In this document: positions 1 to 58,173 of the stretch, one piece after another
Layout: the number at the start of each line of letters is the position of its first letter
Position numbering within the stretch: position 1 is the first letter of the stretch
Assembly (NCBI GenBank): GCA_017983615.1
Contig: JAGOBB010000015.1
Coordinates: 1-58,173, forward strand
Direction: 5' to 3'
DNA length: 58,173 nucleotides
Source: Azonexus sp.
Lineage (GTDB): Bacteria; Pseudomonadota; Gammaproteobacteria; Burkholderiales; Rhodocyclaceae
Position numbers and translations under genes: made by a program
The notes under the pieces: model-generated
What the model was told of the DNA's origin: nothing
Databases searched by the model: none
What the model saw: the letters and a program-made list of their open reading frames with translations, nothing else

Positions 1-86
1 TCGACGGTCGTGCAGTGAATCCCGCGCGGAACCGTAACGCCGAATTTCTTCAGGATTTGCTTGCCCTGATATTCGTGAATTTTCAT
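1..86 (-). CDS. sucC: Succinyl-CoA ligase beta subunit, N-terminal fragment
   Basis: Only the first 28 codons are in the window. The translation begins [16 protein letters not shown] and continues with TVPRGIHC, the characteristic N-terminus of the ATP-grasp beta subunit of succinyl-CoA synthetase (TCA cycle; succinyl-CoA to succinate with NTP formation). An AGGAAA Shine-Dalgarno lies just upstream of the ATG at 86-84. The rest of the gene, and normally sucD after it, would lie to the left of the window. Confidence 0.9.
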
Positions 87-214
87 GCGCTTTCCTTGCG
101 TTTAGTTGAGTTGCGAGCAATGGGCTGCGGGGTTTTCCGACGCCCGGTTATTGTGACAGCCAACCAAGGATACTAGCACAACCTTGCACGAAGCTTTCAT
201 CTCAAAATTCATAA

Positions 215-1573
215 TTACGACGTCGAATCAGTACTTACCAGCACCCTATGGAGCAAATTCAGTAGCAACCCGGCGGCCAGTACTAGGCTGACCACGGCCG
301 CCAGCCAAAAACCCGCCACGCCGAACGGCGGCTGCCATCGATAACAAAGCCAGGCACCGCCGAGCAGACCGATACCCCAGAAGCAGAAGGTCTGGACCAC
401 CATCGGCAGGAAAGTCACCCGGTAGGCGCGCAGGCAATGGCCGGCCACCGTCTGCAGGGCGTCGAAGAACTGGTAGAAGGCGATGTAGCCGATCAGCCCG
501 CCGGCCACCGTACGCACCGCCGGATCGTCGGTGTAGGCGGCGATCAGCGGTTCGGCAGCCAGCCAGAGCAGCAGGCCCATCAGCGACGACAATCCGGCCG
601 ACAGGAGCAGCCCGGCGCGGATGGTGGCTCGTGCCCGCAAGCGGTCGCGCGCGCCGACCGCCTGACCCAGTGCCGCCATGGTGGCGATGGCCAGCGACAG
701 CGGCAGCATGTACACCAGCGCCGACAGGTTGGCGACAACGCGATGCCCGGCGACGACCGGCGCCCCGAGCGAGGCGATGAACAGGGCGATCAAGGTAAAT
801 GAAGTGATTTCAACCAGATTGGAGAAGCCCATCGGCAGGCCGATGCGCAGCAATTCGCGCGCCCCCGGCCAGCGCGGCAGCTGCCAGTCGGCGAACGGCC
901 GGTACGTTGCCCGCAGGGGCCCCCAGGCCAGATAGGCGGCACCGCTGAGACACGCCGCCCAGCCGATCATGACGTTCGACAGCGCACAACCGGCAACGCC
1001 CAGCGGCTCGCCCAGCCAGCCCTCCAGCGCCAGACCGCGGGCCAGCACGGCGTGAATACCGAGGCTGACCAGGCCGATGCCCATCAGCACGCGCGGTTTG
1101 CCCAGGGCATTGCAGAAGGCGTAGAAAGTCCGGTAGGCGAGCGCCGCCGGCAGGCTCCAGGCCAGGATCGCCAGGTATTGGCGGACCTTTGCGTCGACCG
1201 CGGCATCCATCTCGGCCATGCCGAGCAGCGCATCCGGATGGAGCAAGAAAAGGACGCCGGGCACCGAGAGCAGCATGGCCAGCCAGAAACCCTGATGCAG
1301 GACACCGGCCACCTCGCCGTCGCGGCGCGCGCCATGCAGATGTGCCACCACCGGCCCGACCGCCTGCAGGACGCCAGCCAGCGCGAAGACCAGCGCAACG
1401 TGAATGCCGCCGCCGATGGCCACGGCCGCCAGGTCGAGGGCGCTGACATGACCGAGCACGGCCGTGTCGATGACCATCATGCCGATCGACGACAGCTGGG
1501 CGATCAGGATGGGAAAGGCGTGGGCGATCAGCCCGCGGGCGACGGTGAGAAACATGGCGCCGGATTGTCGCAT
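215..1573 (-). CDS. MATE family (NorM-like) multidrug/Na+ or H+ antiporter
   Basis: The 452-residue, very hydrophobic protein has about 12 predicted membrane segments, the usual MATE length and topology. The N-terminal pattern PILIAQLSSIGMMVIDTAVLGH and the downstream VGPVVAHLHGARRDGEV are typical of the first MATE repeat, and the second half repeats the pattern (GLPMGFSNLVEI, ATMAALGQAVGARDRL). These proteins export cationic drugs or metabolites in exchange for Na+ or H+; the substrate cannot be told from sequence. Two starts are possible, ATG at 1573 and ATG at 1555 (MFLTVARG), and neither has a clear Shine-Dalgarno. The upstream spacer is made of two repeat types. Confidence 0.85.
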   Translation of the reverse strand: MRQSGAMFLTVARGLIAHAFPILIAQLSSIGMMVIDTAVLGHVSALDLAAVAIGGGIHVALVFALAGVLQAVGPVVAHLHGARRDGEVAGVLHQGFWLAMLLSVPGVLFLLHPDALLGMAEMDAAVDAKVRQYLAILAWSLPAALAYRTFYAFCNALGKPRVLMGIGLVSLGIHAVLARGLALEGWLGEPLGVAGCALSNVMIGWAACLSGAAYLAWGPLRATYRPFADWQLPRWPGARELLRIGLPMGFSNLVEITSFTLIALFIASLGAPVVAGHRVVANLSALVYMLPLSLAIATMAALGQAVGARDRLRARATIRAGLLLSAGLSSLMGLLLWLAAEPLIAAYTDDPAVRTVAGGLIGYIAFYQFFDALQTVAGHCLRAYRVTFLPMVVQTFCFWGIGLLGGAWLCYRWQPPFGVAGFWLAAVVSLVLAAGLLLNLLHRVLVSTDSTS

Positions 1574-1616
1574 GCCGCCCGGCCCGGGGACGACTCCCCG
1601 CGCCCCCCCCGGAGCG

Positions 1617-1653
1617 AATGCTACGGTCGGCCCAAAAAAATGGCCAAAATCGG
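1617..1653 (+). repeat. Dispersed 40-bp repeat, copy 1
   Basis: AATGCTACGGTCGGCCC followed by an A-run, then TGGCCAAAATCGG. It lies in the spacer upstream of the MATE gene and directly abuts the heptamer array at 1657. It has the same head-to-tail structure as the copies at 15502, 19061 and 50760. Confidence 0.8.
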
Positions 1654-1656
1654 AAT

Positions 1657-1705
1657 TAGTCGGTAGTTGCTACCGACTACCGACTACCGACTAAATACTA
1701 CCTAG
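1657..1705. repeat. Degenerate heptanucleotide tandem array
   Basis: Seven consecutive 7-bp units in perfect register: TAGTCGG, TAGTTGC, TACCGAC (three times), TAAATAC, TACCTAG. The last unit contains the stop codon of the neighbouring hydrolase gene (1702-1704). A second array of the same design fills the tatA-tatB spacer. Confidence 0.8.
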
Positions 1706-2403
1706 ACGATCCGGGCACACAACGTCCCGACGCCGTCGACACCAGCTTCGAGCAGATCGCCCGGCACCACCGGCCCGACGCCGGCCGGCGTGCCGGTAAA
1801 AATCAGGTCACCGGCTTCCAGCCTGACCATCGTCGACAGGTTGGCGATGATGTCAGCCACCTTCCACATCATGGCCGACAGGTCGCCGTCCTGGCGCAGC
1901 TCGCCGTTGACCTTGAGCCAGATGCGGCCGCTAGCCGGATGGCCGCTCGCCGCCACCGGGCTGATCGCGCCGGCCACCGCCGACTGGTCGAAACCCTTGC
2001 CCATGTCCCACGGATGCCCCTTCTCCTTGGCCCTGGCCTGGATGTCGCGGCGGGTCAGGTCGAGGCCGACGGCGTAGCCGAAAATCAGGTCTTTTGCGGC
2101 ATCGACCGTAGCATTCTCGGCGCCGGCACCGAGAGCGACGACCATCTCCACTTCGTGATGCAGGTTGTGGGTCAGAGACGGATATTTGACGCAGACCTCA
2201 CCCACGCCGCCGACCACGGCGTCGCCCGGCTTGGTGAAGAAAAACGGCGGTTCGCGCCCCTCGGCCTGCGCGGTTGCCCCCATTTCGCGGGCATGGTCGG
2301 CGTAGTTGCGGCCGACGCAAAATACCCGGCGCACCGGAAAACGCAGTTCGCTACCGACGACCGGCAGGCTGGAAACGGGATGCGGAGCGAAGACAAAATC
2401 CAT
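1702..2403 (-). CDS. Fumarylacetoacetate hydrolase family protein (acylpyruvase/fumarylpyruvate hydrolase-like)
   Basis: The protein has 233 residues, the size of the small FAH-domain enzymes that hydrolyse acylpyruvates or fumarylpyruvate. Family features visible are RVFCVGRNYADHAREMG near the N-terminus, the metal-binding stretch HHEVEMVVALG at about residues 80-92, GYAVGLDLTRRDIQ, and the C-terminal GDLIFTGTPAGVGPV. The enzyme probably binds Mg or Mn and cleaves a C-C bond in a beta-diketone from aromatic-acid catabolism, but no pathway genes adjoin it, so the substrate is open. AGGAAG precedes the ATG. It is divergent from the FimV-like gene. Its codons 100-104 contain one core of the dispersed repeat. 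Confidence 0.8.
   Translation of the reverse strand: MDFVFAPHPVSSLPVVGSELRFPVRRVFCVGRNYADHAREMGATAQAEGREPPFFFTKPGDAVVGGVGEVCVKYPSLTHNLHHEVEMVVALGAGAENATVDAAKDLIFGYAVGLDLTRRDIQARAKEKGHPWDMGKGFDQSAVAGAISPVAASGHPASGRIWLKVNGELRQDGDLSAMMWKVADIIANLSTMVRLEAGDLIFTGTPAGVGPVVPGDLLEAGVDGVGTLCARIV
2103..2115 (-). repeat. Dispersed repeat core, copy 2 (inside the FAH gene)
   Basis: CGACCGTAGCATT, the 13-bp core only; the A-rich tail is poorly conserved here (TCTTTTGCGGCAT upstream). It encodes part of AENATVDAA. This is the weakest of the listed copies and could be chance. Confidence 0.4.
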
Positions 2404-2516
2404 GAGAGGCTTCCTGAACGGGGGACGAAATTCGAAGTTTGCAATATTTCACGGAGGCTCGGCCAGCCCGATGTTAAAGTTTGTTCCACACAAAACCGCA
2501 TGACATAAGACACGGC

Positions 2517-3533
2517 ATGATCGCTTCACGATCGCTGCGCATTCTCCCCTGGTGTGCCGCACTCCTCTCCAGTCAGGCCGCCGCCCTCGGACTCGGGGAA
2601 ATCAACCTCTACTCGCGCATCGGCGAACCGATCCGGGCCGAGATTCCCCTGCTCGCCGCCGGCGAACGGCTCGACCCCGCCTGCTTTTCGCTCGCCGCCA
2701 TTCCCGGCAGCGACATTCCGGCCATCACCGCCGGACGCATCCAGCTGCTTGGCGGCAACCGGCTGCTCATCACCGGCCGCGCCCCGGTCACCGAACCGGT
2801 CTTCATGATCAACGTCAAAGCCGCCTGCGGCCATGATCTGCAACGCGAATACACCCTGCTGCCACTCCCCCCCGAGAGCCAGGCGCAAAGCGATAACACG
2901 GTTTCGCCAGCCATCGTCGAACCCGCACCGCGCAAAGCCCGCCGGGTTCGACAAACAACGCCCGCTGACATTGACGGCGAACCGCTCCGCCAAGCCGCAA
3001 AACCCCGCCAGTCAAACGACGAACCGGCGATGGCCGAGCCGCGCCGACCGGCGAAGCCCCGGGCGGCGCTTGCCGAGCATGCGCCCGGCAAGGACAAGCT
3101 GGTGCTCGGCGCCGCCCTCGACCAGCTGCCGCCGCCGGCCGCCGGCGACCCGCTCGCTGCGGTCAATGACCTTGAAGAACGCATGTTGAAGATGGAAACG
3201 ACGCTGCATCTGATCAACGCACAAGTCGACAAACTGGATGCCGCCCTGGCCCTCGATGCCGAAGCCCGCTCCATGCGCCAGAAGCTGCAGGACATGCAGG
3301 CGCAGCAGACGGCACCCGGCATCGCGCCGCGTGTCGAAGCCAGCCCGCCCCCGGCGCCAGTCCGGACCGACAGCAGTCACGACGGCTGGGTCGAACTCGT
3401 TCTCGGCATCCTGCTCGGCGGCAGCGTTTCCGCCACCGTCGCCCATCTGGTCAGCCGCCGCCAGGACAACTCGCGACCTTTCGATCTGCCGCCGCCGCAC
3501 ATCGCCAAGCCGAAGCCCGTCGCAACGACCTGA
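2517..3533 (+). CDS. FimV N-terminal-domain-like envelope protein
   Basis: The 338-residue protein starts with a Sec-type signal peptide (MIASRSLRILPWCAALLSSQ, cut after AAA). The mature part starts LGLGEINLYSRIGEPIRAEI, which matches the N-terminal domain of FimV-type proteins. A Pro/Arg-rich linker follows, then a short coiled coil (about residues 220-265, EERMLKMETTLHLINAQVDKL) and one C-terminal membrane segment (GWVELVLGILLGGSVSATVA). No LysM motif or C-terminal TPR is seen, so it is much shorter than FimV. FimV proteins are polar/inner-membrane scaffolds for type IV pilus and secretion machinery; a similar role here is inference. The ATG at 2517 is preferred over an upstream TTG because it starts the signal peptide. 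Confidence 0.65.
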   Translation: MIASRSLRILPWCAALLSSQAAALGLGEINLYSRIGEPIRAEIPLLAAGERLDPACFSLAAIPGSDIPAITAGRIQLLGGNRLLITGRAPVTEPVFMINVKAACGHDLQREYTLLPLPPESQAQSDNTVSPAIVEPAPRKARRVRQTTPADIDGEPLRQAAKPRQSNDEPAMAEPRRPAKPRAALAEHAPGKDKLVLGAALDQLPPPAAGDPLAAVNDLEERMLKMETTLHLINAQVDKLDAALALDAEARSMRQKLQDMQAQQTAPGIAPRVEASPPPAPVRTDSSHDGWVELVLGILLGGSVSATVAHLVSRRQDNSRPFDLPPPHIAKPKPVATT

Positions 3534-3901
3534 GGCGCACGGCTACACCGGGTTGTCGAGATCGACGAACTCGCTGGCCCCGCCGCACGACTACGCCCCG
3601 CCCCCACATCTGCCGATGCCCCCTATGCCCTGCCACCGGGTATCGTTCAGAATCCCTCAAAAAATCACCGTCCCACCGATCACGCAGCGTGAAATATTTG
3701 TTTGCTGGACTAATTAAAAATGATTAGCCTCCATTTACTGTCCCCTACCTTCATCCTGTCCTCATTCAGTACAGCGACACGCATCGATGGGGGCGGCATC
3801 AGGAAGATCAGGCGCACACAAAGGCGCGGCCAGGCAGAGGATGCCATGGACCGAAACGCCGTGGCGCCAGCCTACAGAATGCGGTCGCACCGGAGAAAAT
3901 A
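3534..3901. other. Intergenic spacer, no gene recognised
   Basis: These 368 bases lie between the FimV-like gene and the CNB/DUF294 gene. There is an A/T-rich block around 3695-3725 that could hold a promoter, but no convincing -35/-10 pair, no inverted repeat and no ORF with coding character was found. The GGAG at 3892-3895 is the Shine-Dalgarno of the next gene. Confidence 0.6.
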
Positions 3902-5779
3902 GTGAACATGCCCAACCGCCTCGCCTTCAGCGAGGGCGAACCGTTTTGCCACCTCCCCGAGGACGACCTGGGCTGGCTCGCCAGCCGTATGGTCCAGGAA
4001 GACTACCCTGCAGGCCGGACAGTGCTCGCTGCCGGAACACCTGGGGACTATCTGTTTTTTATCGAGAGCGGCTATATCGCCCTCTTTCCAGAGATGGGTG
4101 ACACAGCTCTGGCCGAGCTGGTGCCTCGGGAATGTTTCCCCCTCGAAGCGCTTGAAGTTGGCAAGATCGTCAATGTCCGCTTCGACGCCTTGCAGGATTC
4201 AGTGTGCTGGCGCTTGAAAACAGACGACCTGCGCGAACTCTCACGACGCAACCCCCATTTCGGCAACCGTCTCGCCGCCCGCGCCCAATCCCTGTCGAAC
4301 CACACCAGCCGCCCGGCCCCTGTATCACCGCCCCAAGCGCAGGAACTCCCCATACCACAGACCCTGGCCGCCTGTGCCGGCCGGCCGGTGGCCGAGGTCG
4401 ATGCTGACGACGCATTGGTCTCCGCCCTCAAACGCTTGCGCGACGATGGCGCCCACCTGCTCATCGTACGCGACCGCAACGGTTGCCCGGCCGGCGCCTT
4501 TGGCTATGGCAACCTGCTTGACGCGGTGCTGGCAGGCAAAGCAGAGCTTACGACCGCGATCGCCGCGCGCATGAGCGCCTTGCCGCCATCACTGCCGGAA
4601 TCGACTTCAGTACACGAAGCAGCGGCGCTGATGTCGGAACGGGGCATCGACGAGATTCTGGTCGAAAGCTCCTCGCCGCGCCGGCGCCTGCGAGTCGTCA
4701 GTCATCCCGAGCTGCTGGCAGCCGACGCGGCACGTTTTGGCTGGCTTCGGCACCGCCTCGCCAACTCGGACTCCAGCCGCGCCCTGCAGATGGCTGCCAA
4801 GGATATTCAGGCCTATTCGGCCCAACTCCTCGGCCAGGGAGTCGCCGCCTGGCAGGCAACGCAAATCGTCTCCAACCTGAGCGACCAATTGGCGCGGCGG
4901 GTGATCGAAGTCGAATTCGCCCAGGAAGAACTCACCGGCCTCGACCAGCTGGCGTGGATCGTCATGGGCAGCCAGGGGCGCCACGAACAGACGCTGCTGA
5001 CCGACCAGGATAACGGCATCATCTTCACGCCCCGCGATCCGGCCGCCACAGAGGCTGTGCGGGAAACCCTGCTGCGCGCTGCGAAACGGGTCAAACAGAC
5101 CCTCGCCAACTGCGGCATCCCGCTGTGCGAGGGCGGCATCATGGGCGGCAACCCTCGCTGGTGCCTGACCCTGAACGAATGGAAGACCCAGTTTCGGCAA
5201 TGGCTCCAAGTACCAGAGCCGGATGCGATCCTCAACGCCACCATTTTTTTCGATCTCCGCCACCTGTGGGGGGATGGAACGCTAACCGCAGAACTGACCC
5301 GCGAGGTTGCCACCCAGGCCCCAGACAGCCATCGCTTTCTCCGCCTCCTGGCAGAAACTGCCCTGTTGCGCTCGGTGCCCATCGGCTTCTTTCGAGATTT
5401 CCGTGTGGATCGTGACGCCGAACCGCCCAACAGCATCGACCTCAAGCAAGGCGTGCTGGCCGTCTTCGTCGATGCGGCCCGTCTCTATGCCCTGCGCCAT
5501 GGCATCCACGAGCAGGCCACGGCGGGACGACTGCTCGCCCTGGGCGCCGCCGGCCACCTACCGGGCAAGGAGGCGGCAGCTCTGGTGGAGGCCTTCCGCT
5601 TCCTGCAGTCCCTGCGTCTGCGCCTGCAGCACGAGACCTTGGCCCGCGGCAAGAAACCGGGCAACCGGGTCGCCCCCTACGACCTCAACGACCTGGATCG
5701 GCGCTTTCTGCTCGAAGCCCTGCGCCAGGCGGCGCGGTTTCATAAGCGCATCAGCCTCGACTTCTCCCTCGCTGGCTGA
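3902..5779 (+). CDS. Cyclic-nucleotide-binding/CBS/DUF294 nucleotidyltransferase-like signalling protein
   Basis: The 625-residue cytosolic protein has three parts. Residues about 10-130 form a cNMP-binding-like beta barrel (PAGRTVLAAGTPGDYLFFIESG). Residues about 155-275 hold a CBS pair (VSALKRLRDDGAHLLIVRD; TSVHEAAALMSERGIDEILV). From about residue 300 there is a DUF294 region with the nucleotidyltransferase signature MGSQGRHEQTLLTDQDNGII, then the DUF294 C-terminal domain. Such proteins are thought to sense nucleotides and possibly transfer nucleotides, but the reaction is unproven. The start is GTG at 3902, six bases after GGAG; an ATG at 3908 is the alternative. No partner gene adjoins it. 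Confidence 0.8.
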   Translation: MNMPNRLAFSEGEPFCHLPEDDLGWLASRMVQEDYPAGRTVLAAGTPGDYLFFIESGYIALFPEMGDTALAELVPRECFPLEALEVGKIVNVRFDALQDSVCWRLKTDDLRELSRRNPHFGNRLAARAQSLSNHTSRPAPVSPPQAQELPIPQTLAACAGRPVAEVDADDALVSALKRLRDDGAHLLIVRDRNGCPAGAFGYGNLLDAVLAGKAELTTAIAARMSALPPSLPESTSVHEAAALMSERGIDEILVESSSPRRRLRVVSHPELLAADAARFGWLRHRLANSDSSRALQMAAKDIQAYSAQLLGQGVAAWQATQIVSNLSDQLARRVIEVEFAQEELTGLDQLAWIVMGSQGRHEQTLLTDQDNGIIFTPRDPAATEAVRETLLRAAKRVKQTLANCGIPLCEGGIMGGNPRWCLTLNEWKTQFRQWLQVPEPDAILNATIFFDLRHLWGDGTLTAELTREVATQAPDSHRFLRLLAETALLRSVPIGFFRDFRVDRDAEPPNSIDLKQGVLAVFVDAARLYALRHGIHEQATAGRLLALGAAGHLPGKEAAALVEAFRFLQSLRLRLQHETLARGKKPGNRVAPYDLNDLDRRFLLEALRQAARFHKRISLDFSLAG

Positions 5780-5788
5780 GGCCCCGCT

Positions 5789-6535
5789 TCAAACTGGATT
5801 AGGTATATCGACAAAGGTGCAATCCAGGCCGAAGCGCTCGGCCAGATGGCCTGCCAGCGCGCGAACGCCAAAACGTTCAGTGGCATGGTGGCCGCAGGCG
5901 AGATAGGCAACGCCACTTTCTCGCGCCAGATGGGTAGTCTGCTCCGATATCTCGCCCGAAACGTAGGCGTCGACGCCCAAGGCGATGGCCTGCTCGAAAT
6001 AGCCCTGAGCGCCGCCGGTGCACCAGGCGATACGACGAATTTTGTGCTCGCCTTCGCCGATAAGCAGGGGTTCGCGCCCCAGGGCGCCGGCCAGCCGAAG
6101 CCGCAACTGCTCGGCTGAAAGCTCCGTAGCAGGTCTGCCTAGCCAGGCGATGTCCTGTTCGCCAAAACGACCCTCAGACTCCCAGCCCAGGCTGGCCGCC
6201 AGTTGGGCGTTGTTGCCCAACTCCGGGTGCGCATCAAGTGGCAGGTGGTAGGCGAGCAGGTTGATGTCGTTGGCCAGCAAGGTCGCCAGCCGCTTGCGGC
6301 GAATGCCGGTCACCCGGCCATCCTCGCCCTTCCAGAACCAGCCGTGGTGCACCAGGATGGCATCAGCATGACGCTCGACCGCCGCATCCAGCAGCGCCTG
6401 GCTGGCCGTGACGCCCGCCACGATGCGGACGATCTCTGGACATCCTTCCACTTGCAGACCATTTGGGCAATAATCCCTGAACTTTCCGGGCTGCAACAGC
6501 CCGTCCAGATAGCTCACCAATTCTTCGCGCTTCAT
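5789..6535 (-). CDS. Nif3-like dinuclear metal centre protein (YbgI family)
   Basis: The 248-residue protein matches the family length. Metal-ligand motifs visible are [11 protein letters not shown] near residue 60 and the C-terminal [14 protein letters not shown]. coli YbgI is a toroidal hexamer with a dinuclear metal site; cofactor or GTP cyclohydrolase-like roles have been suggested for relatives but no reaction is settled. The start [10 protein letters not shown] at 6535 fits the family; a reading frame open 14 codons further upstream would run into the divergent protease gene. The two start codons are only 14 bp apart. Confidence 0.85.
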
Positions 6536-6549
6536 CGAGACAATTTTCC

Positions 6550-7701
<1,152 letters not shown>

Positions 7702-7707
7702 GCCGCG

Positions 7708-8511
7708 ATGTGCCAGTTGCTCGGCATGAACTGCAACGTGCCGACCGACATCTGCTTTTCGTTCAGCGGCTTCCAGGCCCGTGGCGGCGCGACCGACGTC
7801 CATTCCGATGGCTGGGGTATCGCCTTCTTCGAAGGCAAGGGCACCCGCCTGTTTCTCGATCCGCAACCCTCGAGCACCTCGCCGGTCGCTGAACTGGTGC
7901 GCCGCTACCCGATCCGCTCGATGAACGTCATCGCGCACATCCGCAAGGCAACGCAGGGCGCCGTCGGGCTGGAGAACACCCATCCTTTCATGCGCGAACT
8001 GTGGGGCCGCTACTGGATCTTCGCCCACAACGGCAACCTCTTCGACTTCATGCCGCAACTCGACGGCAGCTTCGTGCCGGTCGGCCTGACCGACAGCGAA
8101 CGCGCTTTCTGCTGGTTGCTGCAGGAACTACGCCGCCGCTTTGGTAGCCACGTGCCGACGCGCAGCGCACTATTCGACGCAATTCATGCGCTGACCCTGG
8201 AAATTTCACAGCACGGCGAATTCAATTTCCTGCTTTCGAACGGCGACTGCCTGTTCGCGCACGCCTCGACCAAGCTCAGCCACATTATTCGGCAAGCGCC
8301 GTTTGCCCAGGCGCACCTGAAGGATCAGGACCTGAGCGTCGATTTCAGCGACGTCACCTCACCCGACGACCGCGTGGCGGTGATTGCCACGCTGCCGCTG
8401 ACCGACAACGAAGTGTGGACGGAAATGCCGCCGGGAACGCTGTGGTGGTTCGAGGAAGGGGCGCCGGTCAAAACCTTGCCGACACGCCCCGGGCCGGTCA
8501 AAAAGCCCTGA
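7708..8511 (+). CDS. Class II glutamine amidotransferase (YafJ-like)
   Basis: The 267-residue protein begins MCQLLGMNC; Cys2 becomes the N-terminal nucleophile after Met removal. HSDGWGIAFFEGKG, HIRKATQGAV, ENTHPF and FAHNGNL are the conserved Ntn-type glutaminase motifs. It hydrolyses glutamine or a gamma-glutamyl amide; the acceptor domain is absent, so the physiological substrate is unknown. It follows the protease gene by 6 bp, and its TGA at 8509-8511 directly abuts the tatC stop on the other strand, with no room for a separate terminator. Confidence 0.85.
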   Translation: MCQLLGMNCNVPTDICFSFSGFQARGGATDVHSDGWGIAFFEGKGTRLFLDPQPSSTSPVAELVRRYPIRSMNVIAHIRKATQGAVGLENTHPFMRELWGRYWIFAHNGNLFDFMPQLDGSFVPVGLTDSERAFCWLLQELRRRFGSHVPTRSALFDAIHALTLEISQHGEFNFLLSNGDCLFAHASTKLSHIIRQAPFAQAHLKDQDLSVDFSDVTSPDDRVAVIATLPLTDNEVWTEMPPGTLWWFEEGAPVKTLPTRPGPVKKP

Positions 8512-9333
8512 TCAGGACAGCTTGCGGAAATCTTCTTCCGCCTGGTCCATCTCGGCATCCATTTTTGCCGAATTTTCGGGGGTGACCGTAGCATTTGCCA
8601 CGACCGGTGCAGGCCGCGACACAAAGCGGGAGGCCAGGATGCCCAGCTCGTAAAGCAGGCACATCGGGATGGCCAGCGCCAGCTGCGAGACGACGTCCGG
8701 CGGCGTGACCACGGCGGCGACGACAAAGGCGCCAACGATGAAGTAGGAACGCCATTCCTTGAGCTTCTCGACGGTCACCACGCCGAGCTTGACCAGCACG
8801 ACCAGCGCTACCGGCACCTCGAAGGCGATGCCGAAGGCAAGGAACATGGTCATCACGAACGACAGGTAGGCCTCGATATCCGGCGCCGGCGTGATGCTCT
8901 TCGGGGCAAAGCTGTTGATGAAACCGAAGACCTGCCCGAACACGAAGAAATAACAGAACGACATCCCGGCCACGAACAGCAGCGTGCTGGAAATGATCAG
9001 CGGAATGCCCAGGCGCTTTTCATGGGCATAGAGGCCCGGCGCAATGAAGCCCCAGGCCTGGAAGAGGATGAACGGCAGCGCCAGCACGAAAGCGACCATG
9101 GCAGTGACCTTGAGGGGCACCATGAACGGCGTGATGACGCCGATGGCGACCATCTTCGTGCCTTCTGGCAGCGCCTTGGTCAGCGGTGCGGCCAGGATGT
9201 CGTAGATTTCACCGGGACCGGGATAGATGCACAGGACGCCGAGCACCACGGCGACGGCGATCAGGCTGCGCAGCAAGCGGTCGCGCAGTTCGACCAGGTG
9301 CGAGATGAAGGAGTCTTCCTGGGCAGCGCTCAT
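8512..9333 (-). CDS. tatC: Twin-arginine translocase subunit TatC
   Basis: The 273-residue inner-membrane protein has six predicted helices. The N-terminus [19 protein letters not shown] and the stretch [21 protein letters not shown] are TatC hallmarks; TatC with TatB binds twin-arginine signal peptides of folded exported proteins. The gene overlaps tatB by 4 bp (ATGA). The C-terminal tail after the last helix (about residues 238-273) is longer than in many TatC proteins, and part of it (ANATV) is encoded by a copy of the dispersed 40-bp repeat, so that tail may be a late addition. Confidence 0.97.
8561..8599 (-). repeat. Dispersed 40-bp repeat, copy 3 (inside the tatC 3' end)
   Basis: ATTTTTGCCGAATTTTC, then GGGGGTGACCGTAGCATTTG. 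The whole head-plus-tail structure is recognisable on the minus strand, with one change in the core (GTCAC for GTCGG). It is translated in the tatC tail. Confidence 0.7.
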
Positions 9334-9701
9334 GCGGCAGTCTTGTTGGCAGGCGCTTCAGCGATGGCGGCAGGCAAGCCCTCCGCCAGCCTGGCGGTTT
9401 CATGCAACTCGGCGACTGCCTCCTGGGCCGGGGCCTCGATGCTGCTGCGCGCTGTTTCCATTTCCTGGCGCACCGAGCTTTCCAGTTCACGCGCTGAATC
9501 AGTGACCTGAGACTGCAGCTTCTTCAGCTCATCGAGCTGGATCTCGCGGTTGATATCGGACTTGACGTCATGGACATAGCGCTGGGCACGGCCGAGCAAA
9601 TGCCCGAGCGTGCGTGCCACCTTGGGCAGGCGCTCGGGGCCGATGACGATCAGCGCCACGATGCCGATCACCATCAATTCGGAAAAGCCGATATCAAACA
9701 T
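9330..9701 (-). CDS. tatB: Twin-arginine translocase subunit TatB
   Basis: The 123-residue protein starts [31 protein letters not shown], an N-terminal membrane helix, a Gly-Pro hinge and then an amphipathic helix, as in TatB. It is the partner of TatC in signal-peptide recognition. The C-terminal part is Ala/Glu-rich and variable. The leader before the ATG at 9701 is entirely heptamer repeat and contains no Shine-Dalgarno-like sequence, which is unusual for a tat operon gene. Confidence 0.93.
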
Positions 9702-9780
9702 AGTTTTTAGTAGTTAGCTGCTAGTTACTAGTTACTAGTTATTAGCTACACGCTAACGACTAGCGACTCGAAACTAGCCT
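9701..9780. repeat. Degenerate heptanucleotide tandem array in the tatA-tatB spacer
   Basis: Units in register from 9701: TAGTTTT, TAGTAGT, TAGCTGC, TAGTTAC, TAGTTAC, TAGTTAT, TAGCTAC. After a short irregularity come CTAACGA, CTAGCGA, CTCGAAA, CTAGCCT. The array occupies the whole spacer, from the tatB start codon to the tatA stop codon (9774-9776). Because the period is 7, TAG triplets fall in all three frames, on both strands. Confidence 0.8.
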
Positions 9781-10004
9781 TTGGTCTTTTCCTTGACTTC
9801 GACGTCGATAGTCTGGCCGCCGACCTGCTGGGCCGGCTTGGCTTCCTCGGCCGGCTTGTCAGCATTGGCTTCCTTCATGCCGTCCTTGAAGCCCTTGACC
9901 GCGCCGCCCAGATCCTGACCGACGTTACGCAGCTTCTTGGTGCCGAAAATGAGCATGACGATGACCAGAACGATCAGCCAGTGCCAAATGGAAAAACTGC
10001 CCAT
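9774..10004 (-). CDS. tatA: Twin-arginine translocase subunit TatA
   Basis: The 76-residue protein starts [21 protein letters not shown], followed by [22 protein letters not shown], the TatA transmembrane helix, hinge and amphipathic helix. It oligomerises to form the Tat conduit. AGGAG is placed 8 bp before the ATG at 10004; the frame stays open upstream but the extra residues are not TatA-like. It follows the HIT gene by 10 bp, so tatABC is probably read from the his/hinT transcript. Confidence 0.95.
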
Positions 10005-10014
10005 GATGTGTCTC

Positions 10015-10365
10015 CTAGAGTCGTTTGAGCATGGGGCCGACCGGATCGGGCCCGCCCACGATATGCGCGTGCAGATGCGGCACTTCCTGCTGCCCCACAC
10101 GACCGGTGTTGATGATCACCCGGAATCCATCCGGGCTGCCTTGAGCTACTGCAATCTCATTGGCCTTGGCCAGCATTTTCCCCAAGACCATCGTATCTTC
10201 GGCCAAAACTGTCGCCAGCGAGGTGATGTGCTTTTTCGGAATCACCAGCACATGCACCGGACGGGCCGGATTGATGTCCTTGAAGGCGAGGATGTCCTCG
10301 TCCTCGTAGACCTTGGCTGCCGGAATCTTGCCGTCAACGATCTTGCAGAAAATGCAGTCGCTCAC
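10015..10365 (-). CDS. hinT: HIT family purine nucleoside phosphoramidase (HinT-like)
   Basis: The 116-residue protein has the N-terminal [13 protein letters not shown] and the histidine-triad motif [11 protein letters not shown] near the C-terminus, the active site for nucleoside-phosphoramidate hydrolysis. The length and the position between hisE and tatA are standard for betaproteobacteria. It overlaps hisE by 4 bp, so it is likely cotranscribed with the histidine genes. Confidence 0.93.
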
Positions 10366-10688
10366 TTTGCCCCCCGTGCCGCCTTCTCGTCAATCCCGGA
10401 AATACCCTCACGCCGGCGCATTTCCTGCGACACGTCTTCGATGCTCAGGCCGTAGAACGCAAGCAGCACAAGCACGTGATAAATCACGTCGGTCGACTCC
10501 CAAACGATGTTCAGCTTCTTGCCATCCTTGGCCGCCATGATCAGCTCGGCGCACTCTTCGCCGATCTTCTTCAGGATCGAATCGGGGCCTTCGGAGAACA
10601 GCTTGGCGGTGTACGACTTTTCCGGATCGGCATGGCGACGGGAAGCCAGCGTCTCGGAGAGCCGGTGCAGGATGTCATGGGTGCTCAT
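10362..10688 (-). CDS. hisE: Phosphoribosyl-ATP pyrophosphatase
   Basis: The 108-residue stand-alone HisE (MazG-like fold) converts phosphoribosyl-ATP to phosphoribosyl-AMP, step 2 of histidine synthesis. KKIGEECAELIMAAKDG carries the metal-binding Glu residues, and VWESTDVIYHVLVLLAFYGL the second acidic helix. It overlaps hisI by 4 bp and hinT by 4 bp. Confidence 0.95.
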   Translation of the reverse strand: MSTHDILHRLSETLASRRHADPEKSYTAKLFSEGPDSILKKIGEECAELIMAAKDGKKLNIVWESTDVIYHVLVLLAFYGLSIEDVSQEMRRREGISGIDEKAARGAK

Positions 10689-11083
10689 TGGTAGATTTCC
10701 TTCGGGTCTTTCAGAACCGGATCAGCGGGAATCCAGCGATCCCCGTTCAATTCATTGAAAAAGCAACTCTCGCGACCAGTGTGACAGGCAATACCGCCCA
10801 CCTGTTCAATGCTCAGCAACAACACATCGCCATCGCAATCGGTGCGGATCGAGCGGATTTTCTGGAAATGCCCCGACTCCTCACCCTTGCGCCACAGTCG
10901 CTTTCTCGAACGCGACCAGTATACCGCGTTGCCGCAGCGAACCGTCTCCTGCAGCGACTCGCGATTCATGTAGGCGAACATCACGACGCGGCCATTTTCG
11001 TCCTGCGCAATGGCTGGAATCATGCCGTCGGCGTCCCATTTGAGCGCCTCCAGCCAGTTCTGGGAGTTATCGAGATCGCTCAC
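10685..11083 (-). CDS. hisI: Phosphoribosyl-AMP cyclohydrolase
   Basis: The 132-residue enzyme opens the purine ring of phosphoribosyl-AMP, step 3 of histidine synthesis. [19 protein letters not shown]-like sequence, DCDGDVLLL and the metal-binding [10 protein letters not shown] are the family signatures. It is separate from HisE, as in many betaproteobacteria, and overlaps hisF by 4 bp. Confidence 0.95.
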
Positions 11084-11838
11084 AACCGCACTTCGATGCC
11101 GCGCGCCGCCATGTATTCCTTGGCCTGGCGCACGGTGAATTCGCCGAAATGGAAGATCGAGGCAGCCAGCACCGCATCTGCCCGGCCTTCAGTCACACCG
11201 TCGGCCAGATGCTGCAGGTTGCCGACGCCGCCCGAGGCAATAACCGGAATGGACACTGAATCGGAAACGGCACGGGTCAGCGCCAGGTCAAAACCGTTCT
11301 TGGTACCGTCGCGGTCCATGCTGGTCAGCAGGATTTCACCGGCGCCCAGTGCCGCGACCTTTTTCGCCCATTCAATGGTATCCAGGCCGGTATCGTTGCG
11401 GCCGCCGTGCGTAAACACGTGCCACTTGCCCGGCGCAACCTGTTTGGCGTCGATGGCGACAACGATGCACTGCGAGCCGACCTTGGACGAAGCATCGAAG
11501 ACCAGGTCGGGATTCTGCACCGCGGCGGTATTCATCGACACCTTGTCGGCGCCGGCGTTGAGCAGGCGACGGACATCCTCGACCTTGCGCACGCCGCCAC
11601 CGACGGTCAGCGGAATGAAGACCTGCTCAGCGCAGGCTTCGACGATGTGCAGGATGATGTCGCGCTGGTCGCTGGAAGCGGTGATGTCGAGGAAGGTTAC
11701 CTCGTCGGCGCCCTGCTCGTCGTAGCGGCGGGCGATCTCGATCGGGTCGCCAGCGTCACGCAGGTCGACGAAGTTGGTCCCCTTGACGACGCGGCCAGCC
11801 GTGACGTCGAGACAGGGGATGATCCGCTTGGCGAGCAT
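11080..11838 (-). CDS. hisF: Imidazole glycerol phosphate synthase cyclase subunit
   Basis: The 252-residue (beta/alpha)8 barrel starts [19 protein letters not shown], with the catalytic Asp in CLDV; the second catalytic Asp is in [15 protein letters not shown]. With HisH it makes imidazole glycerol phosphate and AICAR from PRFAR and glutamine-derived ammonia. Its start codon overlaps the hisA stop by one base (TGATG). Confidence 0.97.
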
Positions 11839-12578
11839 CAGGCGCCCAACTGGTCAGCGAGTTCCTGCGCCGCCTTGAAATCGAGCGAACCGTCGTAGAC
11901 GGCACGACCGGCGATGGTGCCGATCACCCCTTCGCGTTCGACGGCGCACAGCGCCTTGATGTCGTCGAGGTTGGACAGGCCGCCGGAAGCGATGACCGGA
12001 ATGGTCAGCGCCTGAGCCAGGCGCACGGTGGCGTCGATGTTCAGGCCGGAGAGCATCCCGTCGCGGCCGATGTCGGTATAGATGATCGATTCGACACCGT
12101 AGTCCTCGTATTTCTTGCCGAGGTCGACGACATCGTGGCCGGTCAGCTTGGACCATCCGTCGGTCGCCACCTTGCCGTCCTTGGCATCGAGGCCGACGAT
12201 GATGTGTCCGGGGAAGGCGACACAGGCGTCGTGCAGGAAGCCGGGATTCTTGACCGCGGCGGTGCCGATGATCACGTAGGACAGACCACCGTCGAGGCAG
12301 GCCTCAATGGTGTCGAGGTCGCGGATGCCGCCGCCGAGCTGGACCGGAATTTCGTCGCCGACTTCGGCCAGGATGGCCTTGATCGCCGCCGCATTCTTCG
12401 GTTTGCCGGCAAACGCGCCATTCAGGTCGACCAGATGCAGGCGTCGGGCGCCCAGATCCAGCCAGTGGCGAGCCTGCTCGGCCGGGCTATCGGAAAAGAC
12501 AGTGGCCTGTTCCATCAGGCCCTGCTTCAGACGGACGCATTGGCCGTCCTTGAGGTCAATCGCAGGAATAATCAGCAT
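11838..12578 (-). CDS. hisA: ProFAR isomerase
   Basis: The 246-residue barrel is homologous to His[21 protein letters not shown] carries the catalytic Asp, and [12 protein letters not shown] the partner Asp. It catalyses the Amadori rearrangement of ProFAR to PRFAR, step 4 of histidine synthesis. It lies 34 bp from hisH and overlaps hisF by one base. Confidence 0.97.
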
Positions 12579-12612
12579 GGGAGTCTATGAGAATAAATTC
12601 GACAGAAGCGAA

Positions 12613-13245
12613 TCAGGGGTGCCATTCAACGAAATTCTTCAGAAGTTGCAGACCGTCGCGAGCACTTTTCTCGGGGTGGAATTGAACCGCAAAGATATTA
12701 TCCCGCGCCACCGCACAGGTAAAGGGCACGCCATATTCGCAAGTGCCCGTCACCAGCGCAGGATCGGCCGGTTCGACGAAATAGCTGTGCACGAAATAGA
12801 AGCGGGCACCATCGGCGATGCCCTGCCACAGCGCGTGCGGCTGCTGACGCACCTCGTTCCAGCCCATGTGCGGCACTTTCAGGCGCTCGCCGCCCGGCAG
12901 CACCATTTTTTCGTCGGGGAAGCGTTTGACCTTGCCCGCGAAGATGCCGAGTGCCGGCACGTTGCCTTCGTCGCTGTGTTCGAACAGCATCTGCTCACCG
13001 ACGCAGATACCGAGGAAAGGCTTGTCCTTGGCCGCAGCGAGCACGGCCTCGCGCAGGCCGCGCGACTCCAGTTCGCGCATGCAATCGGGCATCGCGCCCT
13101 GACCGGGAAAGACGACGCGCTCGGCGGCACCGACCACGGCCGGATCGGCGGTGACGATAACTTGCTTGCCGCCGGCGACATGCTCCAGCGCCTTCGAAAC
13201 CGAGCGCAGGTTGCCCATGCCGTAGTCGATGACGGCAATGCTCAC
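12613..13245 (-). CDS. hisH: Imidazole glycerol phosphate synthase glutaminase subunit
   Basis: The 210-residue class I glutamine amidotransferase has the nucleophile Cys in [13 protein letters not shown] and the catalytic His/Glu in [13 protein letters not shown]. It feeds ammonia to HisF. It overlaps hisB by 4 bp. Confidence 0.97.
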
Positions 13246-13829
13246 AGCGTGCCCTTGGTCGACGGCATGGCGCCGGCCATGCGCGGATCGGGCGTCACCG
13301 CCATGCGCAGGGCGCGGCCGAAGGCCTTGAAGATGGTCTCGGCCTGATGGTGGGCGTTTTTGCCGCGCAGGTTGTCAATGTGCAGCGTCACACCGGCGTG
13401 GTTGACCAGCCCATGGAAGAATTCGCTGACCAGGTCGACGTCGAACTGGCCGATGACAGCGCGCGAGAATTCGACGTTGAGTTCAAGCCCCGGACGACCG
13501 GACAGGTCGATGACCACGCGCGACAGCGCCTCATCAAGCGGCACATAGCTGTGGCCGTAACGGGTCAGTCCCTTCTTGTCTCCCCAGGCCTTGGCCAGCG
13601 CCTGGCCAAAGGTGATGCCGATGTCTTCGACGGTATGGTGTGCATCGATGTGCAAATCGCCCTTGGCGTCGATGTCAAGATCGATCAGTCCATGGCGGGC
13701 GATCTGGTCGAGCATGTGGTCGAGGAAGGGGACGCCGGTGGCGAATTTTCCCTGGCCAGACCCATCGAGATTGAGACGCACGGTGATCTGCGTCTCCAGC
13801 GTGTTGCGAGTAATTTCGGCTTGCCGCAT
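13242..13829 (-). CDS. hisB: Imidazoleglycerol-phosphate dehydratase
   Basis: The 195-residue monofunctional IGPD has no HisB phosphatase domain. [25 protein letters not shown] and [20 protein letters not shown] provide the manganese-binding His and Glu residues. The start MRQAEITRN at 13829 gives the standard length; a longer frame to 13874 is not family-like. It is the first gene of the hisBHAFIE-hinT-tatABC run and is divergent from hisC, whereas hisC and hisD normally precede it on the same strand. Confidence 0.96.
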
Positions 13830-13906
13830 GGTGGAAGGCTGCAAAAGGCTTTTGATGGAGGCCCATGATACCATTTCGGCCTACTTTTCCGCTTTTCGTG
13901 AATCCC

Positions 13907-14977
13907 ATGAGTCGCTTCTGGAGCAAGGTCGCCCGCGGCCTCACCCCTTACGTACCGGGCGAGCAGCCCAAGATCGCCAACCTGATCAAGCTCAACACCA
14001 ACGAGAACCCCTACCCGCCCTCGCCCAAGGTGCTGGCGGCGATCCAGGTGGAACTCGGCGCCGACGCAGCGCGCCTGCGCCTCTACCCGGACCCGAATGC
14101 CGACCTGCTCAAGGCGGCCATCGCCCGGCGGCATGGCGTGACGCCGCAGCAAATTTTTGTCGGCAACGGTTCGGACGAGGTGCTCGGCCACGCCTTCATG
14201 GCGCTGCTCAAGCACGAGGCGCCTATCCTCTTCCCGGACATCACCTACAGTTTCTACCCGGTCTATTGCGGGCTGTATGGCGTTGACTACACAACCGTGG
14301 CGCTGGCCGATGATTTCAGCATCGACCCGGCTGACTACTGTGTTCGCCCGAACGGCGGCATCATTTTCCCCAACCCGAATGCGCCGACCGGCTGCCTGCT
14401 GGCGCTGGATGCCATCGAGCGCATCCTGAAGGCCAACCCGGATTCTGTGGTGCTCGTCGATGAAGCCTACGTCGACTTCGGCGGCGACACGGCGATTCCA
14501 CTGGTTGATCGCTACGACAACCTGCTGGTCGTACACACGCTGTCGAAATCGCGTTCGCTGGCCGGCCTTCGCGTTGGCTTCGCGGTTGGCCACCCGGCGC
14601 TGATCGAGGCGCTGGAGCGAGTCAAGAACAGCTTCAACTCTTACCCCCTGGATCGCCTGGCCATCGCCGGCGCCGTCGCTGCCATCGAGGACGAGGCGCA
14701 TTTCGAGCAATGCTGCAAGGCGGTCATCGCCAGCCGCGACCGCCTGACGACCGACCTCGCCAGCCTCGGCTTCGAGGTCCTGCCCTCGGCGGCCAACTTC
14801 ATCTTTGCCCGCCACGCGCAGCGCGATGCCGCAGAACTGGCCAAGGCGCTGCGCGATCAAAGCATCATCGTCCGCCATTTCAAATTGCCGCGCATCGACC
14901 AGTTTCTGCGCATCACCGTCGGCACCGACGCCGAATGTCAGGCTCTGGTCGATACGCTGCGCAAAATCCTCGCATGA
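13907..14977 (+). CDS. hisC: Histidinol-phosphate aminotransferase
   Basis: The 356-residue PLP enzyme of fold type I has [15 protein letters not shown] near the N-terminus, [19 protein letters not shown], and the Schiff-base lysine in [15 protein letters not shown]. It converts imidazole-acetol phosphate to histidinol phosphate. The start is uncertain: ATG at 13907 ([12 protein letters not shown]) is preferred, and an in-frame ATG at 13865 would add 14 residues; neither has a good Shine-Dalgarno. It is transcribed opposite to all the other his genes and shares the 77-bp spacer with hisB. Confidence 0.95.
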
Positions 14978-15189
14978 GCCCCACCCAAGTCATCTGGAAG
15001 CGCCCCGACGGCAGCGTCGTCGCCTGCACCGAGAAGATCAAGGTACTGCGCGAAAACCTCGAAGAATTGCGCCAGATGGCGCAGGATGCCTTCGAGGACG
15101 CGCTGCTGCTGGAGTGCGAGGAAAATCAGATCCGGGCCGTGTTTCAGGAAGTGATCGCCGGCCTGGAGAACCCCTACAACGAGATATGA
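14974..15189 (+). CDS. Small conserved-type hypothetical protein downstream of hisC
   Basis: The 71-residue acidic, helix-rich protein begins [20 protein letters not shown] and continues with [27 protein letters not shown]-type heptads, probably a short coiled coil. Its ATG overlaps the hisC stop (ATGA), so it is translationally coupled to hisC, and a terminator follows 5 bp after its stop. I believe similar small proteins occur in other betaproteobacteria, but no function is known to me. Confidence 0.8.
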
Positions 15190-15193
15190 AAGC

Positions 15194-15219
15194 AAAAAAC
15201 CGGCAGGAGCCGGTTTTTT
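15194..15219 (+). terminator. Rho-independent terminator after hisC and the small gene
   Basis: AAAAAACCGG, 6-nt loop, CCGGTTTTTT. It is a perfect stem with a U-run on the plus strand, and symmetrical enough to act in both directions. Confidence 0.85.
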
Positions 15220-15269
15220 AACGGAGCGTGCCACCCCAGGTGGCAGATAGAAAACGCTTCGTTGGCTAT

Positions 15270-15395
15270 TCAGCGGACGATCAAGGGAACGGTGCCTGAA
15301 GCGTGTTTTTTGACTTGCTTCGCGGCCTTCTTTTCCTTGGGAGTCAATGCGGACTGCTTCTTGGATTCCTTGTTGCCTTGTCTGATCTTGCCCAT
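15270..15395 (-). CDS. Small lysine-rich hypothetical protein
   Basis: The 41-residue protein begins MGKIRQGNKESKKQSALTPK and continues EKKAAKQVKKHAS; about one third is basic. The strong AAAGGAG Shine-Dalgarno placed 8 bp before the ATG at 15395 supports it as a real gene although it is very short; a longer frame to 15500 lacks such a signal. The high charge suggests nucleic-acid or ribosome association, but no function can be assigned. It is one of the genes sitting between hisC and hisD. Confidence 0.65.
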   Translation of the reverse strand: MGKIRQGNKESKKQSALTPKEKKAAKQVKKHASGTVPLIVR

Positions 15396-15501
15396 GATGA
15401 AACTCCTTTGGCGCACCGGCAAAAATTGCGGCGCTGATTCAGTATAGGCCGATCGACGATAGCCACCAGAGAAGTTGTGTGACCGAACTCTGCCTGCCAC
15501 G

Positions 15502-15539
15502 GCAAATGCTACGGTCGGCCCTAAAAAAGGGCAAAAATC
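15502..15539 (+). repeat. Dispersed 40-bp repeat, copy 4
   Basis: GCAAATGCTACGGTCGGCCC followed by TAAAAAAGGGCAAAAATC. It is a full-length copy. Its end overlaps the stop codon of the chrA gene at 15538. Confidence 0.85.
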
Positions 15540-16056
15540 AGATCAGGCCAAACAACCCGAGCCCTGCACCGACACCGATCAGCCATAGCGGGTGCAGTTT
15601 CGTCCGCAGATTGACGACGACCGTTACGCCGACCAGCGCCCAGGCCGCCCAGCCGAAAGCCGCCGCCTGCGCAATCAGCGTCGCCCCCGAGAAAACCAGC
15701 CCGACGGCGAGCGGCGCAACACCGATGCTGACCGCCTTCTGCCAGCGCTTGCCGGCGAAGCTTTCCCAGCGGTCGATCAACAGGTAGATCAGCACGCTCA
15801 TCGGCAAACACATGGCCAGCGTCGCCGACAACGCGCCGGCCAGCCCGGCGATTTCCCAGCCGATCAGCGTGACGACCAGCACATTCGGCCCCGGCGCCGC
15901 TTGGGCGATGGCGTAAAGGTGAGTGAAAGTGGCGTCGTCCAGCCAGTGATGGTTTTCGACCACGACGCGGTGCATTTCCGGCAGCAGGGCCGTGGCGCCG
16001 CCAAAGGCAACCAGGGCGAGCAAGGCGAATTCGAGGAACAGTTCGACGACGATCAC
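15538..16056 (-). CDS. Chromate transporter, short-chain CHR subunit (second of pair)
   Basis: The 172-residue membrane protein begins MIVVELFLEFALLALVAFGG, with MHRVVVENHHWLDDATFTHLYAIAQAAPGPN, which corresponds to the GFGG and PGPN signatures of one CHR domain. Short-chain CHR proteins work as a heterodimer of two half-size subunits that together efflux chromate. It overlaps the partner gene by 4 bp. The end of the gene is formed by a dispersed repeat copy. Its location between hisD and hisB suggests insertion into the histidine operon. Confidence 0.85.
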   Translation of the reverse strand: MIVVELFLEFALLALVAFGGATALLPEMHRVVVENHHWLDDATFTHLYAIAQAAPGPNVLVVTLIGWEIAGLAGALSATLAMCLPMSVLIYLLIDRWESFAGKRWQKAVSIGVAPLAVGLVFSGATLIAQAAAFGWAAWALVGVTVVVNLRTKLHPLWLIGVGAGLGLFGLI

Positions 16057-16616
16057 GGCCGGCCTAGTTTCCAGTACGCCACACCGCCGGAGAGCAGCAG
16101 GCCGGCGACCATGACGCTGGGCATCGGCCAGCGCAGCCAGGCGATGGCCGCCACGGTCAGCGCCGTAAAAGGCAGGAAGGCCGGCTTGTCCTTGATCGCC
16201 ATACCCATCCGCCAGGCCATGGCGAACAGCAGGCCGACGCCGACGGCAGCGATGCCGCGCAACATGCCCTGGGCCAGCGGCAGACTACCGTAGCGATCGT
16301 AGAGCAGCGCCAGCAGCAGAACGATGAGCAGCGGCCCGGCGAGCAGGCCGAGCGGCGCGACGATGGCGCCGGCCAGGCCGTGAAAGCGCTTGCCGACGAC
16401 GACAGCCAGGTTGATCACGTTGGGTCCGGGCAAGAACTGACAAAGGCCGAACTGGGCGTTGAACTGCTCGGCGGTCATCCAGCGCCGCTCCTCGACCAGC
16501 ATGCGCCGCGCGAAGGGCAGCACGCCGCCGAAGCCGGACAGACCGACCGAGGAAAAACCCAAAAAAAGCGCCCGGAGGTCCGGGCGGATTTCGGGTTCGT
16601 CGCGAGGCTCGGCCAA
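16053..16616 (-). CDS. Chromate transporter, short-chain CHR subunit (first of pair)
   Basis: The 187-residue protein has the CHR domain signatures LFLGFSSVGLSGFGGVLPFAR, ERRWMTAEQFNAQFGLCQFLPGPN and a hydrophobic C-terminal half with about five helices. It pairs with the downstream gene, which it overlaps by 4 bp. It lies 12 bp downstream of hisD in the same direction, so it may be read from the hisGD transcript. Chromate as substrate is inferred from the family. Confidence 0.87.
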   Translation of the reverse strand: MAEPRDEPEIRPDLRALFLGFSSVGLSGFGGVLPFARRMLVEERRWMTAEQFNAQFGLCQFLPGPNVINLAVVVGKRFHGLAGAIVAPLGLLAGPLLIVLLLALLYDRYGSLPLAQGMLRGIAAVGVGLLFAMAWRMGMAIKDKPAFLPFTALTVAAIAWLRWPMPSVMVAGLLLSGGVAYWKLGRP

Positions 16617-16628
16617 GGCTGTCTGGAC

Positions 16629-17930
16629 TCAGTCTTCCAGGCGGTAGGCCGCCGACTGGGCGTGCGCCGGCAGGCCTTCGCCCTCGGCCAGCGTGCGCGC
16701 GATGCGCCCCAAGGTCTGAGCACCAGCCTTCGACACCTTGATCAGGCTGGTCCGCTTCTGGAAGTCATAGACACCAAGCGGCGACGAGAAGCGGGCGCTG
16801 CCCGAAGTCGGCAGCACGTGGTTCGGGCCGGCACAGTAGTCGCCGAGCGACTCCGAGGTGTAGTGGCCGATGAAGATGGCGCCGGCGTGGTGAATCTTGC
16901 TCACCCACGGATCAGGATCGGCCAGCGACAGCTCAAGGTGTTCCGGTGCAACGCGGTTGGCGATGGCCACCGCCTCTTCGAGATCGCGCACCAGGATGAA
17001 GGCACCGCGGTTGGTCAGCGAGGTTTCAATGACTTCGCGGCGCGGCATGGTCGGCAGCAGTTTTTCGATGCTAGCCTGCACTTGTTCAATGAAAGCGGCA
17101 TCGGTGCAAATCAGGATCGATTGCGCCAGTTCGTCGTGCTCGGCCTGCGAGAAAAGGTCCATTGCCACCCAGTCCGGATTGCCCGAACCATCGGAGACAA
17201 CGAGGATTTCCGACGGCCCGGCAACCATGTCGATGCCAACGATGCCGAACACCCGGCGCTTGGCCGTGGCAACGTAGGCATTGCCCGGCCCGACGATCTT
17301 GTCCACTTGCGGCACGGTATGCGTGCCGTAGGCCAGCGCGCCAACGCCCTGGGCGCCGCCAATCGTGAATACGCGGTCGACACCGGCCAGGCAGGCGGCG
17401 GCCAGCACCAGCTGGTTGTGCTCACCGCCCGGCGTCGGGACGACCATGATCAGTTCCTTGACGCCGGCCACCTTGGCCGGAATCGCGTTCATCAGCACCG
17501 ACGACGGGTAGGCCGCCTTGCCGCCCGGCACGTAGAGGCCGACACGATCAAGCGGGGTGATCATCTGGCCGAGCATCGTGCCGTCGGCTTCGGTGTACGA
17601 CCAGCCTTCCATCCTCTGCCGCTCATGGTAGGCCTTGATGCGGCCGGCAGCCGCTTCCAGCGCGGCGCGGCGCTCGGCCGGCAGGGCATCGAGGGCCCTC
17701 TGCAATTCGTCCTTCGAGAGTTCCAGATCGGCCATCGAAGCGGCAGTCAGGCGGTCGAATTTGTTGCTGTACTCGACCACGGCTGCATCGCCGCGGGTTT
17801 TGACGTCAGCCAGGATGCCGGCGACGGTGCGTTCGATGTTCTCATCGGCAGCCGCCTCGAAGGCGAGCAGCGCGTCCATTTTTGCCTTGAAATCGGCGTC
17901 GACCGTCGCAAGACGCTTGATGGCCACCAT
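16629..17930 (-). CDS. hisD: Histidinol dehydrogenase
   Basis: The 433-residue zinc-dependent NAD enzyme oxidises histidinol to histidine in two steps. [32 protein letters not shown], the [12 protein letters not shown] stretch, AGPSEILVV and [14 protein letters not shown] are family motifs. hisG ends immediately upstream (0 bp gap), indicating one transcript. Downstream, where hisC and hisB would be expected, the chrA pair follows instead. Confidence 0.97.
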
Positions 17931-18575
17931 TTACTTCTCCACCGCCTGGGCAAAGGCGTCGATGATCGGTTGCAGGGTCTCGCGCTTGACCTTCAGCGAG
18001 GCCTGATTGACGACCAGACGCGATGAAATGTCCATGATGTGCTCACAGGCGACCAGCTTGTTTGCCTTCAACGTGCCGCCGGTGGACACCAGGTCGACGA
18101 TGGCGTCGGCCAGACCGGCCAGCGGCGCCAGTTCCATCGAGCCATAGAGCTTGATCAGGTCGATATGGACGCCCTTGGCGGCAAAATGCTCGCGTGCCGT
18201 CTTGGTGTATTTGGAGGCCACCTTCAGGCGATTCCCCTGGCGCACGGCGCTGGCGTAATCGAAGCCTTCGGGAATGGCGACCATCATCCGGCACTTGGCA
18301 ATCTTCAGGTCGAGCGGCGCGTAGAGACCTTCGCCGCCATGCTCGATCAGCACGTCCTTGCCGGCCACGCCGAGGTCGGCGGCACCGTACTGGACGTAGG
18401 TCGGGACGTCGGTGGCACGAACGATGACGACGCGCACATCCGGCTTGTTCGTCTCGATGATCAGCTTGCGGGAGGTTTCCGGGTTTTCGGTGGGCACGAT
18501 GCCAGCTGCGGCGAGCAGCGGCAGGGTTTCATCGAAAATGCGGCCCTTGGAAAGTGCGATGGTGATGCCGGTCAC
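17931..18575 (-). CDS. hisG: ATP phosphoribosyltransferase, short form
   Basis: The 214-residue protein starts [21 protein letters not shown] and has [15 protein letters not shown] and [14 protein letters not shown]. It catalyses the first committed step, PRPP plus ATP to phosphoribosyl-ATP. It lacks the C-terminal regulatory ACT-like domain of long HisG, so by family knowledge it needs HisZ as regulatory subunit; hisZ is not in this window. Confidence 0.96.
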
Positions 18576-18638
18576 GGGAGTTCTCGTGGCAAAAGAATAA
18601 TTTTACCGCAAAGCCGCAAAACGGCCGGGCAGAAAAGC

Positions 18639-18663
18639 AAAAAGCCCGGCAAGCCGGGCTTTC
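18639..18663 (-). terminator. Rho-independent terminator of the cold-shock gene
   Basis: AAAGCCCGGC, 2-nt loop, GCCGGGCTTT. Read on the minus strand it is followed by further T residues, so it ends the csp transcript before hisG. Confidence 0.8.
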
Positions 18664-18687
18664 TTTGATACAGGCGAATCCGCGAGC

Positions 18688-18894
18688 TTATTCAGCCGGG
18701 CGGATGTTGGCAGCCTGCTTGCCCTTCGGGCCATTGACGACGTCGAAGGTAACCTTTTGGTTCTCGGCCAGGGTCTTGAAACCGTTGCCTTGAATTGCAG
18801 AGAAGTGGGCGAAGAGGTCTTCACCACCTTCGGACGGGGAGATGAAACCGAAACCCTTGGAGTCGTTGAACCACTTAACGGTACCGTTTGCCAT
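18688..18894 (-). CDS. CspA family cold-shock protein
   Basis: The 68-residue OB-fold protein begins [20 protein letters not shown], containing RNP1 (KGFGFI); RNP2 (DLFAHFSAI) follows. It binds single-stranded RNA/DNA and melts RNA secondary structure. AGGAAG precedes the ATG at 18894; the open frame further upstream is the untranslated leader. A leader of about 120 nt, typical of cold-inducible csp genes, follows from the promoter proposed at 19021-19049. The gene separates hisG from murA, which usually adjoin in betaproteobacteria. Confidence 0.95.
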
Positions 18895-19020
18895 TTGATA
18901 GCTTCCTAAAATAAATATACGGGCTTGCGCCACAAAAATACGAGAACCAAGACCGAGGAGAGCTGACAAACCGTGGTACGGCGCAGGAACAAAACACTGC
19001 CTGGAAATCCCGAGCTTCAG

Positions 19021-19049
19021 AGTATGGGCCAGCTTTTCAAATACGCCAA
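19021..19049 (-). promoter_or_regulatory. Candidate sigma-70 promoter for the cold-shock gene
   Basis: Read on the minus strand: TTGGCG (19049-19044), 17 bp, CATACT (19026-19021). Transcription would start near 19013 and give a leader of about 120 nt before the csp ATG. It is matched by eye only. Confidence 0.4.
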
Positions 19050-19060
19050 GCTTTTTTTGC

Positions 19061-19104
19061 CAAATGCTACGGTCGGCCCGAAAAAAAGGCCAAATTCGGC
19101 ATTT
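19061..19104 (+). repeat. Dispersed 40-bp repeat, copy 5
   Basis: CAAATGCTACGGTCGGCCCG, an A-run, then GGCCAAATTCGGCATTT. It is a full-length intergenic copy between the csp promoter and the murA tail remnant. Confidence 0.85.
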
Positions 19105-19132
19105 CAGCGACATTCTGCACCCGATGCGTCAA

Positions 19133-19174
19133 TCAATGCACCCGCTTGACCGACGCCCCCAATTTGGCCAGCTT
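19133..19174 (-). pseudogene. Diverged second copy of the murA 3' end
   Basis: Read on the minus strand, 13 codons encode [13 protein letters not shown] followed by TGA. The true murA C-terminus is [13 protein letters not shown] followed by TAA, 99 bp upstream in the direction of transcription. Of the 14 codon pairs, nine differ in DNA, yet only one amino acid changes (K for R). Such synonymous divergence means this is a homologous tail from a related murA, not a recent copy-paste or chance. No other part of murA accompanies it. Confidence 0.8.
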
Positions 19175-19176
19175 TT

Positions 19177-19212
19177 GGCTACGGCGTAACGCCGGCTTTG
19201 CCGGCATTAGCC
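19177..19212. repeat. REP-like imperfect palindrome between the two murA tails
   Basis: GGCTA at 19177-19181 pairs with TAGCC at 19208-19212. Inside it, GCCGGC, a TTT loop and GCCGGC form a second stem, with a bulged CGGCGTA. There is no U-run, so it is not a classical terminator; the form is like REP elements. Confidence 0.5.
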
Positions 19213-19231
19213 TGCGCCGAAAGTTGACGTG

Positions 19232-20723
<1,492 letters not shown>

Positions 20724-20725
20724 TT

Positions 20726-21478
20726 TCAGCCTCTAAGCTTCCAGCCTCGCTTCAGCAGGCTCAGTGTCACCATGGACACGGCGGCGAAACAGGCAATGAC
20801 GACTGCCAGGCTGGTTTCCGGCGCTACGTCGGAGACACCAAAAAAGCCGTAACGGAAGCCGTCGATCATGTAAAAAACGGGATTGTAATGCGATACCACC
20901 TGCCAGACTGTGGGCAATGTGTAAATCGAGTAGAAGACGCCGGACAACATGGTCAGCGGCATGATCAGGAAATTCTGGAAGGCGGCCAGCTGGTCGAACT
21001 TCTCGGACCAGATGCCGGCAATCATGCCGAGCGCCCCGAACAGCGCGCCACCCAACACAGAAAAGACAAGAATCCACAGCGGCGCAACAACCGTCAGATC
21101 AGCGAACCACACGGTCGCCACCAGAACGCCGACACCGACCAGCAAGCCACGAACCACGGCAGCCAGCACGTAGGCGGCGAAGAAGGCACTGTAAGGAATC
21201 GGCGGCAGCAGAACAAAGACGATGGAGCCGGTGATCTTGGCCTGGATCAGGCTGGACGACGAATTGGCGAAGGCATTCTGCAGCACCTGCATCATGACCA
21301 GACCGGGAATCAGGAAACTGGTGTAACGCACGCCGTGGACCTGCACGTGTTCGTCGAGCACATGGCCGAAGATCAGCAGGTAGAGCAGCGCCGTCAGCAC
21401 CGGCGCGGCGACAGTCTGGAAGCTGACCTTCCAGAAGCGCAGGAATTCCTTCTCGAACAGGGTCAGGAAGCCGATCAT
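20726..21478 (-). CDS. ABC-2 type transporter permease (YadH-like)
   Basis: The 250-residue permease has six predicted helices. Its start MIGFLTLFEKEFLRFWKVSF at 21478 overlaps the end of the ATPase gene by 4 bp; the longer open frame reads antisense-like residues and is rejected. YTSFLIPGLVMMQVLQNAFANSSSSLIQAK and the C-terminal NPVFYMIDGFRYG are typical of the ABC-2/NodJ-like export family. With the upstream ATPase it forms an exporter of unknown lipid or polysaccharide substrate. Confidence 0.88.
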   Translation of the reverse strand: MIGFLTLFEKEFLRFWKVSFQTVAAPVLTALLYLLIFGHVLDEHVQVHGVRYTSFLIPGLVMMQVLQNAFANSSSSLIQAKITGSIVFVLLPPIPYSAFFAAYVLAAVVRGLLVGVGVLVATVWFADLTVVAPLWILVFSVLGGALFGALGMIAGIWSEKFDQLAAFQNFLIMPLTMLSGVFYSIYTLPTVWQVVSHYNPVFYMIDGFRYGFFGVSDVAPETSLAVVIACFAAVSMVTLSLLKRGWKLRG

Positions 21479-22194
21479 CGCTGCATCGTCCGCATGAAGA
21501 CCTCCTCCAGCGACGCCCCTGGGTGGGCCGCCATCAGGTTGGCCGTCGTATCGAGCGCGATGACCCGCCCTTGCTTCATCAGCGCGATGCGGTTGCACAG
21601 CGCCTCGGCTTCTTCGAGATAGTGTGTGGTCAGGATGATCGTGTGACCCTCGCCGTTGAGGCGGCGGATGAACTGCCACAGGCCCTGGCGCAGCTCGACG
21701 TCGACGCCGGCCGTCGGCTCGTCGAGGACAATGACCGGCGGCTTATGCACCAGCGCCTGGGCGACCAGCACGCGACGCTTCATGCCGCCCGACAGGCGGC
21801 GCATATTGACGTTGGCCTTGCTGGTCAGATCGAGGTTCTCGAGGATTTCGTCGATCCAGTCGTCGTTCTTGCGGATGCCGAAATAGCCGGACTGGATGCG
21901 CAGCGTTTCGCGCACATTGAAGAAGGGATCGAAGACCAGTTCCTGCGGCACAACCCCCAACAGACGGCGCGCTTCACGAAAATCCTTGATGACATCATGG
22001 CCGAGTACGCTGATCTTTCCGGCATCCGGCCGGATCAAGCCGGCCAGCGAGGAAATCAGCGTCGTCTTGCCGGCGCCGTTCGGACCGAGCAGGCCGAAGA
22101 ACTCGCCTTGCTCGATGGTCAGCGACACCCCGGCCAGCGCTTGCAGCGAACCGAAATGCTTGACGACGTCGACGATGGAAACGGCAGGAATCAT
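21475..22194 (-). CDS. ABC transporter ATP-binding protein (YadG-like)
   Basis: The 239-residue ATPase has Walker A LLGPNGAGKTTLIS, the signature RLSGGMKRRVLVAQAL, Walker B PVIVLDEPTAGVD and the H-loop LTTHYLEEAE. The start MIPAVSIVDVVKHFG at 22194 gives the usual length. It is the energising subunit for the adjoining permease and sits 10 bp after mlaB, so it probably belongs to the mla transcript. Confidence 0.9.
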   Translation of the reverse strand: MIPAVSIVDVVKHFGSLQALAGVSLTIEQGEFFGLLGPNGAGKTTLISSLAGLIRPDAGKISVLGHDVIKDFREARRLLGVVPQELVFDPFFNVRETLRIQSGYFGIRKNDDWIDEILENLDLTSKANVNMRRLSGGMKRRVLVAQALVHKPPVIVLDEPTAGVDVELRQGLWQFIRRLNGEGHTIILTTHYLEEAEALCNRIALMKQGRVIALDTTANLMAAHPGASLEEVFMRTMQR

Positions 22195-22204
22195 GAAACG
22201 CCCC

Positions 22205-22486
22205 TCAGGCGAGGGGCAGCAGTTCGGTGACGCCGTAAAGTTCGGCCAGCGCCCGGACGCCACTTGGAATTTTGGCAAATTTTACGTCCGACCGTAGCAT
22301 TTCTGCCGCCCGCAACCAGCCGAGCATGACCGCGATGGCCGACGAGTCGGCTTCCGTGACCTCGGAAAAATCAAACACCTGTTCGCCCGGCTGCAAAGCA
22401 GCACGGCCTGCTTCAAGCAGGCCGCGCGCATTGGCCATGGTCAGGGGCACCTTGACCAGCAGGCGCCCCGCTTCACGTTCGATCAT
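22205..22486 (-). CDS. mlaB: STAS domain protein MlaB
   Basis: The 93-residue STAS-fold protein has DFSEVTEADSSAIAVMLGWLRAA, the core STAS motif. MlaB binds MlaF on the cytoplasmic side and is needed for activity of the MlaFEDB phospholipid transporter. It overlaps mlaC by 4 bp. A copy of the dispersed repeat lies in frame at about residues 60-73 (AEMLRSDVKFAK). Confidence 0.88.
   Translation of the reverse strand: MIEREAGRLLVKVPLTMANARGLLEAGRAALQPGEQVFDFSEVTEADSSAIAVMLGWLRAAEMLRSDVKFAKIPSGVRALAELYGVTELLPLA
22266..22306 (-). repeat. Dispersed 40-bp repeat, copy 6 (inside mlaB)
   Basis: GGAATTTTGGCAAATTTTAC, then GTCCGACCGTAGCATTTCTG. The tail and core are both recognisable on the minus strand. 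It is translated within MlaB. Confidence 0.7.
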
Positions 22487-23094
22487 TTCTTCGAGCCGGC
22501 TTCCAGGGACTTGTTCTTGGCGGAAATGGAAGCAATCAGACCATCGATGCCACCATTGCGCACCTCCTGGCCAAACTGGTCGCGATAGTTGGTGACCAGG
22601 CTGATCCCGGCAACCACGACGTCATAGACCTTCCAGTTCGCATCGATCTTTTCCAGGCTGTAATCGAGTTGCACCGGCTTGCCGCCCGGCTGATGGACTT
22701 CGGTCCGGACCAGCACGTCGGTATCGGTCGGCGCCATCTTGAAAGGCTTGTAGACAACCTTCTGATTCTTGTAGCCGGTCAGTGCATTCGAATAAGTGCG
22801 CACCAGCAGTGTCTTGAACTCGGCGGTCAATTGCTGCTGCTGTTGCGGCGTTGCCTTGCGCCACTCCTTGCCAAGAGCCAGCGCGGTCATGTGCGTGAAG
22901 TTGAAATTCGGCAGCACCTTCTTGTCGACCAGTTCGATGACCTTGTGGGTATCGCCGTTCTGGATGTCCTTGTCCTTGCGGATGATTTCCAGGACATCGT
23001 CGGTAACGCGCTGGACCAGCGCATCCGGCGCCTCCTGGGCAAAGGCGGCACCGGACACGAAACAGGCGAAAAACAGGGTGAATAGCTTTTTCAT
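22483..23094 (-). CDS. mlaC: Periplasmic phospholipid-binding protein MlaC
   Basis: The 203-residue protein has a signal peptide (MKKLFTLFFACFVSGAAFAQ) cut at AFA. The mature protein has VLPNFNFTHMTALALGKEWR and the YRDQFGQEVRNGGIDGLI end typical of MlaC/Ttg2D. It shuttles phospholipid between outer-membrane MlaA and the inner-membrane MlaFEDB complex. The ATG at 23094 is chosen because it begins the signal peptide. Confidence 0.93.
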   Translation of the reverse strand: MKKLFTLFFACFVSGAAFAQEAPDALVQRVTDDVLEIIRKDKDIQNGDTHKVIELVDKKVLPNFNFTHMTALALGKEWRKATPQQQQQLTAEFKTLLVRTYSNALTGYKNQKVVYKPFKMAPTDTDVLVRTEVHQPGGKPVQLDYSLEKIDANWKVYDVVVAGISLVTNYRDQFGQEVRNGGIDGLIASISAKNKSLEAGSKK

Positions 23095-23111
23095 CACGGA
23101 ACAGTCGAACA

Positions 23112-23837
23112 TCAATCATCCAGCCGCGGCGGGCGGCCATCGAAAATCTGGTTACGGCGACGCTGCTGGTAGGCATCGCGAATATAGGCGTACTTGTCGA
23201 GCGCACCTTCCTCGACAACCTTGTCGGCCGGCAGCAGGCTGGCCCGGATATCGACAAAACGAACACCGACCAGGCTGTTGCGTACCGGCACATCGGTCAC
23301 CTGCCATACCGGGTCGGCGAAGGAATCGACGGCCCAGCCGCCGGTATCGCGCACATTGCGCGGCCCGATGATCGGCCAGAACAGGTAGCCACCGCTACCG
23401 ACACCCCAAACCGCGAGCGTCTGGCCGAAATCTTCGTCATGCTTTTCCAGGCCCAGCTCACTGGCGACATCGAAAAGTCCGAAAATTCCGACAGTGGAAT
23501 TGATCAACAGACGGCCGACATCGACGCCGGCATCTCCCAGTTTTCCCTGCAGCGCACTATTGACGCCGATCCACAGGTCGCCGACGTTGCCGAAGAAATT
23601 GCCGACGCCGGCCTTGACCGGCAGCGGCGCGACATTGTCATACACCTGTGCGACCGGCTTGGCGGCATACTTGTCGATGACTTCATTAACCGAGAACATA
23701 GCGCGGTTGAAGCCTTCATAAGGGTCTTTCGGGTTGCCCTCAGCCAGCGCATTGCCGGCAAACGCCACCGCCGCCAGCCCGGCCAAGGCCCAGCGGCGTC
23801 CCTTCTGCATTCCAGATAAGCCGAGACTTTTCGTCAT
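23112..23837 (-). CDS. mlaA: MlaA (VacJ) outer-membrane phospholipid protein, without lipobox
   Basis: The 241-residue protein has DPYEGFNRAMFSVNEVIDKY, VGNFFGNVGDLWIGVNSALQ, DFGQTLAVWGVGSGGYLFWP and IIGPRNVRDTGGWAVDSF, all MlaA signatures. E. coli MlaA is a lipoprotein; here the signal peptide ends AGNALAEG and the whole protein contains no cysteine, so it cannot be lipidated as annotated. It overlaps mlaD by 4 bp. Order F-E-D-A-C-B differs from E. coli, where mlaA is unlinked. Confidence 0.92.
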   Translation of the reverse strand: MTKSLGLSGMQKGRRWALAGLAAVAFAGNALAEGNPKDPYEGFNRAMFSVNEVIDKYAAKPVAQVYDNVAPLPVKAGVGNFFGNVGDLWIGVNSALQGKLGDAGVDVGRLLINSTVGIFGLFDVASELGLEKHDEDFGQTLAVWGVGSGGYLFWPIIGPRNVRDTGGWAVDSFADPVWQVTDVPVRNSLVGVRFVDIRASLLPADKVVEEGALDKYAYIRDAYQQRRRNQIFDGRPPRLDD

Positions 23838-24304
23838 TTCTTGTCCTGTCCGTCTGCTGCCTTGCTAAATAAAAACTGGCTGATCATCTTTTCGAGAACC
23901 ACCGCCGACTGCGTCTTGGCGATCGTATCCCCCGCCTGCAACATCTTTTCTTCCCCGCCGACATCAAGGCCGACATACTGCTCGCCGAGCAGGCCAGCCG
24001 TGTAAATCGACGCGAAGGTATCCTTCGGGAAACGGTAGCGGCCATCGACCGTCATCGTCACTACCGCCTCGTAGGTCGCCACATCGAATTTGATATCGGC
24101 AATCCGCCCGACCACGACACCGGCGCTCTTGACCGGCCCGCGCACCTTCAGGCCGCCAATGTTATCAAACTTGGCCTGCAGCACGTAGGTTTCAGACAGG
24201 TGAGCCGACGAAAGGTTGCCAACCTTGAGCGCCAAAAACAACAGCGCTGCGATGCCTATAGCCACGAAAAAGCCGACCCAGAGGTCGAGAATGGTACGGT
24301 TCAT
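23834..24304 (-). CDS. mlaD: MCE-domain phospholipid transporter subunit MlaD
   Basis: The 156-residue protein has one N-terminal membrane helix (LWVGFFVAIGIAALLFLALK) and one MCE domain (YVLQAKFDNIGGLKVRGPVK and SAGVVVGRI). MlaD forms a hexameric ring in the periplasm on top of MlaE. It overlaps mlaE by 4 bp. Confidence 0.95.
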   Translation of the reverse strand: MNRTILDLWVGFFVAIGIAALLFLALKVGNLSSAHLSETYVLQAKFDNIGGLKVRGPVKSAGVVVGRIADIKFDVATYEAVVTMTVDGRYRFPKDTFASIYTAGLLGEQYVGLDVGGEEKMLQAGDTIAKTQSAVVLEKMISQFLFSKAADGQDKK

Positions 24305-25095
24305 GAAGTTCCCCGGAACATGAACGAAGTCAGAACGAAATCCAGTGCGAGTATCGCCAGGGCCGACGTCACGACGGTCCGCGTAATCGCCCGCGACACC
24401 CCCTCGGCAGTCGGCACGGAATCGTAGCCTTCGAAAACGGCGATCAGCGACACCGCAACGCCAAATACAAAACTCTTGATGACGCCGTTCCAGACGTCAT
24501 AGCGCCAATCGACACCATCCTGCATCTGCGACCAGAACGCGCCGTCATCGACGCCGATGAAGACGACACCGATCAACCAGCCGCCAAGGACGCCCATCGC
24601 CGAGAAAAGCGCGGCAAGCAGCGGCATCGAAATGACGCCGCCCCAGAAACGCGGCGCGACGACGCGGGCGATCGGATTGACCGCCATCATGTCCATCGCC
24701 TTCAACTGCTCGGTCACTTTCATCAGGCCGATTTCGGCCGTCACCGAAGAGCCGGCCCGCGAGGCGAAGAGCAGCCCGGCGACGACCGGCCCCAACTCCC
24801 GCGTCAGCGACAACGCCACCAGAACACCCAGCGCCTCGGTCGAGCCATAGCGCTGCAGTGTCTCGTAGCCCTGCAGACCAAGGACCAGACCGACGAACAA
24901 GCCGGAAACCAGGATGATCAGCAGCGACAGCACGCCACTGAAATAGATTTCGCGCAAGGTCAGTGGCAGGCGACGGAAGGACGAACCCGAATACACCAGC
25001 ACCATCCAGAAGAAACGCGCAGCAAAACCGAGCCGCCAGAAGCGCTCGACCGTGGCATGACCCAGCCTGCGAATCAGCGCTAACGGGTTAGCCAT
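24301..25095 (-). CDS. mlaE: Phospholipid transporter permease MlaE
   Basis: The 264-residue inner-membrane permease has LSLTRELGPVVAGLLFASRAGSSVTAEIGLMKVTEQ, the MlaE core, and the TM-rich C-terminus ending LDFVLTSFMFRG. It is the membrane channel of the MlaFEDB ABC transporter that maintains outer-membrane lipid asymmetry. It overlaps mlaF by 8 bp. Confidence 0.96.
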   Translation of the reverse strand: MANPLALIRRLGHATVERFWRLGFAARFFWMVLVYSGSSFRRLPLTLREIYFSGVLSLLIILVSGLFVGLVLGLQGYETLQRYGSTEALGVLVALSLTRELGPVVAGLLFASRAGSSVTAEIGLMKVTEQLKAMDMMAVNPIARVVAPRFWGGVISMPLLAALFSAMGVLGGWLIGVVFIGVDDGAFWSQMQDGVDWRYDVWNGVIKSFVFGVAVSLIAVFEGYDSVPTAEGVSRAITRTVVTSALAILALDFVLTSFMFRGTS

Positions 25096-25900
25096 GCGCC
25101 ACCCCGCTCAGGAATTCCTGCCGTATCGACGGCGCCGGATAATCGAAACGCACCGGCCCTTCAGCCTCTGCATAGACGAACTGATGAACGAAAGGATCCT
25201 TCGAGGCACGGATTTCGTCCGGCGTCCCCTGCGCGACGACTCGGCCGCCATTCATGAAATAGATGTAATCGACGATCAGCAACGACTCGTGAATATCGTG
25301 GGTGACCATGATCGAGGTCGCCCCTAGGGCATCGTTCAGCTTGCGGATCATCTGGCCGATGACGCCCAGCGCAATCGGGTCAAGGCCGGTAAACGGCTCG
25401 TCGTACATGACCAGCATCGGATCGAGGGCCAGCGCCCGGGCCAGGGCGACCCGCCGCGCCATGCCGCCGGACAATTCGCCTGGCATCAAGTTGTGCGCGC
25501 CGCGCAAGCCGACTGCTTCCAGCTTCATCAGCACCAGATCGCGGATCATTTCCTCCGAGAGGTCCGTGTGTTCCCGCATCGGGAAGGCCACGTTCTCGAA
25601 AACCGTCATGTCGGTAAACAAGGCTCCGAACTGGAAAAGCATACCCATCCGTCGGCGCAACGCGTACAACTCGGTCTGCGACATGCCGCACACCTGGTGC
25701 TTTTCCAGGCGAACGCGCCCGCCGGTCGGCCGCAACTGGCCGCCGATGCATCGCAACAGCGTGGTTTTGCCGCAACCGGAACCGCCCATGATGGCCACCA
25801 CCTTGCCGCGGGGAATCTTCATGTTGATCCCCTCCAGCACCGGCCTGCCGTCATAACTGAAGTGAAGGTCCTCGATGTCGACCAGGATGTCGTCGGACAA
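25088..25900 (-). CDS. mlaF: Phospholipid transporter ATP-binding protein MlaF
   Basis: The 270-residue ATPase has Walker A IMGGSGCGKTTLLR, the signature GELSGGMARRVALARAL, Walker B PMLVMYDEPFTGLDP and the H-loop MVTHDIHESL. It probably starts with TTG at 25900 (MSDDILVDIEDLHFSYDG); GGGA lies 8 bp upstream. It is the first gene of the mlaFEDACB run, which continues into the ABC-2 exporter, ibaG and murA. It is divergent from the sigma-54 activator gene. Confidence 0.95.
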   Translation of the reverse strand: MSDDILVDIEDLHFSYDGRPVLEGINMKIPRGKVVAIMGGSGCGKTTLLRCIGGQLRPTGGRVRLEKHQVCGMSQTELYALRRRMGMLFQFGALFTDMTVFENVAFPMREHTDLSEEMIRDLVLMKLEAVGLRGAHNLMPGELSGGMARRVALARALALDPMLVMYDEPFTGLDPIALGVIGQMIRKLNDALGATSIMVTHDIHESLLIVDYIYFMNGGRVVAQGTPDEIRASKDPFVHQFVYAEAEGPVRFDYPAPSIRQEFLSGVAHG

Positions 25901-26005
25901 AGCGCATTCCCAGAAAAAAGTCGGCCGATTTTATCAGAATCGCCCACCGTCGCCGGGAAACGACAGGGCTATAATCGAACAAATTTCATAAGGAATGTTG
26001 CGCAC

Positions 26006-27424
26006 TTGTCATCTGCCAAGCCGCTCCTGCTGATTGTCGACGACGATTCGCTGATCAGCGAATCGCTCAGCTTTGCGTTCGCACAGGAATACGACGTTCT
26101 CACCAGCCACTCGCGCGCCGATGCGCTGGCCTTGTTGCGTCAACTACGCCAGCCTCCGCAACTGGCGCTGATCGACCTCGGACTCCCCCCCTTGCCGCAC
26201 CGACCGGACGAGGGATTCGCCTTGATCAGCGACCTGCTCGCCCTGTCGCCCGACATGAAAATCGTCGTTCTCTCCGGCCAGAACGACGAAAGCAATGCGC
26301 GCCATGCCCGCACATTGGGCGCTGTTGAGTTCGTCGGCAAGCCTTGCGACCCCGGTCGTCTGCGCGAACTGTTCAGGCAGGCGCTGCGATTTGGCGAAGC
26401 AACAACCACCTCGCAAGGCGGCGGCCTGATCGGCGAGAGCCTGCCAATGCAGCGCCTGCGCCTTCAACTCGCGCAATACGCCAATCTCGCCTTTCCCGTG
26501 CTGATCGAGGGCGAATCCGGCAGCGGCAAGGACATCGTCGCCAGCCACTATCTGCATCGCCTGACCGAACGGCGGGACAAGCCTTTCCTGGCCCTTAACT
26601 GCGCCGCCATTTCGCCGACGCTGCTCGAACCGACGCTGTTCGGCTACGCCAAGGGTGCCTTTACCGGGGCGACCTCGGCAAAATCCGGCTATTTCGAAGA
26701 CGCCGACAGCGGCACGCTATTTCTCGACGAAATAGGCGAGTTGCCTTCCGATCTCCAGCCCAAGCTGCTGCGCGTACTGGAAAACGGCGAATACCAGCGG
26801 GTCGGCGAAACACAAACCCGGGTTTCAACCGCCCGCATCGTTGCCGCGACCAATCGCGACCTGCGTCAGGAAATGCGCGCCGGACGCTTCCGGGCCGACC
26901 TGTTCCACCGCCTGTCAGTGTTCACAGTCGCCGTTCCGCCACTGCGCGAAACCGGCCTAGACCGCCTGTTGCTGCTCGAACATTTCCGCCAGACCTATGC
27001 CGCCCAGGTGCGCGCCAAACCTTTTCAACTCGGCCCAGGCGCCCAGTCGCTGTGGCTTGATTACGGCTTTCCGGGCAACGTTCGCGAGTTGCGCAACATC
27101 GTCATTCGACTGACCGCCCGCCATGCCGGCCAGACCGTCAGCGCCGAACAGTTGAGCGCCGAATTCGACTATCCCGACAGCACCGAGCCAAGTTCCGATG
27201 TCACGTTGGCCGGCGACGATCTCGAAACAGTCCGCCAGGCCGCCCGCCAGCATCTCGAAAGAACACCCAGCCTCAACCTGGATAGCACGCTTGAACTCTG
27301 GCAGCGCGGCTACATCGAGGCCGCCATTGAACTGAGCGCCGGTAACATGAGCCAGGCGGCGCGCCGCCTCGGCGTCAACCGGACCACCCTGTATAACCGA
27401 ATGGAAAGCTGGAATCGTCGATGA
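26006..27424 (+). CDS. Sigma-54-dependent response regulator heading the MSHA-type pilus locus
   Basis: The 472-residue NtrC-type regulator has a receiver domain ([14 protein letters not shown]; phospho-acceptor Asp in LIDLGLPP; Lys in FVGKPCD), an AAA+ domain (Walker [17 protein letters not shown] loop that contacts sigma-54; Walker [11 protein letters not shown]) and a C-terminal Fis-type helix-turn-helix ([19 protein letters not shown]). No ATG fits; TTG at 26006 is preferred, with AGGA about 11 bp before it, and a TATAAT at 25970-25975 may be its -10. It overlaps mshM by 4 bp, so it is tied to the pilus genes, and a sigma-54 promoter precedes the major pilin gene 18 kb away. Its partner kinase may be the one at 42017-43699. 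Confidence 0.88.
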
Positions 27425-28791
27425 GCCTGTATCTTGAGCACTTCGGGCTGCGTGAGCCGCCCTTCCGCATCACCCCGCACACCGACTTCTTCTTTACCGG
27501 CGCCAACCGCGGGCCGACACTCGACGCCCTGATCTACGCCATCACCCAGGACGAAGGCATCGTCAAGGTGACCGGCGAGGTCGGCAGCGGCAAGACCATG
27601 CTCTGCCGCATGCTGCTCGAACGCCTGCCGGAAAACGTCGAAACCCTGTACCTGGCTAATCCCTCGCTTTCCCGGCAGGAAATCCTCGGTGCCATCGCCG
27701 ATGAGCTGGGTGTCCCGACCGACGGCAAGGCGACCCATTCGCTGACCCGCGCCCTGCAGGACGCGCTGATCGAGCGCTACGCCCGGGGCAAGCGCGTCGT
27801 GCTGCTGATCGACGAAGCGCATGCCATGCCTGCTGAGTCTCTGGAAGAAATCCGGCTCCTTTCCAATCTCGAATCAAAGGCTGCCAAGCTGCTGCAGATC
27901 GCCCTCTTTGCCCAGCCAGAACTCGACGAACGGCTGGCCGCCACCGACATGCGCCAGCTGCGCGAGCGCATCACCCAGCACTTCAACCTGGCGCCGCTCA
28001 AAAAGGAAGATGTTGCCGCTTACATCGAATTCCGCCTGCGCGCCGCCGGTTATCACGGTCCAAATCCATTTACCGGCGAAGCCGTCGAAATGATCGCCAG
28101 GATTTCCGAAGGCCTCTCACGGCGCATCAACATCCTCGCCGACAAGGCGCTGCTCGCTGCCTATTCCAGCGGCAGCCACCAGGTCAGCAGCGGCGAAATC
28201 CGGATCGCTGCCCAGGATGCGCGTTTCTCGCCGCTGCAGCCGAAAGCGACAACCAACCTGAAACCGCTTGGCTGGGGCCTTGCCGGTGCCGCCATCGCGG
28301 GCGCAATCGTCGCTCTGATCACCACCACCGGCCACCAGACCGCAGCCCCTGCTGCCCCAGCCGCCGACCAAGCCGCTCCGCCTCGATTGCCGGCACAGCC
28401 ACACGCCTATATCGCCAAACGACTGCCGACCACGCCGGCAAGCGAAGACGCGCCTCCAGCGAACATCCGCTTCGGCCCGCTGACGCGCCAACATCTCGCC
28501 CAATACGACGAGTGGATCACCCAGGCACCGCGCAACCACTATTTCATCCAGCTGCTGGCCGCCGACGCGACGGAAACCGGCCGGGTGGAGGGCTTCCTTG
28601 CCCGCGCCATCACGGCTCTCGACCCGGTACAATTGCGTGCCTATCGGTCAAATTTATCCGGGCGTGACCGGGTCGGCGTAATCTACGGTGATTTTGAGAG
28701 CCGAGAGGAAGCCGCCGCAGCGATGCTCGCCCTGCCTGAAACGATCAAGGCAGCCCAGCCTTTTCCCAGACAGGTCAGCAAGTTGCATTGA
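27421..28791 (+). CDS. mshM: MSHA biogenesis AAA ATPase (MshM/ExeA-like)
   Basis: The 456-residue protein begins [20 protein letters not shown], the ExeA/GspA/MshM signature. It has Walker A GEVGSGKTMLCRML (about residues 50-63), Walker B VVLLIDEAHAMP, then a membrane segment (WGLAGAAIAGAIVALITTTG, about 280-300) and a periplasmic C-terminal domain resembling a SPOR repeat (NHYFIQLLAADATETGRVE). It probably helps place the secretin in the cell wall. Its ATG overlaps the regulator stop. Confidence 0.85.
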   Translation: MSLYLEHFGLREPPFRITPHTDFFFTGANRGPTLDALIYAITQDEGIVKVTGEVGSGKTMLCRMLLERLPENVETLYLANPSLSRQEILGAIADELGVPTDGKATHSLTRALQDALIERYARGKRVVLLIDEAHAMPAESLEEIRLLSNLESKAAKLLQIALFAQPELDERLAATDMRQLRERITQHFNLAPLKKEDVAAYIEFRLRAAGYHGPNPFTGEAVEMIARISEGLSRRINILADKALLAAYSSGSHQVSSGEIRIAAQDARFSPLQPKATTNLKPLGWGLAGAAIAGAIVALITTTGHQTAAPAAPAADQAAPPRLPAQPHAYIAKRLPTTPASEDAPPANIRFGPLTRQHLAQYDEWITQAPRNHYFIQLLAADATETGRVEGFLARAITALDPVQLRAYRSNLSGRDRVGVIYGDFESREEAAAAMLALPETIKAAQPFPRQVSKLH

Positions 28792-28894
28792 CCCTCCGAT
28801 CCCGGACAAAGCGCGCCAAGCCGCCATTTAACGTGCTAGCATCATATTGATTACACACCACCGCGAAAACACCGCTCAAACAAGGCCAAACCGG

Positions 28895-30694
28895 ATGAAA
28901 ATCGGTTTTATTTCCGCGCTAGTCGTTTCGCTGTCGCTCGCCGCCTGCACGGCCCCCTCGCCACGTGAACCGCTCAAGGGGCACCTCAACACGGACACCC
29001 CGGCGCCGGTCGCCAAAACCGGCAGCATCCCGGCGCCCGTCCAGCAGACGCTCGCCCTGCCCAAGCCTCAAGCAGCCCGCAAAGCCGAAACCTATAGCGT
29101 CGTCGTCAACAACGTGCCGGTCAGTGACCTGCTGTTCGCGCTGGCCCGCGACGCCAAAGTCAATGTAGATATCCATCCCGGCATCACCGGCACCGTCACC
29201 CTGAATGCCATCGACCAGACCCTGCCGCAACTGCTGACCCGCATTGCCAAGCAGGTCGACATGCGTTTCGAACTGGATGGTCCGAATCTGGCCGTCATGC
29301 CGGACTCGCCCTTCCTGAAGCATTACAAGGTCGACTACGTGAACATGGCGCGCAACGTCACCGGCACCGTATCGACCAACACGCAGATTGCTACCGGCAC
29401 GCCAAGCAGCGGCGGTGCGCAAGGCGCTGGCGGCAGCACCGGCGGGAATACCGGCAACATTTCCAACACGCGGATCGACAACACCTCGCGCAACCAGTTC
29501 TGGGAATCGCTGGAAAAGAACATCAAGGACCTGCTGCGCGAAACGGACAAGATCCTGCCTGAGGGATCGAGTGAAACGGTAGTCGAACAGACCAGCGCCC
29601 AGACCGCCTCCGGCGCCGCAGCGCTGCCGCAAGGTATTGGTCAGCGGGCGGCGCAGGCGGTCGCCAACGCCCTGCAGACCAACCCGAGCCCGAACTCGAC
29701 CAGCCAGGCGGTAGGCAATTCGGTCGTTCGTCGCAATACCTTCCGCGAGGCGGCTTCGGTGATCATCAACGCCGAAAGCGGCGTCATTACCGTCCGCGCC
29801 ACCCAGCGCCAGCATGACCGGATCCAGGAATTCATCGACCGGGTGATCAACTCCGCCCGCCGGCAGGTGCTGATCGAGGCAACCATCGTCGAGGTCACCC
29901 TGAACGATGGATACCAGCAGGGGATCAACTGGACCCAGCTGGCCAGTGGCGGCACCCTGAACTTCATCGGCGACAGCCTGACCAAGAACGCCATCAACCT
30001 GAGTTACACCAAGAACGGCCATCCCGATGCCCTGGTCACCATGCTCAACACCTTTGGCACGACCAAGGTTCTGTCCAGCCCCCGGCTCTCGGTGATGAAC
30101 AACCAGACCGCCCTGTTGAAGGTGGTCGAAAACTACGTCTATTTCAGCGTCAAGGCCGATACGACCACGACGGCCAACGTCGGTACGACCACGGCCTACA
30201 CGACGACACCGCAGTCGGTATCCGTCGGACTCGTCGTCAGCGTTACCCCGCAAATCAGCGACAGCGATGCAGTGACCCTGAACGTCCGCCCGACCATCAC
30301 CAGCGTCGCCCGCGAGGTGCTGGATCCGAATCCCGACCTCAGGAAGAACGACATCAGCAATCTCGTACCAGTCATCCGGACCCGCGAAATCGAGTCGGTC
30401 ATGCGCGTCGCCAGCGGCAACATCGCCATCCTTGGCGGCCTGATGGAAGACAAGATCGACTACCAGACCAAGCGCGTCCCGCTGCTCGGGCAGATTCCAC
30501 TCGCCGGCGAACTGGTCAACAACCGCAACAACGCCGCCCAGAAAACCGAACTGGTCATCTTCCTGCGCCCGGTCGTCATCAAGGATGCCAGCCTGGACGG
30601 CGATTACGCGGGAATGCGCGGCTTCCTGCCTGGCGAATCCTTCTTCGCCCAGCCCAATGAAGCGCAGCCGTTCAACGTTGCCCCGAGCCGCTGA
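28895..30694 (+). CDS. mshL: MSHA-type pilus secretin MshL
   Basis: The 599-residue protein is an outer-membrane lipoprotein secretin: the signal peptide ends LSLAACTAP (lipobox LAAC), with an STN domain at about residues 65-140 (VVVNNVPVSDLLFALARDAK) and the secretin domain in the C-terminal 300 residues (VLIEATIVEVTLNDGYQQGI, VPLLGQIPLAGELVNNRNN). A Gly/Asn-rich linker around residues 165-205 is unusual in composition. The start is ATG at 28895; the 103-bp spacer before it shows no obvious promoter. Confidence 0.92.
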   Translation: MKIGFISALVVSLSLAACTAPSPREPLKGHLNTDTPAPVAKTGSIPAPVQQTLALPKPQAARKAETYSVVVNNVPVSDLLFALARDAKVNVDIHPGITGTVTLNAIDQTLPQLLTRIAKQVDMRFELDGPNLAVMPDSPFLKHYKVDYVNMARNVTGTVSTNTQIATGTPSSGGAQGAGGSTGGNTGNISNTRIDNTSRNQFWESLEKNIKDLLRETDKILPEGSSETVVEQTSAQTASGAAALPQGIGQRAAQAVANALQTNPSPNSTSQAVGNSVVRRNTFREAASVIINAESGVITVRATQRQHDRIQEFIDRVINSARRQVLIEATIVEVTLNDGYQQGINWTQLASGGTLNFIGDSLTKNAINLSYTKNGHPDALVTMLNTFGTTKVLSSPRLSVMNNQTALLKVVENYVYFSVKADTTTTANVGTTTAYTTTPQSVSVGLVVSVTPQISDSDAVTLNVRPTITSVAREVLDPNPDLRKNDISNLVPVIRTREIESVMRVASGNIAILGGLMEDKIDYQTKRVPLLGQIPLAGELVNNRNNAAQKTELVIFLRPVVIKDASLDGDYAGMRGFLPGESFFAQPNEAQPFNVAPSR

Positions 30695-30703
30695 GGTCAG
30701 CGC

Positions 30704-31960
30704 ATGAGCCTGTTGATGGATGCCCTGAAACGGGCGGAAACCGCCAAGCAGGAGAGCGGTCGGACGCAATTCAGCCAGCCAGGCGCGGTGCCGGACGACG
30801 GTCTCAGCCTGGAACCCATCCCGGGCGAAACCTCGCGGACCAACGCCAATCCGCTGCCGGATCTCGCCTCGCATCTCGATGCGGTCGATGCCGACCTGGC
30901 TAGCGCAGCCCTTCCGGCTGCGCGGCCCGCCAATGTACCGAACCGCCCTCCCCCTCCGCCGGCCACGGCACCCAGCGAACCACGCGAGGCCGTGCGCAAC
31001 GCTTTCGCGGCGAAACTGACCAGCCAGCCGCCGTCGCGCCTGCCGCTATGGCTGGCACTGGGGACGCTTGGCCTGGCCGGCCTCGGCATTGGCGGCTATG
31101 TCTGGTACCAGATGAGCGCGATGAACCGTGGCACGCTGGCTGCCGGTTCGCAGCCCGCGGCAGCCAGGCAAACACCGCCGCCTTCGCCGGCGGTGCCGGC
31201 CGTACCGATTACGCCGCCTGCGGTTTTTGCCCCTTCCGGGCAGCCGACCGTAGCATTTGCCCCGGCGCCGCCCGAAACGCCGCTTTTTGCGCCGCGCCGC
31301 GATAGCCGTCCGGCGCCGCCGCCAAGCGACGACGAAGTGCAGTCCAACCAGCCGATTCGTCTCGTTCGCACCCGCCCGGAACTCGATGCCCATCTCGTCC
31401 GTGGCCATGCCACACTGGAGCGCGGCGAAATGGAAGCGGCGCGCCGCGAGTTCGAGCAGGTCCTGCAACGCGACCCGAACAGCACCGACGCCTTGCTCGC
31501 CCTGGCCGCCATCGCCCAGCGCCAGGGCCGCACGGGCGACGCCGATGGTTTGCGTCAGCGGGCGCTGATCGCCAACCCGAGCGACGCTGCAGCACAGGCC
31601 GCGACGCTGAGCGGCACGGCCGCCGAAGCCGACCCGCAAACGGCCGAAAGCCGCCTGAAGACACTGCTCTCGTCACAACCCGAATCGGCCGCACTCAACT
31701 TCGCGCTGGGCAACCTGTATTCCCGCCAGAGTCGCTGGGCAGAAGCACAGCAGGTCTATTTCAACGCCGTTGCCGCCGACGGCGACAACCCGGACTATCT
31801 GTTCAACCTCGCAGTCAGTCTCGACCACCTGCGCCAGCCGCGCCTGGCCGCCCAGCATTATCGGCTGGCCCTCGATGCCTCGGGCAAGCGCCCGGCCGGC
31901 TTCGACCGCGACAAGGCGCAGAAGCGCCTGAGCGAACTGCAAGCCGAGTCGCCGCACTGA
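30704..31960 (+). CDS. mshN: TPR pilus biogenesis protein (MshN-like)
   Basis: The 418-residue protein starts MSLLMDALKRAETAKQESGR, the conserved cytosolic start of MshN/GspB-like proteins. A membrane segment follows (LGTLGLAGLGIGGYVWYQM, about 115-135), then a Pro/Ala-rich periplasmic linker and about four TPR units from residue 225 on (ATLERGEMEAARREFEQVLQ, and further). The linker carries an in-frame copy of the dispersed repeat (about residues 174-187). It lies 9 bp after mshL. Confidence 0.82.
   Translation: MSLLMDALKRAETAKQESGRTQFSQPGAVPDDGLSLEPIPGETSRTNANPLPDLASHLDAVDADLASAALPAARPANVPNRPPPPPATAPSEPREAVRNAFAAKLTSQPPSRLPLWLALGTLGLAGLGIGGYVWYQMSAMNRGTLAAGSQPAAARQTPPPSPAVPAVPITPPAVFAPSGQPTVAFAPAPPETPLFAPRRDSRPAPPPSDDEVQSNQPIRLVRTRPELDAHLVRGHATLERGEMEAARREFEQVLQRDPNSTDALLALAAIAQRQGRTGDADGLRQRALIANPSDAAAQAATLSGTAAEADPQTAESRLKTLLSSQPESAALNFALGNLYSRQSRWAEAQQVYFNAVAADGDNPDYLFNLAVSLDHLRQPRLAAQHYRLALDASGKRPAGFDRDKAQKRLSELQAESPH
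31222..31262 (-). repeat. Dispersed 40-bp repeat, copy 7 (inside mshN)
   Basis: GGTTTTTGCCCCTTCCGGGC, then AGCCGACCGTAGCATTTGCC. Here the repeat is antisense to its orientation in tatC and mlaB. It encodes part of the Pro-rich linker (FAPSGQPTVAFAP). Confidence 0.75.
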
Positions 31961-31967
31961 CAACGCC

Positions 31968-33674
31968 ATGAGTACATCTGCCCTCCAGCGCCGCCCCCTC
32001 GGCCAAATCCTGATCTCCGAAGGCATCCTTTCGGAAGATCAGTTGCGCATTGCGCTGCTCGAGCAGATGAAGCAGAACCAGCCGATCGGCAAGCTGCTGG
32101 TCTCGCTGGGCTTCGTGACCGAGGCCACACTGCGCCACGCGCTGTCGGAAAACCTCGGCAAGCAGAGCATCGATCTCTCGCACGCTGTCATTGACCCACA
32201 GGCCGTGAAGCTGGTGCCGCGCGATCTGGCCAAGCGCCACCATCTGCTGCCGCTCGACTACGACCGCCAGAACAACCGGCTGGCGCTGGCCATTTCCGAC
32301 ATCAACGACATCGTCGGCCTCGACCGCGTTCGCGCCCAACTACCCGAGGGCACCGAGATCGAAACGCTGCTCGCCGGCGAATCGGAAATCGACCACGCCA
32401 TCGACCAGTATTACGGCCACGAACTGTCGATCGACGGCATTCTGCACGAAATTGAAACGGGCGAAATCGACTGGCACAGTCTGTCGACCACCGACGACGA
32501 ATACAGCCAGCCGGTCGTCCGCCTGATCGATTCGATCCTGACCGACGCCGTCAAGCGCGAGGCCTCGGACATCCACTTCGAGCCGGAAGCCAACTTCCTG
32601 CGCATCCGCTACCGCATCGACGGCATGCTGCGCCAGATCCGCGCCCTGCACAAATCGTACTGGCCGGCGATGACCGTACGCATCAAGGTGCTGGCCGGCA
32701 TGAACATCGCCGAGATGCGGGCGCCGCAGGATGGCCGGATCGGCCTGACGGTCTCCGGCCGGCCGATCGACTTTCGCGTCGCCAGCCAGCCGACCATCCA
32801 CGGCGAAAACATTGTGCTGCGCATCCTCGACCGGCAAAAAGGCATCGTGCCGCTGGAGCAGCTTGGCCTGGCCGAGGAACACCTGCACCAGCTGAAGCTG
32901 ATGATTTCCCGACCAGAAGGCATCATTCTGGTTACCGGCCCGACCGGCAGCGGCAAGACGACGACGCTTTACTCGGTGTTGAACCACATCAACGCCGAGG
33001 GCATCCACATCATGACCCTCGAAGACCCGGTCGAATACCCGATGGCGATGGTTCGCCAGACCTCGGTCTCGGAAACCGCCAAGCTCGATTTCGCCAACGG
33101 CATCCGTTCGATGATGCGCCAGGACCCGGACGTCATTCTGGTCGGCGAGGTACGCGATGCCGAGACGGCCGAAATGGCCTTCCGCGCGGCAATGACCGGC
33201 CATCAGGTGTACACCACCCTGCACACCAACTCGGCCATCGGCGCCGTGCCACGCCTGCTCGACATCGGCGTGCTGCCCGACATCCTGGCCGGCAACATCA
33301 TCGGCATCGTCGCCCAGCGCCTGATCCGTCGCCTGTGCGAACACTGCAAGACACCCTACCATGCCGAGGCGCACGAAATCCGCCTGCTCGGGTCACTCGG
33401 CGAAGGGCCACGCCCGGTGCTGTTCCGCGCTACCGGCTGCGAACTGTGCGACTTCCAGGGGTATCGCGGCCGCATCGCGATCATGGAATTGCTGCGCATC
33501 GACGCCGGCATCGATGAACTGATCGCCCGCCGCGCGACCACCCACGAAATCCGCGCCCGCGCCGTGCTGCAGGGCTTCACGACGCTGGCCGACGACGGCA
33601 TGCACCGCGTGCTCAACGGCACCACCTCGCTCGAGGAACTGGCCCGCGTCGTCGACCTGACCGACCGGATGTAG
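31968..33674 (+). CDS. mshE: Pilus extension ATPase MshE with c-di-GMP-binding MshEN domain
   Basis: The 568-residue GspE/PilB-family ATPase has Walker A TGPTGSGKTTTLYS, the Asp box HIMTLEDPVEYPM, Walker B RQDPDVILVGEVRDAETA, the His box TGHQVYTTLHTNSA and the zinc-type CEHCKTPY...CELCDFQGY pair. The first 60 residues carry two MshEN motifs (RPLGQILISEGILSEDQL and IGKLLVSLGFVTEATL), the c-di-GMP site of MshE, so pilus extension is probably governed by c-di-GMP. It lies 7 bp after mshN. Confidence 0.94.
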   Translation: MSTSALQRRPLGQILISEGILSEDQLRIALLEQMKQNQPIGKLLVSLGFVTEATLRHALSENLGKQSIDLSHAVIDPQAVKLVPRDLAKRHHLLPLDYDRQNNRLALAISDINDIVGLDRVRAQLPEGTEIETLLAGESEIDHAIDQYYGHELSIDGILHEIETGEIDWHSLSTTDDEYSQPVVRLIDSILTDAVKREASDIHFEPEANFLRIRYRIDGMLRQIRALHKSYWPAMTVRIKVLAGMNIAEMRAPQDGRIGLTVSGRPIDFRVASQPTIHGENIVLRILDRQKGIVPLEQLGLAEEHLHQLKLMISRPEGIILVTGPTGSGKTTTLYSVLNHINAEGIHIMTLEDPVEYPMAMVRQTSVSETAKLDFANGIRSMMRQDPDVILVGEVRDAETAEMAFRAAMTGHQVYTTLHTNSAIGAVPRLLDIGVLPDILAGNIIGIVAQRLIRRLCEHCKTPYHAEAHEIRLLGSLGEGPRPVLFRATGCELCDFQGYRGRIAIMELLRIDAGIDELIARRATTHEIRARAVLQGFTTLADDGMHRVLNGTTSLEELARVVDLTDRM

Positions 33675-33676
33675 CC

Positions 33677-34876
33677 ATGCTTTTCGACTACAAGGCGGTC
33701 AGCGTGGAGGGACGAATGGCCTACGGGCGCCTCGATGCGATCAATCTGGTCGACCTCGAGATGCGCCTCAAGCGGATGAACCTCGACCTGGTCAACGGCA
33801 CGCCAATCCACCATCGTTCGCTATTCGGCGGGCAGAAGGTGCCGCGTCCGGAACTGATCAATTTCTGCTTCCACCTCGAACACCTGACCCGGGCCGGCGT
33901 GCCCATCCTCGAAGGGCTGACCGACCTGCGCGACTCGGTCGAGCACCCACGCTTCCGCGAAGTGATGGCCGGGCTGATCGAGAGCATCGAGGGCGGCCAG
34001 ACGCTGTCGCAAGGCATGGCCACCCACCCTGACATCTTCAGCCAGGTGTTCTGCAATCTGGTCCGCGCCGGCGAAGCGAGCGGCCAGTTGCCCGACGTGC
34101 TGGCCAGCCTGACCGAGTCGCTGAAGTGGGAAGACGAACTGGCGACGCACACCAAGAAGCTGCTGATGTACCCGGCCTTCGTTGCTACGGTCGTGCTCTC
34201 GGCGACGGCTTTTCTGATGGTCTACATGGTCCCGCAGCTCAAGCTCTTCGTTAAGAACATGGGCCACGCACTGCCGATGCATACCCAGGTGCTGTTTTTT
34301 GTCTCCGACCTGCTGGTCAATTACTGGGCCGTCTTCCTGCTCCTGCCGATCATCGCCCTCGTCGCCGGGCAGGCGATCCTGCGCAGCGACCCGCTGGCCC
34401 GCACCCGCCTCGATGGCTTCAAGCTGCGTCTGCCGGTCGTCGGCCCCATCCTCAAGAAGATCATCCTCTCCCGCTTTGCCAACACCTTCGCCATGCTCTA
34501 CGCGTCAGGCATCCCGGTCCTCGAATCGATCCGCACAACGCAGCAGATCGTCGGCAACCGCGTCGTCCAGAAGGCGCTGGAGCGGGTCGAGCAGTCGATC
34601 CGCGAAGGCCAGAACGTGGCCGGCGCCTTTCGCGACGTCGGCATGTTCCCGCCGCTCGTCGTGCGCATGCTGCGCATCGGCGAAAGCACCGGTGGCCTCG
34701 ACAAGGCCCTGCTCAACGTCAGCTACTTCTACAATCGCGACGTCAAGGAATCGGTCGGCAAGGCCCAGGCGCTGATCGAGCCGATGCTCACCCTGTTCAT
34801 GGGCGCCCTGCTCGGCTGGATCATGCTTTCAGTCATCGGCCCCATCTACGACGTCATCAGCAAGATCAAAACGTGA
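33677..34876 (+). CDS. mshG: Pilus inner-membrane platform protein MshG (GspF/PilC family)
   Basis: The 399-residue protein has two GspF domains, each ending in a membrane helix: LTRAGVPILEGL and VRAGEASGQLPDVL in the first, ILSRFANTFAMLYASGIPVL and MLRIGESTGGLD in the second. It anchors the pilus motor in the membrane. It starts 2 bp after mshE, and the next gene overlaps its stop codon with a GTG start. Confidence 0.94.
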   Translation: MLFDYKAVSVEGRMAYGRLDAINLVDLEMRLKRMNLDLVNGTPIHHRSLFGGQKVPRPELINFCFHLEHLTRAGVPILEGLTDLRDSVEHPRFREVMAGLIESIEGGQTLSQGMATHPDIFSQVFCNLVRAGEASGQLPDVLASLTESLKWEDELATHTKKLLMYPAFVATVVLSATAFLMVYMVPQLKLFVKNMGHALPMHTQVLFFVSDLLVNYWAVFLLLPIIALVAGQAILRSDPLARTRLDGFKLRLPVVGPILKKIILSRFANTFAMLYASGIPVLESIRTTQQIVGNRVVQKALERVEQSIREGQNVAGAFRDVGMFPPLVVRMLRIGESTGGLDKALLNVSYFYNRDVKESVGKAQALIEPMLTLFMGALLGWIMLSVIGPIYDVISKIKT

Positions 34877-36381
34877 GCAGCCGCCTTCTCTACCTCAATG
34901 CCCAGCGCCTCTCGGCTTTTGCCTGGCAGGGCGGCCGCCTGCTGGCGGAGGGCGTCTTCGCCAGCGACGACGACGGCCTTCGGCAGTTTGCCGAGTATCT
35001 GACGGGGCACAGCGGCAGCGACTTCTCGCTGCTGGCCAACGTCGCCGAGGAAGGCCATGTCCAGGAACTGATTCCCTTCCTGCGCGGCGCCGACCGGCAG
35101 GCGCTGATCACTCGCAAGATCGGCCAGCACTTCCTCGGCACCTCGCTGGCGGCGGCCATCTCCCTCGGCTACGAGAAAACCCAGCGCAAGAATGAACGGG
35201 TTCTGCTCTCCGCACTGACCAACCCGGCGCATTTCGCGCCCTGGCTGCAAGCCATCGATACCGCCGAAGTCCCGCTCGCCGGCATCTACACCGTCGCCCA
35301 GCTGGGCGGCCAGCTGCTGAAAAAAATCGGCCAGAATGCCGGCCGCTGCCTGCTGCTGACGCTGCAGGATCAGTCGATCCGCGAAAGCTACCTGGTGGGC
35401 GGTCACGCCCATTTTTCGCGCATGGCGCCGCTGACCGACAGCAGCATCGGCGGCATCGCCCGCAGCTTCGCCGCCGAGGCGAGCAAGCTGCACCAGTATC
35501 TGATCGGCCAGCGCCTGATCGGCCGCGACGATGTCCTGCCGGTCTACATCGTCGCTCATCCGCTGAGCATCCCGGCCATCGAAAATGCCTGCCCGCCCCA
35601 GAGCCAGCTCGACTTCACGATCATCGACAGCCATGCCGCGGCGGCCCAGCTCAAGCTGCACACGCTGCCTGAGGACAACCGCAGCGACCAGCTGTTCCTG
35701 CACTTGCTGGCCACCGCGCCACCCAACCAGCAATTCGCCGGCGAGGCACATCGCCATCACTACCGGCTGGCCCAGATCCGCCACGGCCTGATCGCCGCCG
35801 GCCTGGTCGCCCTGCTCGGTGGCGCGCTGTTCGCCGCCAAAAACACTTTCGACGCCCACGCCCTGCGCGATGAGGCCGTTCGCCTGAAGGCCGAGGAGAC
35901 CGACCTCGCCCGGCGCTACCAGGAAATCTCGGCCACCTTCCCACAACTGGGCGTCGACAATGACACCCTGCGCCGCCTGACCGGCCGCTACGGCGAACTG
36001 CTGCGCCAGCAACGCCAGCCCGGCCCGGCCTACGCCCAGGTCAGCAGGGTACTCGACCGCATGCCGGCCATCGTGCTCGAAGGCATCGACTGGAAAAATG
36101 GCCAAAATATGCCATCGACCGTAGCATTTGCGGCCGACAACCCCGAAATCACCACCGTCCGCGCCTCGGTGCGTCTCGAACGCGCCGACACCCGGCAAAC
36201 CCTCGCCGTCTTCGAGCAATTCGTCGATGCGCTGAAAGGCGAGCCGGGCGTCACGGTCAAAGTGCTGCAACGCCCGTTCGACGTCGAATCCGGCACCGCC
36301 CTGCGCGGCGGCGACGGCATCGACGAAGCGGCGCCAGCCCGACCCTTTGCCGTCGAAATCACCCGGAGCAGCGCGCCATGA
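34873..36381 (+). CDS. mshI: MshI-like pilus assembly protein (PilM/PilN- or GspL-like)
   Basis: The 502-residue protein has a cytosolic actin-fold-like N-terminal part to about residue 300 (ALITRKIGQHFLGTSLAAA; QDQSIRESYLVGG), a single membrane helix (HGLIAAGLVALLGGALFAAK, about 303-322) and a periplasmic coiled coil and ferredoxin-like end. That is the layout of PilM and PilN joined, or of GspL. It starts with GTG overlapping the mshG stop. An in-frame dispersed-repeat copy encodes about residues 407-420. Confidence 0.75.
   Translation: MSSRLLYLNAQRLSAFAWQGGRLLAEGVFASDDDGLRQFAEYLTGHSGSDFSLLANVAEEGHVQELIPFLRGADRQALITRKIGQHFLGTSLAAAISLGYEKTQRKNERVLLSALTNPAHFAPWLQAIDTAEVPLAGIYTVAQLGGQLLKKIGQNAGRCLLLTLQDQSIRESYLVGGHAHFSRMAPLTDSSIGGIARSFAAEASKLHQYLIGQRLIGRDDVLPVYIVAHPLSIPAIENACPPQSQLDFTIIDSHAAAAQLKLHTLPEDNRSDQLFLHLLATAPPNQQFAGEAHRHHYRLAQIRHGLIAAGLVALLGGALFAAKNTFDAHALRDEAVRLKAEETDLARRYQEISATFPQLGVDNDTLRRLTGRYGELLRQQRQPGPAYAQVSRVLDRMPAIVLEGIDWKNGQNMPSTVAFAADNPEITTVRASVRLERADTRQTLAVFEQFVDALKGEPGVTVKVLQRPFDVESGTALRGGDGIDEAAPARPFAVEITRSSAP
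36092..36132 (-). repeat. Dispersed 40-bp repeat, copy 8 (inside mshI)
   Basis: GGAAAAATGGCCAAAATATG, then CCATCGACCGTAGCATTTGC. The tail is partly inverted relative to other copies. It is translated in the periplasmic region of MshI. Confidence 0.65.
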
Positions 36382-36980
36382 CGCTGACTCGCCGCGACCT
36401 TCGCAAGCTAGCCCTGCCGCTGGCCGCCATGCTGGTGCTGCTGCTCGTTGCCGGGCTGCTCGCCTGGAATACACAGTCCGATGCCACCCTGGCCGAACGG
36501 GAACGTAACGCAGCCATTGCCGCGCGCAACCAGATCGACCAGCGCCTGCGCCAAGTGCGCAACGAAGAGCAGGAAATCAAGGAGCGCGCCCACCTTCTCC
36601 AGCGCCTGCAAAGCGCCGGGATCGCCGGCGAAGAGCACCGCCTAGACTGGATGGAACTGCTCCGCGACACCCAGCGCGACCTGCGCCTGCCCGGCATGAA
36701 ATACGAGTTCGGCGCCCAGACCACCCTCGATGGCGGCAAGCTCGCCCCAGATGGCTGGTACGCCAGCCCGCTGCGCATCCAGTTCCGCCTGCTGCATGAA
36801 GGCGACCTGCTCAACTTCCTCGCCCGCATCCAGAAAAACGCCAGCGCGCTGGTTCTCGTCCGCGCCTGCAAACTCGGCCCCCTGCCGGGCCAGCCTGACG
36901 CCCGGGCCGCCATGGCGCAACTGGGCGCCGAATGCGAGATGCAGTGGCTGACCGTCCGCCGCCCGCCGGGCAAGGGCTGA
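36378..36980 (+). CDS. PilO/MshJ-position inner-membrane pilus protein
   Basis: The 200-residue protein has one N-terminal membrane helix (KLALPLAAMLVLLLVAGLLAW), a coiled coil to about residue 85 (ERERNAAIAARNQIDQRLRQ and following), and a small alpha/beta periplasmic domain. It has the size, topology and position of MshJ/PilO, which partners MshI/PilN in the alignment complex. Sequence similarity to MshJ is not evident by eye, so the name rests on layout and position. It overlaps mshI by 4 bp. Confidence 0.65.
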   Translation: MTLTRRDLRKLALPLAAMLVLLLVAGLLAWNTQSDATLAERERNAAIAARNQIDQRLRQVRNEEQEIKERAHLLQRLQSAGIAGEEHRLDWMELLRDTQRDLRLPGMKYEFGAQTTLDGGKLAPDGWYASPLRIQFRLLHEGDLLNFLARIQKNASALVLVRACKLGPLPGQPDARAAMAQLGAECEMQWLTVRRPPGKG

Positions 36981-36982
36981 CC

Positions 36983-37345
36983 ATGCAGCGCCTGACCATC
37001 GCCTTGCTGCTCGCCCTGGCCACAGCCCCCAGCCTGGCCAACCCGGCCCCGCTCGGCCGCCTGTTCTTCGACGCCGAGCAACGCGCCCGGCTCGACCTCC
37101 AGCGCCAGCGCAACCCCGGCTTCCTGCCCAACGCCGACGACGAGGCCAGCATCACCATCAACGGCGAAGTGCGCAGCAGCAACGGCCGGCGCACCCGCTG
37201 GATCAACGGCGAGGTCAATTGGGAAGGCAGCGCCCCCGCCGCCCCGGTCCCGGTCGGCGACACCTTCAACCCAGCCACCGGCGAGCGCGAAAGCCTGCTC
37301 CGCGACGGCCGCATCCAGATCAAGCGCGGCACCCCGGCCCGATGA
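36983..37345 (+). CDS. MshK-position small periplasmic protein
   Basis: The 120-residue exported protein has a signal peptide (MQRLTIALLLALATAPSLAN). The mature part has LGRLFFDAEQRARLDLQRQR and a C-terminal INGEVRSSNGRRTRWINGE repeat-like beta region. It is in the place of MshK/PilP, the periplasmic link to the secretin. The start ATG at 36983 begins the signal peptide; it lies 2 bp after the previous gene and overlaps the next by 4 bp. Confidence 0.65.
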   Translation: MQRLTIALLLALATAPSLANPAPLGRLFFDAEQRARLDLQRQRNPGFLPNADDEASITINGEVRSSNGRRTRWINGEVNWEGSAPAAPVPVGDTFNPATGERESLLRDGRIQIKRGTPAR

Positions 37346-39933
37346 AACGGCCCGCCCCCCTGACGGCACAACGGGGCGTCGCACTGTGGATGCTGCTGAT
37401 CCTCGTCGCCATGGCCGGCGGCTACGCCTTCTACCGCAGCGCCAACAACCAGTTCACGCGGACCGGGCAGGACAACAAGCTGGCCGTGGCGCTGGCCCAG
37501 GCCAAGGAGGCGGTGATCGCCTACGCGGTCATGGACGACAAGCGCCCGGGACGCATTCTCTGCCCGGATCTGCTCGGCAATGGCGAAACGCCCTTGCTCA
37601 ACGGTCCCGAGTGCGACGCCTACGTCGGCGGTTTGCCGTACAAGACGCTGGACGTCCGGGATTTCCAGGACGACCATGGAACGCCCCTTCGCCTCGCCGT
37701 CCATAGCCTGTTCGGCGGCCGCGACCGGGCGATCAACAGCGACACCACAACCACGATGCGGGTCATCGCCGCCGACGGCTCGGTCAACGACGACGTGGTC
37801 GCTCTGGTGATCGCCACCCGCGGCGCGCTCGATCCGGCCAACAGCGACGGCGACGACACTTTCCAGGTCGGCAAGTCGGCCACTGTCGGCGACAACGACC
37901 TGATCGCCGTGATCACCCGCCAGGAACTGATGGCCGCCGTCGAAAAGCGCGTCGCCAACGAACTGCGCGCCTGCCTGGAACAACACAGCGCCCAGAACCC
38001 GCTGCACACGTATCCGTGGCCCGCGTCGCTGGCCAATGTCGTGCGTACCGAAATCACCTACACCGATCTTTCCAAGGGCAGCGCGATCTCAAACAAGGGC
38101 ACCCCCCAAAGCCTGTTCGGCATGCTCCCCGACACGCAGGCCGGAAATCCAGAACAAGCGCTCAAGGACTCGATTGCCCTGCTCAAAATTACCAAAAACA
38201 GCCTGAATATTGCCTCGACCGTAGCAGACAAGCAGAATTTCTCGAAGCAACTCCAGGAACAGGTCGCTTACGCCCTTGCGCTTTACGACCAGCTCTTTCT
38301 CGCCGCCGTCGAACTGGACAGCCGGGCACGTGCGGCGCTCAATGCCTATTCAACACTCGACACCACCATCGCTGCCGCGACGAAGAGCAAGGCGACCTAC
38401 ACCGCCCAATCGTCAAGTCTGCCCGCCGCCATCGAGGCCGCACAGCCCAGCCTTCAGGCATTCAGCGTTGCGCTGACCCATACCGGGATCGACCTCTTCC
38501 ATCGCGAACTCCAGCTTCGGAATCAGGACCTTCTGGTCAGGATCAATGCCGTTGCCACCAACCCGAATTCAGCGAATTTCAACGCTTTGATCACCCCTGT
38601 CAACAACCTGAAAAACAGCCTTTTCGAATATAGCCAGACACCGAATACGGACATCGAAAGCGCAATTTCCACCGCCTACACAGCCTCCATCGATGCGGCA
38701 GCGGCGGTCAACAAGGCAAGGAAGAACCTCAACGAAGTCACCGCCGACGAAGCACAGTCAGCCGCCATGGCTCTCTTCGCTGCCAACCAGATGGTCGAAT
38801 CAGCGATTCTTGCCAACCGCATCAACGTCAGCGGCAGCGAGGTCGGGGCCCTGGCCGCCCGCCTCACGGTAGCGCTGACCGGCTACACCGGAAACACCGG
38901 ACTTCCGACGCTGGTCGCGGCACTCGAAGCTGCCCGGACGCTGGTCAGCAGTCTGGCAACAGCCTCGTCCAGCCTCAATACCGCCCGCGCAACCTCCCTG
39001 TCCACACTCGATGCCGCCTTGAGCGCCACGCAAACCGGCAACGACCAGGAGCAAATCCGGACCAGTTCGGAGGTCAGTGCCACCCAGCTAGGCACATTGG
39101 GCGTTGCCCTGACCAACAACGGCGACAACGTAGCGTTGGAAACCCTGAAATCCGTGGCCGCCACCCTTGATGCCGCAAAATCAAACATTCCCTCCAAGGT
39201 CACCGACGGGCGTGCCTTGCGCGCCCCGGCCCAGACTGTCGTCTATTGGAGCGGGATAGCGATCAGTCACGCGCCCGATTTGGCGAGACTCGCACGCCGG
39301 GGCATCGTCGGCGGGAATATCGCCATCGCCGACAACGAAAGCTCGGCCTACAGCACCGCCGTAAAGCTGCTGGACGGGCTGGCTGGCAAGGACGGGACTC
39401 TTGCTTTACTCGACAAAGCTGCCAACGACGCCAATGCCGATGCCCTCAATACAGCCAACGAAGCCTTGGACAAAACACGTGCCTTGCTGGATACCCTGAT
39501 TTCAGCCGCCGAAAACATCGACGCCATCCTGCCGACCAGCATGGCCCAAGGCGCCGTGCCGACAGTCTGGTACAGCGCCGCCTGCAGTTTCCTCCGTCCG
39601 AACACCAGTGAAGGCACATGGTGGACCTCGAATGCCTGGAAAACCCTCGCCTTCTATCAAATCAGCAGTTCAACCAATACCGCCCCGGGCACACTGACCG
39701 TCAATGGCACCGGCAGTTACCGCGTCGTCGCGCTGGCGGCCGGTCGCGCCCTGAGCGGGCAAAACCGGAACACGCTTTCGGTCGAAAACTTTCTTGAAGA
39801 CGCGAACATCGGCGTCAAAGAAGACGAGAAAGGCGCGCCGATAAAAACACGTGACGGTGACGCTAAAGCCCCCCTCAATAGCTTTACGGCAAAGCCACCT
39901 TCGGCTACCTTCAACGATCGACTTTCCTACTGA
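37342..39933 (+). CDS. Giant pilin-like protein with internal helical insertion
   Basis: The 863-residue protein has a pilin-like N-terminal helix (RGVALWMLLILVAMAGGYAF). Residues about 60-105 (GRILCPDLLGNGE, LPYKTLDVRD, DDHGTPLRL) and about 740-830 (VWYSAACSFLRPN, VALAAGRALSGQNRN) resemble the two halves of the 240-residue pilin encoded next. Between them, about residues 265-735, lies an Ala/Ser/Thr/Leu-rich, almost purely helical segment with no recognised domain. Ordinary prepilins have about 150-250 residues. It may be a tip or adhesive minor pilin. The classical cleavage Glu5 is not seen (GVALW), so processing by prepilin peptidase is uncertain. Confidence 0.7.
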   Translation: MKRPAPLTAQRGVALWMLLILVAMAGGYAFYRSANNQFTRTGQDNKLAVALAQAKEAVIAYAVMDDKRPGRILCPDLLGNGETPLLNGPECDAYVGGLPYKTLDVRDFQDDHGTPLRLAVHSLFGGRDRAINSDTTTTMRVIAADGSVNDDVVALVIATRGALDPANSDGDDTFQVGKSATVGDNDLIAVITRQELMAAVEKRVANELRACLEQHSAQNPLHTYPWPASLANVVRTEITYTDLSKGSAISNKGTPQSLFGMLPDTQAGNPEQALKDSIALLKITKNSLNIASTVADKQNFSKQLQEQVAYALALYDQLFLAAVELDSRARAALNAYSTLDTTIAAATKSKATYTAQSSSLPAAIEAAQPSLQAFSVALTHTGIDLFHRELQLRNQDLLVRINAVATNPNSANFNALITPVNNLKNSLFEYSQTPNTDIESAISTAYTASIDAAAAVNKARKNLNEVTADEAQSAAMALFAANQMVESAILANRINVSGSEVGALAARLTVALTGYTGNTGLPTLVAALEAARTLVSSLATASSSLNTARATSLSTLDAALSATQTGNDQEQIRTSSEVSATQLGTLGVALTNNGDNVALETLKSVAATLDAAKSNIPSKVTDGRALRAPAQTVVYWSGIAISHAPDLARLARRGIVGGNIAIADNESSAYSTAVKLLDGLAGKDGTLALLDKAANDANADALNTANEALDKTRALLDTLISAAENIDAILPTSMAQGAVPTVWYSAACSFLRPNTSEGTWWTSNAWKTLAFYQISSSTNTAPGTLTVNGTGSYRVVALAAGRALSGQNRNTLSVENFLEDANIGVKEDEKGAPIKTRDGDAKAPLNSFTAKPPSATFNDRLSY

Positions 39934-39940
39934 AGCCCCG

Positions 39941-40663
39941 ATGAAGCATCGCCGCCCCGCTCCGCAACACGGTTTTTCCCTTGTAGAACTGACCGTGGTG
40001 CTGGTCATCGTCGCGCTGCTCTCCGGCGGCTTGATGTTCGGCCTGAGCGCCCAGCGTGAGGCCGCCGCGCTCCAGGATGCCCGCCGCCAGCTTGATACGG
40101 TCAAGGAAGCCATGCTCGGCTTCGCCATGGCCAACGGTCGCCTGCCCTGCCCTGCCAATCCTACCGTGGCAAACTCGGGCGCGCATGCTGGCGAAGAGGA
40201 CAGGGACAAGGCCAACCCGAATGCTTCCTGCAACAGAGAGTACGGAGTACTTCCCTGGGTAGACCTAGGCATATCCGAAACCGACCCCTGGGGCAATCGC
40301 CTGACCTACTTCGGCAGCAACCGCTTCACTGGCGCGCTGACCGGTGGCGCCCAAGCCAGCTTCACGATGAGCACTGGCGTCCCGCCGGACAATGCCGGCC
40401 TGGCCGACATCCGCAATCTGGCGGGCAATACGGTCGCCATCGAGACAGGCGCCGTCGTGGTCAGCCACGGTGCTAACGGCAACGGCGCCTTCCGCCCTGA
40501 CGGCAGCAAGATTGCCGACGGCATCGGTGGAGAGCTGGAAAACAGCAACGCGACGCAGATCTTCATCGCCGACACCCCGACGCCGGGCTTCGATGATCAA
40601 CTGGTCTGGATCAGCCCCCACCTGCTCAAATCCCGCCTCGTCGCCGTCGGCAAGCTACCCTGA
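39941..40663 (+). CDS. Minor pilin (type IV/type II pseudopilin-like)
   Basis: The 240-residue protein has the prepilin signature HGFSLVELTVVLVIVALLSG, with cleavage expected after Gly and Glu at position +5. The mature head has GRLPCPANPTVANSG, GVLPWVDLGISETDPWGNRL and a beta-rich end. It is a probable minor pilin of the MSHA-type fibre. The start ATG at 39941 lies 7 bp after the giant pilin gene; longer frames are not prepilin-like. Confidence 0.88.
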   Translation: MKHRRPAPQHGFSLVELTVVLVIVALLSGGLMFGLSAQREAAALQDARRQLDTVKEAMLGFAMANGRLPCPANPTVANSGAHAGEEDRDKANPNASCNREYGVLPWVDLGISETDPWGNRLTYFGSNRFTGALTGGAQASFTMSTGVPPDNAGLADIRNLAGNTVAIETGAVVVSHGANGNGAFRPDGSKIADGIGGELENSNATQIFIADTPTPGFDDQLVWISPHLLKSRLVAVGKLP

Positions 40664-40728
40664 AGCCTGTTAGCCCCGCGGCATATTGACCGCGACCGGT
40701 CGTACTGCCACACTGAGCAAGAACCCCC

Positions 40729-42039
40729 ATGCTCATACCCCCCACCTTGACCCGGCAATCTTTCCTCGACTCCCTTCGTACCGGCGGCATTCGCCCGGAC
40801 GACGACGCCGAGACACGCCTGCGAAAATCCCTGTTGGTCTTCGCTACAGGCCTGTTCTGTGCCGGATCGATGCTCTGGCTCTTTCTCTACGGCCAGATGG
40901 GGCCACAGTTTTCGGCCAATGCCCCGTTCATCTTCCAGTTGCTGCTCGTCGGCAACCTGCTCTATTTCTTCCGCAGCGGCAATTTCGACTGGTTCCGCCT
41001 GACCCAGCTGGCGCTCTTCCTGTTCGCCCCATTCGCCGTCCAGTGGAGCATCGGCAACTTCATCACGGCCAGCGGCGCCAGCCTGTGGGGACTGCTCGCC
41101 CCCATCGGCGCCGTGCTTTTCTGCGGCACACGCGAGTCGATCGCCTGGTTCTTCGCCTACATCTTCCTGACCGCCCTGTCCGGATTCTTCGACTTCTACC
41201 TGGCCGATAGCGCGCTAGCCAGTTCGCACAAGGTCTCCACGCAAACCAGCGTCTTCTTCTTCGCCCTCAACTTCGCTGCCATTTCGAGCATCGTCTATCT
41301 GCTGCTGCGCTACGCGGTGATCGAGAAAGCCAAACTGCAGGCCAGCCTGGAAGAAACCCACCGCCTGCTGCAGGTGGAACAGGGGCGTTCTGAGCGGCTG
41401 CTGCTCAACATCCTGCCCGGCCCCATCGCCGAACGTCTGAAGCACGACAGCCAGGCCATTGCCGACGGCTTTGCCGACGTGACAGTAATGTTCGTCGATA
41501 TCGTCAATTTCACCCGGGTAGCCGAAGGCCTGACACCGCAGCAGGTCTTCGCCATGCTCAACCGGATTTTTTCCTCGTTCGACGAACTGGCCGAGCAATA
41601 CGGCATGGAAAAGATCAAGACCATCGGCGATGCCTACATGGTGGCCGGCGGCCTGAACAACGAGCAGAACAATTACACCCGCTCCATCGCCGAACTCGCC
41701 ATCGCGATGCGTGACCTGTTGCATACGGACTTCACGGTCAACGAAATGCGCCTCGACGTCCGCATCGGCATCGGCACCGGCCCGGTGGTGGCAGGCGTCG
41801 TCGGCAAGAAGAAATTCATCTACGACCTTTGGGGCGACACCGTGAATCTGGCCAGCCGGATCACCAGCGAGGGCACGCCGGGGATGATTCAGGTCGATGC
41901 AACCACCCACCAGCGACTGGCTGCCGATTTCTCCTTCGCGGAACCGCAGTCGATCTACCTGAAGGGCAAAGGCAACACCGTGGTCTATCGACTCGGCGAA
42001 TCCCGGGTCCCGGCCATTACTGCTGCGGCGACAGCCTGA
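40729..42039 (+). CDS. Membrane-bound class III adenylate cyclase
   Basis: The 436-residue protein has about six N-terminal membrane helices (to about residue 200), a short coiled coil and the LLLNILPGPIAERLK linker typical of this group, and a C-terminal catalytic domain. Metal-binding Asp is in VMFVDIVNFT; KTIGDAYMVAGG carries the adenine-selective Lys and YDLWGDTVNLASR the adenine Asp and the transition-state Asn/Arg. This points to cAMP rather than cGMP. It sits inside the pilus locus and converges on the kinase gene, with the two 3' ends overlapping by 23 bp. Confidence 0.88.
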   Translation: MLIPPTLTRQSFLDSLRTGGIRPDDDAETRLRKSLLVFATGLFCAGSMLWLFLYGQMGPQFSANAPFIFQLLLVGNLLYFFRSGNFDWFRLTQLALFLFAPFAVQWSIGNFITASGASLWGLLAPIGAVLFCGTRESIAWFFAYIFLTALSGFFDFYLADSALASSHKVSTQTSVFFFALNFAAISSIVYLLLRYAVIEKAKLQASLEETHRLLQVEQGRSERLLLNILPGPIAERLKHDSQAIADGFADVTVMFVDIVNFTRVAEGLTPQQVFAMLNRIFSSFDELAEQYGMEKIKTIGDAYMVAGGLNNEQNNYTRSIAELAIAMRDLLHTDFTVNEMRLDVRIGIGTGPVVAGVVGKKKFIYDLWGDTVNLASRITSEGTPGMIQVDATTHQRLAADFSFAEPQSIYLKGKGNTVVYRLGESRVPAITAAATA

Positions 42040-43699
42040 ACGTCACTCGTCCCAAACGGTTCTCCGCCAGACTCAGCCGATACCCCTGGCTCTCCGCCTG
42101 CCGGGCCGCTTGATAGAGGCCAATCCCGAGTCCGTCGTCGGAACTGACCGGCTCGTTCATCAAGGCATTGGCCAAATCGTTCGAGATGGCGCTGCCGCTG
42201 TCGGATACGCTCAACTCGCCGGCGACAAAAGCCACCGCAATGGTCAAGCCGGGTTCGCGCAAACGCTTCGCCAATGCGTTTTGCAGCAGATTTTCCGCCA
42301 CGCTGTCGAACATGCCAGCCGGCAAGGTGGCCCCCGGCTCGGCGCTCCCCTGCCAAGCGACCGGCACATGCGCATAACGCTCCCCCAACCGTCCCCACCA
42401 GCTTTCGGCATCGAGCCGCGCCACATCCTCGATCTGCGGCGACTGGAGCTTGGCCAGCGTTGCCTTCAGGCGATCGGCGATCTGTGGCAACTGCCGGTTC
42501 AGCAGGGCTGACACCTCGGCCGGCTCGCCCGGTTGGGAAGCGGCGTAACAAAGGGCTTGCAGCGACTGCAAAAGATTCTTCACATCGTGCGTCACCCGCG
42601 CGCCGGTTTCATGGATGGCCTGTACGTAGCCCATGCGCTGTAATTCCTCGCTCTGGCGCTTGACCAGATAGAACTCGATAGCCAGGCGCAACAGCCACTC
42701 GACATGCCAGCGCATGGCCGGCGAAGGGGCATGGCGAAAATGGACGGACAGCGCCAGTTCATTGGCCATGGAGGTATGACGATGCTCCGCCAGCTCGCCG
42801 ATCTGGGCAGCCTTGTCGCCAGCCTGCCAGGACACACCGACGACCCAGGGCATCGCACCCAGGCGCGCCATGACTGCTGCCAAAAAGTTCGCCGGATCGG
42901 TATGCCGCTCGCTCTCCTCCGAGATCTGCACCAGCCACTGCTCGATCGGCATGCCCAGAGAAAGCAGGTAGCGCGACAGCGCCGACCCGACGCCGGAAAA
43001 CCCGCCCCTCGGATTCCACGCCCAGGCCACCAGCAACAAGGCCCCGGCCACCGCCATCGAGGTTTTGAACAAGGATTCGACATATCCCGCGCTGCCAACC
43101 AGCACGTAGGCCAGCGCGCCCAGCACGAAAACCGCCATGACCAGAAAAACCAGCATGCCGTAAAACAGGTCGAAAGCCTCGCCGGAACGCCGCCGTCTGG
43201 CGTGTGCGGGAAAGAGGAGCAGTAGCGGCAACGCGAACGGCATGAAGTAAGCCACCGCCTGGCGCAGATCCCTGTCGATCATGACAGCCGCAGAAATCTC
43301 TGGCACCACGCCAAGCACCGTCACGGCCAGAAGGTAACCGAAGGCCAGCAGGTAAGCCGAGCGCTCGACCCGATTTTCTGTCCACAGGACCCGCCCGCCG
43401 ATGGAGGCGGCCAGCGCACCACACCAGATCAACAACAGCCAGGGGCCGAGAAGCAGCGTCGAGGCCAGCACCGCGCCGAGGAGTATCGCCCCCTGGCGCG
43501 GAGTAATCCGCCGCTCACCGGCAACGAAGGGCTGCCAGATCAGGAACAACCCCAAGGCGACCACCCAGAGCAAGCGAACCGCCGGAATCTGCCAGCCGCC
43601 GAAAGCCAGGGCATGCAGCATCAACAAGTGCCCTGCGAGCAGATAATGCGGCCAGCCGGCCAGCCGAATTGCCATTTTTCCGGAAAGCCCGGTGTTCAT
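42017..43699 (-). CDS. Membrane histidine kinase
   Basis: The 560-residue protein has about eight membrane helices in the first 245 residues, a GAF-like or unassigned middle region (about 250-345) and a kinase core. The phospho-acceptor His is in VTHDVKNLLQSLQAL, the N box in SVAENLLQNALAK and the G box in DDGLGIGLYQAARQ. The H box is HDVKN rather than HExxN. No response regulator adjoins; the sigma-54 regulator at the head of the pilus locus is a candidate partner. ATG at 43699 is taken; MAIRLAGW at 43675 is possible. Confidence 0.85.
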   Translation of the reverse strand: MNTGLSGKMAIRLAGWPHYLLAGHLLMLHALAFGGWQIPAVRLLWVVALGLFLIWQPFVAGERRITPRQGAILLGAVLASTLLLGPWLLLIWCGALAASIGGRVLWTENRVERSAYLLAFGYLLAVTVLGVVPEISAAVMIDRDLRQAVAYFMPFALPLLLLFPAHARRRRSGEAFDLFYGMLVFLVMAVFVLGALAYVLVGSAGYVESLFKTSMAVAGALLLVAWAWNPRGGFSGVGSALSRYLLSLGMPIEQWLVQISEESERHTDPANFLAAVMARLGAMPWVVGVSWQAGDKAAQIGELAEHRHTSMANELALSVHFRHAPSPAMRWHVEWLLRLAIEFYLVKRQSEELQRMGYVQAIHETGARVTHDVKNLLQSLQALCYAASQPGEPAEVSALLNRQLPQIADRLKATLAKLQSPQIEDVARLDAESWWGRLGERYAHVPVAWQGSAEPGATLPAGMFDSVAENLLQNALAKRLREPGLTIAVAFVAGELSVSDSGSAISNDLANALMNEPVSSDDGLGIGLYQAARQAESQGYRLSLAENRLGRVTFRLSPQQ

Positions 43700-43766
43700 A
43701 TATCAGACACCCTGTCCATATTTCGACACTTGAGGCCCGCTTGCCCCCCATCAACTGTCAAATCTA

Positions 43767-43784
43767 TGCCTAAATGCATAGGCA
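43767..43784. promoter_or_regulatory. Inverted repeat overlapping the pilin promoter
   Basis: TGCCTA, 6 bp, TAGGCA. The right arm overlaps the -24 element of the sigma-54 promoter, where a bound repressor could block polymerase. Confidence 0.45.
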
Positions 43785-43795
43785 CGATATTTGCA
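43781..43795 (+). promoter_or_regulatory. Sigma-54 (-24/-12) promoter of the major pilin gene
   Basis: GGCACG, 4 bp, TTGCA, with GG and GC exactly 10 bp apart, close to the consensus TGGCACG-N4-TTGCA. Only the first T is missing (A here). Transcription would start near 43806, 25 bp before the ATG. A sigma-54 activator is encoded at the other end of the same locus. Confidence 0.75.
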
Positions 43796-43830
43796 GACGC
43801 TTATTTAGAACCATTTTTTCGGAGCATGCC

Positions 43831-44493
43831 ATGAAAAGCCATCAAAAAGGCTTCACCCTCGTCGAAATCGCCATCGTTCTGGTCATCATTGGCCTGTTGC
43901 TGGGCGGCGTATTGAAGGGTCAGGAATTGATCAACAGCGCCAAGGTGAAGAACCTGGCCAACGATTTCCGGTCAGTCCCAACTTTTGTCTATGCCTACCA
44001 GGACAAATTCCGTGCTCTCCCTGGCGACGATCGAGCTGCTCAAGCCCACGTCAACGGAACAGCCAATGGCGACGGCAGCGGTCGCATCGACGGCGACTGG
44101 AATGCCGAGCCTGCTGCCGGCGGTGGTGGCGGCGGAGCGGCATGCGGGACGGAGTCCTGCAACTTCTGGGATCACGTTCGTCGTGCCAATCTGGCCACCG
44201 GCACACTGACGCCTGGAGCAGAATTCTTCCCGCGGAACTCGGAAGGTGGGCTGGTCGGCATTACCGGCGTAACACCGATCGCCGGCTGGACTGGAAACTT
44301 CTATGTCTGTTCGACCAACATCCAAGGTCGCTTCGTCCGTCAGCTGGATATCACGATGGATGACGGCAACACCACCACGGGCAATCTGCGGATCATTTGC
44401 CAAGGGGTCTGCGCCACGGCGGCCAGTCCGCTTCCTGGCAACCTGACCACTGCTGAAGACAGCAACTTGTATACGGTCTGTTCGTCCAGCTGA
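43831..44493 (+). CDS. Type IV prepilin, probable major pilin (MshA-like)
   Basis: The 220-residue prepilin has leader MKSHQKG, then FTLVEIAIVLVIIGLLLGGV with Glu at +5, the type IVa cleavage signature. The mature protein is Gly-rich in the middle (AAGGGGGGAACG) and has several Cys residues in its C-terminal half that could form disulfide loops. Its own sigma-54 promoter and strong terminator, apart from the assembly operon, suggest high independent expression, as expected of a major subunit. GGAG lies 7 bp before the ATG. Confidence 0.85.
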   Translation: MKSHQKGFTLVEIAIVLVIIGLLLGGVLKGQELINSAKVKNLANDFRSVPTFVYAYQDKFRALPGDDRAAQAHVNGTANGDGSGRIDGDWNAEPAAGGGGGGAACGTESCNFWDHVRRANLATGTLTPGAEFFPRNSEGGLVGITGVTPIAGWTGNFYVCSTNIQGRFVRQLDITMDDGNTTTGNLRIICQGVCATAASPLPGNLTTAEDSNLYTVCSSS

Positions 44494-44512
44494 TACCTCA
44501 ATGACGCTCTCC

Positions 44513-44535
44513 AAGCCCGCCTCGGCGGGCTTTTT
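44513..44535 (+). terminator. Rho-independent terminator of the major pilin gene
   Basis: AAGCCCGCC, TC loop, GGCGGGCTTTTT. The U-run is on the plus strand. It ends at the stop codon of the convergent antiporter gene. Confidence 0.88.
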
Positions 44536-46493
44536 CATTTCTGGAGCAGGCGCTCCTCGGCAGCCATCAACGCTTCCGGCACACCGAGAACGACAATCAC
44601 GTCGCCCTCTTCGAGCATCGTTTCCGGCGCCGGCTCCAGCGCCCGGATGCCGCGCCGGCGGATGGCGCTGACTTCGCAACCCAGTTCGTCAAGATTCAAA
44701 GCATCAAGCGTCCGCCCGATCCCTGCTGCCCCCCGGGCCAGCAGGACCGAGTGCAGACGCGGCTGGTGCTCGTCGTCCTCGTCGTGGTCACGGTCGCTCA
44801 TGCCACGATAGAAGCCGCGCAACAGGCTATAGCGCTGCGAGCGGGTCTGCCGGATGCGTTTGAGGACCCGGTTGATCGGCACGCCGACCAGAACCAGCGC
44901 GTGCGAAGCGAGCATCAGGCTGGCTTCCAGCACCTCCGGCACCACTTCGGCCGCGCCGGCACGCGACAGGCGTTCCATGTCGCGCTCGTCGGCGGTGCGC
45001 ACGACGACCGGCAGATCCGGTCGCAGTTCCTGGACGTGATGCAGAACCCGCTCGGCCAACTGGGTATCGCTGAAAGTGACGATCACCACACTGGCCCGCA
45101 TCAGGCCGGCGGCGATCAGCGCCTCCTTGCGTCCGACATCGCCGTAGACGACATTTTCCCCGCCGGCCGCAGCCTCATGCACGCGGTCGGGATCGAGGTC
45201 GAGGGCCACGTAGTTGATGTCTTCCTGAGCCAGGAATCGCGCCAGATACTGCCCGTTTCGGCCGAAGCCACAGAGAATGGCGTGTTTTTCTGCGCCCATC
45301 GACTGGGCGGCGATCCGCGTCAGTTGCATGGATCGCATCAACCACTCGCTGGCCACAAAGCGGACGACGATGCGCTCGCTGTACTGGATGATGAACGGCG
45401 CAAGCAGCATCGACAACACCAGCACGGTCAGCGCGACCTGCTGCACATCTTTCGGCAGGCGGACTATTTCGCCGAGCAGGACGAAGCCGAATTCGCCACC
45501 GGCGCATAGCCACAAAGCTGAGCGGATGGCATTGCCGGGCGACGCCCCCAGCCGCCACGACAACAGGCCAACGACCAGCGACTTGATCAGCAACAGGGCG
45601 AGCAGGCCAAGGAGGACCTGCCACCACAGGCCGACCAGGATGTGCAGATCGAGCTTGACGCCGATGGTGACGAAGAACAGGCCCATCAGCACATCGCGGA
45701 AGGGCTTGATGTCTTCCTCCACCTGCAACTTGTACTCGGTTTCCGAAATCAGCATGCCGGCGACGAAAGCGCCCAGCGCCAGCGACAGCCCGGCCAGTTC
45801 GGTGATCGTGGCCAGGCTGAGGGTGATCAGCAACACATTGAGGACGAACACTTCGGACGATTTTGCCCTGGCCACAAAATGGAACCACTTGCGCATCAGG
45901 CGTTGCCCGAACACAAGAATCACCGCCAGGACCACCACCGCCTTGAGCAACGCGATACCGAGCAGCATGGCCAGTTGCTCAGGCGGCTGGGTCAGCGACG
46001 GGATGATGATCAGCAAGGGAACAACCGCCAGATCCTGGAACAGCAGCACGCCCATGATTTCGCGGCCGTGCGCCGCATCGAGCTGCAAGCGCTCGGCAAG
46101 CAACTTGGTCAGGACCGCCGTAGACGACATGGCGAACACACCACCGAGGGCAATGCCGATCTGCCAGCCGACGCCAAACAGCTTGGTCAAAACGGCGATC
46201 AGAAACAGGGTAATGACCACCTGCAACATTCCCAGGCCGAAGACGATGCGCTTCATCGCGTACAGCTTGGGCAGCGAGAACTCCAGGCCGATCGAGAACA
46301 TCAGGAAGACGACGCCGAATTCGGCCAGGTATTCGGCCCGGTGCATGTCGCTCATCAGGTTCAAGGCATGCGGGCCAATGACGCTACCGACGAAAAGATA
46401 ACCGAGGACCGGCGGCAGATTGAAGCGACGACAGATGACCACGGCCAGGACCGAGGCACCAAGCAGCAGAAGGACGAGAGAGAGTGCGCTCAA
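44535..46493 (-). CDS. Kef-type monovalent cation:proton antiporter (CPA2) with TrkA-N/TrkA-C domains
   Basis: The 652-residue protein has about 12-13 membrane helices (RFNLPPVLGYLFVGSVIGPH, FGVVFLMFSIGLEFS), an RCK/TrkA-N nucleotide-binding domain from about residue 400 (HAILCGFGRNGQYLARFLA) and a TrkA-C domain at the end. It is probably a K+ efflux system. The start is uncertain: TTG at 46493 (MSALSLVLLLLGASV) fits the family; ATG at 46556 would overlap the divergent kdsD start and add non-family residues. kdsD is divergent, 53 bp away. Confidence 0.85.
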   Translation of the reverse strand: MSALSLVLLLLGASVLAVVICRRFNLPPVLGYLFVGSVIGPHALNLMSDMHRAEYLAEFGVVFLMFSIGLEFSLPKLYAMKRIVFGLGMLQVVITLFLIAVLTKLFGVGWQIGIALGGVFAMSSTAVLTKLLAERLQLDAAHGREIMGVLLFQDLAVVPLLIIIPSLTQPPEQLAMLLGIALLKAVVVLAVILVFGQRLMRKWFHFVARAKSSEVFVLNVLLITLSLATITELAGLSLALGAFVAGMLISETEYKLQVEEDIKPFRDVLMGLFFVTIGVKLDLHILVGLWWQVLLGLLALLLIKSLVVGLLSWRLGASPGNAIRSALWLCAGGEFGFVLLGEIVRLPKDVQQVALTVLVLSMLLAPFIIQYSERIVVRFVASEWLMRSMQLTRIAAQSMGAEKHAILCGFGRNGQYLARFLAQEDINYVALDLDPDRVHEAAAGGENVVYGDVGRKEALIAAGLMRASVVIVTFSDTQLAERVLHHVQELRPDLPVVVRTADERDMERLSRAGAAEVVPEVLEASLMLASHALVLVGVPINRVLKRIRQTRSQRYSLLRGFYRGMSDRDHDEDDEHQPRLHSVLLARGAAGIGRTLDALNLDELGCEVSAIRRRGIRALEPAPETMLEEGDVIVVLGVPEALMAAEERLLQK

Positions 46494-46514
46494 GGGCCGT
46501 TTTCGCGATTCAGG

Positions 46515-46520
46515 TATACT
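46515..46520 (+). promoter_or_regulatory. Candidate -10 element of the kds/lpt operon
   Basis: TATACT preceded by GG, in the 53-bp gap between the antiporter and kdsD starts. No good -35 is visible 17 bp upstream. Confidence 0.3.
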
Positions 46521-46546
46521 TCGGCCATCATAACCGCAGCCAGCCC

Positions 46547-47545
46547 ATGAACCCAAGCCCCATCCCCCACCGCTTTTCGCCGGAACGCGCTCTGGAACTG
46601 GGTCGCCAGACCCTGAGCATCGAGGCTGCCGCAGTCGACGCCCTGAAGAGCAGGATCAACGGCGACTTCGCCGCTGCGGTCGAACTGATCCTCAACTGCC
46701 ACGGCCGCCTGATCGTCAGTGGCATGGGCAAGTCCGGCCATATCGCCCGCAAGATTGCGGCGACCATGGCGAGCACCGGCACCCCGGCCTATTTCGTCCA
46801 TCCGGCCGAGGCCAGCCATGGCGATCTCGGCATGATCACCCGCAACGACATCCTGCTCGCCCTCTCCAATTCCGGCGAATCGGAAGAACTGCTGCGTATC
46901 GTCCCGGCCGTCAAACGCCAGGGCGCCCGGGTCATCGCGATGACCGGCGTGCCGACGTCAACGCTGGCCCGCGAAGCCGACGTGCACCTCGACGCCGGCG
47001 TTGCCCAGGAAGCCTGCCCGCACAATCTTGCGCCGACGGCCAGCACCACTGCGGCACTGGCGCTGGGCGACGCGCTGGCCGTCGCACTGCTTGATGCGCG
47101 CGGCTTCGGGCCGGAAGATTTCGCCCGATCGCACCCCGGCGGTTCGCTCGGTCGCCGACTGCTGACCCACGTCCGCGACGTCATGCGCGCCGGCGACAAG
47201 GTTCCGGCCGTGACACCCAACACCGGCATCACTGACGCCATCGTCGCCATGTCGCGCGGCGGCCTCGGCCTGGTGGCGATTACCAACCCGGCCAATGCGG
47301 TCATCGGCATCTTCACCGACGGCGACCTGCGCCGCGCCTTCGAAAAACGCATCGACCTGCAGCAGGGCGACATCGCTTCGGTCATGCACCCGGCGCCGCA
47401 AACCATCGGTCCCGATCGCCTGGCCGTCGAGGCCGTCGAAATGATGGAACGCCTGCGCATCAACGGTCTGCTCGTCGTCGATGCCGACAATCAACTGATC
47501 GGGGCGCTGAACATGCACGATCTCTTCAACGCCAAGGTCATCTGA
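46547..47545 (+). CDS. kdsD: Arabinose-5-phosphate isomerase
   Basis: The 332-residue enzyme has an N-terminal SIS domain (LIVSGMGKSGHIARKIAATM, LALSNSGESEELLRIV, LAPTASTTAALALGDALAVALL) and a C-terminal CBS pair (DVMRAGDKVPAV; SVMHPAPQTIGPDRLAVEAV). It converts ribulose-5-P to arabinose-5-P for KDO in lipopolysaccharide. ATG at 46547 is the family start. The stop overlaps the kdsC ATG by one base. Confidence 0.95.
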   Translation: MNPSPIPHRFSPERALELGRQTLSIEAAAVDALKSRINGDFAAAVELILNCHGRLIVSGMGKSGHIARKIAATMASTGTPAYFVHPAEASHGDLGMITRNDILLALSNSGESEELLRIVPAVKRQGARVIAMTGVPTSTLAREADVHLDAGVAQEACPHNLAPTASTTAALALGDALAVALLDARGFGPEDFARSHPGGSLGRRLLTHVRDVMRAGDKVPAVTPNTGITDAIVAMSRGGLGLVAITNPANAVIGIFTDGDLRRAFEKRIDLQQGDIASVMHPAPQTIGPDRLAVEAVEMMERLRINGLLVVDADNQLIGALNMHDLFNAKVI

Positions 47546-48072
47546 TGGACGCCAAAGCCCGCGCCGCCCGCATCAAGCTCGTCGCTTTCGACATCGACGG
47601 CGTGATGACCGATGGCGGCCTGCACTATACCGACGACGGTCACGAACTGAAAACCTTCAATGTCCAGGACGGACTCGGCATCGTTCTGATGAAACGCGCC
47701 GGCATCGAAGTAGCGATCATCACCGGGCGCAATTCCGGCGTCGTCGCCTGCCGTGCGGCCGACCTCGGCGTTTCCCACGTTTATCAGGGCGTCGGCGACA
47801 AGCACTCGGTCGCCGCCAGACTGCTCGAACAACTCGGCCTGGACTGGTCCGAGCTTGCCTTCATGGGCGACGATCTGATCGACCTGCGTGCGATGGGCGC
47901 CTGCGGGTTGGCCATCGCGCCGGCCAATGCCCGCACGATCGTCAAGGAGCGCGCCCACGCCATTACCGAGGCCGCCGGCGGACAGGGTGCCGTGCGCGAG
48001 GCCATCGAGTTCATTCTCGCCGCCCAGGGCAAGCTGGACGCCGCTTTCGCGCCTTACCTCGAAGCGCAATGA
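47545..48072 (+). CDS. kdsC: KDO-8-phosphate phosphatase
   Basis: The 175-residue HAD phosphatase has the catalytic loop LVAFDIDGVMTDGGLHY, IITGRNSGVV as motif II and FMGDDLIDLRAM as motif IV. It releases KDO from KDO-8-phosphate for lipopolysaccharide inner core. It overlaps kdsD by one base and lptC by 4 bp. Confidence 0.95.
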   Translation: MDAKARAARIKLVAFDIDGVMTDGGLHYTDDGHELKTFNVQDGLGIVLMKRAGIEVAIITGRNSGVVACRAADLGVSHVYQGVGDKHSVAARLLEQLGLDWSELAFMGDDLIDLRAMGACGLAIAPANARTIVKERAHAITEAAGGQGAVREAIEFILAAQGKLDAAFAPYLEAQ

Positions 48073-48650
48073 AGCACTGGCCCAGCCAACTCTTTCCCAT
48101 CGTCATCCTGGCCTTGCTGGCCGGGCTGACCTTCTGGCTGCAAAGCCGGGTTGCCGCCGACATCACAATACACGACGGCAAACTCCGCCACGATCCCGAC
48201 GCCATCGCCGAAAATTTCGTGGCCCGCCGTTTCGACCAGACCGGCCAGCTCAAGTACCGCCTCACGGCCCCCTACCTGGTCCACTATCCCGACGACGATA
48301 CGTCGGAAATAACCTCACCGACCCTGACCAGCTACCGGCCAAAAACGCCGCCCGTCACGGTTACCGCCGACCGCGCCAAGCTCACGGCTGGCGGTGAAAT
48401 CGCCTACTTGCGCGACAACGTCCGGCTGTCCCGCGCCGCCACCGAGACCCGTCCCGAACTGGTCGCCCGCAGCCCCGATCTGACTGTGCACACGGAAGCC
48501 GGCACCGCCCATACCGACAGCAAGGTCGAGATTACCCAGGGGCCGTCGTGGATCACCGGCGTCGGTGCCCACATCGACAACAACGCTTCCACCTTCGTTC
48601 TGCAATCGCAGGTCAAAGGCCAATACATCCGACCCAGAGCCACGCCATGA
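48069..48650 (+). CDS. lptC: Lipopolysaccharide transport protein LptC
   Basis: The 193-residue protein has one N-terminal membrane anchor (LFPIVILALLAGLTFWLQSR) and a periplasmic beta-jellyroll (HDPDAIAENFVARRFDQTGQ, and so on). It receives LPS from LptB2FG and hands it to LptA. It overlaps kdsC and lptA by 4 bp each. Confidence 0.9.
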   Translation: MKHWPSQLFPIVILALLAGLTFWLQSRVAADITIHDGKLRHDPDAIAENFVARRFDQTGQLKYRLTAPYLVHYPDDDTSEITSPTLTSYRPKTPPVTVTADRAKLTAGGEIAYLRDNVRLSRAATETRPELVARSPDLTVHTEAGTAHTDSKVEITQGPSWITGVGAHIDNNASTFVLQSQVKGQYIRPRATP

Positions 48651-49249
48651 ACCTTCGACTTGCCACGCTCACCCTCTGCCTGCTCGCAGCGCTCCCCGCC
48701 CACGCTGAACGAGCCGACCGGAACAAGCCGATGTTGCTGGAAGCCAACCGCGTCTCGATCGACGACGCGAAAAAGGTCCAGATCCTTGAAGGCGATGTCG
48801 TGATCAGCAAGGGCACGATGGTCCTCAAGGCCGACCGCATCATCGTCACCGAGGACAAGTATGGCTTCCAGAAGGGCACCGCCTTCGCCGGCAAGAACGG
48901 CCTCGCCCGCTTCCGCCAGAAGCTCGAGGGCAAGGAGCAATACATCGAAGGCGAAGCCGAGCGCATCGAATACAACACCAGCAATGAAGTAGCCGAACTG
49001 TTCCACCGCGCCTGGGTCAAGAGCGGCGACGACGAAGTCAGGGGCGACTACATCTGGTACGACGCCGTCAGTGAAAAATACCTCGTCACGGCGGGCGAAA
49101 CCCGCAACGCGAACGCCCCAGCCCCCCGCGTTCGCGCAGTGATCCAGCCGAAAGGCAAGGACAGCGAAGCGGAACGACCGGCAACGCGCGGCGAACGACT
49201 GGAGCTCAAGGGTGCCGGCAGTTTGGCACCGCAAAATGCACAGCAATAG
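48647..49249 (+). CDS. lptA: Lipopolysaccharide transport periplasmic protein LptA
   Basis: The 200-residue protein has a signal peptide (LRLATLTLCLLAALPAHAER). The OstA-like jellyroll includes VQILEGDVVISKGTMVLKAD, ADRIIVTEDKYGFQKGTAF and YIEGEAERIEYNTSNE. It forms the periplasmic LPS bridge. The ATG at 48647 overlaps the lptC stop. lptB and rpoN usually follow in this operon, but here the phasin genes follow instead. Confidence 0.92.
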   Translation: MNLRLATLTLCLLAALPAHAERADRNKPMLLEANRVSIDDAKKVQILEGDVVISKGTMVLKADRIIVTEDKYGFQKGTAFAGKNGLARFRQKLEGKEQYIEGEAERIEYNTSNEVAELFHRAWVKSGDDEVRGDYIWYDAVSEKYLVTAGETRNANAPAPRVRAVIQPKGKDSEAERPATRGERLELKGAGSLAPQNAQQ

Positions 49250-49335
49250 TGCATCGCCACGAAAACTGGCCGAACGACCGTTTTTTTCCGCTCAAAATGG
49301 AGCGGCATGCCAATGATTTTAAACGGTATATATTT

Positions 49336-49354
49336 TATTGTGCACCGCACAATA
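49336..49354. promoter_or_regulatory. Perfect inverted repeat upstream of the phasin promoter, candidate PhaR-type operator
   Basis: TATTGTGCACCGCACAATA, two 8-bp arms around ACC, ending 6 bp before the -35 box. The 10-mer GTGCGGTGCA at 49399-49408, just after the -10, is the reverse complement of its centre (49341-49350). Paired TGC-rich sites around a phasin promoter fit a polyhydroxybutyrate-responsive repressor, but the regulator is not identified here. Confidence 0.6.
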
Positions 49355-49360
49355 AATTTG

Positions 49361-49388
49361 TTGACAACAGGACAATCCCCCCTATAAT
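49361..49388 (+). promoter_or_regulatory. Strong sigma-70 promoter of the phasin genes
   Basis: TTGACA (49361-49366), 16 bp, TATAAT (49383-49388): both hexamers are perfect consensus. The start would be near 49395, giving an 88-nt leader to the first phasin. The surroundings are distinctly A/T-rich for this chromosome. Confidence 0.9.
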
Positions 49389-49482
49389 AAAGACCATGGT
49401 GCGGTGCAACATCCTTGGATGAAAAGTGCCCCACAGAGAATTTAGACTGTTCCGCATAAACTTTGATTCTAGGAGATGATCC

Positions 49483-50031
49483 ATGTTCAAGACCCCTGAG
49501 CAATTCGCTGCCGCCAACAAGGCCACCGTCGACTCCCTGCTGTCCCTGGCCAACACCGCCTTGGCTTCCGCCGAGCGCATCGCCGCCCTGAACCTGAATA
49601 CCGCCCGTTCGGTCATGGAAGACTCCGTGTCCAGCGCCAAGGCCATCATGGGTGCCAAGGACGTTCAGGAAGCTCTGTCGATCCAGGCTTCGCTGGCTCA
49701 GCCGAGCGTCGAGAAGGCCGTTGCCTACTCGCGTTCCGTTTATGAAATTTCCGCCCAGACCCAGGAAGAACTGTCCAAGATGGTTGAAGGCCAGTTCGGC
49801 GAATTCCAGAAGACCGTTGCCGGTCTGCTGGACAAGGCTGCCAAGTCTGCCCCGGCCGGTTCGGACGTTGCAGTCGCTGCCGTCAAGAGCGCCATCGCTG
49901 CCGCCAACTCCGCTTTCGACAACATGAACAAGGCTGCCAAGCAGGTTGCCGAGATCACCGAAGCCAACGTCGCTGCCGCCACCAACGCCACCGTCAAGGC
50001 TGTCGGCGCCGCTGCCAAGGGCAAAAAGTAA
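49483..50031 (+). CDS. Phasin family protein 1
   Basis: The 182-residue protein begins MFKTPEQFAAANKATVDSLL and has the Phasin_2-like pattern SAKAIMGAKDVQEALSIQAS, then YSRSVYEISAQTQEELSKMV. It is all helical, Ala-rich and amphipathic. Phasins coat polyhydroxybutyrate granules and set their number and size. AGGAG precedes the ATG. A UUCG-loop terminator follows. Confidence 0.92.
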   Translation: MFKTPEQFAAANKATVDSLLSLANTALASAERIAALNLNTARSVMEDSVSSAKAIMGAKDVQEALSIQASLAQPSVEKAVAYSRSVYEISAQTQEELSKMVEGQFGEFQKTVAGLLDKAAKSAPAGSDVAVAAVKSAIAAANSAFDNMNKAAKQVAEITEANVAAATNATVKAVGAAAKGKK

Positions 50032-50041
50032 TCTGCCTGAA

Positions 50042-50065
50042 AAACCCCCGCTTCGGCGGGGGTTT
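50042..50065 (+). terminator. Rho-independent terminator between the phasin genes
   Basis: AAACCCCCGC, TTCG tetraloop, GCGGGGGTTT. It is a very stable stem, but the U-run is short (TTTG), so read-through into the second phasin is possible. Confidence 0.8.
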
Positions 50066-50106
50066 GTCGTTTCATCCGCACCACCCTACATAAACTGGAG
50101 ATGATG

Positions 50107-50679
50107 ATGAGCAACCCGAATATCGAACAACTGACCGCCGCACAGAAAGCCAACGCCGAAGTCATGATGACCCTCCTGCGCACCGCCTTCGATGGCGTCG
50201 AGCGCCTGACGGCCCTCAACATGGCGGCTTCCCGCGAGTTCTTCAACAACACGGTTGCCAACGCCCAGCAACTGCTGTCCGCCAAGGACGCCAGCGCCGT
50301 CGCCAAGCTGAACACCGAACTGGCCCAGCCGAACGTCGACAAGCTGGTCGGCTACTCGCGCAGCGTCTATGACCTGGTCACCGAGATGCAGAAGGAAATC
50401 ACCTCGGTCATGGAAGCCCAGTACAGCAGCTTCACCAAGAATGCCGCTTCTGCCGTCGAAAAGGCCAAGGCCTCCGCTCCGGTCGGTGGCGACGTTTTCG
50501 CCGCGACCATGCAGTCCATGCTCGGCGCCTCGACCAAGGCCTTCGACACGATGACCTCGATGGCCAAGCAACTGTCCGACATCGCCGAAGCCAACGTCCA
50601 GGCTGCGTCCAAGACGACCAAGGCTGCCGCCCCGGCCAAGAGCGCCACCGCTGCTGCTGCCAAGAAGGCCGCCAAGTAA
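50107..50679 (+). CDS. Phasin family protein 2
   Basis: The 190-residue phasin is paralogous to the one upstream: both share LNxAxS/TR, QQLLSAKDAS/AIMGAKDV, LAQPNVDKLVGYSRSVYDL and a C-terminal Ala/Lys tail (TTKAAAPAKSATAAAAKK). It coats polyhydroxybutyrate granules by family. Three tandem ATGs follow GGAG; the third (50107) has the best spacing. It has no clear promoter of its own in the 75-bp spacer. Confidence 0.9.
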   Translation: MSNPNIEQLTAAQKANAEVMMTLLRTAFDGVERLTALNMAASREFFNNTVANAQQLLSAKDASAVAKLNTELAQPNVDKLVGYSRSVYDLVTEMQKEITSVMEAQYSSFTKNAASAVEKAKASAPVGGDVFAATMQSMLGASTKAFDTMTSMAKQLSDIAEANVQAASKTTKAAAPAKSATAAAAKKAAK

Positions 50680-50699
50680 TTCGGCGCCTCCCGGCCAGC

Positions 50700-50729
50700 A
50701 AAATGCCCGCGAAATTCGCGGGCATTTTT
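50700..50729 (+). terminator. Rho-independent terminator after the phasin genes
   Basis: AAAATGCCCGCGAA, one base, TTCGCGGGCATTTTT. It is a perfect 14-bp stem with U-run. Confidence 0.88.
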
Positions 50730-50759
50730 ACGTCTACCAGCTTTACGTCTGCCGGCTAC

Positions 50760-50806
50760 GAATTTTGATTTTCGGCTTTTTTTCGGGCCGACCGTAGCAT
50801 TTGCCC
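50760..50806 (-). repeat. Dispersed 40-bp repeat, copy 9
   Basis: GAATTTTGATTTTCGGC, a T-run, then CGGGCCGACCGTAGCATTTG. It is a full-length intergenic copy, 22 bp past the stop of the CinA-like gene. Confidence 0.85.
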
Positions 50807-50828
50807 GGCCGCTGCCCGAATGGCGCTT

Positions 50829-51593
50829 TCACGGACGCCAGGACCATTTGATGTCGCGCGCCTCGACCGCAATGCGGATTTCCTCCATCGCCCGGTCGAC
50901 CAGCTCCGGCGCCCCTTCGACGCCGAGTTCCAGGTGCTTGCGCTCCTTGCCGACCAGTGAGGGCAGCGAGAACAGACGCAGCGTCGGGTAGGCGGCGACG
51001 ATGTGTTCCATCAGGTCGAGCAGCGCACTCTCGTAGGCCGTCGGCCCGGTCAGCAGGAAGGCCTTCTCGACCGTATCCGCGACCGGCTGGAACTCGTTCT
51101 TGTAGAAGGTATCGAGCGCCCATTCGATCATCGGGTGAGCCATCTGCGGGAAGCCAGGCACGAAGTAATGGTCGTTGGCCATGAAGCCGGCAATGCGGTT
51201 GAACGGGTTGGGAATCATCCGAACGCCAGCCGGAAAGGTAACCAGCAGCTTGCGCCGGTCGTCGACTTCCTCGCCGGCGAAGCGGATCTTCAGTTCCTCG
51301 AAGGCCTCGGGGTGCAGTTCCAGCCCGACACCGAGCGCTGCGGCGACGGCCTGCCGGGTATGGTCGTCCGGCGTATTGCCGATGCCGCCGCAGGAGAAGA
51401 CCACGTCGCCGGCCGCCATCGTCCGCCGGAAAGTGGCGGCGAGGCGTTCCCGGTCGTCGCCCAGGTATTCGACCCAGCTCAGGCGCAGGCCGCGGATGGC
51501 GAGCAATTCGGCGATCCTGGCAAAGTGCTTGTCCTGGCGTTTTCCGGAAAGAATCTCGTCGCCAATGATGATGGCGCCAAACGTGCGGCTCAT
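50829..51593 (-). CDS. CinA-like / molybdopterin-binding domain protein
   Basis: The 254-residue protein has the MoCF_biosynth/CinA N-terminal fold: FGAIIIGDEILSGKRQDKHF, GDVVFSCGGIGNTPDDHTRQ and VRMIPNPFNRIAGFM. It lacks the C-terminal nicotinamide-mononucleotide deamidase domain of full CinA. A NADP-pyrophosphatase- or cofactor-related activity is possible but unproven. It overlaps the EI24 gene by 4 bp. Confidence 0.82.
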   Translation of the reverse strand: MSRTFGAIIIGDEILSGKRQDKHFARIAELLAIRGLRLSWVEYLGDDRERLAATFRRTMAAGDVVFSCGGIGNTPDDHTRQAVAAALGVGLELHPEAFEELKIRFAGEEVDDRRKLLVTFPAGVRMIPNPFNRIAGFMANDHYFVPGFPQMAHPMIEWALDTFYKNEFQPVADTVEKAFLLTGPTAYESALLDLMEHIVAAYPTLRLFSLPSLVGKERKHLELGVEGAPELVDRAMEEIRIAVEARDIKWSWRP

Positions 51594-52324
51594 ACCCGCT
51601 CTCCCTCAATGGTGACAATGGCACCGCCGCGCGAGCGGCGCAGGGCTTCCAGCCCGTAATGGACGAATGATAGCGCGGCCAGCGCCGGCACCAGCAGGCC
51701 GACGACCGGCACGTGGGCGAGCAGCGCCATGGTCAGGCCGAGCATGAACAGCGGCGTTTTCTGGCGCTGGCGAATTTCCTGCCACTCGCCGGCCGTGGCG
51801 TGCATTGACAAGGCGTCGTAGGCGAAGGTGCGACGGTTCAGCCAGCCCATCAGCAAGAGCGGCATCAGCAGCGAGAACCCGGGGATCAGCCAGAGCGGTA
51901 TGGTCACGATCCAGCCGACGACGAACAGCGCCGAGGCCAGCACGCTGTTGGCCGCCGCCGCGACGAAGCTGTCCTTGCCCATCGCCGCCACGTCGCGATA
52001 CTCGGTTTCCGTCAGGTGCTTGAGCATCAGCGGCAGGATCACGATGGCGGCGAGCAGCGAGGCCGTCAGGTAGGCGACGGCGAAGATCGCCAGCCAGCCG
52101 CCGAGGTAGGCCAGCAGATGGGCCAGCCAGACCAGCCCCCAGCCGACCAGCAGGGTCATCGGCGGGTAGTCCATCATCTGCTGCACGACAGCGCCGAGCG
52201 CCCAGATCGCCAGCCCGACCGACAGCAGCAGCGAGAACAGCGCCGGGGTCAGCACGTACAGCCAGACCTTGCCGTCCTTCAGGTTGGCGAAGGTTCTCGC
52301 CAGTGCCAGCATGACCTCAGCCAT
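51590..52324 (-). CDS. EI24 domain membrane protein (CysZ-like superfamily)
   Basis: The 244-residue protein has about five to six helices. LLAAIVILPLMLKHLTETEY and IVTIPLWLIPGFSLLMPLLLMGWLNRRTFAYDALSMHA are EI24 family traits. The E. coli relative CysZ is a sulfate permease; the substrate here is unknown and no cys gene adjoins. It overlaps hrpA by 8 bp and the CinA-like gene by 4 bp. Confidence 0.8.
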   Translation of the reverse strand: MAEVMLALARTFANLKDGKVWLYVLTPALFSLLLSVGLAIWALGAVVQQMMDYPPMTLLVGWGLVWLAHLLAYLGGWLAIFAVAYLTASLLAAIVILPLMLKHLTETEYRDVAAMGKDSFVAAAANSVLASALFVVGWIVTIPLWLIPGFSLLMPLLLMGWLNRRTFAYDALSMHATAGEWQEIRQRQKTPLFMLGLTMALLAHVPVVGLLVPALAALSFVHYGLEALRRSRGGAIVTIEGERV

Positions 52325-55300
52325 TCTTGATGCCCTCCCATTGTTTCTGCAGACGCTTCGTGGACACCGGCACCGGCGTCCGCAGCTCCTGAGCGTACAG
52401 GCCGACGCGCAATTCCTCCAGCAGCCAGCGGAACTGCTCGACCTGCGGATCGAGCGTACCCAGCTTAGCCAACTGGAGGGCCCGACGTTCGTAGTTGGTC
52501 CACAGCGGGCCGTATTCGGCCATCAATTGCGCATCGCGCGCCGGGTTGGCTTTCAGCTTGTCGAGACGGACGACGATCGCCTTCAGGTAGCGCGGGTAAT
52601 GCTGCAGGCGCTCGAAGGGGGTATCGACGACGAAGCTCTTGCCGAGCAAGCGCTTCAACTGCGCCTCAATGTCGGCCAGCGCCGCGGCATGCGCCTTGAA
52701 GGCCGGCAGTTTCTTGGTCACCGCCTGCCACTCGGTCAGCACGGAGACGACCATCCGGCAGACCTCCTGCATGATCAGCCCGAGCCGCGCCTTGGCTTCG
52801 CCACAGCGGGCCTTGAAGGCATCCGGCGTGGTCGGCAGCGGTTCGGTCAGGCAGGCGCGCTCGAAGGTCAAATCGACGATCTGGCGCTTCAGTTCGTCGG
52901 TGCTGCCCAGCGCCATGAACTGCATGCCCATCTGGCTCATGCCCGGCACGTTCTTGTCGAAATACTTCACCTGCTCTTTGAACTGCAGCATGAACAGGCG
53001 GGCCAGGCCCTTGCGGTGGGTTTCGGCGGCTTCCTCGGCCGAGTCGAAGACCTTCAGGCTGACCGTCTCGCCGTCATCGACCAGCGCCGGGTAGCCGATC
53101 ACCGTCTGCTTGCCGACCGGGACTTCCATCAGTTCCGGCAGTTCGCCGAAGGTCCAGTCGGTCAGCTGGGTGTATTCGGACGGCGTCTCATGCAGTTCGG
53201 CGAATTCCTCCTTGGCCTCGCGCCCCCACTCGCCGCGCAGGGCGACCAGGCTGCGGTTCATGTCCAGTTGGCGGCCGTGTTCGTCAATCAGCTTGTAGTT
53301 CATCGAGAAGTGCGGCGGCAGCGCATCGGGCCGGAAGGCGTCCGGCGTTACCGCCCAGCCGCGGGCATTCAGGCCGCGCGCTTCGAGGATGTAGTCGATC
53401 AGCGGCGGGATCAGCCCCTGGTTCATCTTCTTGTCGTGGCCGGCGGTGGCGGCGATGAACTCCTCGACGAACTCCGGCACCGGCACCAGCTTGGCGCGGA
53501 TTTTCTGCGGCAGCGTCTTGATCAGCTGCACCAGTTTTTCCTTCAACAGCCCGGGCACCAGCCATTCCATGCGCAGCACCGGAATCTGGTTCAGTTGCGC
53601 CAGCGGCAGGGTCAAGGTCACGCCGTCGCGCGGCGAACCCGGCTCGAAGTGGTAGCTCAGCCCGTATTCGACGCCGCCGACCTTGATCGTGTGCGGGAAA
53701 GCATCGGTCGTCACGCCGGCCGCCGAGTGGCGCATCAGGTCGTCCTTGGACAGGAACAGCAGCCTGGCGTTTTCCTGCTCGGCGGTCTTGCGCCAGTGGT
53801 CGAAGGTGGCGCCGTTGTGGATGCCCTCGGGAATGATGTGGTCGTAGAAGGCGAAGATCAGCTCGTCGTCGACCAGCACGTCCTGCCGGCGCTGCTTGTG
53901 CTCGATCTTCTCGATGTCGCGAATCTGCCGCTGGTTGTGCTGGAAGAAGGGCCAGCGCTTGGCGAAACTCTCGTCGATTTCCTCGCCGACCAGGCCCTGG
54001 CGGATGAAGATTTCGCGCGCCTCGGCCGGGGCCAGTGGGCCGTAATGGATACGCCGCTTGGGGTTGATCACGATGCCGTAGAGCGTCGTCCGCTCCCAGC
54101 CGGCGACCTGCATCGATTTCTTTTCCCAGTGCGGGTCGAAGTACTGGCGCTTGATCAAGTGAGCGCCCACTTTCTCGATCCAGCCATCCTCGATGCGGGC
54201 GACGCAGCGGCCAAACAGGCGTGTCGTCTCGGTGATCTCGGCCGCCATGATCCACTTGCCGGCCTTCTTTTGCAGCGGCGACGACGGGTGGATCAGGTAG
54301 CGGATGCCGCGCGCCCCGAGGTAATAGCCGGACTCGTCCGACTTGCAGCCGATGTTGCCCAACAGGCCGCTGAGCAGCGCCATGTGGATGGCGTCGTAGG
54401 TGCCGGGCAGCTCGTTTTCCTTCCAGCCCAGCTCAGTGACCATGGCGTGCAGCTGGCCATGCACTTCGCGCCATTCGCGCAGCCGCAAATACGACAGGAA
54501 ATGGGCGTGGCAGTTGTCGACCAGCGATTTGTTCGATTTCTTGTGCTCGACGGCATTCTGGAACCAGGCCCACAGCTTGACCCAGCCGAGGAATTCCGAC
54601 TTCTCGTCGGCAAACTGCTTGTGCTTCTCGTCGGCTGCCTGCTGACGCTCCTGCGGCCGCTCGCGCGGGTCCTGCGTCGATAGCCCAGCGGCGATGATCA
54701 GCACTTCGGTCAGGCAGCCGAGGTCGCGGGCGGCGACCAGCATGCGGCCGATGCGCGGGTCGAGCGGCAGCCGGGCCAGCGCGTCGCCGACCTTGGTCAG
54801 CTTGTTGTCGTCGTCCAGTCCGCCGAGTTCCTGCAGCAGCGCGTAGCCGTCGCTGATCGCCTTGGCCGGCGGCGGCTCGATGAACGGAAAGCTCTCGACG
54901 TCGGTCAGCTTCAGCGCCTTCATGCGCAGGATGACGCCGGCCAGCGAGGAGCGGAGGATCTCCGGGTCGGTGAACGGCGGGCGGGCGTTGAAGTCGGCCT
55001 CGTCGTACAGGCGCACGCAGACGCCAGCCGCCACCCGGCCGCAACGGCCGGCCCGCTGGCGCGCCGCCGCCTGCGAAATGGGCTCGACCTGCAACTGCTC
55101 GACCTTGTTGCGGTAGGAGTAGCGCTTGACCCGGGCCAGCCCGGTGTCGATCACGTAGCGGATGCCCGGCACGGTCAGCGAAGTTTCGGCGACATTGGTC
55201 GCCAGCACGATGCGCCGCTGGCCGCCCGAGGGCTTGAAGATGCGGTCCTGATCCCCCGCCGACAGGCGCGAGAACAGCGGCAGGATTTCCGGCGCGTGGG

Positions 55301-56270
55301 CCGACGACAAGCCGGGCCGGGCCAGCGCGTGCTTGCGCAGGGCTTCGGCCGCCTCGCGGATTTCCCGCTCGCCGGGCAGGAAGACCAGGATGTCGCCGGA
55401 ACCGAGCCTGGAAAGCTCGTCGGCTGCATCGACAATCGCATCGTAGAGATCGCGCTCGTCGTCCTTCTTGTTGATATCGACGACCGGCCGGTAACGCACC
55501 TCGACCGGGAAGAGCCGGCCGGACACCTCGATCACCGGCGCGCCGCTGAAATGCTGCGAAAAGCGCTCGGCGTCGATGGTCGCCGAGGTGATGATCAGCT
55601 TGAGGTCCGGGCGCTTGGGCAGCAACTGCTTCAGGTAACCGAGCAGGAAGTCGATGTTCAGGCTGCGCTCGTGCGCCTCGTCGATGATGATCGCCTCGTA
55701 GGCGTTCAGGTAGGGGTCCGACTGCGACTCGGCGAGCAGGATGCCATCGGTCATCAGCTTGACCCAGCTCTCCGGCGTCGACTTGTCGTGGAAGCGGATC
55801 TTGACGCCGACCCCGGCGCCGACTTGCGTCTTCAGTTCCTGCGCCAGGCGCGTCGCCACCGAGCGGGCGGCCAGCCGACGCGGCTGGGTGTGGCCGACCA
55901 GGCCGCGGGCGCCGATACCGAGATCGAGGCAGATTTTCGGCAACTGCGTCGTCTTGCCCGAGCCCGTCTCGCCGCAGACGATGACCACCTGGTTTTTCGC
56001 GATCAGCTCGGCAATGTCGGCCCGGCGTTCATTGACCGGCAGGTCGCTCTGGAATTCAGGCTTCGGCAGCTTGCCGCGGCGGGCGGCGACAGCAGCCTGC
56101 GACTGGGCCACCAGGGCCGCGAAATCGGCCTGCGGTTTTTGCCGTTTTTCAGGGGCCGACCGTAGCATTTCGCGCTGCAGGGCCAGCAGGCGGCGCGCAT
56201 CCGCCGTCAGGCACTGGCTTTCTGGCGCGGCTGGCCGGAACGAGGAGTTGGAACGTTTGCTTGGAGTCAT
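52317..56270 (-). CDS. hrpA: ATP-dependent RNA helicase HrpA
   Basis: The 1317-residue DEAH-box helicase matches the E. coli length. Motifs seen are I VVIVCGETGSGKTTQLPK (about residue 100), Ia TQPRRLAARSVATRLA, II IIDEAHERS, III ITSATIDAERFSQHF, V VLATNVAETSLTVPG and VI QRAGRCGRVAAG. The long DUF3418 C-terminal half is present. HrpA helps rescue stalled ribosomes. The ATG at 56270 lies 4 bp after the intI stop, without a clear Shine-Dalgarno, so its expression may depend on intI read-through. Codons 35-48 are formed by a dispersed-repeat copy. Confidence 0.96.
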   Translation of the reverse strand: MTPSKRSNSSFRPAAPESQCLTADARRLLALQREMLRSAPEKRQKPQADFAALVAQSQAAVAARRGKLPKPEFQSDLPVNERRADIAELIAKNQVVIVCGETGSGKTTQLPKICLDLGIGARGLVGHTQPRRLAARSVATRLAQELKTQVGAGVGVKIRFHDKSTPESWVKLMTDGILLAESQSDPYLNAYEAIIIDEAHERSLNIDFLLGYLKQLLPKRPDLKLIITSATIDAERFSQHFSGAPVIEVSGRLFPVEVRYRPVVDINKKDDERDLYDAIVDAADELSRLGSGDILVFLPGEREIREAAEALRKHALARPGLSSAHAPEILPLFSRLSAGDQDRIFKPSGGQRRIVLATNVAETSLTVPGIRYVIDTGLARVKRYSYRNKVEQLQVEPISQAAARQRAGRCGRVAAGVCVRLYDEADFNARPPFTDPEILRSSLAGVILRMKALKLTDVESFPFIEPPPAKAISDGYALLQELGGLDDDNKLTKVGDALARLPLDPRIGRMLVAARDLGCLTEVLIIAAGLSTQDPRERPQERQQAADEKHKQFADEKSEFLGWVKLWAWFQNAVEHKKSNKSLVDNCHAHFLSYLRLREWREVHGQLHAMVTELGWKENELPGTYDAIHMALLSGLLGNIGCKSDESGYYLGARGIRYLIHPSSPLQKKAGKWIMAAEITETTRLFGRCVARIEDGWIEKVGAHLIKRQYFDPHWEKKSMQVAGWERTTLYGIVINPKRRIHYGPLAPAEAREIFIRQGLVGEEIDESFAKRWPFFQHNQRQIRDIEKIEHKQRRQDVLVDDELIFAFYDHIIPEGIHNGATFDHWRKTAEQENARLLFLSKDDLMRHSAAGVTTDAFPHTIKVGGVEYGLSYHFEPGSPRDGVTLTLPLAQLNQIPVLRMEWLVPGLLKEKLVQLIKTLPQKIRAKLVPVPEFVEEFIAATAGHDKKMNQGLIPPLIDYILEARGLNARGWAVTPDAFRPDALPPHFSMNYKLIDEHGRQLDMNRSLVALRGEWGREAKEEFAELHETPSEYTQLTDWTFGELPELMEVPVGKQTVIGYPALVDDGETVSLKVFDSAEEAAETHRKGLARLFMLQFKEQVKYFDKNVPGMSQMGMQFMALGSTDELKRQIVDLTFERACLTEPLPTTPDAFKARCGEAKARLGLIMQEVCRMVVSVLTEWQAVTKKLPAFKAHAAALADIEAQLKRLLGKSFVVDTPFERLQHYPRYLKAIVVRLDKLKANPARDAQLMAEYGPLWTNYERRALQLAKLGTLDPQVEQFRWLLEELRVGLYAQELRTPVPVSTKRLQKQWEGIKNG
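56133..56170 (-). repeat. Dispersed 40-bp repeat, copy 10 (inside the hrpA 5' end)
   Basis: CGGTTTTTGCCGTTTTTCAG, then GGGCCGACCGTAGCATTT. It is a full-length copy translated as part of MLRSAPEKRQKPQAD near the HrpA N-terminus, before the helicase core. Confidence 0.8.
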
Positions 56271-56274
56271 CAAA

Positions 56275-57237
56275 TCAGATATCGAGCGGACTGGTCACGC
56301 CCCGGCCGCCCCGGTTCAGTACATGGGTGTAGATCATCGTCGTTTGCACATCCTCGTGGCCGAGCAACTCCTGCACCGTGCGGATATCCTGCCCCTTTTG
56401 CAGCAGGTGCGTGGCAAACGAGTGGCGCAGTGTATGCGGCGTCGCCGGCTTGACCAAGCCCGCCGTACGCACCGCCTGCTTGACCGCACGCTGGATGGTC
56501 TGCTCGTCCACATGATGGCGCCGCGTCTTGCCCGTGCGCGGGTCCACCGAACGATTGCCGGAAGGAAAAACATACTGCCAGCCCCAGCTCGTGCCGGCAT
56601 TGGGATACTTGCGATCCAGCGCGTAAGGCAAATGCACCTCGCCGTAGCCCTCCGCCAGGTCCTTTTCGTGCAGTAGCTTCACCGTGGCGAGGTGAGATTG
56701 CAGGCGAGCAGCCAACTTGTCCGGCAGCATCGTCACCCGATCCTTGAACCCCTTGCCGTTGCGCACCAGAATCTCGCGCCGCTTGAAATCCACATCCTGA
56801 ACCCGCAGGCGCAAGGCCTCCATCAAGCGCAAGCCGGAACCATAAAGGAGCCCTGCCACCAGCCAATGCACGCCCTCCAGGTTGGCCAGCAGATCGCGCA
56901 CTTCATCCTCGGTCAACACAACCGGCAGGCGACGCGGCTTCTTCGCCTGCTCCACGTTGTTCAGCCACGGAAGCTCGCTGCCCAGCACATCCTTATAGAG
57001 AAACAACAGGGCGCTACGCGCCTGATTCTGGGTCGAAGCCGCCACGTTTCCCTCAACCGCCAGGTGCGTCAAAAACGCCTCGACCTCCACCGCCCCCATC
57101 TCGGAAGGATGCCGCTTGCCATGAAAAAGAATGAAGCGCCGTATCCACTGGACATAAGAATCTTCGGTCCTTATGCTGTAGTGCTTAAAGCGAATCCGCT
57201 CGCGAACGCGATCCAGTAATTTTGGCGGCTGCGTCAT
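56275..57237 (-). CDS. intI: Integron integrase (IntI, tyrosine recombinase)
   Basis: The 320-residue tyrosine recombinase has catalytic residues Arg137 ([15 protein letters not shown]), Lys in GKGFKDRV, His268/Arg271 ([13 protein letters not shown]), His294 ([11 protein letters not shown]) and Tyr303 ([10 protein letters not shown]). The extra stretch [20 protein letters not shown] at residues 203-222 is the IntI-specific patch absent from XerC/D, which makes the call firm. It inserts and excises gene cassettes by attI x attC recombination with single-stranded folded attC. It is divergent from the cassette array, as in most integrons, and is 4 bp from hrpA. Confidence 0.95.
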
Positions 57238-57257
57238 GGTTGGCTTTGCAAAACATT

Positions 57258-57361
57258 TTGGGAGGCCTAATTTTAGTCCATCCCAATGATTTAATGATTT
57301 TTTTAATTTATCAATTAACGAATTAGCCTGCCGGATTGGGAGGCTTACTTAATAGTTAGGC
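57258..57361 (+). promoter_or_regulatory. Probable attI site and intI promoter region
   Basis: Two direct repeats TTGGGAGGC (57258-57266 and 57336-57344), with an inverted CCATCCCAAT (57278-57287), precede the recombination core GTTAGGC (57355-57361). Direct repeats that bind the integrase are a feature of attI1. The A/T-rich centre (57287-57325) probably holds the intI promoter (TTGATA on the minus strand) and perhaps a cassette promoter. Confidence 0.6.
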
Positions 57362-57612
57362 GCTGCCTGCAATTGGCCACCAGAAATCTCGACCGCAGGT
57401 TCACCCTTGCTCTTGTCTGGCAGCTTTCGCCACTTGCGCTTTTCGTCAATCGCGGTTGCGCATTCGTCGCTACACGCCACCAGTTCTTCATCCCATGGCC
57501 CCGGCCCGCCGTTCTTGTGCAAGATCAGTCGGCTGCGCCAACCTGTCCCCCACGGTTCTTCCTTTCCGCAGTGGTCGCACTTCCAAATATTCACCGTTTT
57601 TGCATGTCCCAT
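57349..57612 (-). CDS. Cassette 1 ORF: small putative zinc-binding protein, reverse orientation
   Basis: The 87-residue protein has WKCDHCGKEEPWGTGW near the N-terminus and VACSDECATAIDEKRKW later, two Cys pairs (CxxC and CxxxC) that could bind one zinc. GGAGG lies 6 bp before the ATG at 57612. It is read opposite to the usual cassette direction, toward attI, and its stop codon lies 4 bp beyond the cassette boundary, inside attI. No function is recognised. Confidence 0.7.
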   Translation of the reverse strand: MGHAKTVNIWKCDHCGKEEPWGTGWRSRLILHKNGGPGPWDEELVACSDECATAIDEKRKWRKLPDKSKGEPAVEISGGQLQAAPNY

Positions 57613-57626
57613 CTTCAACCTCCCGC

Positions 57627-57696
57627 GCCTAACCCGTCAGTCGAGCCGACCTCGCGCGATAATGCCGCGCTCGTCGGCTCACTTTTTGCGTTAGGG
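57627..57696 (+). repeat. attC site of cassette 1
   Basis: The 70-bp site begins with GCCTAAC (R'', 57627-57633) and ends with GTTAGGG (R', 57690-57696). The inner arms GAGCCGAC (57643-57650) and GTCGGCTC (57673-57680) are exact inverse complements. The 3' half (GGCTCACTTTTTGCGTTAGG) has the layout of the well-known attC consensus, so the orientation is forward, with cassette 1 to its left. Confidence 0.9.
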
Positions 57697-57702
57697 TTTT
57701 CA

Positions 57703-57990
57703 ATGGGAATCTCAAGAGTCATTCATATACTCTCGACGGTCTCACTGCTATTGCTGGTGCTTAGCTCCCCAATCTGGGTCGTTCAAGTAATTTTCGTTGT
57801 TGCATACCGTGCTTTTCTTCCTGCACTCATTATCGGAACGTATCCGATTACGATGTTTTTCCTTCAGAGAACTTCTGAAAAATGCAGCGAAACCAACAAT
57901 TGTGCTGGCTTCTACCGCCTATTTTCATTGTTTTCTATACATACAGTGCTTTTGTATTTCGCTTATGAAGACATCAAAAACCTGCACTAA
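57703..57990 (+). CDS. Cassette 2 ORF: small membrane protein of unknown function
   Basis: The 95-residue protein has three predicted helices: VIHILSTVSLLLLVLSSPIW, FVVAYRAFLPALIIGTYPIT and FYRLFSLFSIHTVLLYFAY. The ATG at 57703 lies 12 bp after the cassette junction, as is usual for cassette genes, and the TTAGGG of the junction may serve as Shine-Dalgarno. The frame is open upstream through attC and cassette 1, but that part is not coding. No family is recognised. Codon use is A/T-richer than in the flanking chromosome. Confidence 0.65.
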   Translation: MGISRVIHILSTVSLLLLVLSSPIWVVQVIFVVAYRAFLPALIIGTYPITMFFLQRTSEKCSETNNCAGFYRLFSLFSIHTVLLYFAYEDIKNLH

Positions 57991-57999
57991 TAAATACCA

Positions 58000-58044
58000 C
58001 CCTAACCCTGCGCTCAACCCGACCGGCCTGACGGCCGTCGGGTT
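58000..58044 (+). repeat. attC site of cassette 2, interrupted
   Basis: It starts CCCTAAC (58000-58006) with inner arms AACCCGAC (58016-58023) and GTCGGGTT (58037-58044). The expected 3' end (about GAGCGCAGGGTTAGG) is missing; instead the sequence of an IS element begins after 58044. It is therefore an attC cut between L' and R'. Confidence 0.7.
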
Positions 58045-58173
58045 AGCTAATGAAATGGACTCCCCCTCCCGTCTAGCGGGACACTGAGGGCATTGCAGCC
58101 AAGGGGCTGTGAGCCAGCCAAGGAGGTGTGCCATGAAAGTTGTTCGCATCGGTCTTGATATCGCCAAAACGAT
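58045..58173 (+). mobile_element. Left end of an IS110-family (IS1111 group) element in attC
   Basis: The non-coding left end runs from about 58045 (the exact boundary is uncertain) to the transposase start at 58133. Elements of the IS1111 branch are known that target integron attC sites specifically. Here one sits exactly in an attC arm. No terminal inverted repeat can be tested because the right end is outside the window. Confidence 0.7.
58133..58173 (+). CDS. IS110-family transposase, N-terminal fragment
   Basis: Only 13 codons are visible: MKVVRIGLDIAKT. This is the conserved N-terminus of IS110/IS1111 DEDD transposases, whose first catalytic Asp is in GLDIAK. AGGAGG lies 6 bp before the ATG. 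The gene is cut by the window end. Confidence 0.85.
   Translation, partial: MKVVRIGLDIAKT

What the first reader, a model, noticed from the sequence alone, without database searches (positions are those of the whole stretch)
1617..56170. A dispersed 40-bp repeat with core AAATGCTACGGTCGGCCC occurs about ten times in 58 kb
Copies were found by eye at 1617, 2103 (core only), 8561, 15502, 19061, 22266, 31222, 36092, 50760 and 56133. The form is GCAAATGCTACGGTCGGCCC, then an A-run, then GGCCAAAATC. The core is nearly invariant, the tail less so. It has no stem, so it is not a classical REP, and it sits both in spacers (1617, 15502, 19061, 50760) and inside genes (tatC, mlaB, mshN, mshI, hrpA) without breaking them. 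In genes it is read in either direction. It could be an uptake signal, a chromosome-organisation site, or a spreading repeat that adds linker peptides.
Basis: seen in the sequence. Interest (0 to 1): 0.85.

Follow-up and report, generated by a model that had tools for sequence, protein, structure and literature searches.

The report
Likely DNA-uptake tags in a betaproteobacterium
A 40-base sequence repeated hundreds of times in this bacterium looks like a password that tells the cell's DNA-import machinery "this is our own DNA", a kind of tag that I found described only in two other bacterial families, and relatives carry different versions of the password at the same places in the same genes.

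Summary
All ten copies exist, plus a weak eleventh, and the genome carries 409 (<=3 mismatches of 18) against 1 for the reversed control. It is the most over-represented 9- and 12-mer in 400 kb of this genome. Anatomy: core AATGCTACGGTCGGCC, then A/T tracts about one helical turn apart. In 760 kb, perfect 11-mer cores outnumber single-mismatch ones 124 to 28. Copies lie on both strands, more evenly spaced than random, enriched in spacers.

Inside genes it did not insert: in 27 comparisons with relatives lacking it, none was shorter by >=20 bp. Related species carry "dialects" (ACGGTCAACCGG, ACGGTCGACCG), often at the same codons. 23 of 76 genus genomes hold 70 or more copies of a shared pattern and 31 fewer than 10; 285 other family genomes have at most 3 each.

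Best explanation: a DNA uptake signal sequence, maintained by biased uptake plus recombination. It resembles Pasteurellaceae USS in build and Neisseriaceae DUS in having dialects, but has its own core. Uptake was not measured and no receptor is identified. The insertion-repeat and chromosome-site readings are not supported.

The parts
1616..1655 (+). copy 1, in spacer, 60.5 bits
2077..2116 (-). copy 2, core plus degraded tail (30.9 bits), inside the gene at 1702-2403
   Evidence: relatives have CAATGTGACGGTCGACGC (G340) and AAATGTTACGGTCGACGC (G281) at the site
8557..8596 (-). copy 3, inside tatC (8512-9333)
   Evidence: no motif in G347 and G314, ACGGTCAACC in G340 and GCGGTCAACC in G281
15504..15543 (+). 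copy 4, core in spacer, tail touches a gene end
19062..19101 (+). copy 5, in spacer by my gene calls
22263..22302 (-). copy 6, inside mlaB-like STAS gene (22205-22486)
   Evidence: other dialect at the same codons in G340, G281 and G147, no motif in G347 and G314
31219..31258 (-). copy 7, inside mshN-like TPR gene (30704-31960)
   Evidence: other dialect at the site in G340 and G281
36090..36129 (-). copy 8, inside mshI-like gene (34873-36381)
   Evidence: other dialect at the site in G340 and G281
50763..50802 (-). copy 9, in spacer
   Evidence: other dialect at the site in G281
56131..56170 (-). copy 10, inside hrpA-like helicase (52317-56273), near its 5' end
   Evidence: other dialect at the site in G281

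Best explanation
The repeat is a DNA uptake signal sequence. Inferred mechanism: a surface receptor of the competence pilus binds the ACGGTC-centred core, and the helically phased A/T tracts help to bend or melt the DNA for passage through the outer membrane. DNA from close kin is therefore imported and recombined preferentially. Because fragments that happen to carry a good copy are imported more often, copies accumulate by point mutation wherever selection allows. When the receptor's preference drifts, the whole set of sites drifts with it and dialects appear. Shown here: the repeat, its anatomy, its origin by substitution in genes, its distribution, its dialects, and the presence of comEC, dprA and type IV pilin genes. 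Inferred: binding, preferential uptake, and the receptor.
For: Top over-represented 9- and 12-mer without prior choice: AATGCTACGGTC 63 vs 0.22 expected in 400 kb. Perfect 11-mer 124 vs 28 single mismatches; reversed control 0 and 8. Core plus A/T tracts with centres about 10.5 bp apart. Strands 73/75; spacing CV 0.775 vs 0.988 random (p = 0.0008); the smallest spacing is 462 bp, and 0 of 5000 random placements had one that large. Spacer enrichment 61 of 156; convergent 2.6, divergent 0.23 per kb. Genic copies against relatives lacking it: 0 of 27 shorter by >=20 bp, 26 of 27 within 6 bp. At own genic sites a dialect is present in 13 of 14 comparisons with motif-rich G340/G281 and in 2 of 28 with motif-poor G347/G314. 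A second dialect with the same tail and spacing and graded abundance over the genus. Largest motif-free gap in C20 is mostly the ribosomal protein operon (recognised by eye). No plasmid match for the one dialect tried, 2 exact viral contigs for the own 16-mer, one half-length chance-level phage match. comEC, dprA, pilins with ComP_DUS and GspH hits.
Against: No uptake measurement exists. Density (about 140/Mb at <=3 mismatches, calculated) is several-fold below the roughly one per kb reported for H. influenzae and Neisseria (PMC1626085, passages). comEC is found in 71 of 76 and ComP_DUS in 70 of 76 genus genomes, rich and poor alike, so known machinery does not predict the motif; motif-rich G328 even has its comEC split. 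No receptor stands out: four-cysteine ComP-like pilins occur in rich and poor genomes, and the best hit in rich G310 is the two-cysteine type. Intergenic sites often differ in length between species, so substitution is shown for genes only. A fourth, GCGGTCGACCGC dialect is weakly supported: G293 has only 25 full-pattern matches although GCGGTCGAC is 79 vs 18 expected in 260 kb. Of the 31 genomes with fewer than 10 copies, only G347 (460 kb) and G314 (60 kb) were scanned for other words, so the rest may carry unseen dialects.
Confidence: 0.85

Rival explanations
1. A chromosome-organisation or recombination site bound by a nucleoid, segregation or repair protein (like matS, KOPS or Chi).
For: Hundreds of copies, evenly spaced, both strands, A/T tracts that could bend DNA.
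Against: No significant leading/lagging bias (65:83, p = 0.16) and no clustering near the skew switch in C20. 31 of 76 congeners have fewer than 10 copies of the shared pattern. Absent from the ribosomal operon and rare in divergent spacers. At least three dialects within one genus.
Confidence: 0.07
2. A mobile or self-spreading short repeat (REP/MITE-like) that inserts into spacers and genes.
For: Many near-identical 40-bp copies; some intergenic sites in relatives are 17-43 bp shorter.
Against: In genes 0 of 27 motif-lacking orthologous stretches are shorter by >=20 bp. A and T are interchangeable in the tracts, which copying would not give. Dialects change in place.
Confidence: 0.03
3. A self-DNA label read by a defence system or nuclease rather than by the uptake machinery.
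For: Near-absent from the viral, phage and plasmid collections with the patterns tried; abundant only in some members of one genus in the genomes searched.
Against: About one copy per 5 kb is sparse for protecting a chromosome from a nuclease; the excess of perfect copies, spacer enrichment and dialect turnover are what biased uptake plus recombination predicts. No such defence system was looked for.
Confidence: 0.03
4. A regulatory or RNA element, for example a terminator.
For: Enriched in convergent spacers.
Against: 95 of 159 copies lie inside genes, in both orientations (49 same, 46 opposite); no close inverted pairs in C20 (smallest spacing 462 bp).
Confidence: 0.02

Closest known systems
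Uptake signal sequence (USS) of Pasteurellaceae (Hin AAGTGCGGT, Apl ACAAGCGGT; PMC1626085 and PMC7811141, passages)
   Same: Core followed on one side by two A/T-rich segments about one helical turn apart; most over-represented 9-mer; more perfect than single-mismatch copies; clade-specific variants with a conserved inner part. The CGGT of ACGGTC is also in both USS types, and Apl's 10-mer ACAAGCGGTC ends in GCGGTC.
   Different: Core is AATGCTACGGTCGGCC or ACGGTCAACCGG, not the 9-bp USS; the first tract seems to start further from CGGT (USS layout recalled); Hin and Apl 9-mers are not enriched here (1 and 3 in 760 kb); lower density; a betaproteobacterium; uptake not tested.
DNA uptake sequence (DUS) dialects of Neisseriaceae (PMC3630211, abstract and one section)
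   Same: Several dialects in one clade sharing a conserved inner core, each abundant in its own genomes; some lineages without the repeat; a ComP_DUS-family pilin is encoded.
   Different: No GCCGTCTGAA enrichment (2 in 760 kb); flanking A/T tracts, which Neisseria lacks (PMC1626085 passage); fewer copies (about 300-630 per rich genome by my patterns, against 943-5,918 reported for DUS); a 16-40 bp element rather than a 10-12 bp word.
REP/BIME and other dispersed bacterial repeats (recalled)
   Same: Dispersed, abundant, present in spacers.
   Different: Arises by substitution in genes and is found inside genes in both directions; no conserved stem is visible in the own-genome consensus (by eye; no folding was run).

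Membership tests
Bacterial DNA uptake sequences (general class) | Most over-represented short word of the genome | tested here: met
   (400 kb of the genome)
Bacterial DNA uptake sequences (general class) | Perfect copies outnumber single-mismatch copies | tested here: met
   124 vs 28 in 760 kb; reversed control 0 vs 8
Bacterial DNA uptake sequences (general class) | Both strands, dispersed and evenly spaced | tested here: met
   73/75; CV 0.775 vs 0.988
Bacterial DNA uptake sequences (general class) | Copies arise by point mutation, not insertion | tested here: met
   0 of 27 genic comparisons shorter by >=20 bp; intergenic sites unresolved
Bacterial DNA uptake sequences (general class) | Genome encodes competence machinery | tested here: met
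   comEC, open frame 867 aa, dprA, type IV pilins; comEA, comM and pilQ not searched
Bacterial DNA uptake sequences (general class) | Cells take up DNA bearing the sequence preferentially | not testable with these tools
   needs an uptake assay
Pasteurellaceae USS | Core AAGTGCGGT or ACAAGCGGT | tested here: not met
   1 and 3 copies in 760 kb
Pasteurellaceae USS | Core plus two A/T segments one helical turn apart | tested here: met
   tract centres about 10.5 bp apart; the second dialect has the same layout
Neisseriaceae DUS | GCCGTCTGAA-type 10-mer with CTG core | tested here: not met
   2 copies in 760 kb
Neisseriaceae DUS | Clade-specific dialects | tested here: met
   an unrooted eight-taxon tree separates the three AATGCTACGGTCGGCC genomes and pairs the two ACGGTCAACCGG genomes
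Neisseriaceae DUS | ComP minor pilin as receptor | tested here: inconclusive
   PF16732 hit (37-38 bits) with four cysteines in own genome, but PF16732 is in 70 of 76 genus genomes irrespective of motif
REP / MITE-type mobile repeat | Inserted copies (target longer than the empty site) | tested here: not met
   (genes)
Chromosome-organisation sites (KOPS, Chi, matS) | Strand bias or clustering relative to origin or terminus | tested here: not met
   leading 65, lagging 83, p = 0.16, in one 760-kb stretch spanning a skew switch; the rest of the chromosome was not examined for this

The most novel reading that the evidence does not exclude
This is a third DNA-uptake-sequence system, in a betaproteobacterial genus outside Neisseriaceae and Pasteurellaceae. 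It combines Pasteurellaceae-like build (CGGT inner core plus phased A/T tracts) with Neisseriaceae-like dialects. Its dialects changed in place at homologous sites, while other species of the genus lack the motif, some with comEC split by an integrated element. Uptake specificity then acts as a shifting mating barrier, and the genus is a natural series for finding the receptor.
Probability: 0.72. Interest if true: 0.88.

Novelty: new variant of a known kind. Interest (0 to 1): 0.82.

Why it matters
Uptake sequences are among the few clear cases where a bacterium marks its own DNA for sexual exchange. The papers I saw describe them for Neisseriaceae and Pasteurellaceae; one (PMC4212676, passages) suspects sequence-limited uptake in another betaproteobacterium, with no motif named in the passages I saw. 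The Pasteurellaceae receptor is still a computational prediction (PMC12616744, abstract). A further lineage with motif-rich, intermediate and motif-poor species in one genus, several dialects, and homologous sites that carry different dialects allows direct tests of how specificity arises, changes and dies, and of which pilin reads the tag. It also warns that residues at such sites may be dictated by the uptake word and not by protein function. Practically, adding the tag could help to transform these environmental bacteria in the laboratory.

Tried and rejected
Receptor hunt: ComP_DUS (PF16732) is in 70 of 76 genus genomes. Pilin loci were fetched from 19 genomes plus own; 20 pilins were aligned. 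Four-cysteine ComP-like pilins occur in 9 of 10 motif-rich and in 4 of 10 poor or intermediate genomes of that set, but only the best-scoring PF16732 locus per genome was taken and the set was hand-picked, so I draw no conclusion.

comEC presence as a predictor: 71 of 76 have it, rich and poor alike. A comparable motif hidden in poor genome G347: none of similar strength in 460 kb; its strongest 12-mer, CAAAAGAAAGTA (9 vs 0.01), was not followed up. A GCGGTC dialect as a major class: no further rich genome appeared; the high counts are cross-matches of genomes already rich in ACGGTCAACCGG-type copies.

Names: the unnamed collection gives none. Rhodocyclaceae, perhaps Azonexus/Dechloromonas, is my guess and was not tested.

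Papers: ten searches showed me no report of these cores. Searches found 0 papers with the long core words. In one search, 25 papers held at least one of five short words; I saw titles and abstract starts of the 20 listed, none on this subject, and opened none of them.
Full report
OBSERVATION. The 18-mer AAATGCTACGGTCGGCCC occurs 8 times in the 58-kb window with up to 3 mismatches (0.03 expected; 0 of 100 shuffles reached 8). The genome (2.92 Mb in 34 contigs, 85.7% complete) has 200 forward and 209 reverse matches at up to 3 mismatches; the reversed control has 1 and 0. Without choosing a motif beforehand, a scan of all 9- and 12-mers in 400 kb of contig C20 puts this word first: TGCTACGGT 72 vs 5.1 expected, AATGCTACGGTC 63 vs 0.22.

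ANATOMY. From 134 exact ATGCTACGGTC copies in 760 kb of C20 plus the window: AATGCTACGGTC, then G(83%) G C C and two positions mostly C or G, then six positions 78-94% A/T, then N-G-G-C/G-C, then A-A-A-A-T (85-100% A/T), then C/T-G/C-A-A-A. The contig is 62% G+C. A and T replace each other freely inside the tracts (AAAAAA, AAATTT, TTTTTT), which speaks for a shape requirement and not for copying of a fixed unit. The two main tracts are centred about 10.5 bp apart, one helical turn. The copies form a discrete class: C20 counts fall only from 151 to 135 as the matrix threshold rises from 8 to 20 bits, with 0 in the reversed control at every threshold tried (the matrix was built from copies in the same sequence). 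Perfect 11-mers outnumber single-mismatch ones 124 to 28 in C20, although 33 single-mismatch words are possible; the same excess is described for Pasteurellaceae USS (PMC1626085, passages).

DISTRIBUTION. C20 has 73 plus and 75 minus copies, mean spacing 5.1 kb. Spacing is more even than random (CV 0.775; random 0.988 +/- 0.080, p = 0.0008). The smallest spacing is 462 bp; none of 5000 random placements had one that large. With my own simple gene caller (90% coding), 95 of 159 copies are genic, 61 intergenic and 3 at boundaries; 61 of 156 exceeds the roughly 10% intergenic share (p about 3e-22). Convergent spacers hold 2.6 per kb, co-directional 1.1, divergent 0.23. In genes one reading frame dominates on each strand (36 of 49 and 31 of 46). 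The largest motif-free gap (24 kb) is mostly the ribosomal protein operon, recognised by eye from protein starts; the other large gaps were not identified. Around the GC-skew switch near C20:400 kb, taken as an origin, there is no significant strand bias (leading 65, lagging 83; my sums, test).

NOT AN INSERTION. In syntenic relatives, the stretches of tatC, mlaB, mshN, mshI and hrpA that hold the motif are matched with the motif present, replaced by another dialect, or absent, and no relative lacks a 40-bp piece there. mlaB and hrpA align without gaps; in tatC, mshN and mshI some relatives are 3-12 bp shorter, and tatC of G281 has 27 extra bases beside its motif. Example, mlaB: own AATGCTACGGTCGGACGTAAAATTTGCCAAAATTCC; G340 AATCTCACGGTCAACCGTAAAATTTGCCCAAATTCC; no motif in G347 and G314. 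Across C20 plus the window, 27 genic comparisons (24 distinct own sites) pair an own copy with a relative lacking it: 0 relatives are shorter by 20 bp or more, 26 of 27 differ by at most 6 bp (the other is 13 bp shorter), 24 by a multiple of three. This used alignments of at least 400 bp, which did report length differences of 36-43 bp elsewhere. Intergenic sites are less clear: 3 of 4 comparisons with G347 and 1 of 2 motif-lacking ones with G340 are 17-43 bp shorter.

DIALECTS. The same k-mer scan of 400 kb of G340 (same genus; some stretches were chosen because they held near-matches) gives ACGGTCAACCGGAAAAAA on top (CCGGTTGACCGT 33 vs 0.19), with the tail NGGCCAAAATTGAAAT at the same spacing (74 matches at <=2 mismatches of the 13-mer, some of which look like chance). 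The top 9-mer is ACGGTCGAC in 40 kb of G147, ACGGTCAAC in 60 kb of G281 and GCGGTCGAC in 260 kb of G293 (79 vs 18). A shared pattern, ACGGTCRRCCNNAWWWWNNGNCNAAA with up to 2 mismatches, over the 76 genus genomes held: 23 have 70 or more (up to 634), 22 have 10-69, 31 have fewer than 10; controls at most 4 per genome (my tally of its rows). The low genomes were not searched for other words, apart from G347 and G314. The own dialect itself is rich in only 3 of 76 (G000 308, G360 256, G342 177). Among 285 other genomes of the family none exceeds 3, and a class sample of 369, searched for the own dialect only, gives at most 1 outside G000. At own genic sites, 13 of 14 comparisons with G340/G281 and 2 of 28 with G347/G314 carry a dialect. 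An unrooted tree of 14 window proteins separates the three own-dialect genomes from the rest and pairs the two ACGGTCAACCGG genomes (eight taxa, G147 and G360 incomplete). In this small set dialects follow kinship, and homologous sites carry different dialects.

MACHINERY. comEC has an open frame of 867 aa at G000:C23:224510 and dprA lies at C20:412065. A ComP_DUS-family pilin (37-38 bits, four cysteines) sits beside a GspH/FimT-type pilin at the start of C23. None of these separates motif-rich from motif-poor genomes (comEC and ComP_DUS; pilin cysteines; dprA was searched in the own genome only). I did not search for comEA, comM or pilQ.

ELSEWHERE. Viral contigs: 0 for the second dialect with a strict tail and 2 for the own 16-mer. 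Plasmids: no match for the second dialect. Phages: one half-length chance-level match to the own dialect. The ordinary DUS and USS words are not enriched.

MECHANISM. The simplest reading is an uptake signal sequence: a receptor with a sequence preference imports tagged DNA more often; recombination then fixes new and better tags by point mutation wherever protein function tolerates it; the result is an even, two-stranded scatter, rich in tolerant spacers and absent from the most constrained operon. A genome under such a drive shows more perfect than near-perfect copies, and when the receptor's preference changes the sites change in place. These signs are seen. Binding and uptake are inferred.

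KNOWN AND NEW. PMC7811141 (passages) and PMC3630211 (abstract and one section) describe uptake sequences in Pasteurellaceae and Neisseriaceae. My ten paper searches showed none for this lineage; they cover open-licence papers only. This element is not a member of either family: the defining cores were tested and not met. It works like both, with the A/T-tract build of USS and the dialects of DUS. I therefore file it as a new variant of a known kind.

LIMITS.

Noticed in passing
L199-L201 (G347:C1:2218.7-2251.2 kb); L266/L267 (G328:C33 about 109.6 and 143.3 kb); L268 (G308:C8): In G347 a 32-kb, lower-G+C element (0.525 vs 0.643), beginning with what looks like a large serine recombinase (by eye, no family search), splits comEC inside the codons for HLMSISGLH. 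G328 shows the same target on both sides of a roughly 34-kb interval, and G308 a near-identical right-hand junction, so elements seem to integrate repeatedly into this competence gene.
   Followed up: partly
G304:C1:1477-1554 kb: In a genome with only 24 matches to the shared pattern, 8 of them (two overlapping at one place) cluster in about 77 kb, possibly DNA acquired from a motif-rich relative.
   Followed up: no
L124:11422/11443 and L121:12180/12216 (G340): The G340 dialect forms some close inverted pairs (back to back and facing), which the own genome lacks in C20.
   Followed up: no
L252-L264 (G293): The GCGGTCGACCGC word of G293 is a perfect palindrome, as is ACGGTCGACCGT of G147, unlike the asymmetric core of the window's genome; the G293 comEC match is split over two contigs and one piece has a stop inside.
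   Followed up: no
window:56131-56170: The copy in the hrpA-like gene lies near its 5' end and supplies an in-frame ATG that my gene caller took as the start, although a longer frame begins upstream; automatic start calls at such copies may be wrong.
   Followed up: no
L189-L208 (G347): CAAAAGAAAGTA occurs 9 times against 0.01 expected in 460 kb of motif-poor G347; its nature is unknown.
   Followed up: no
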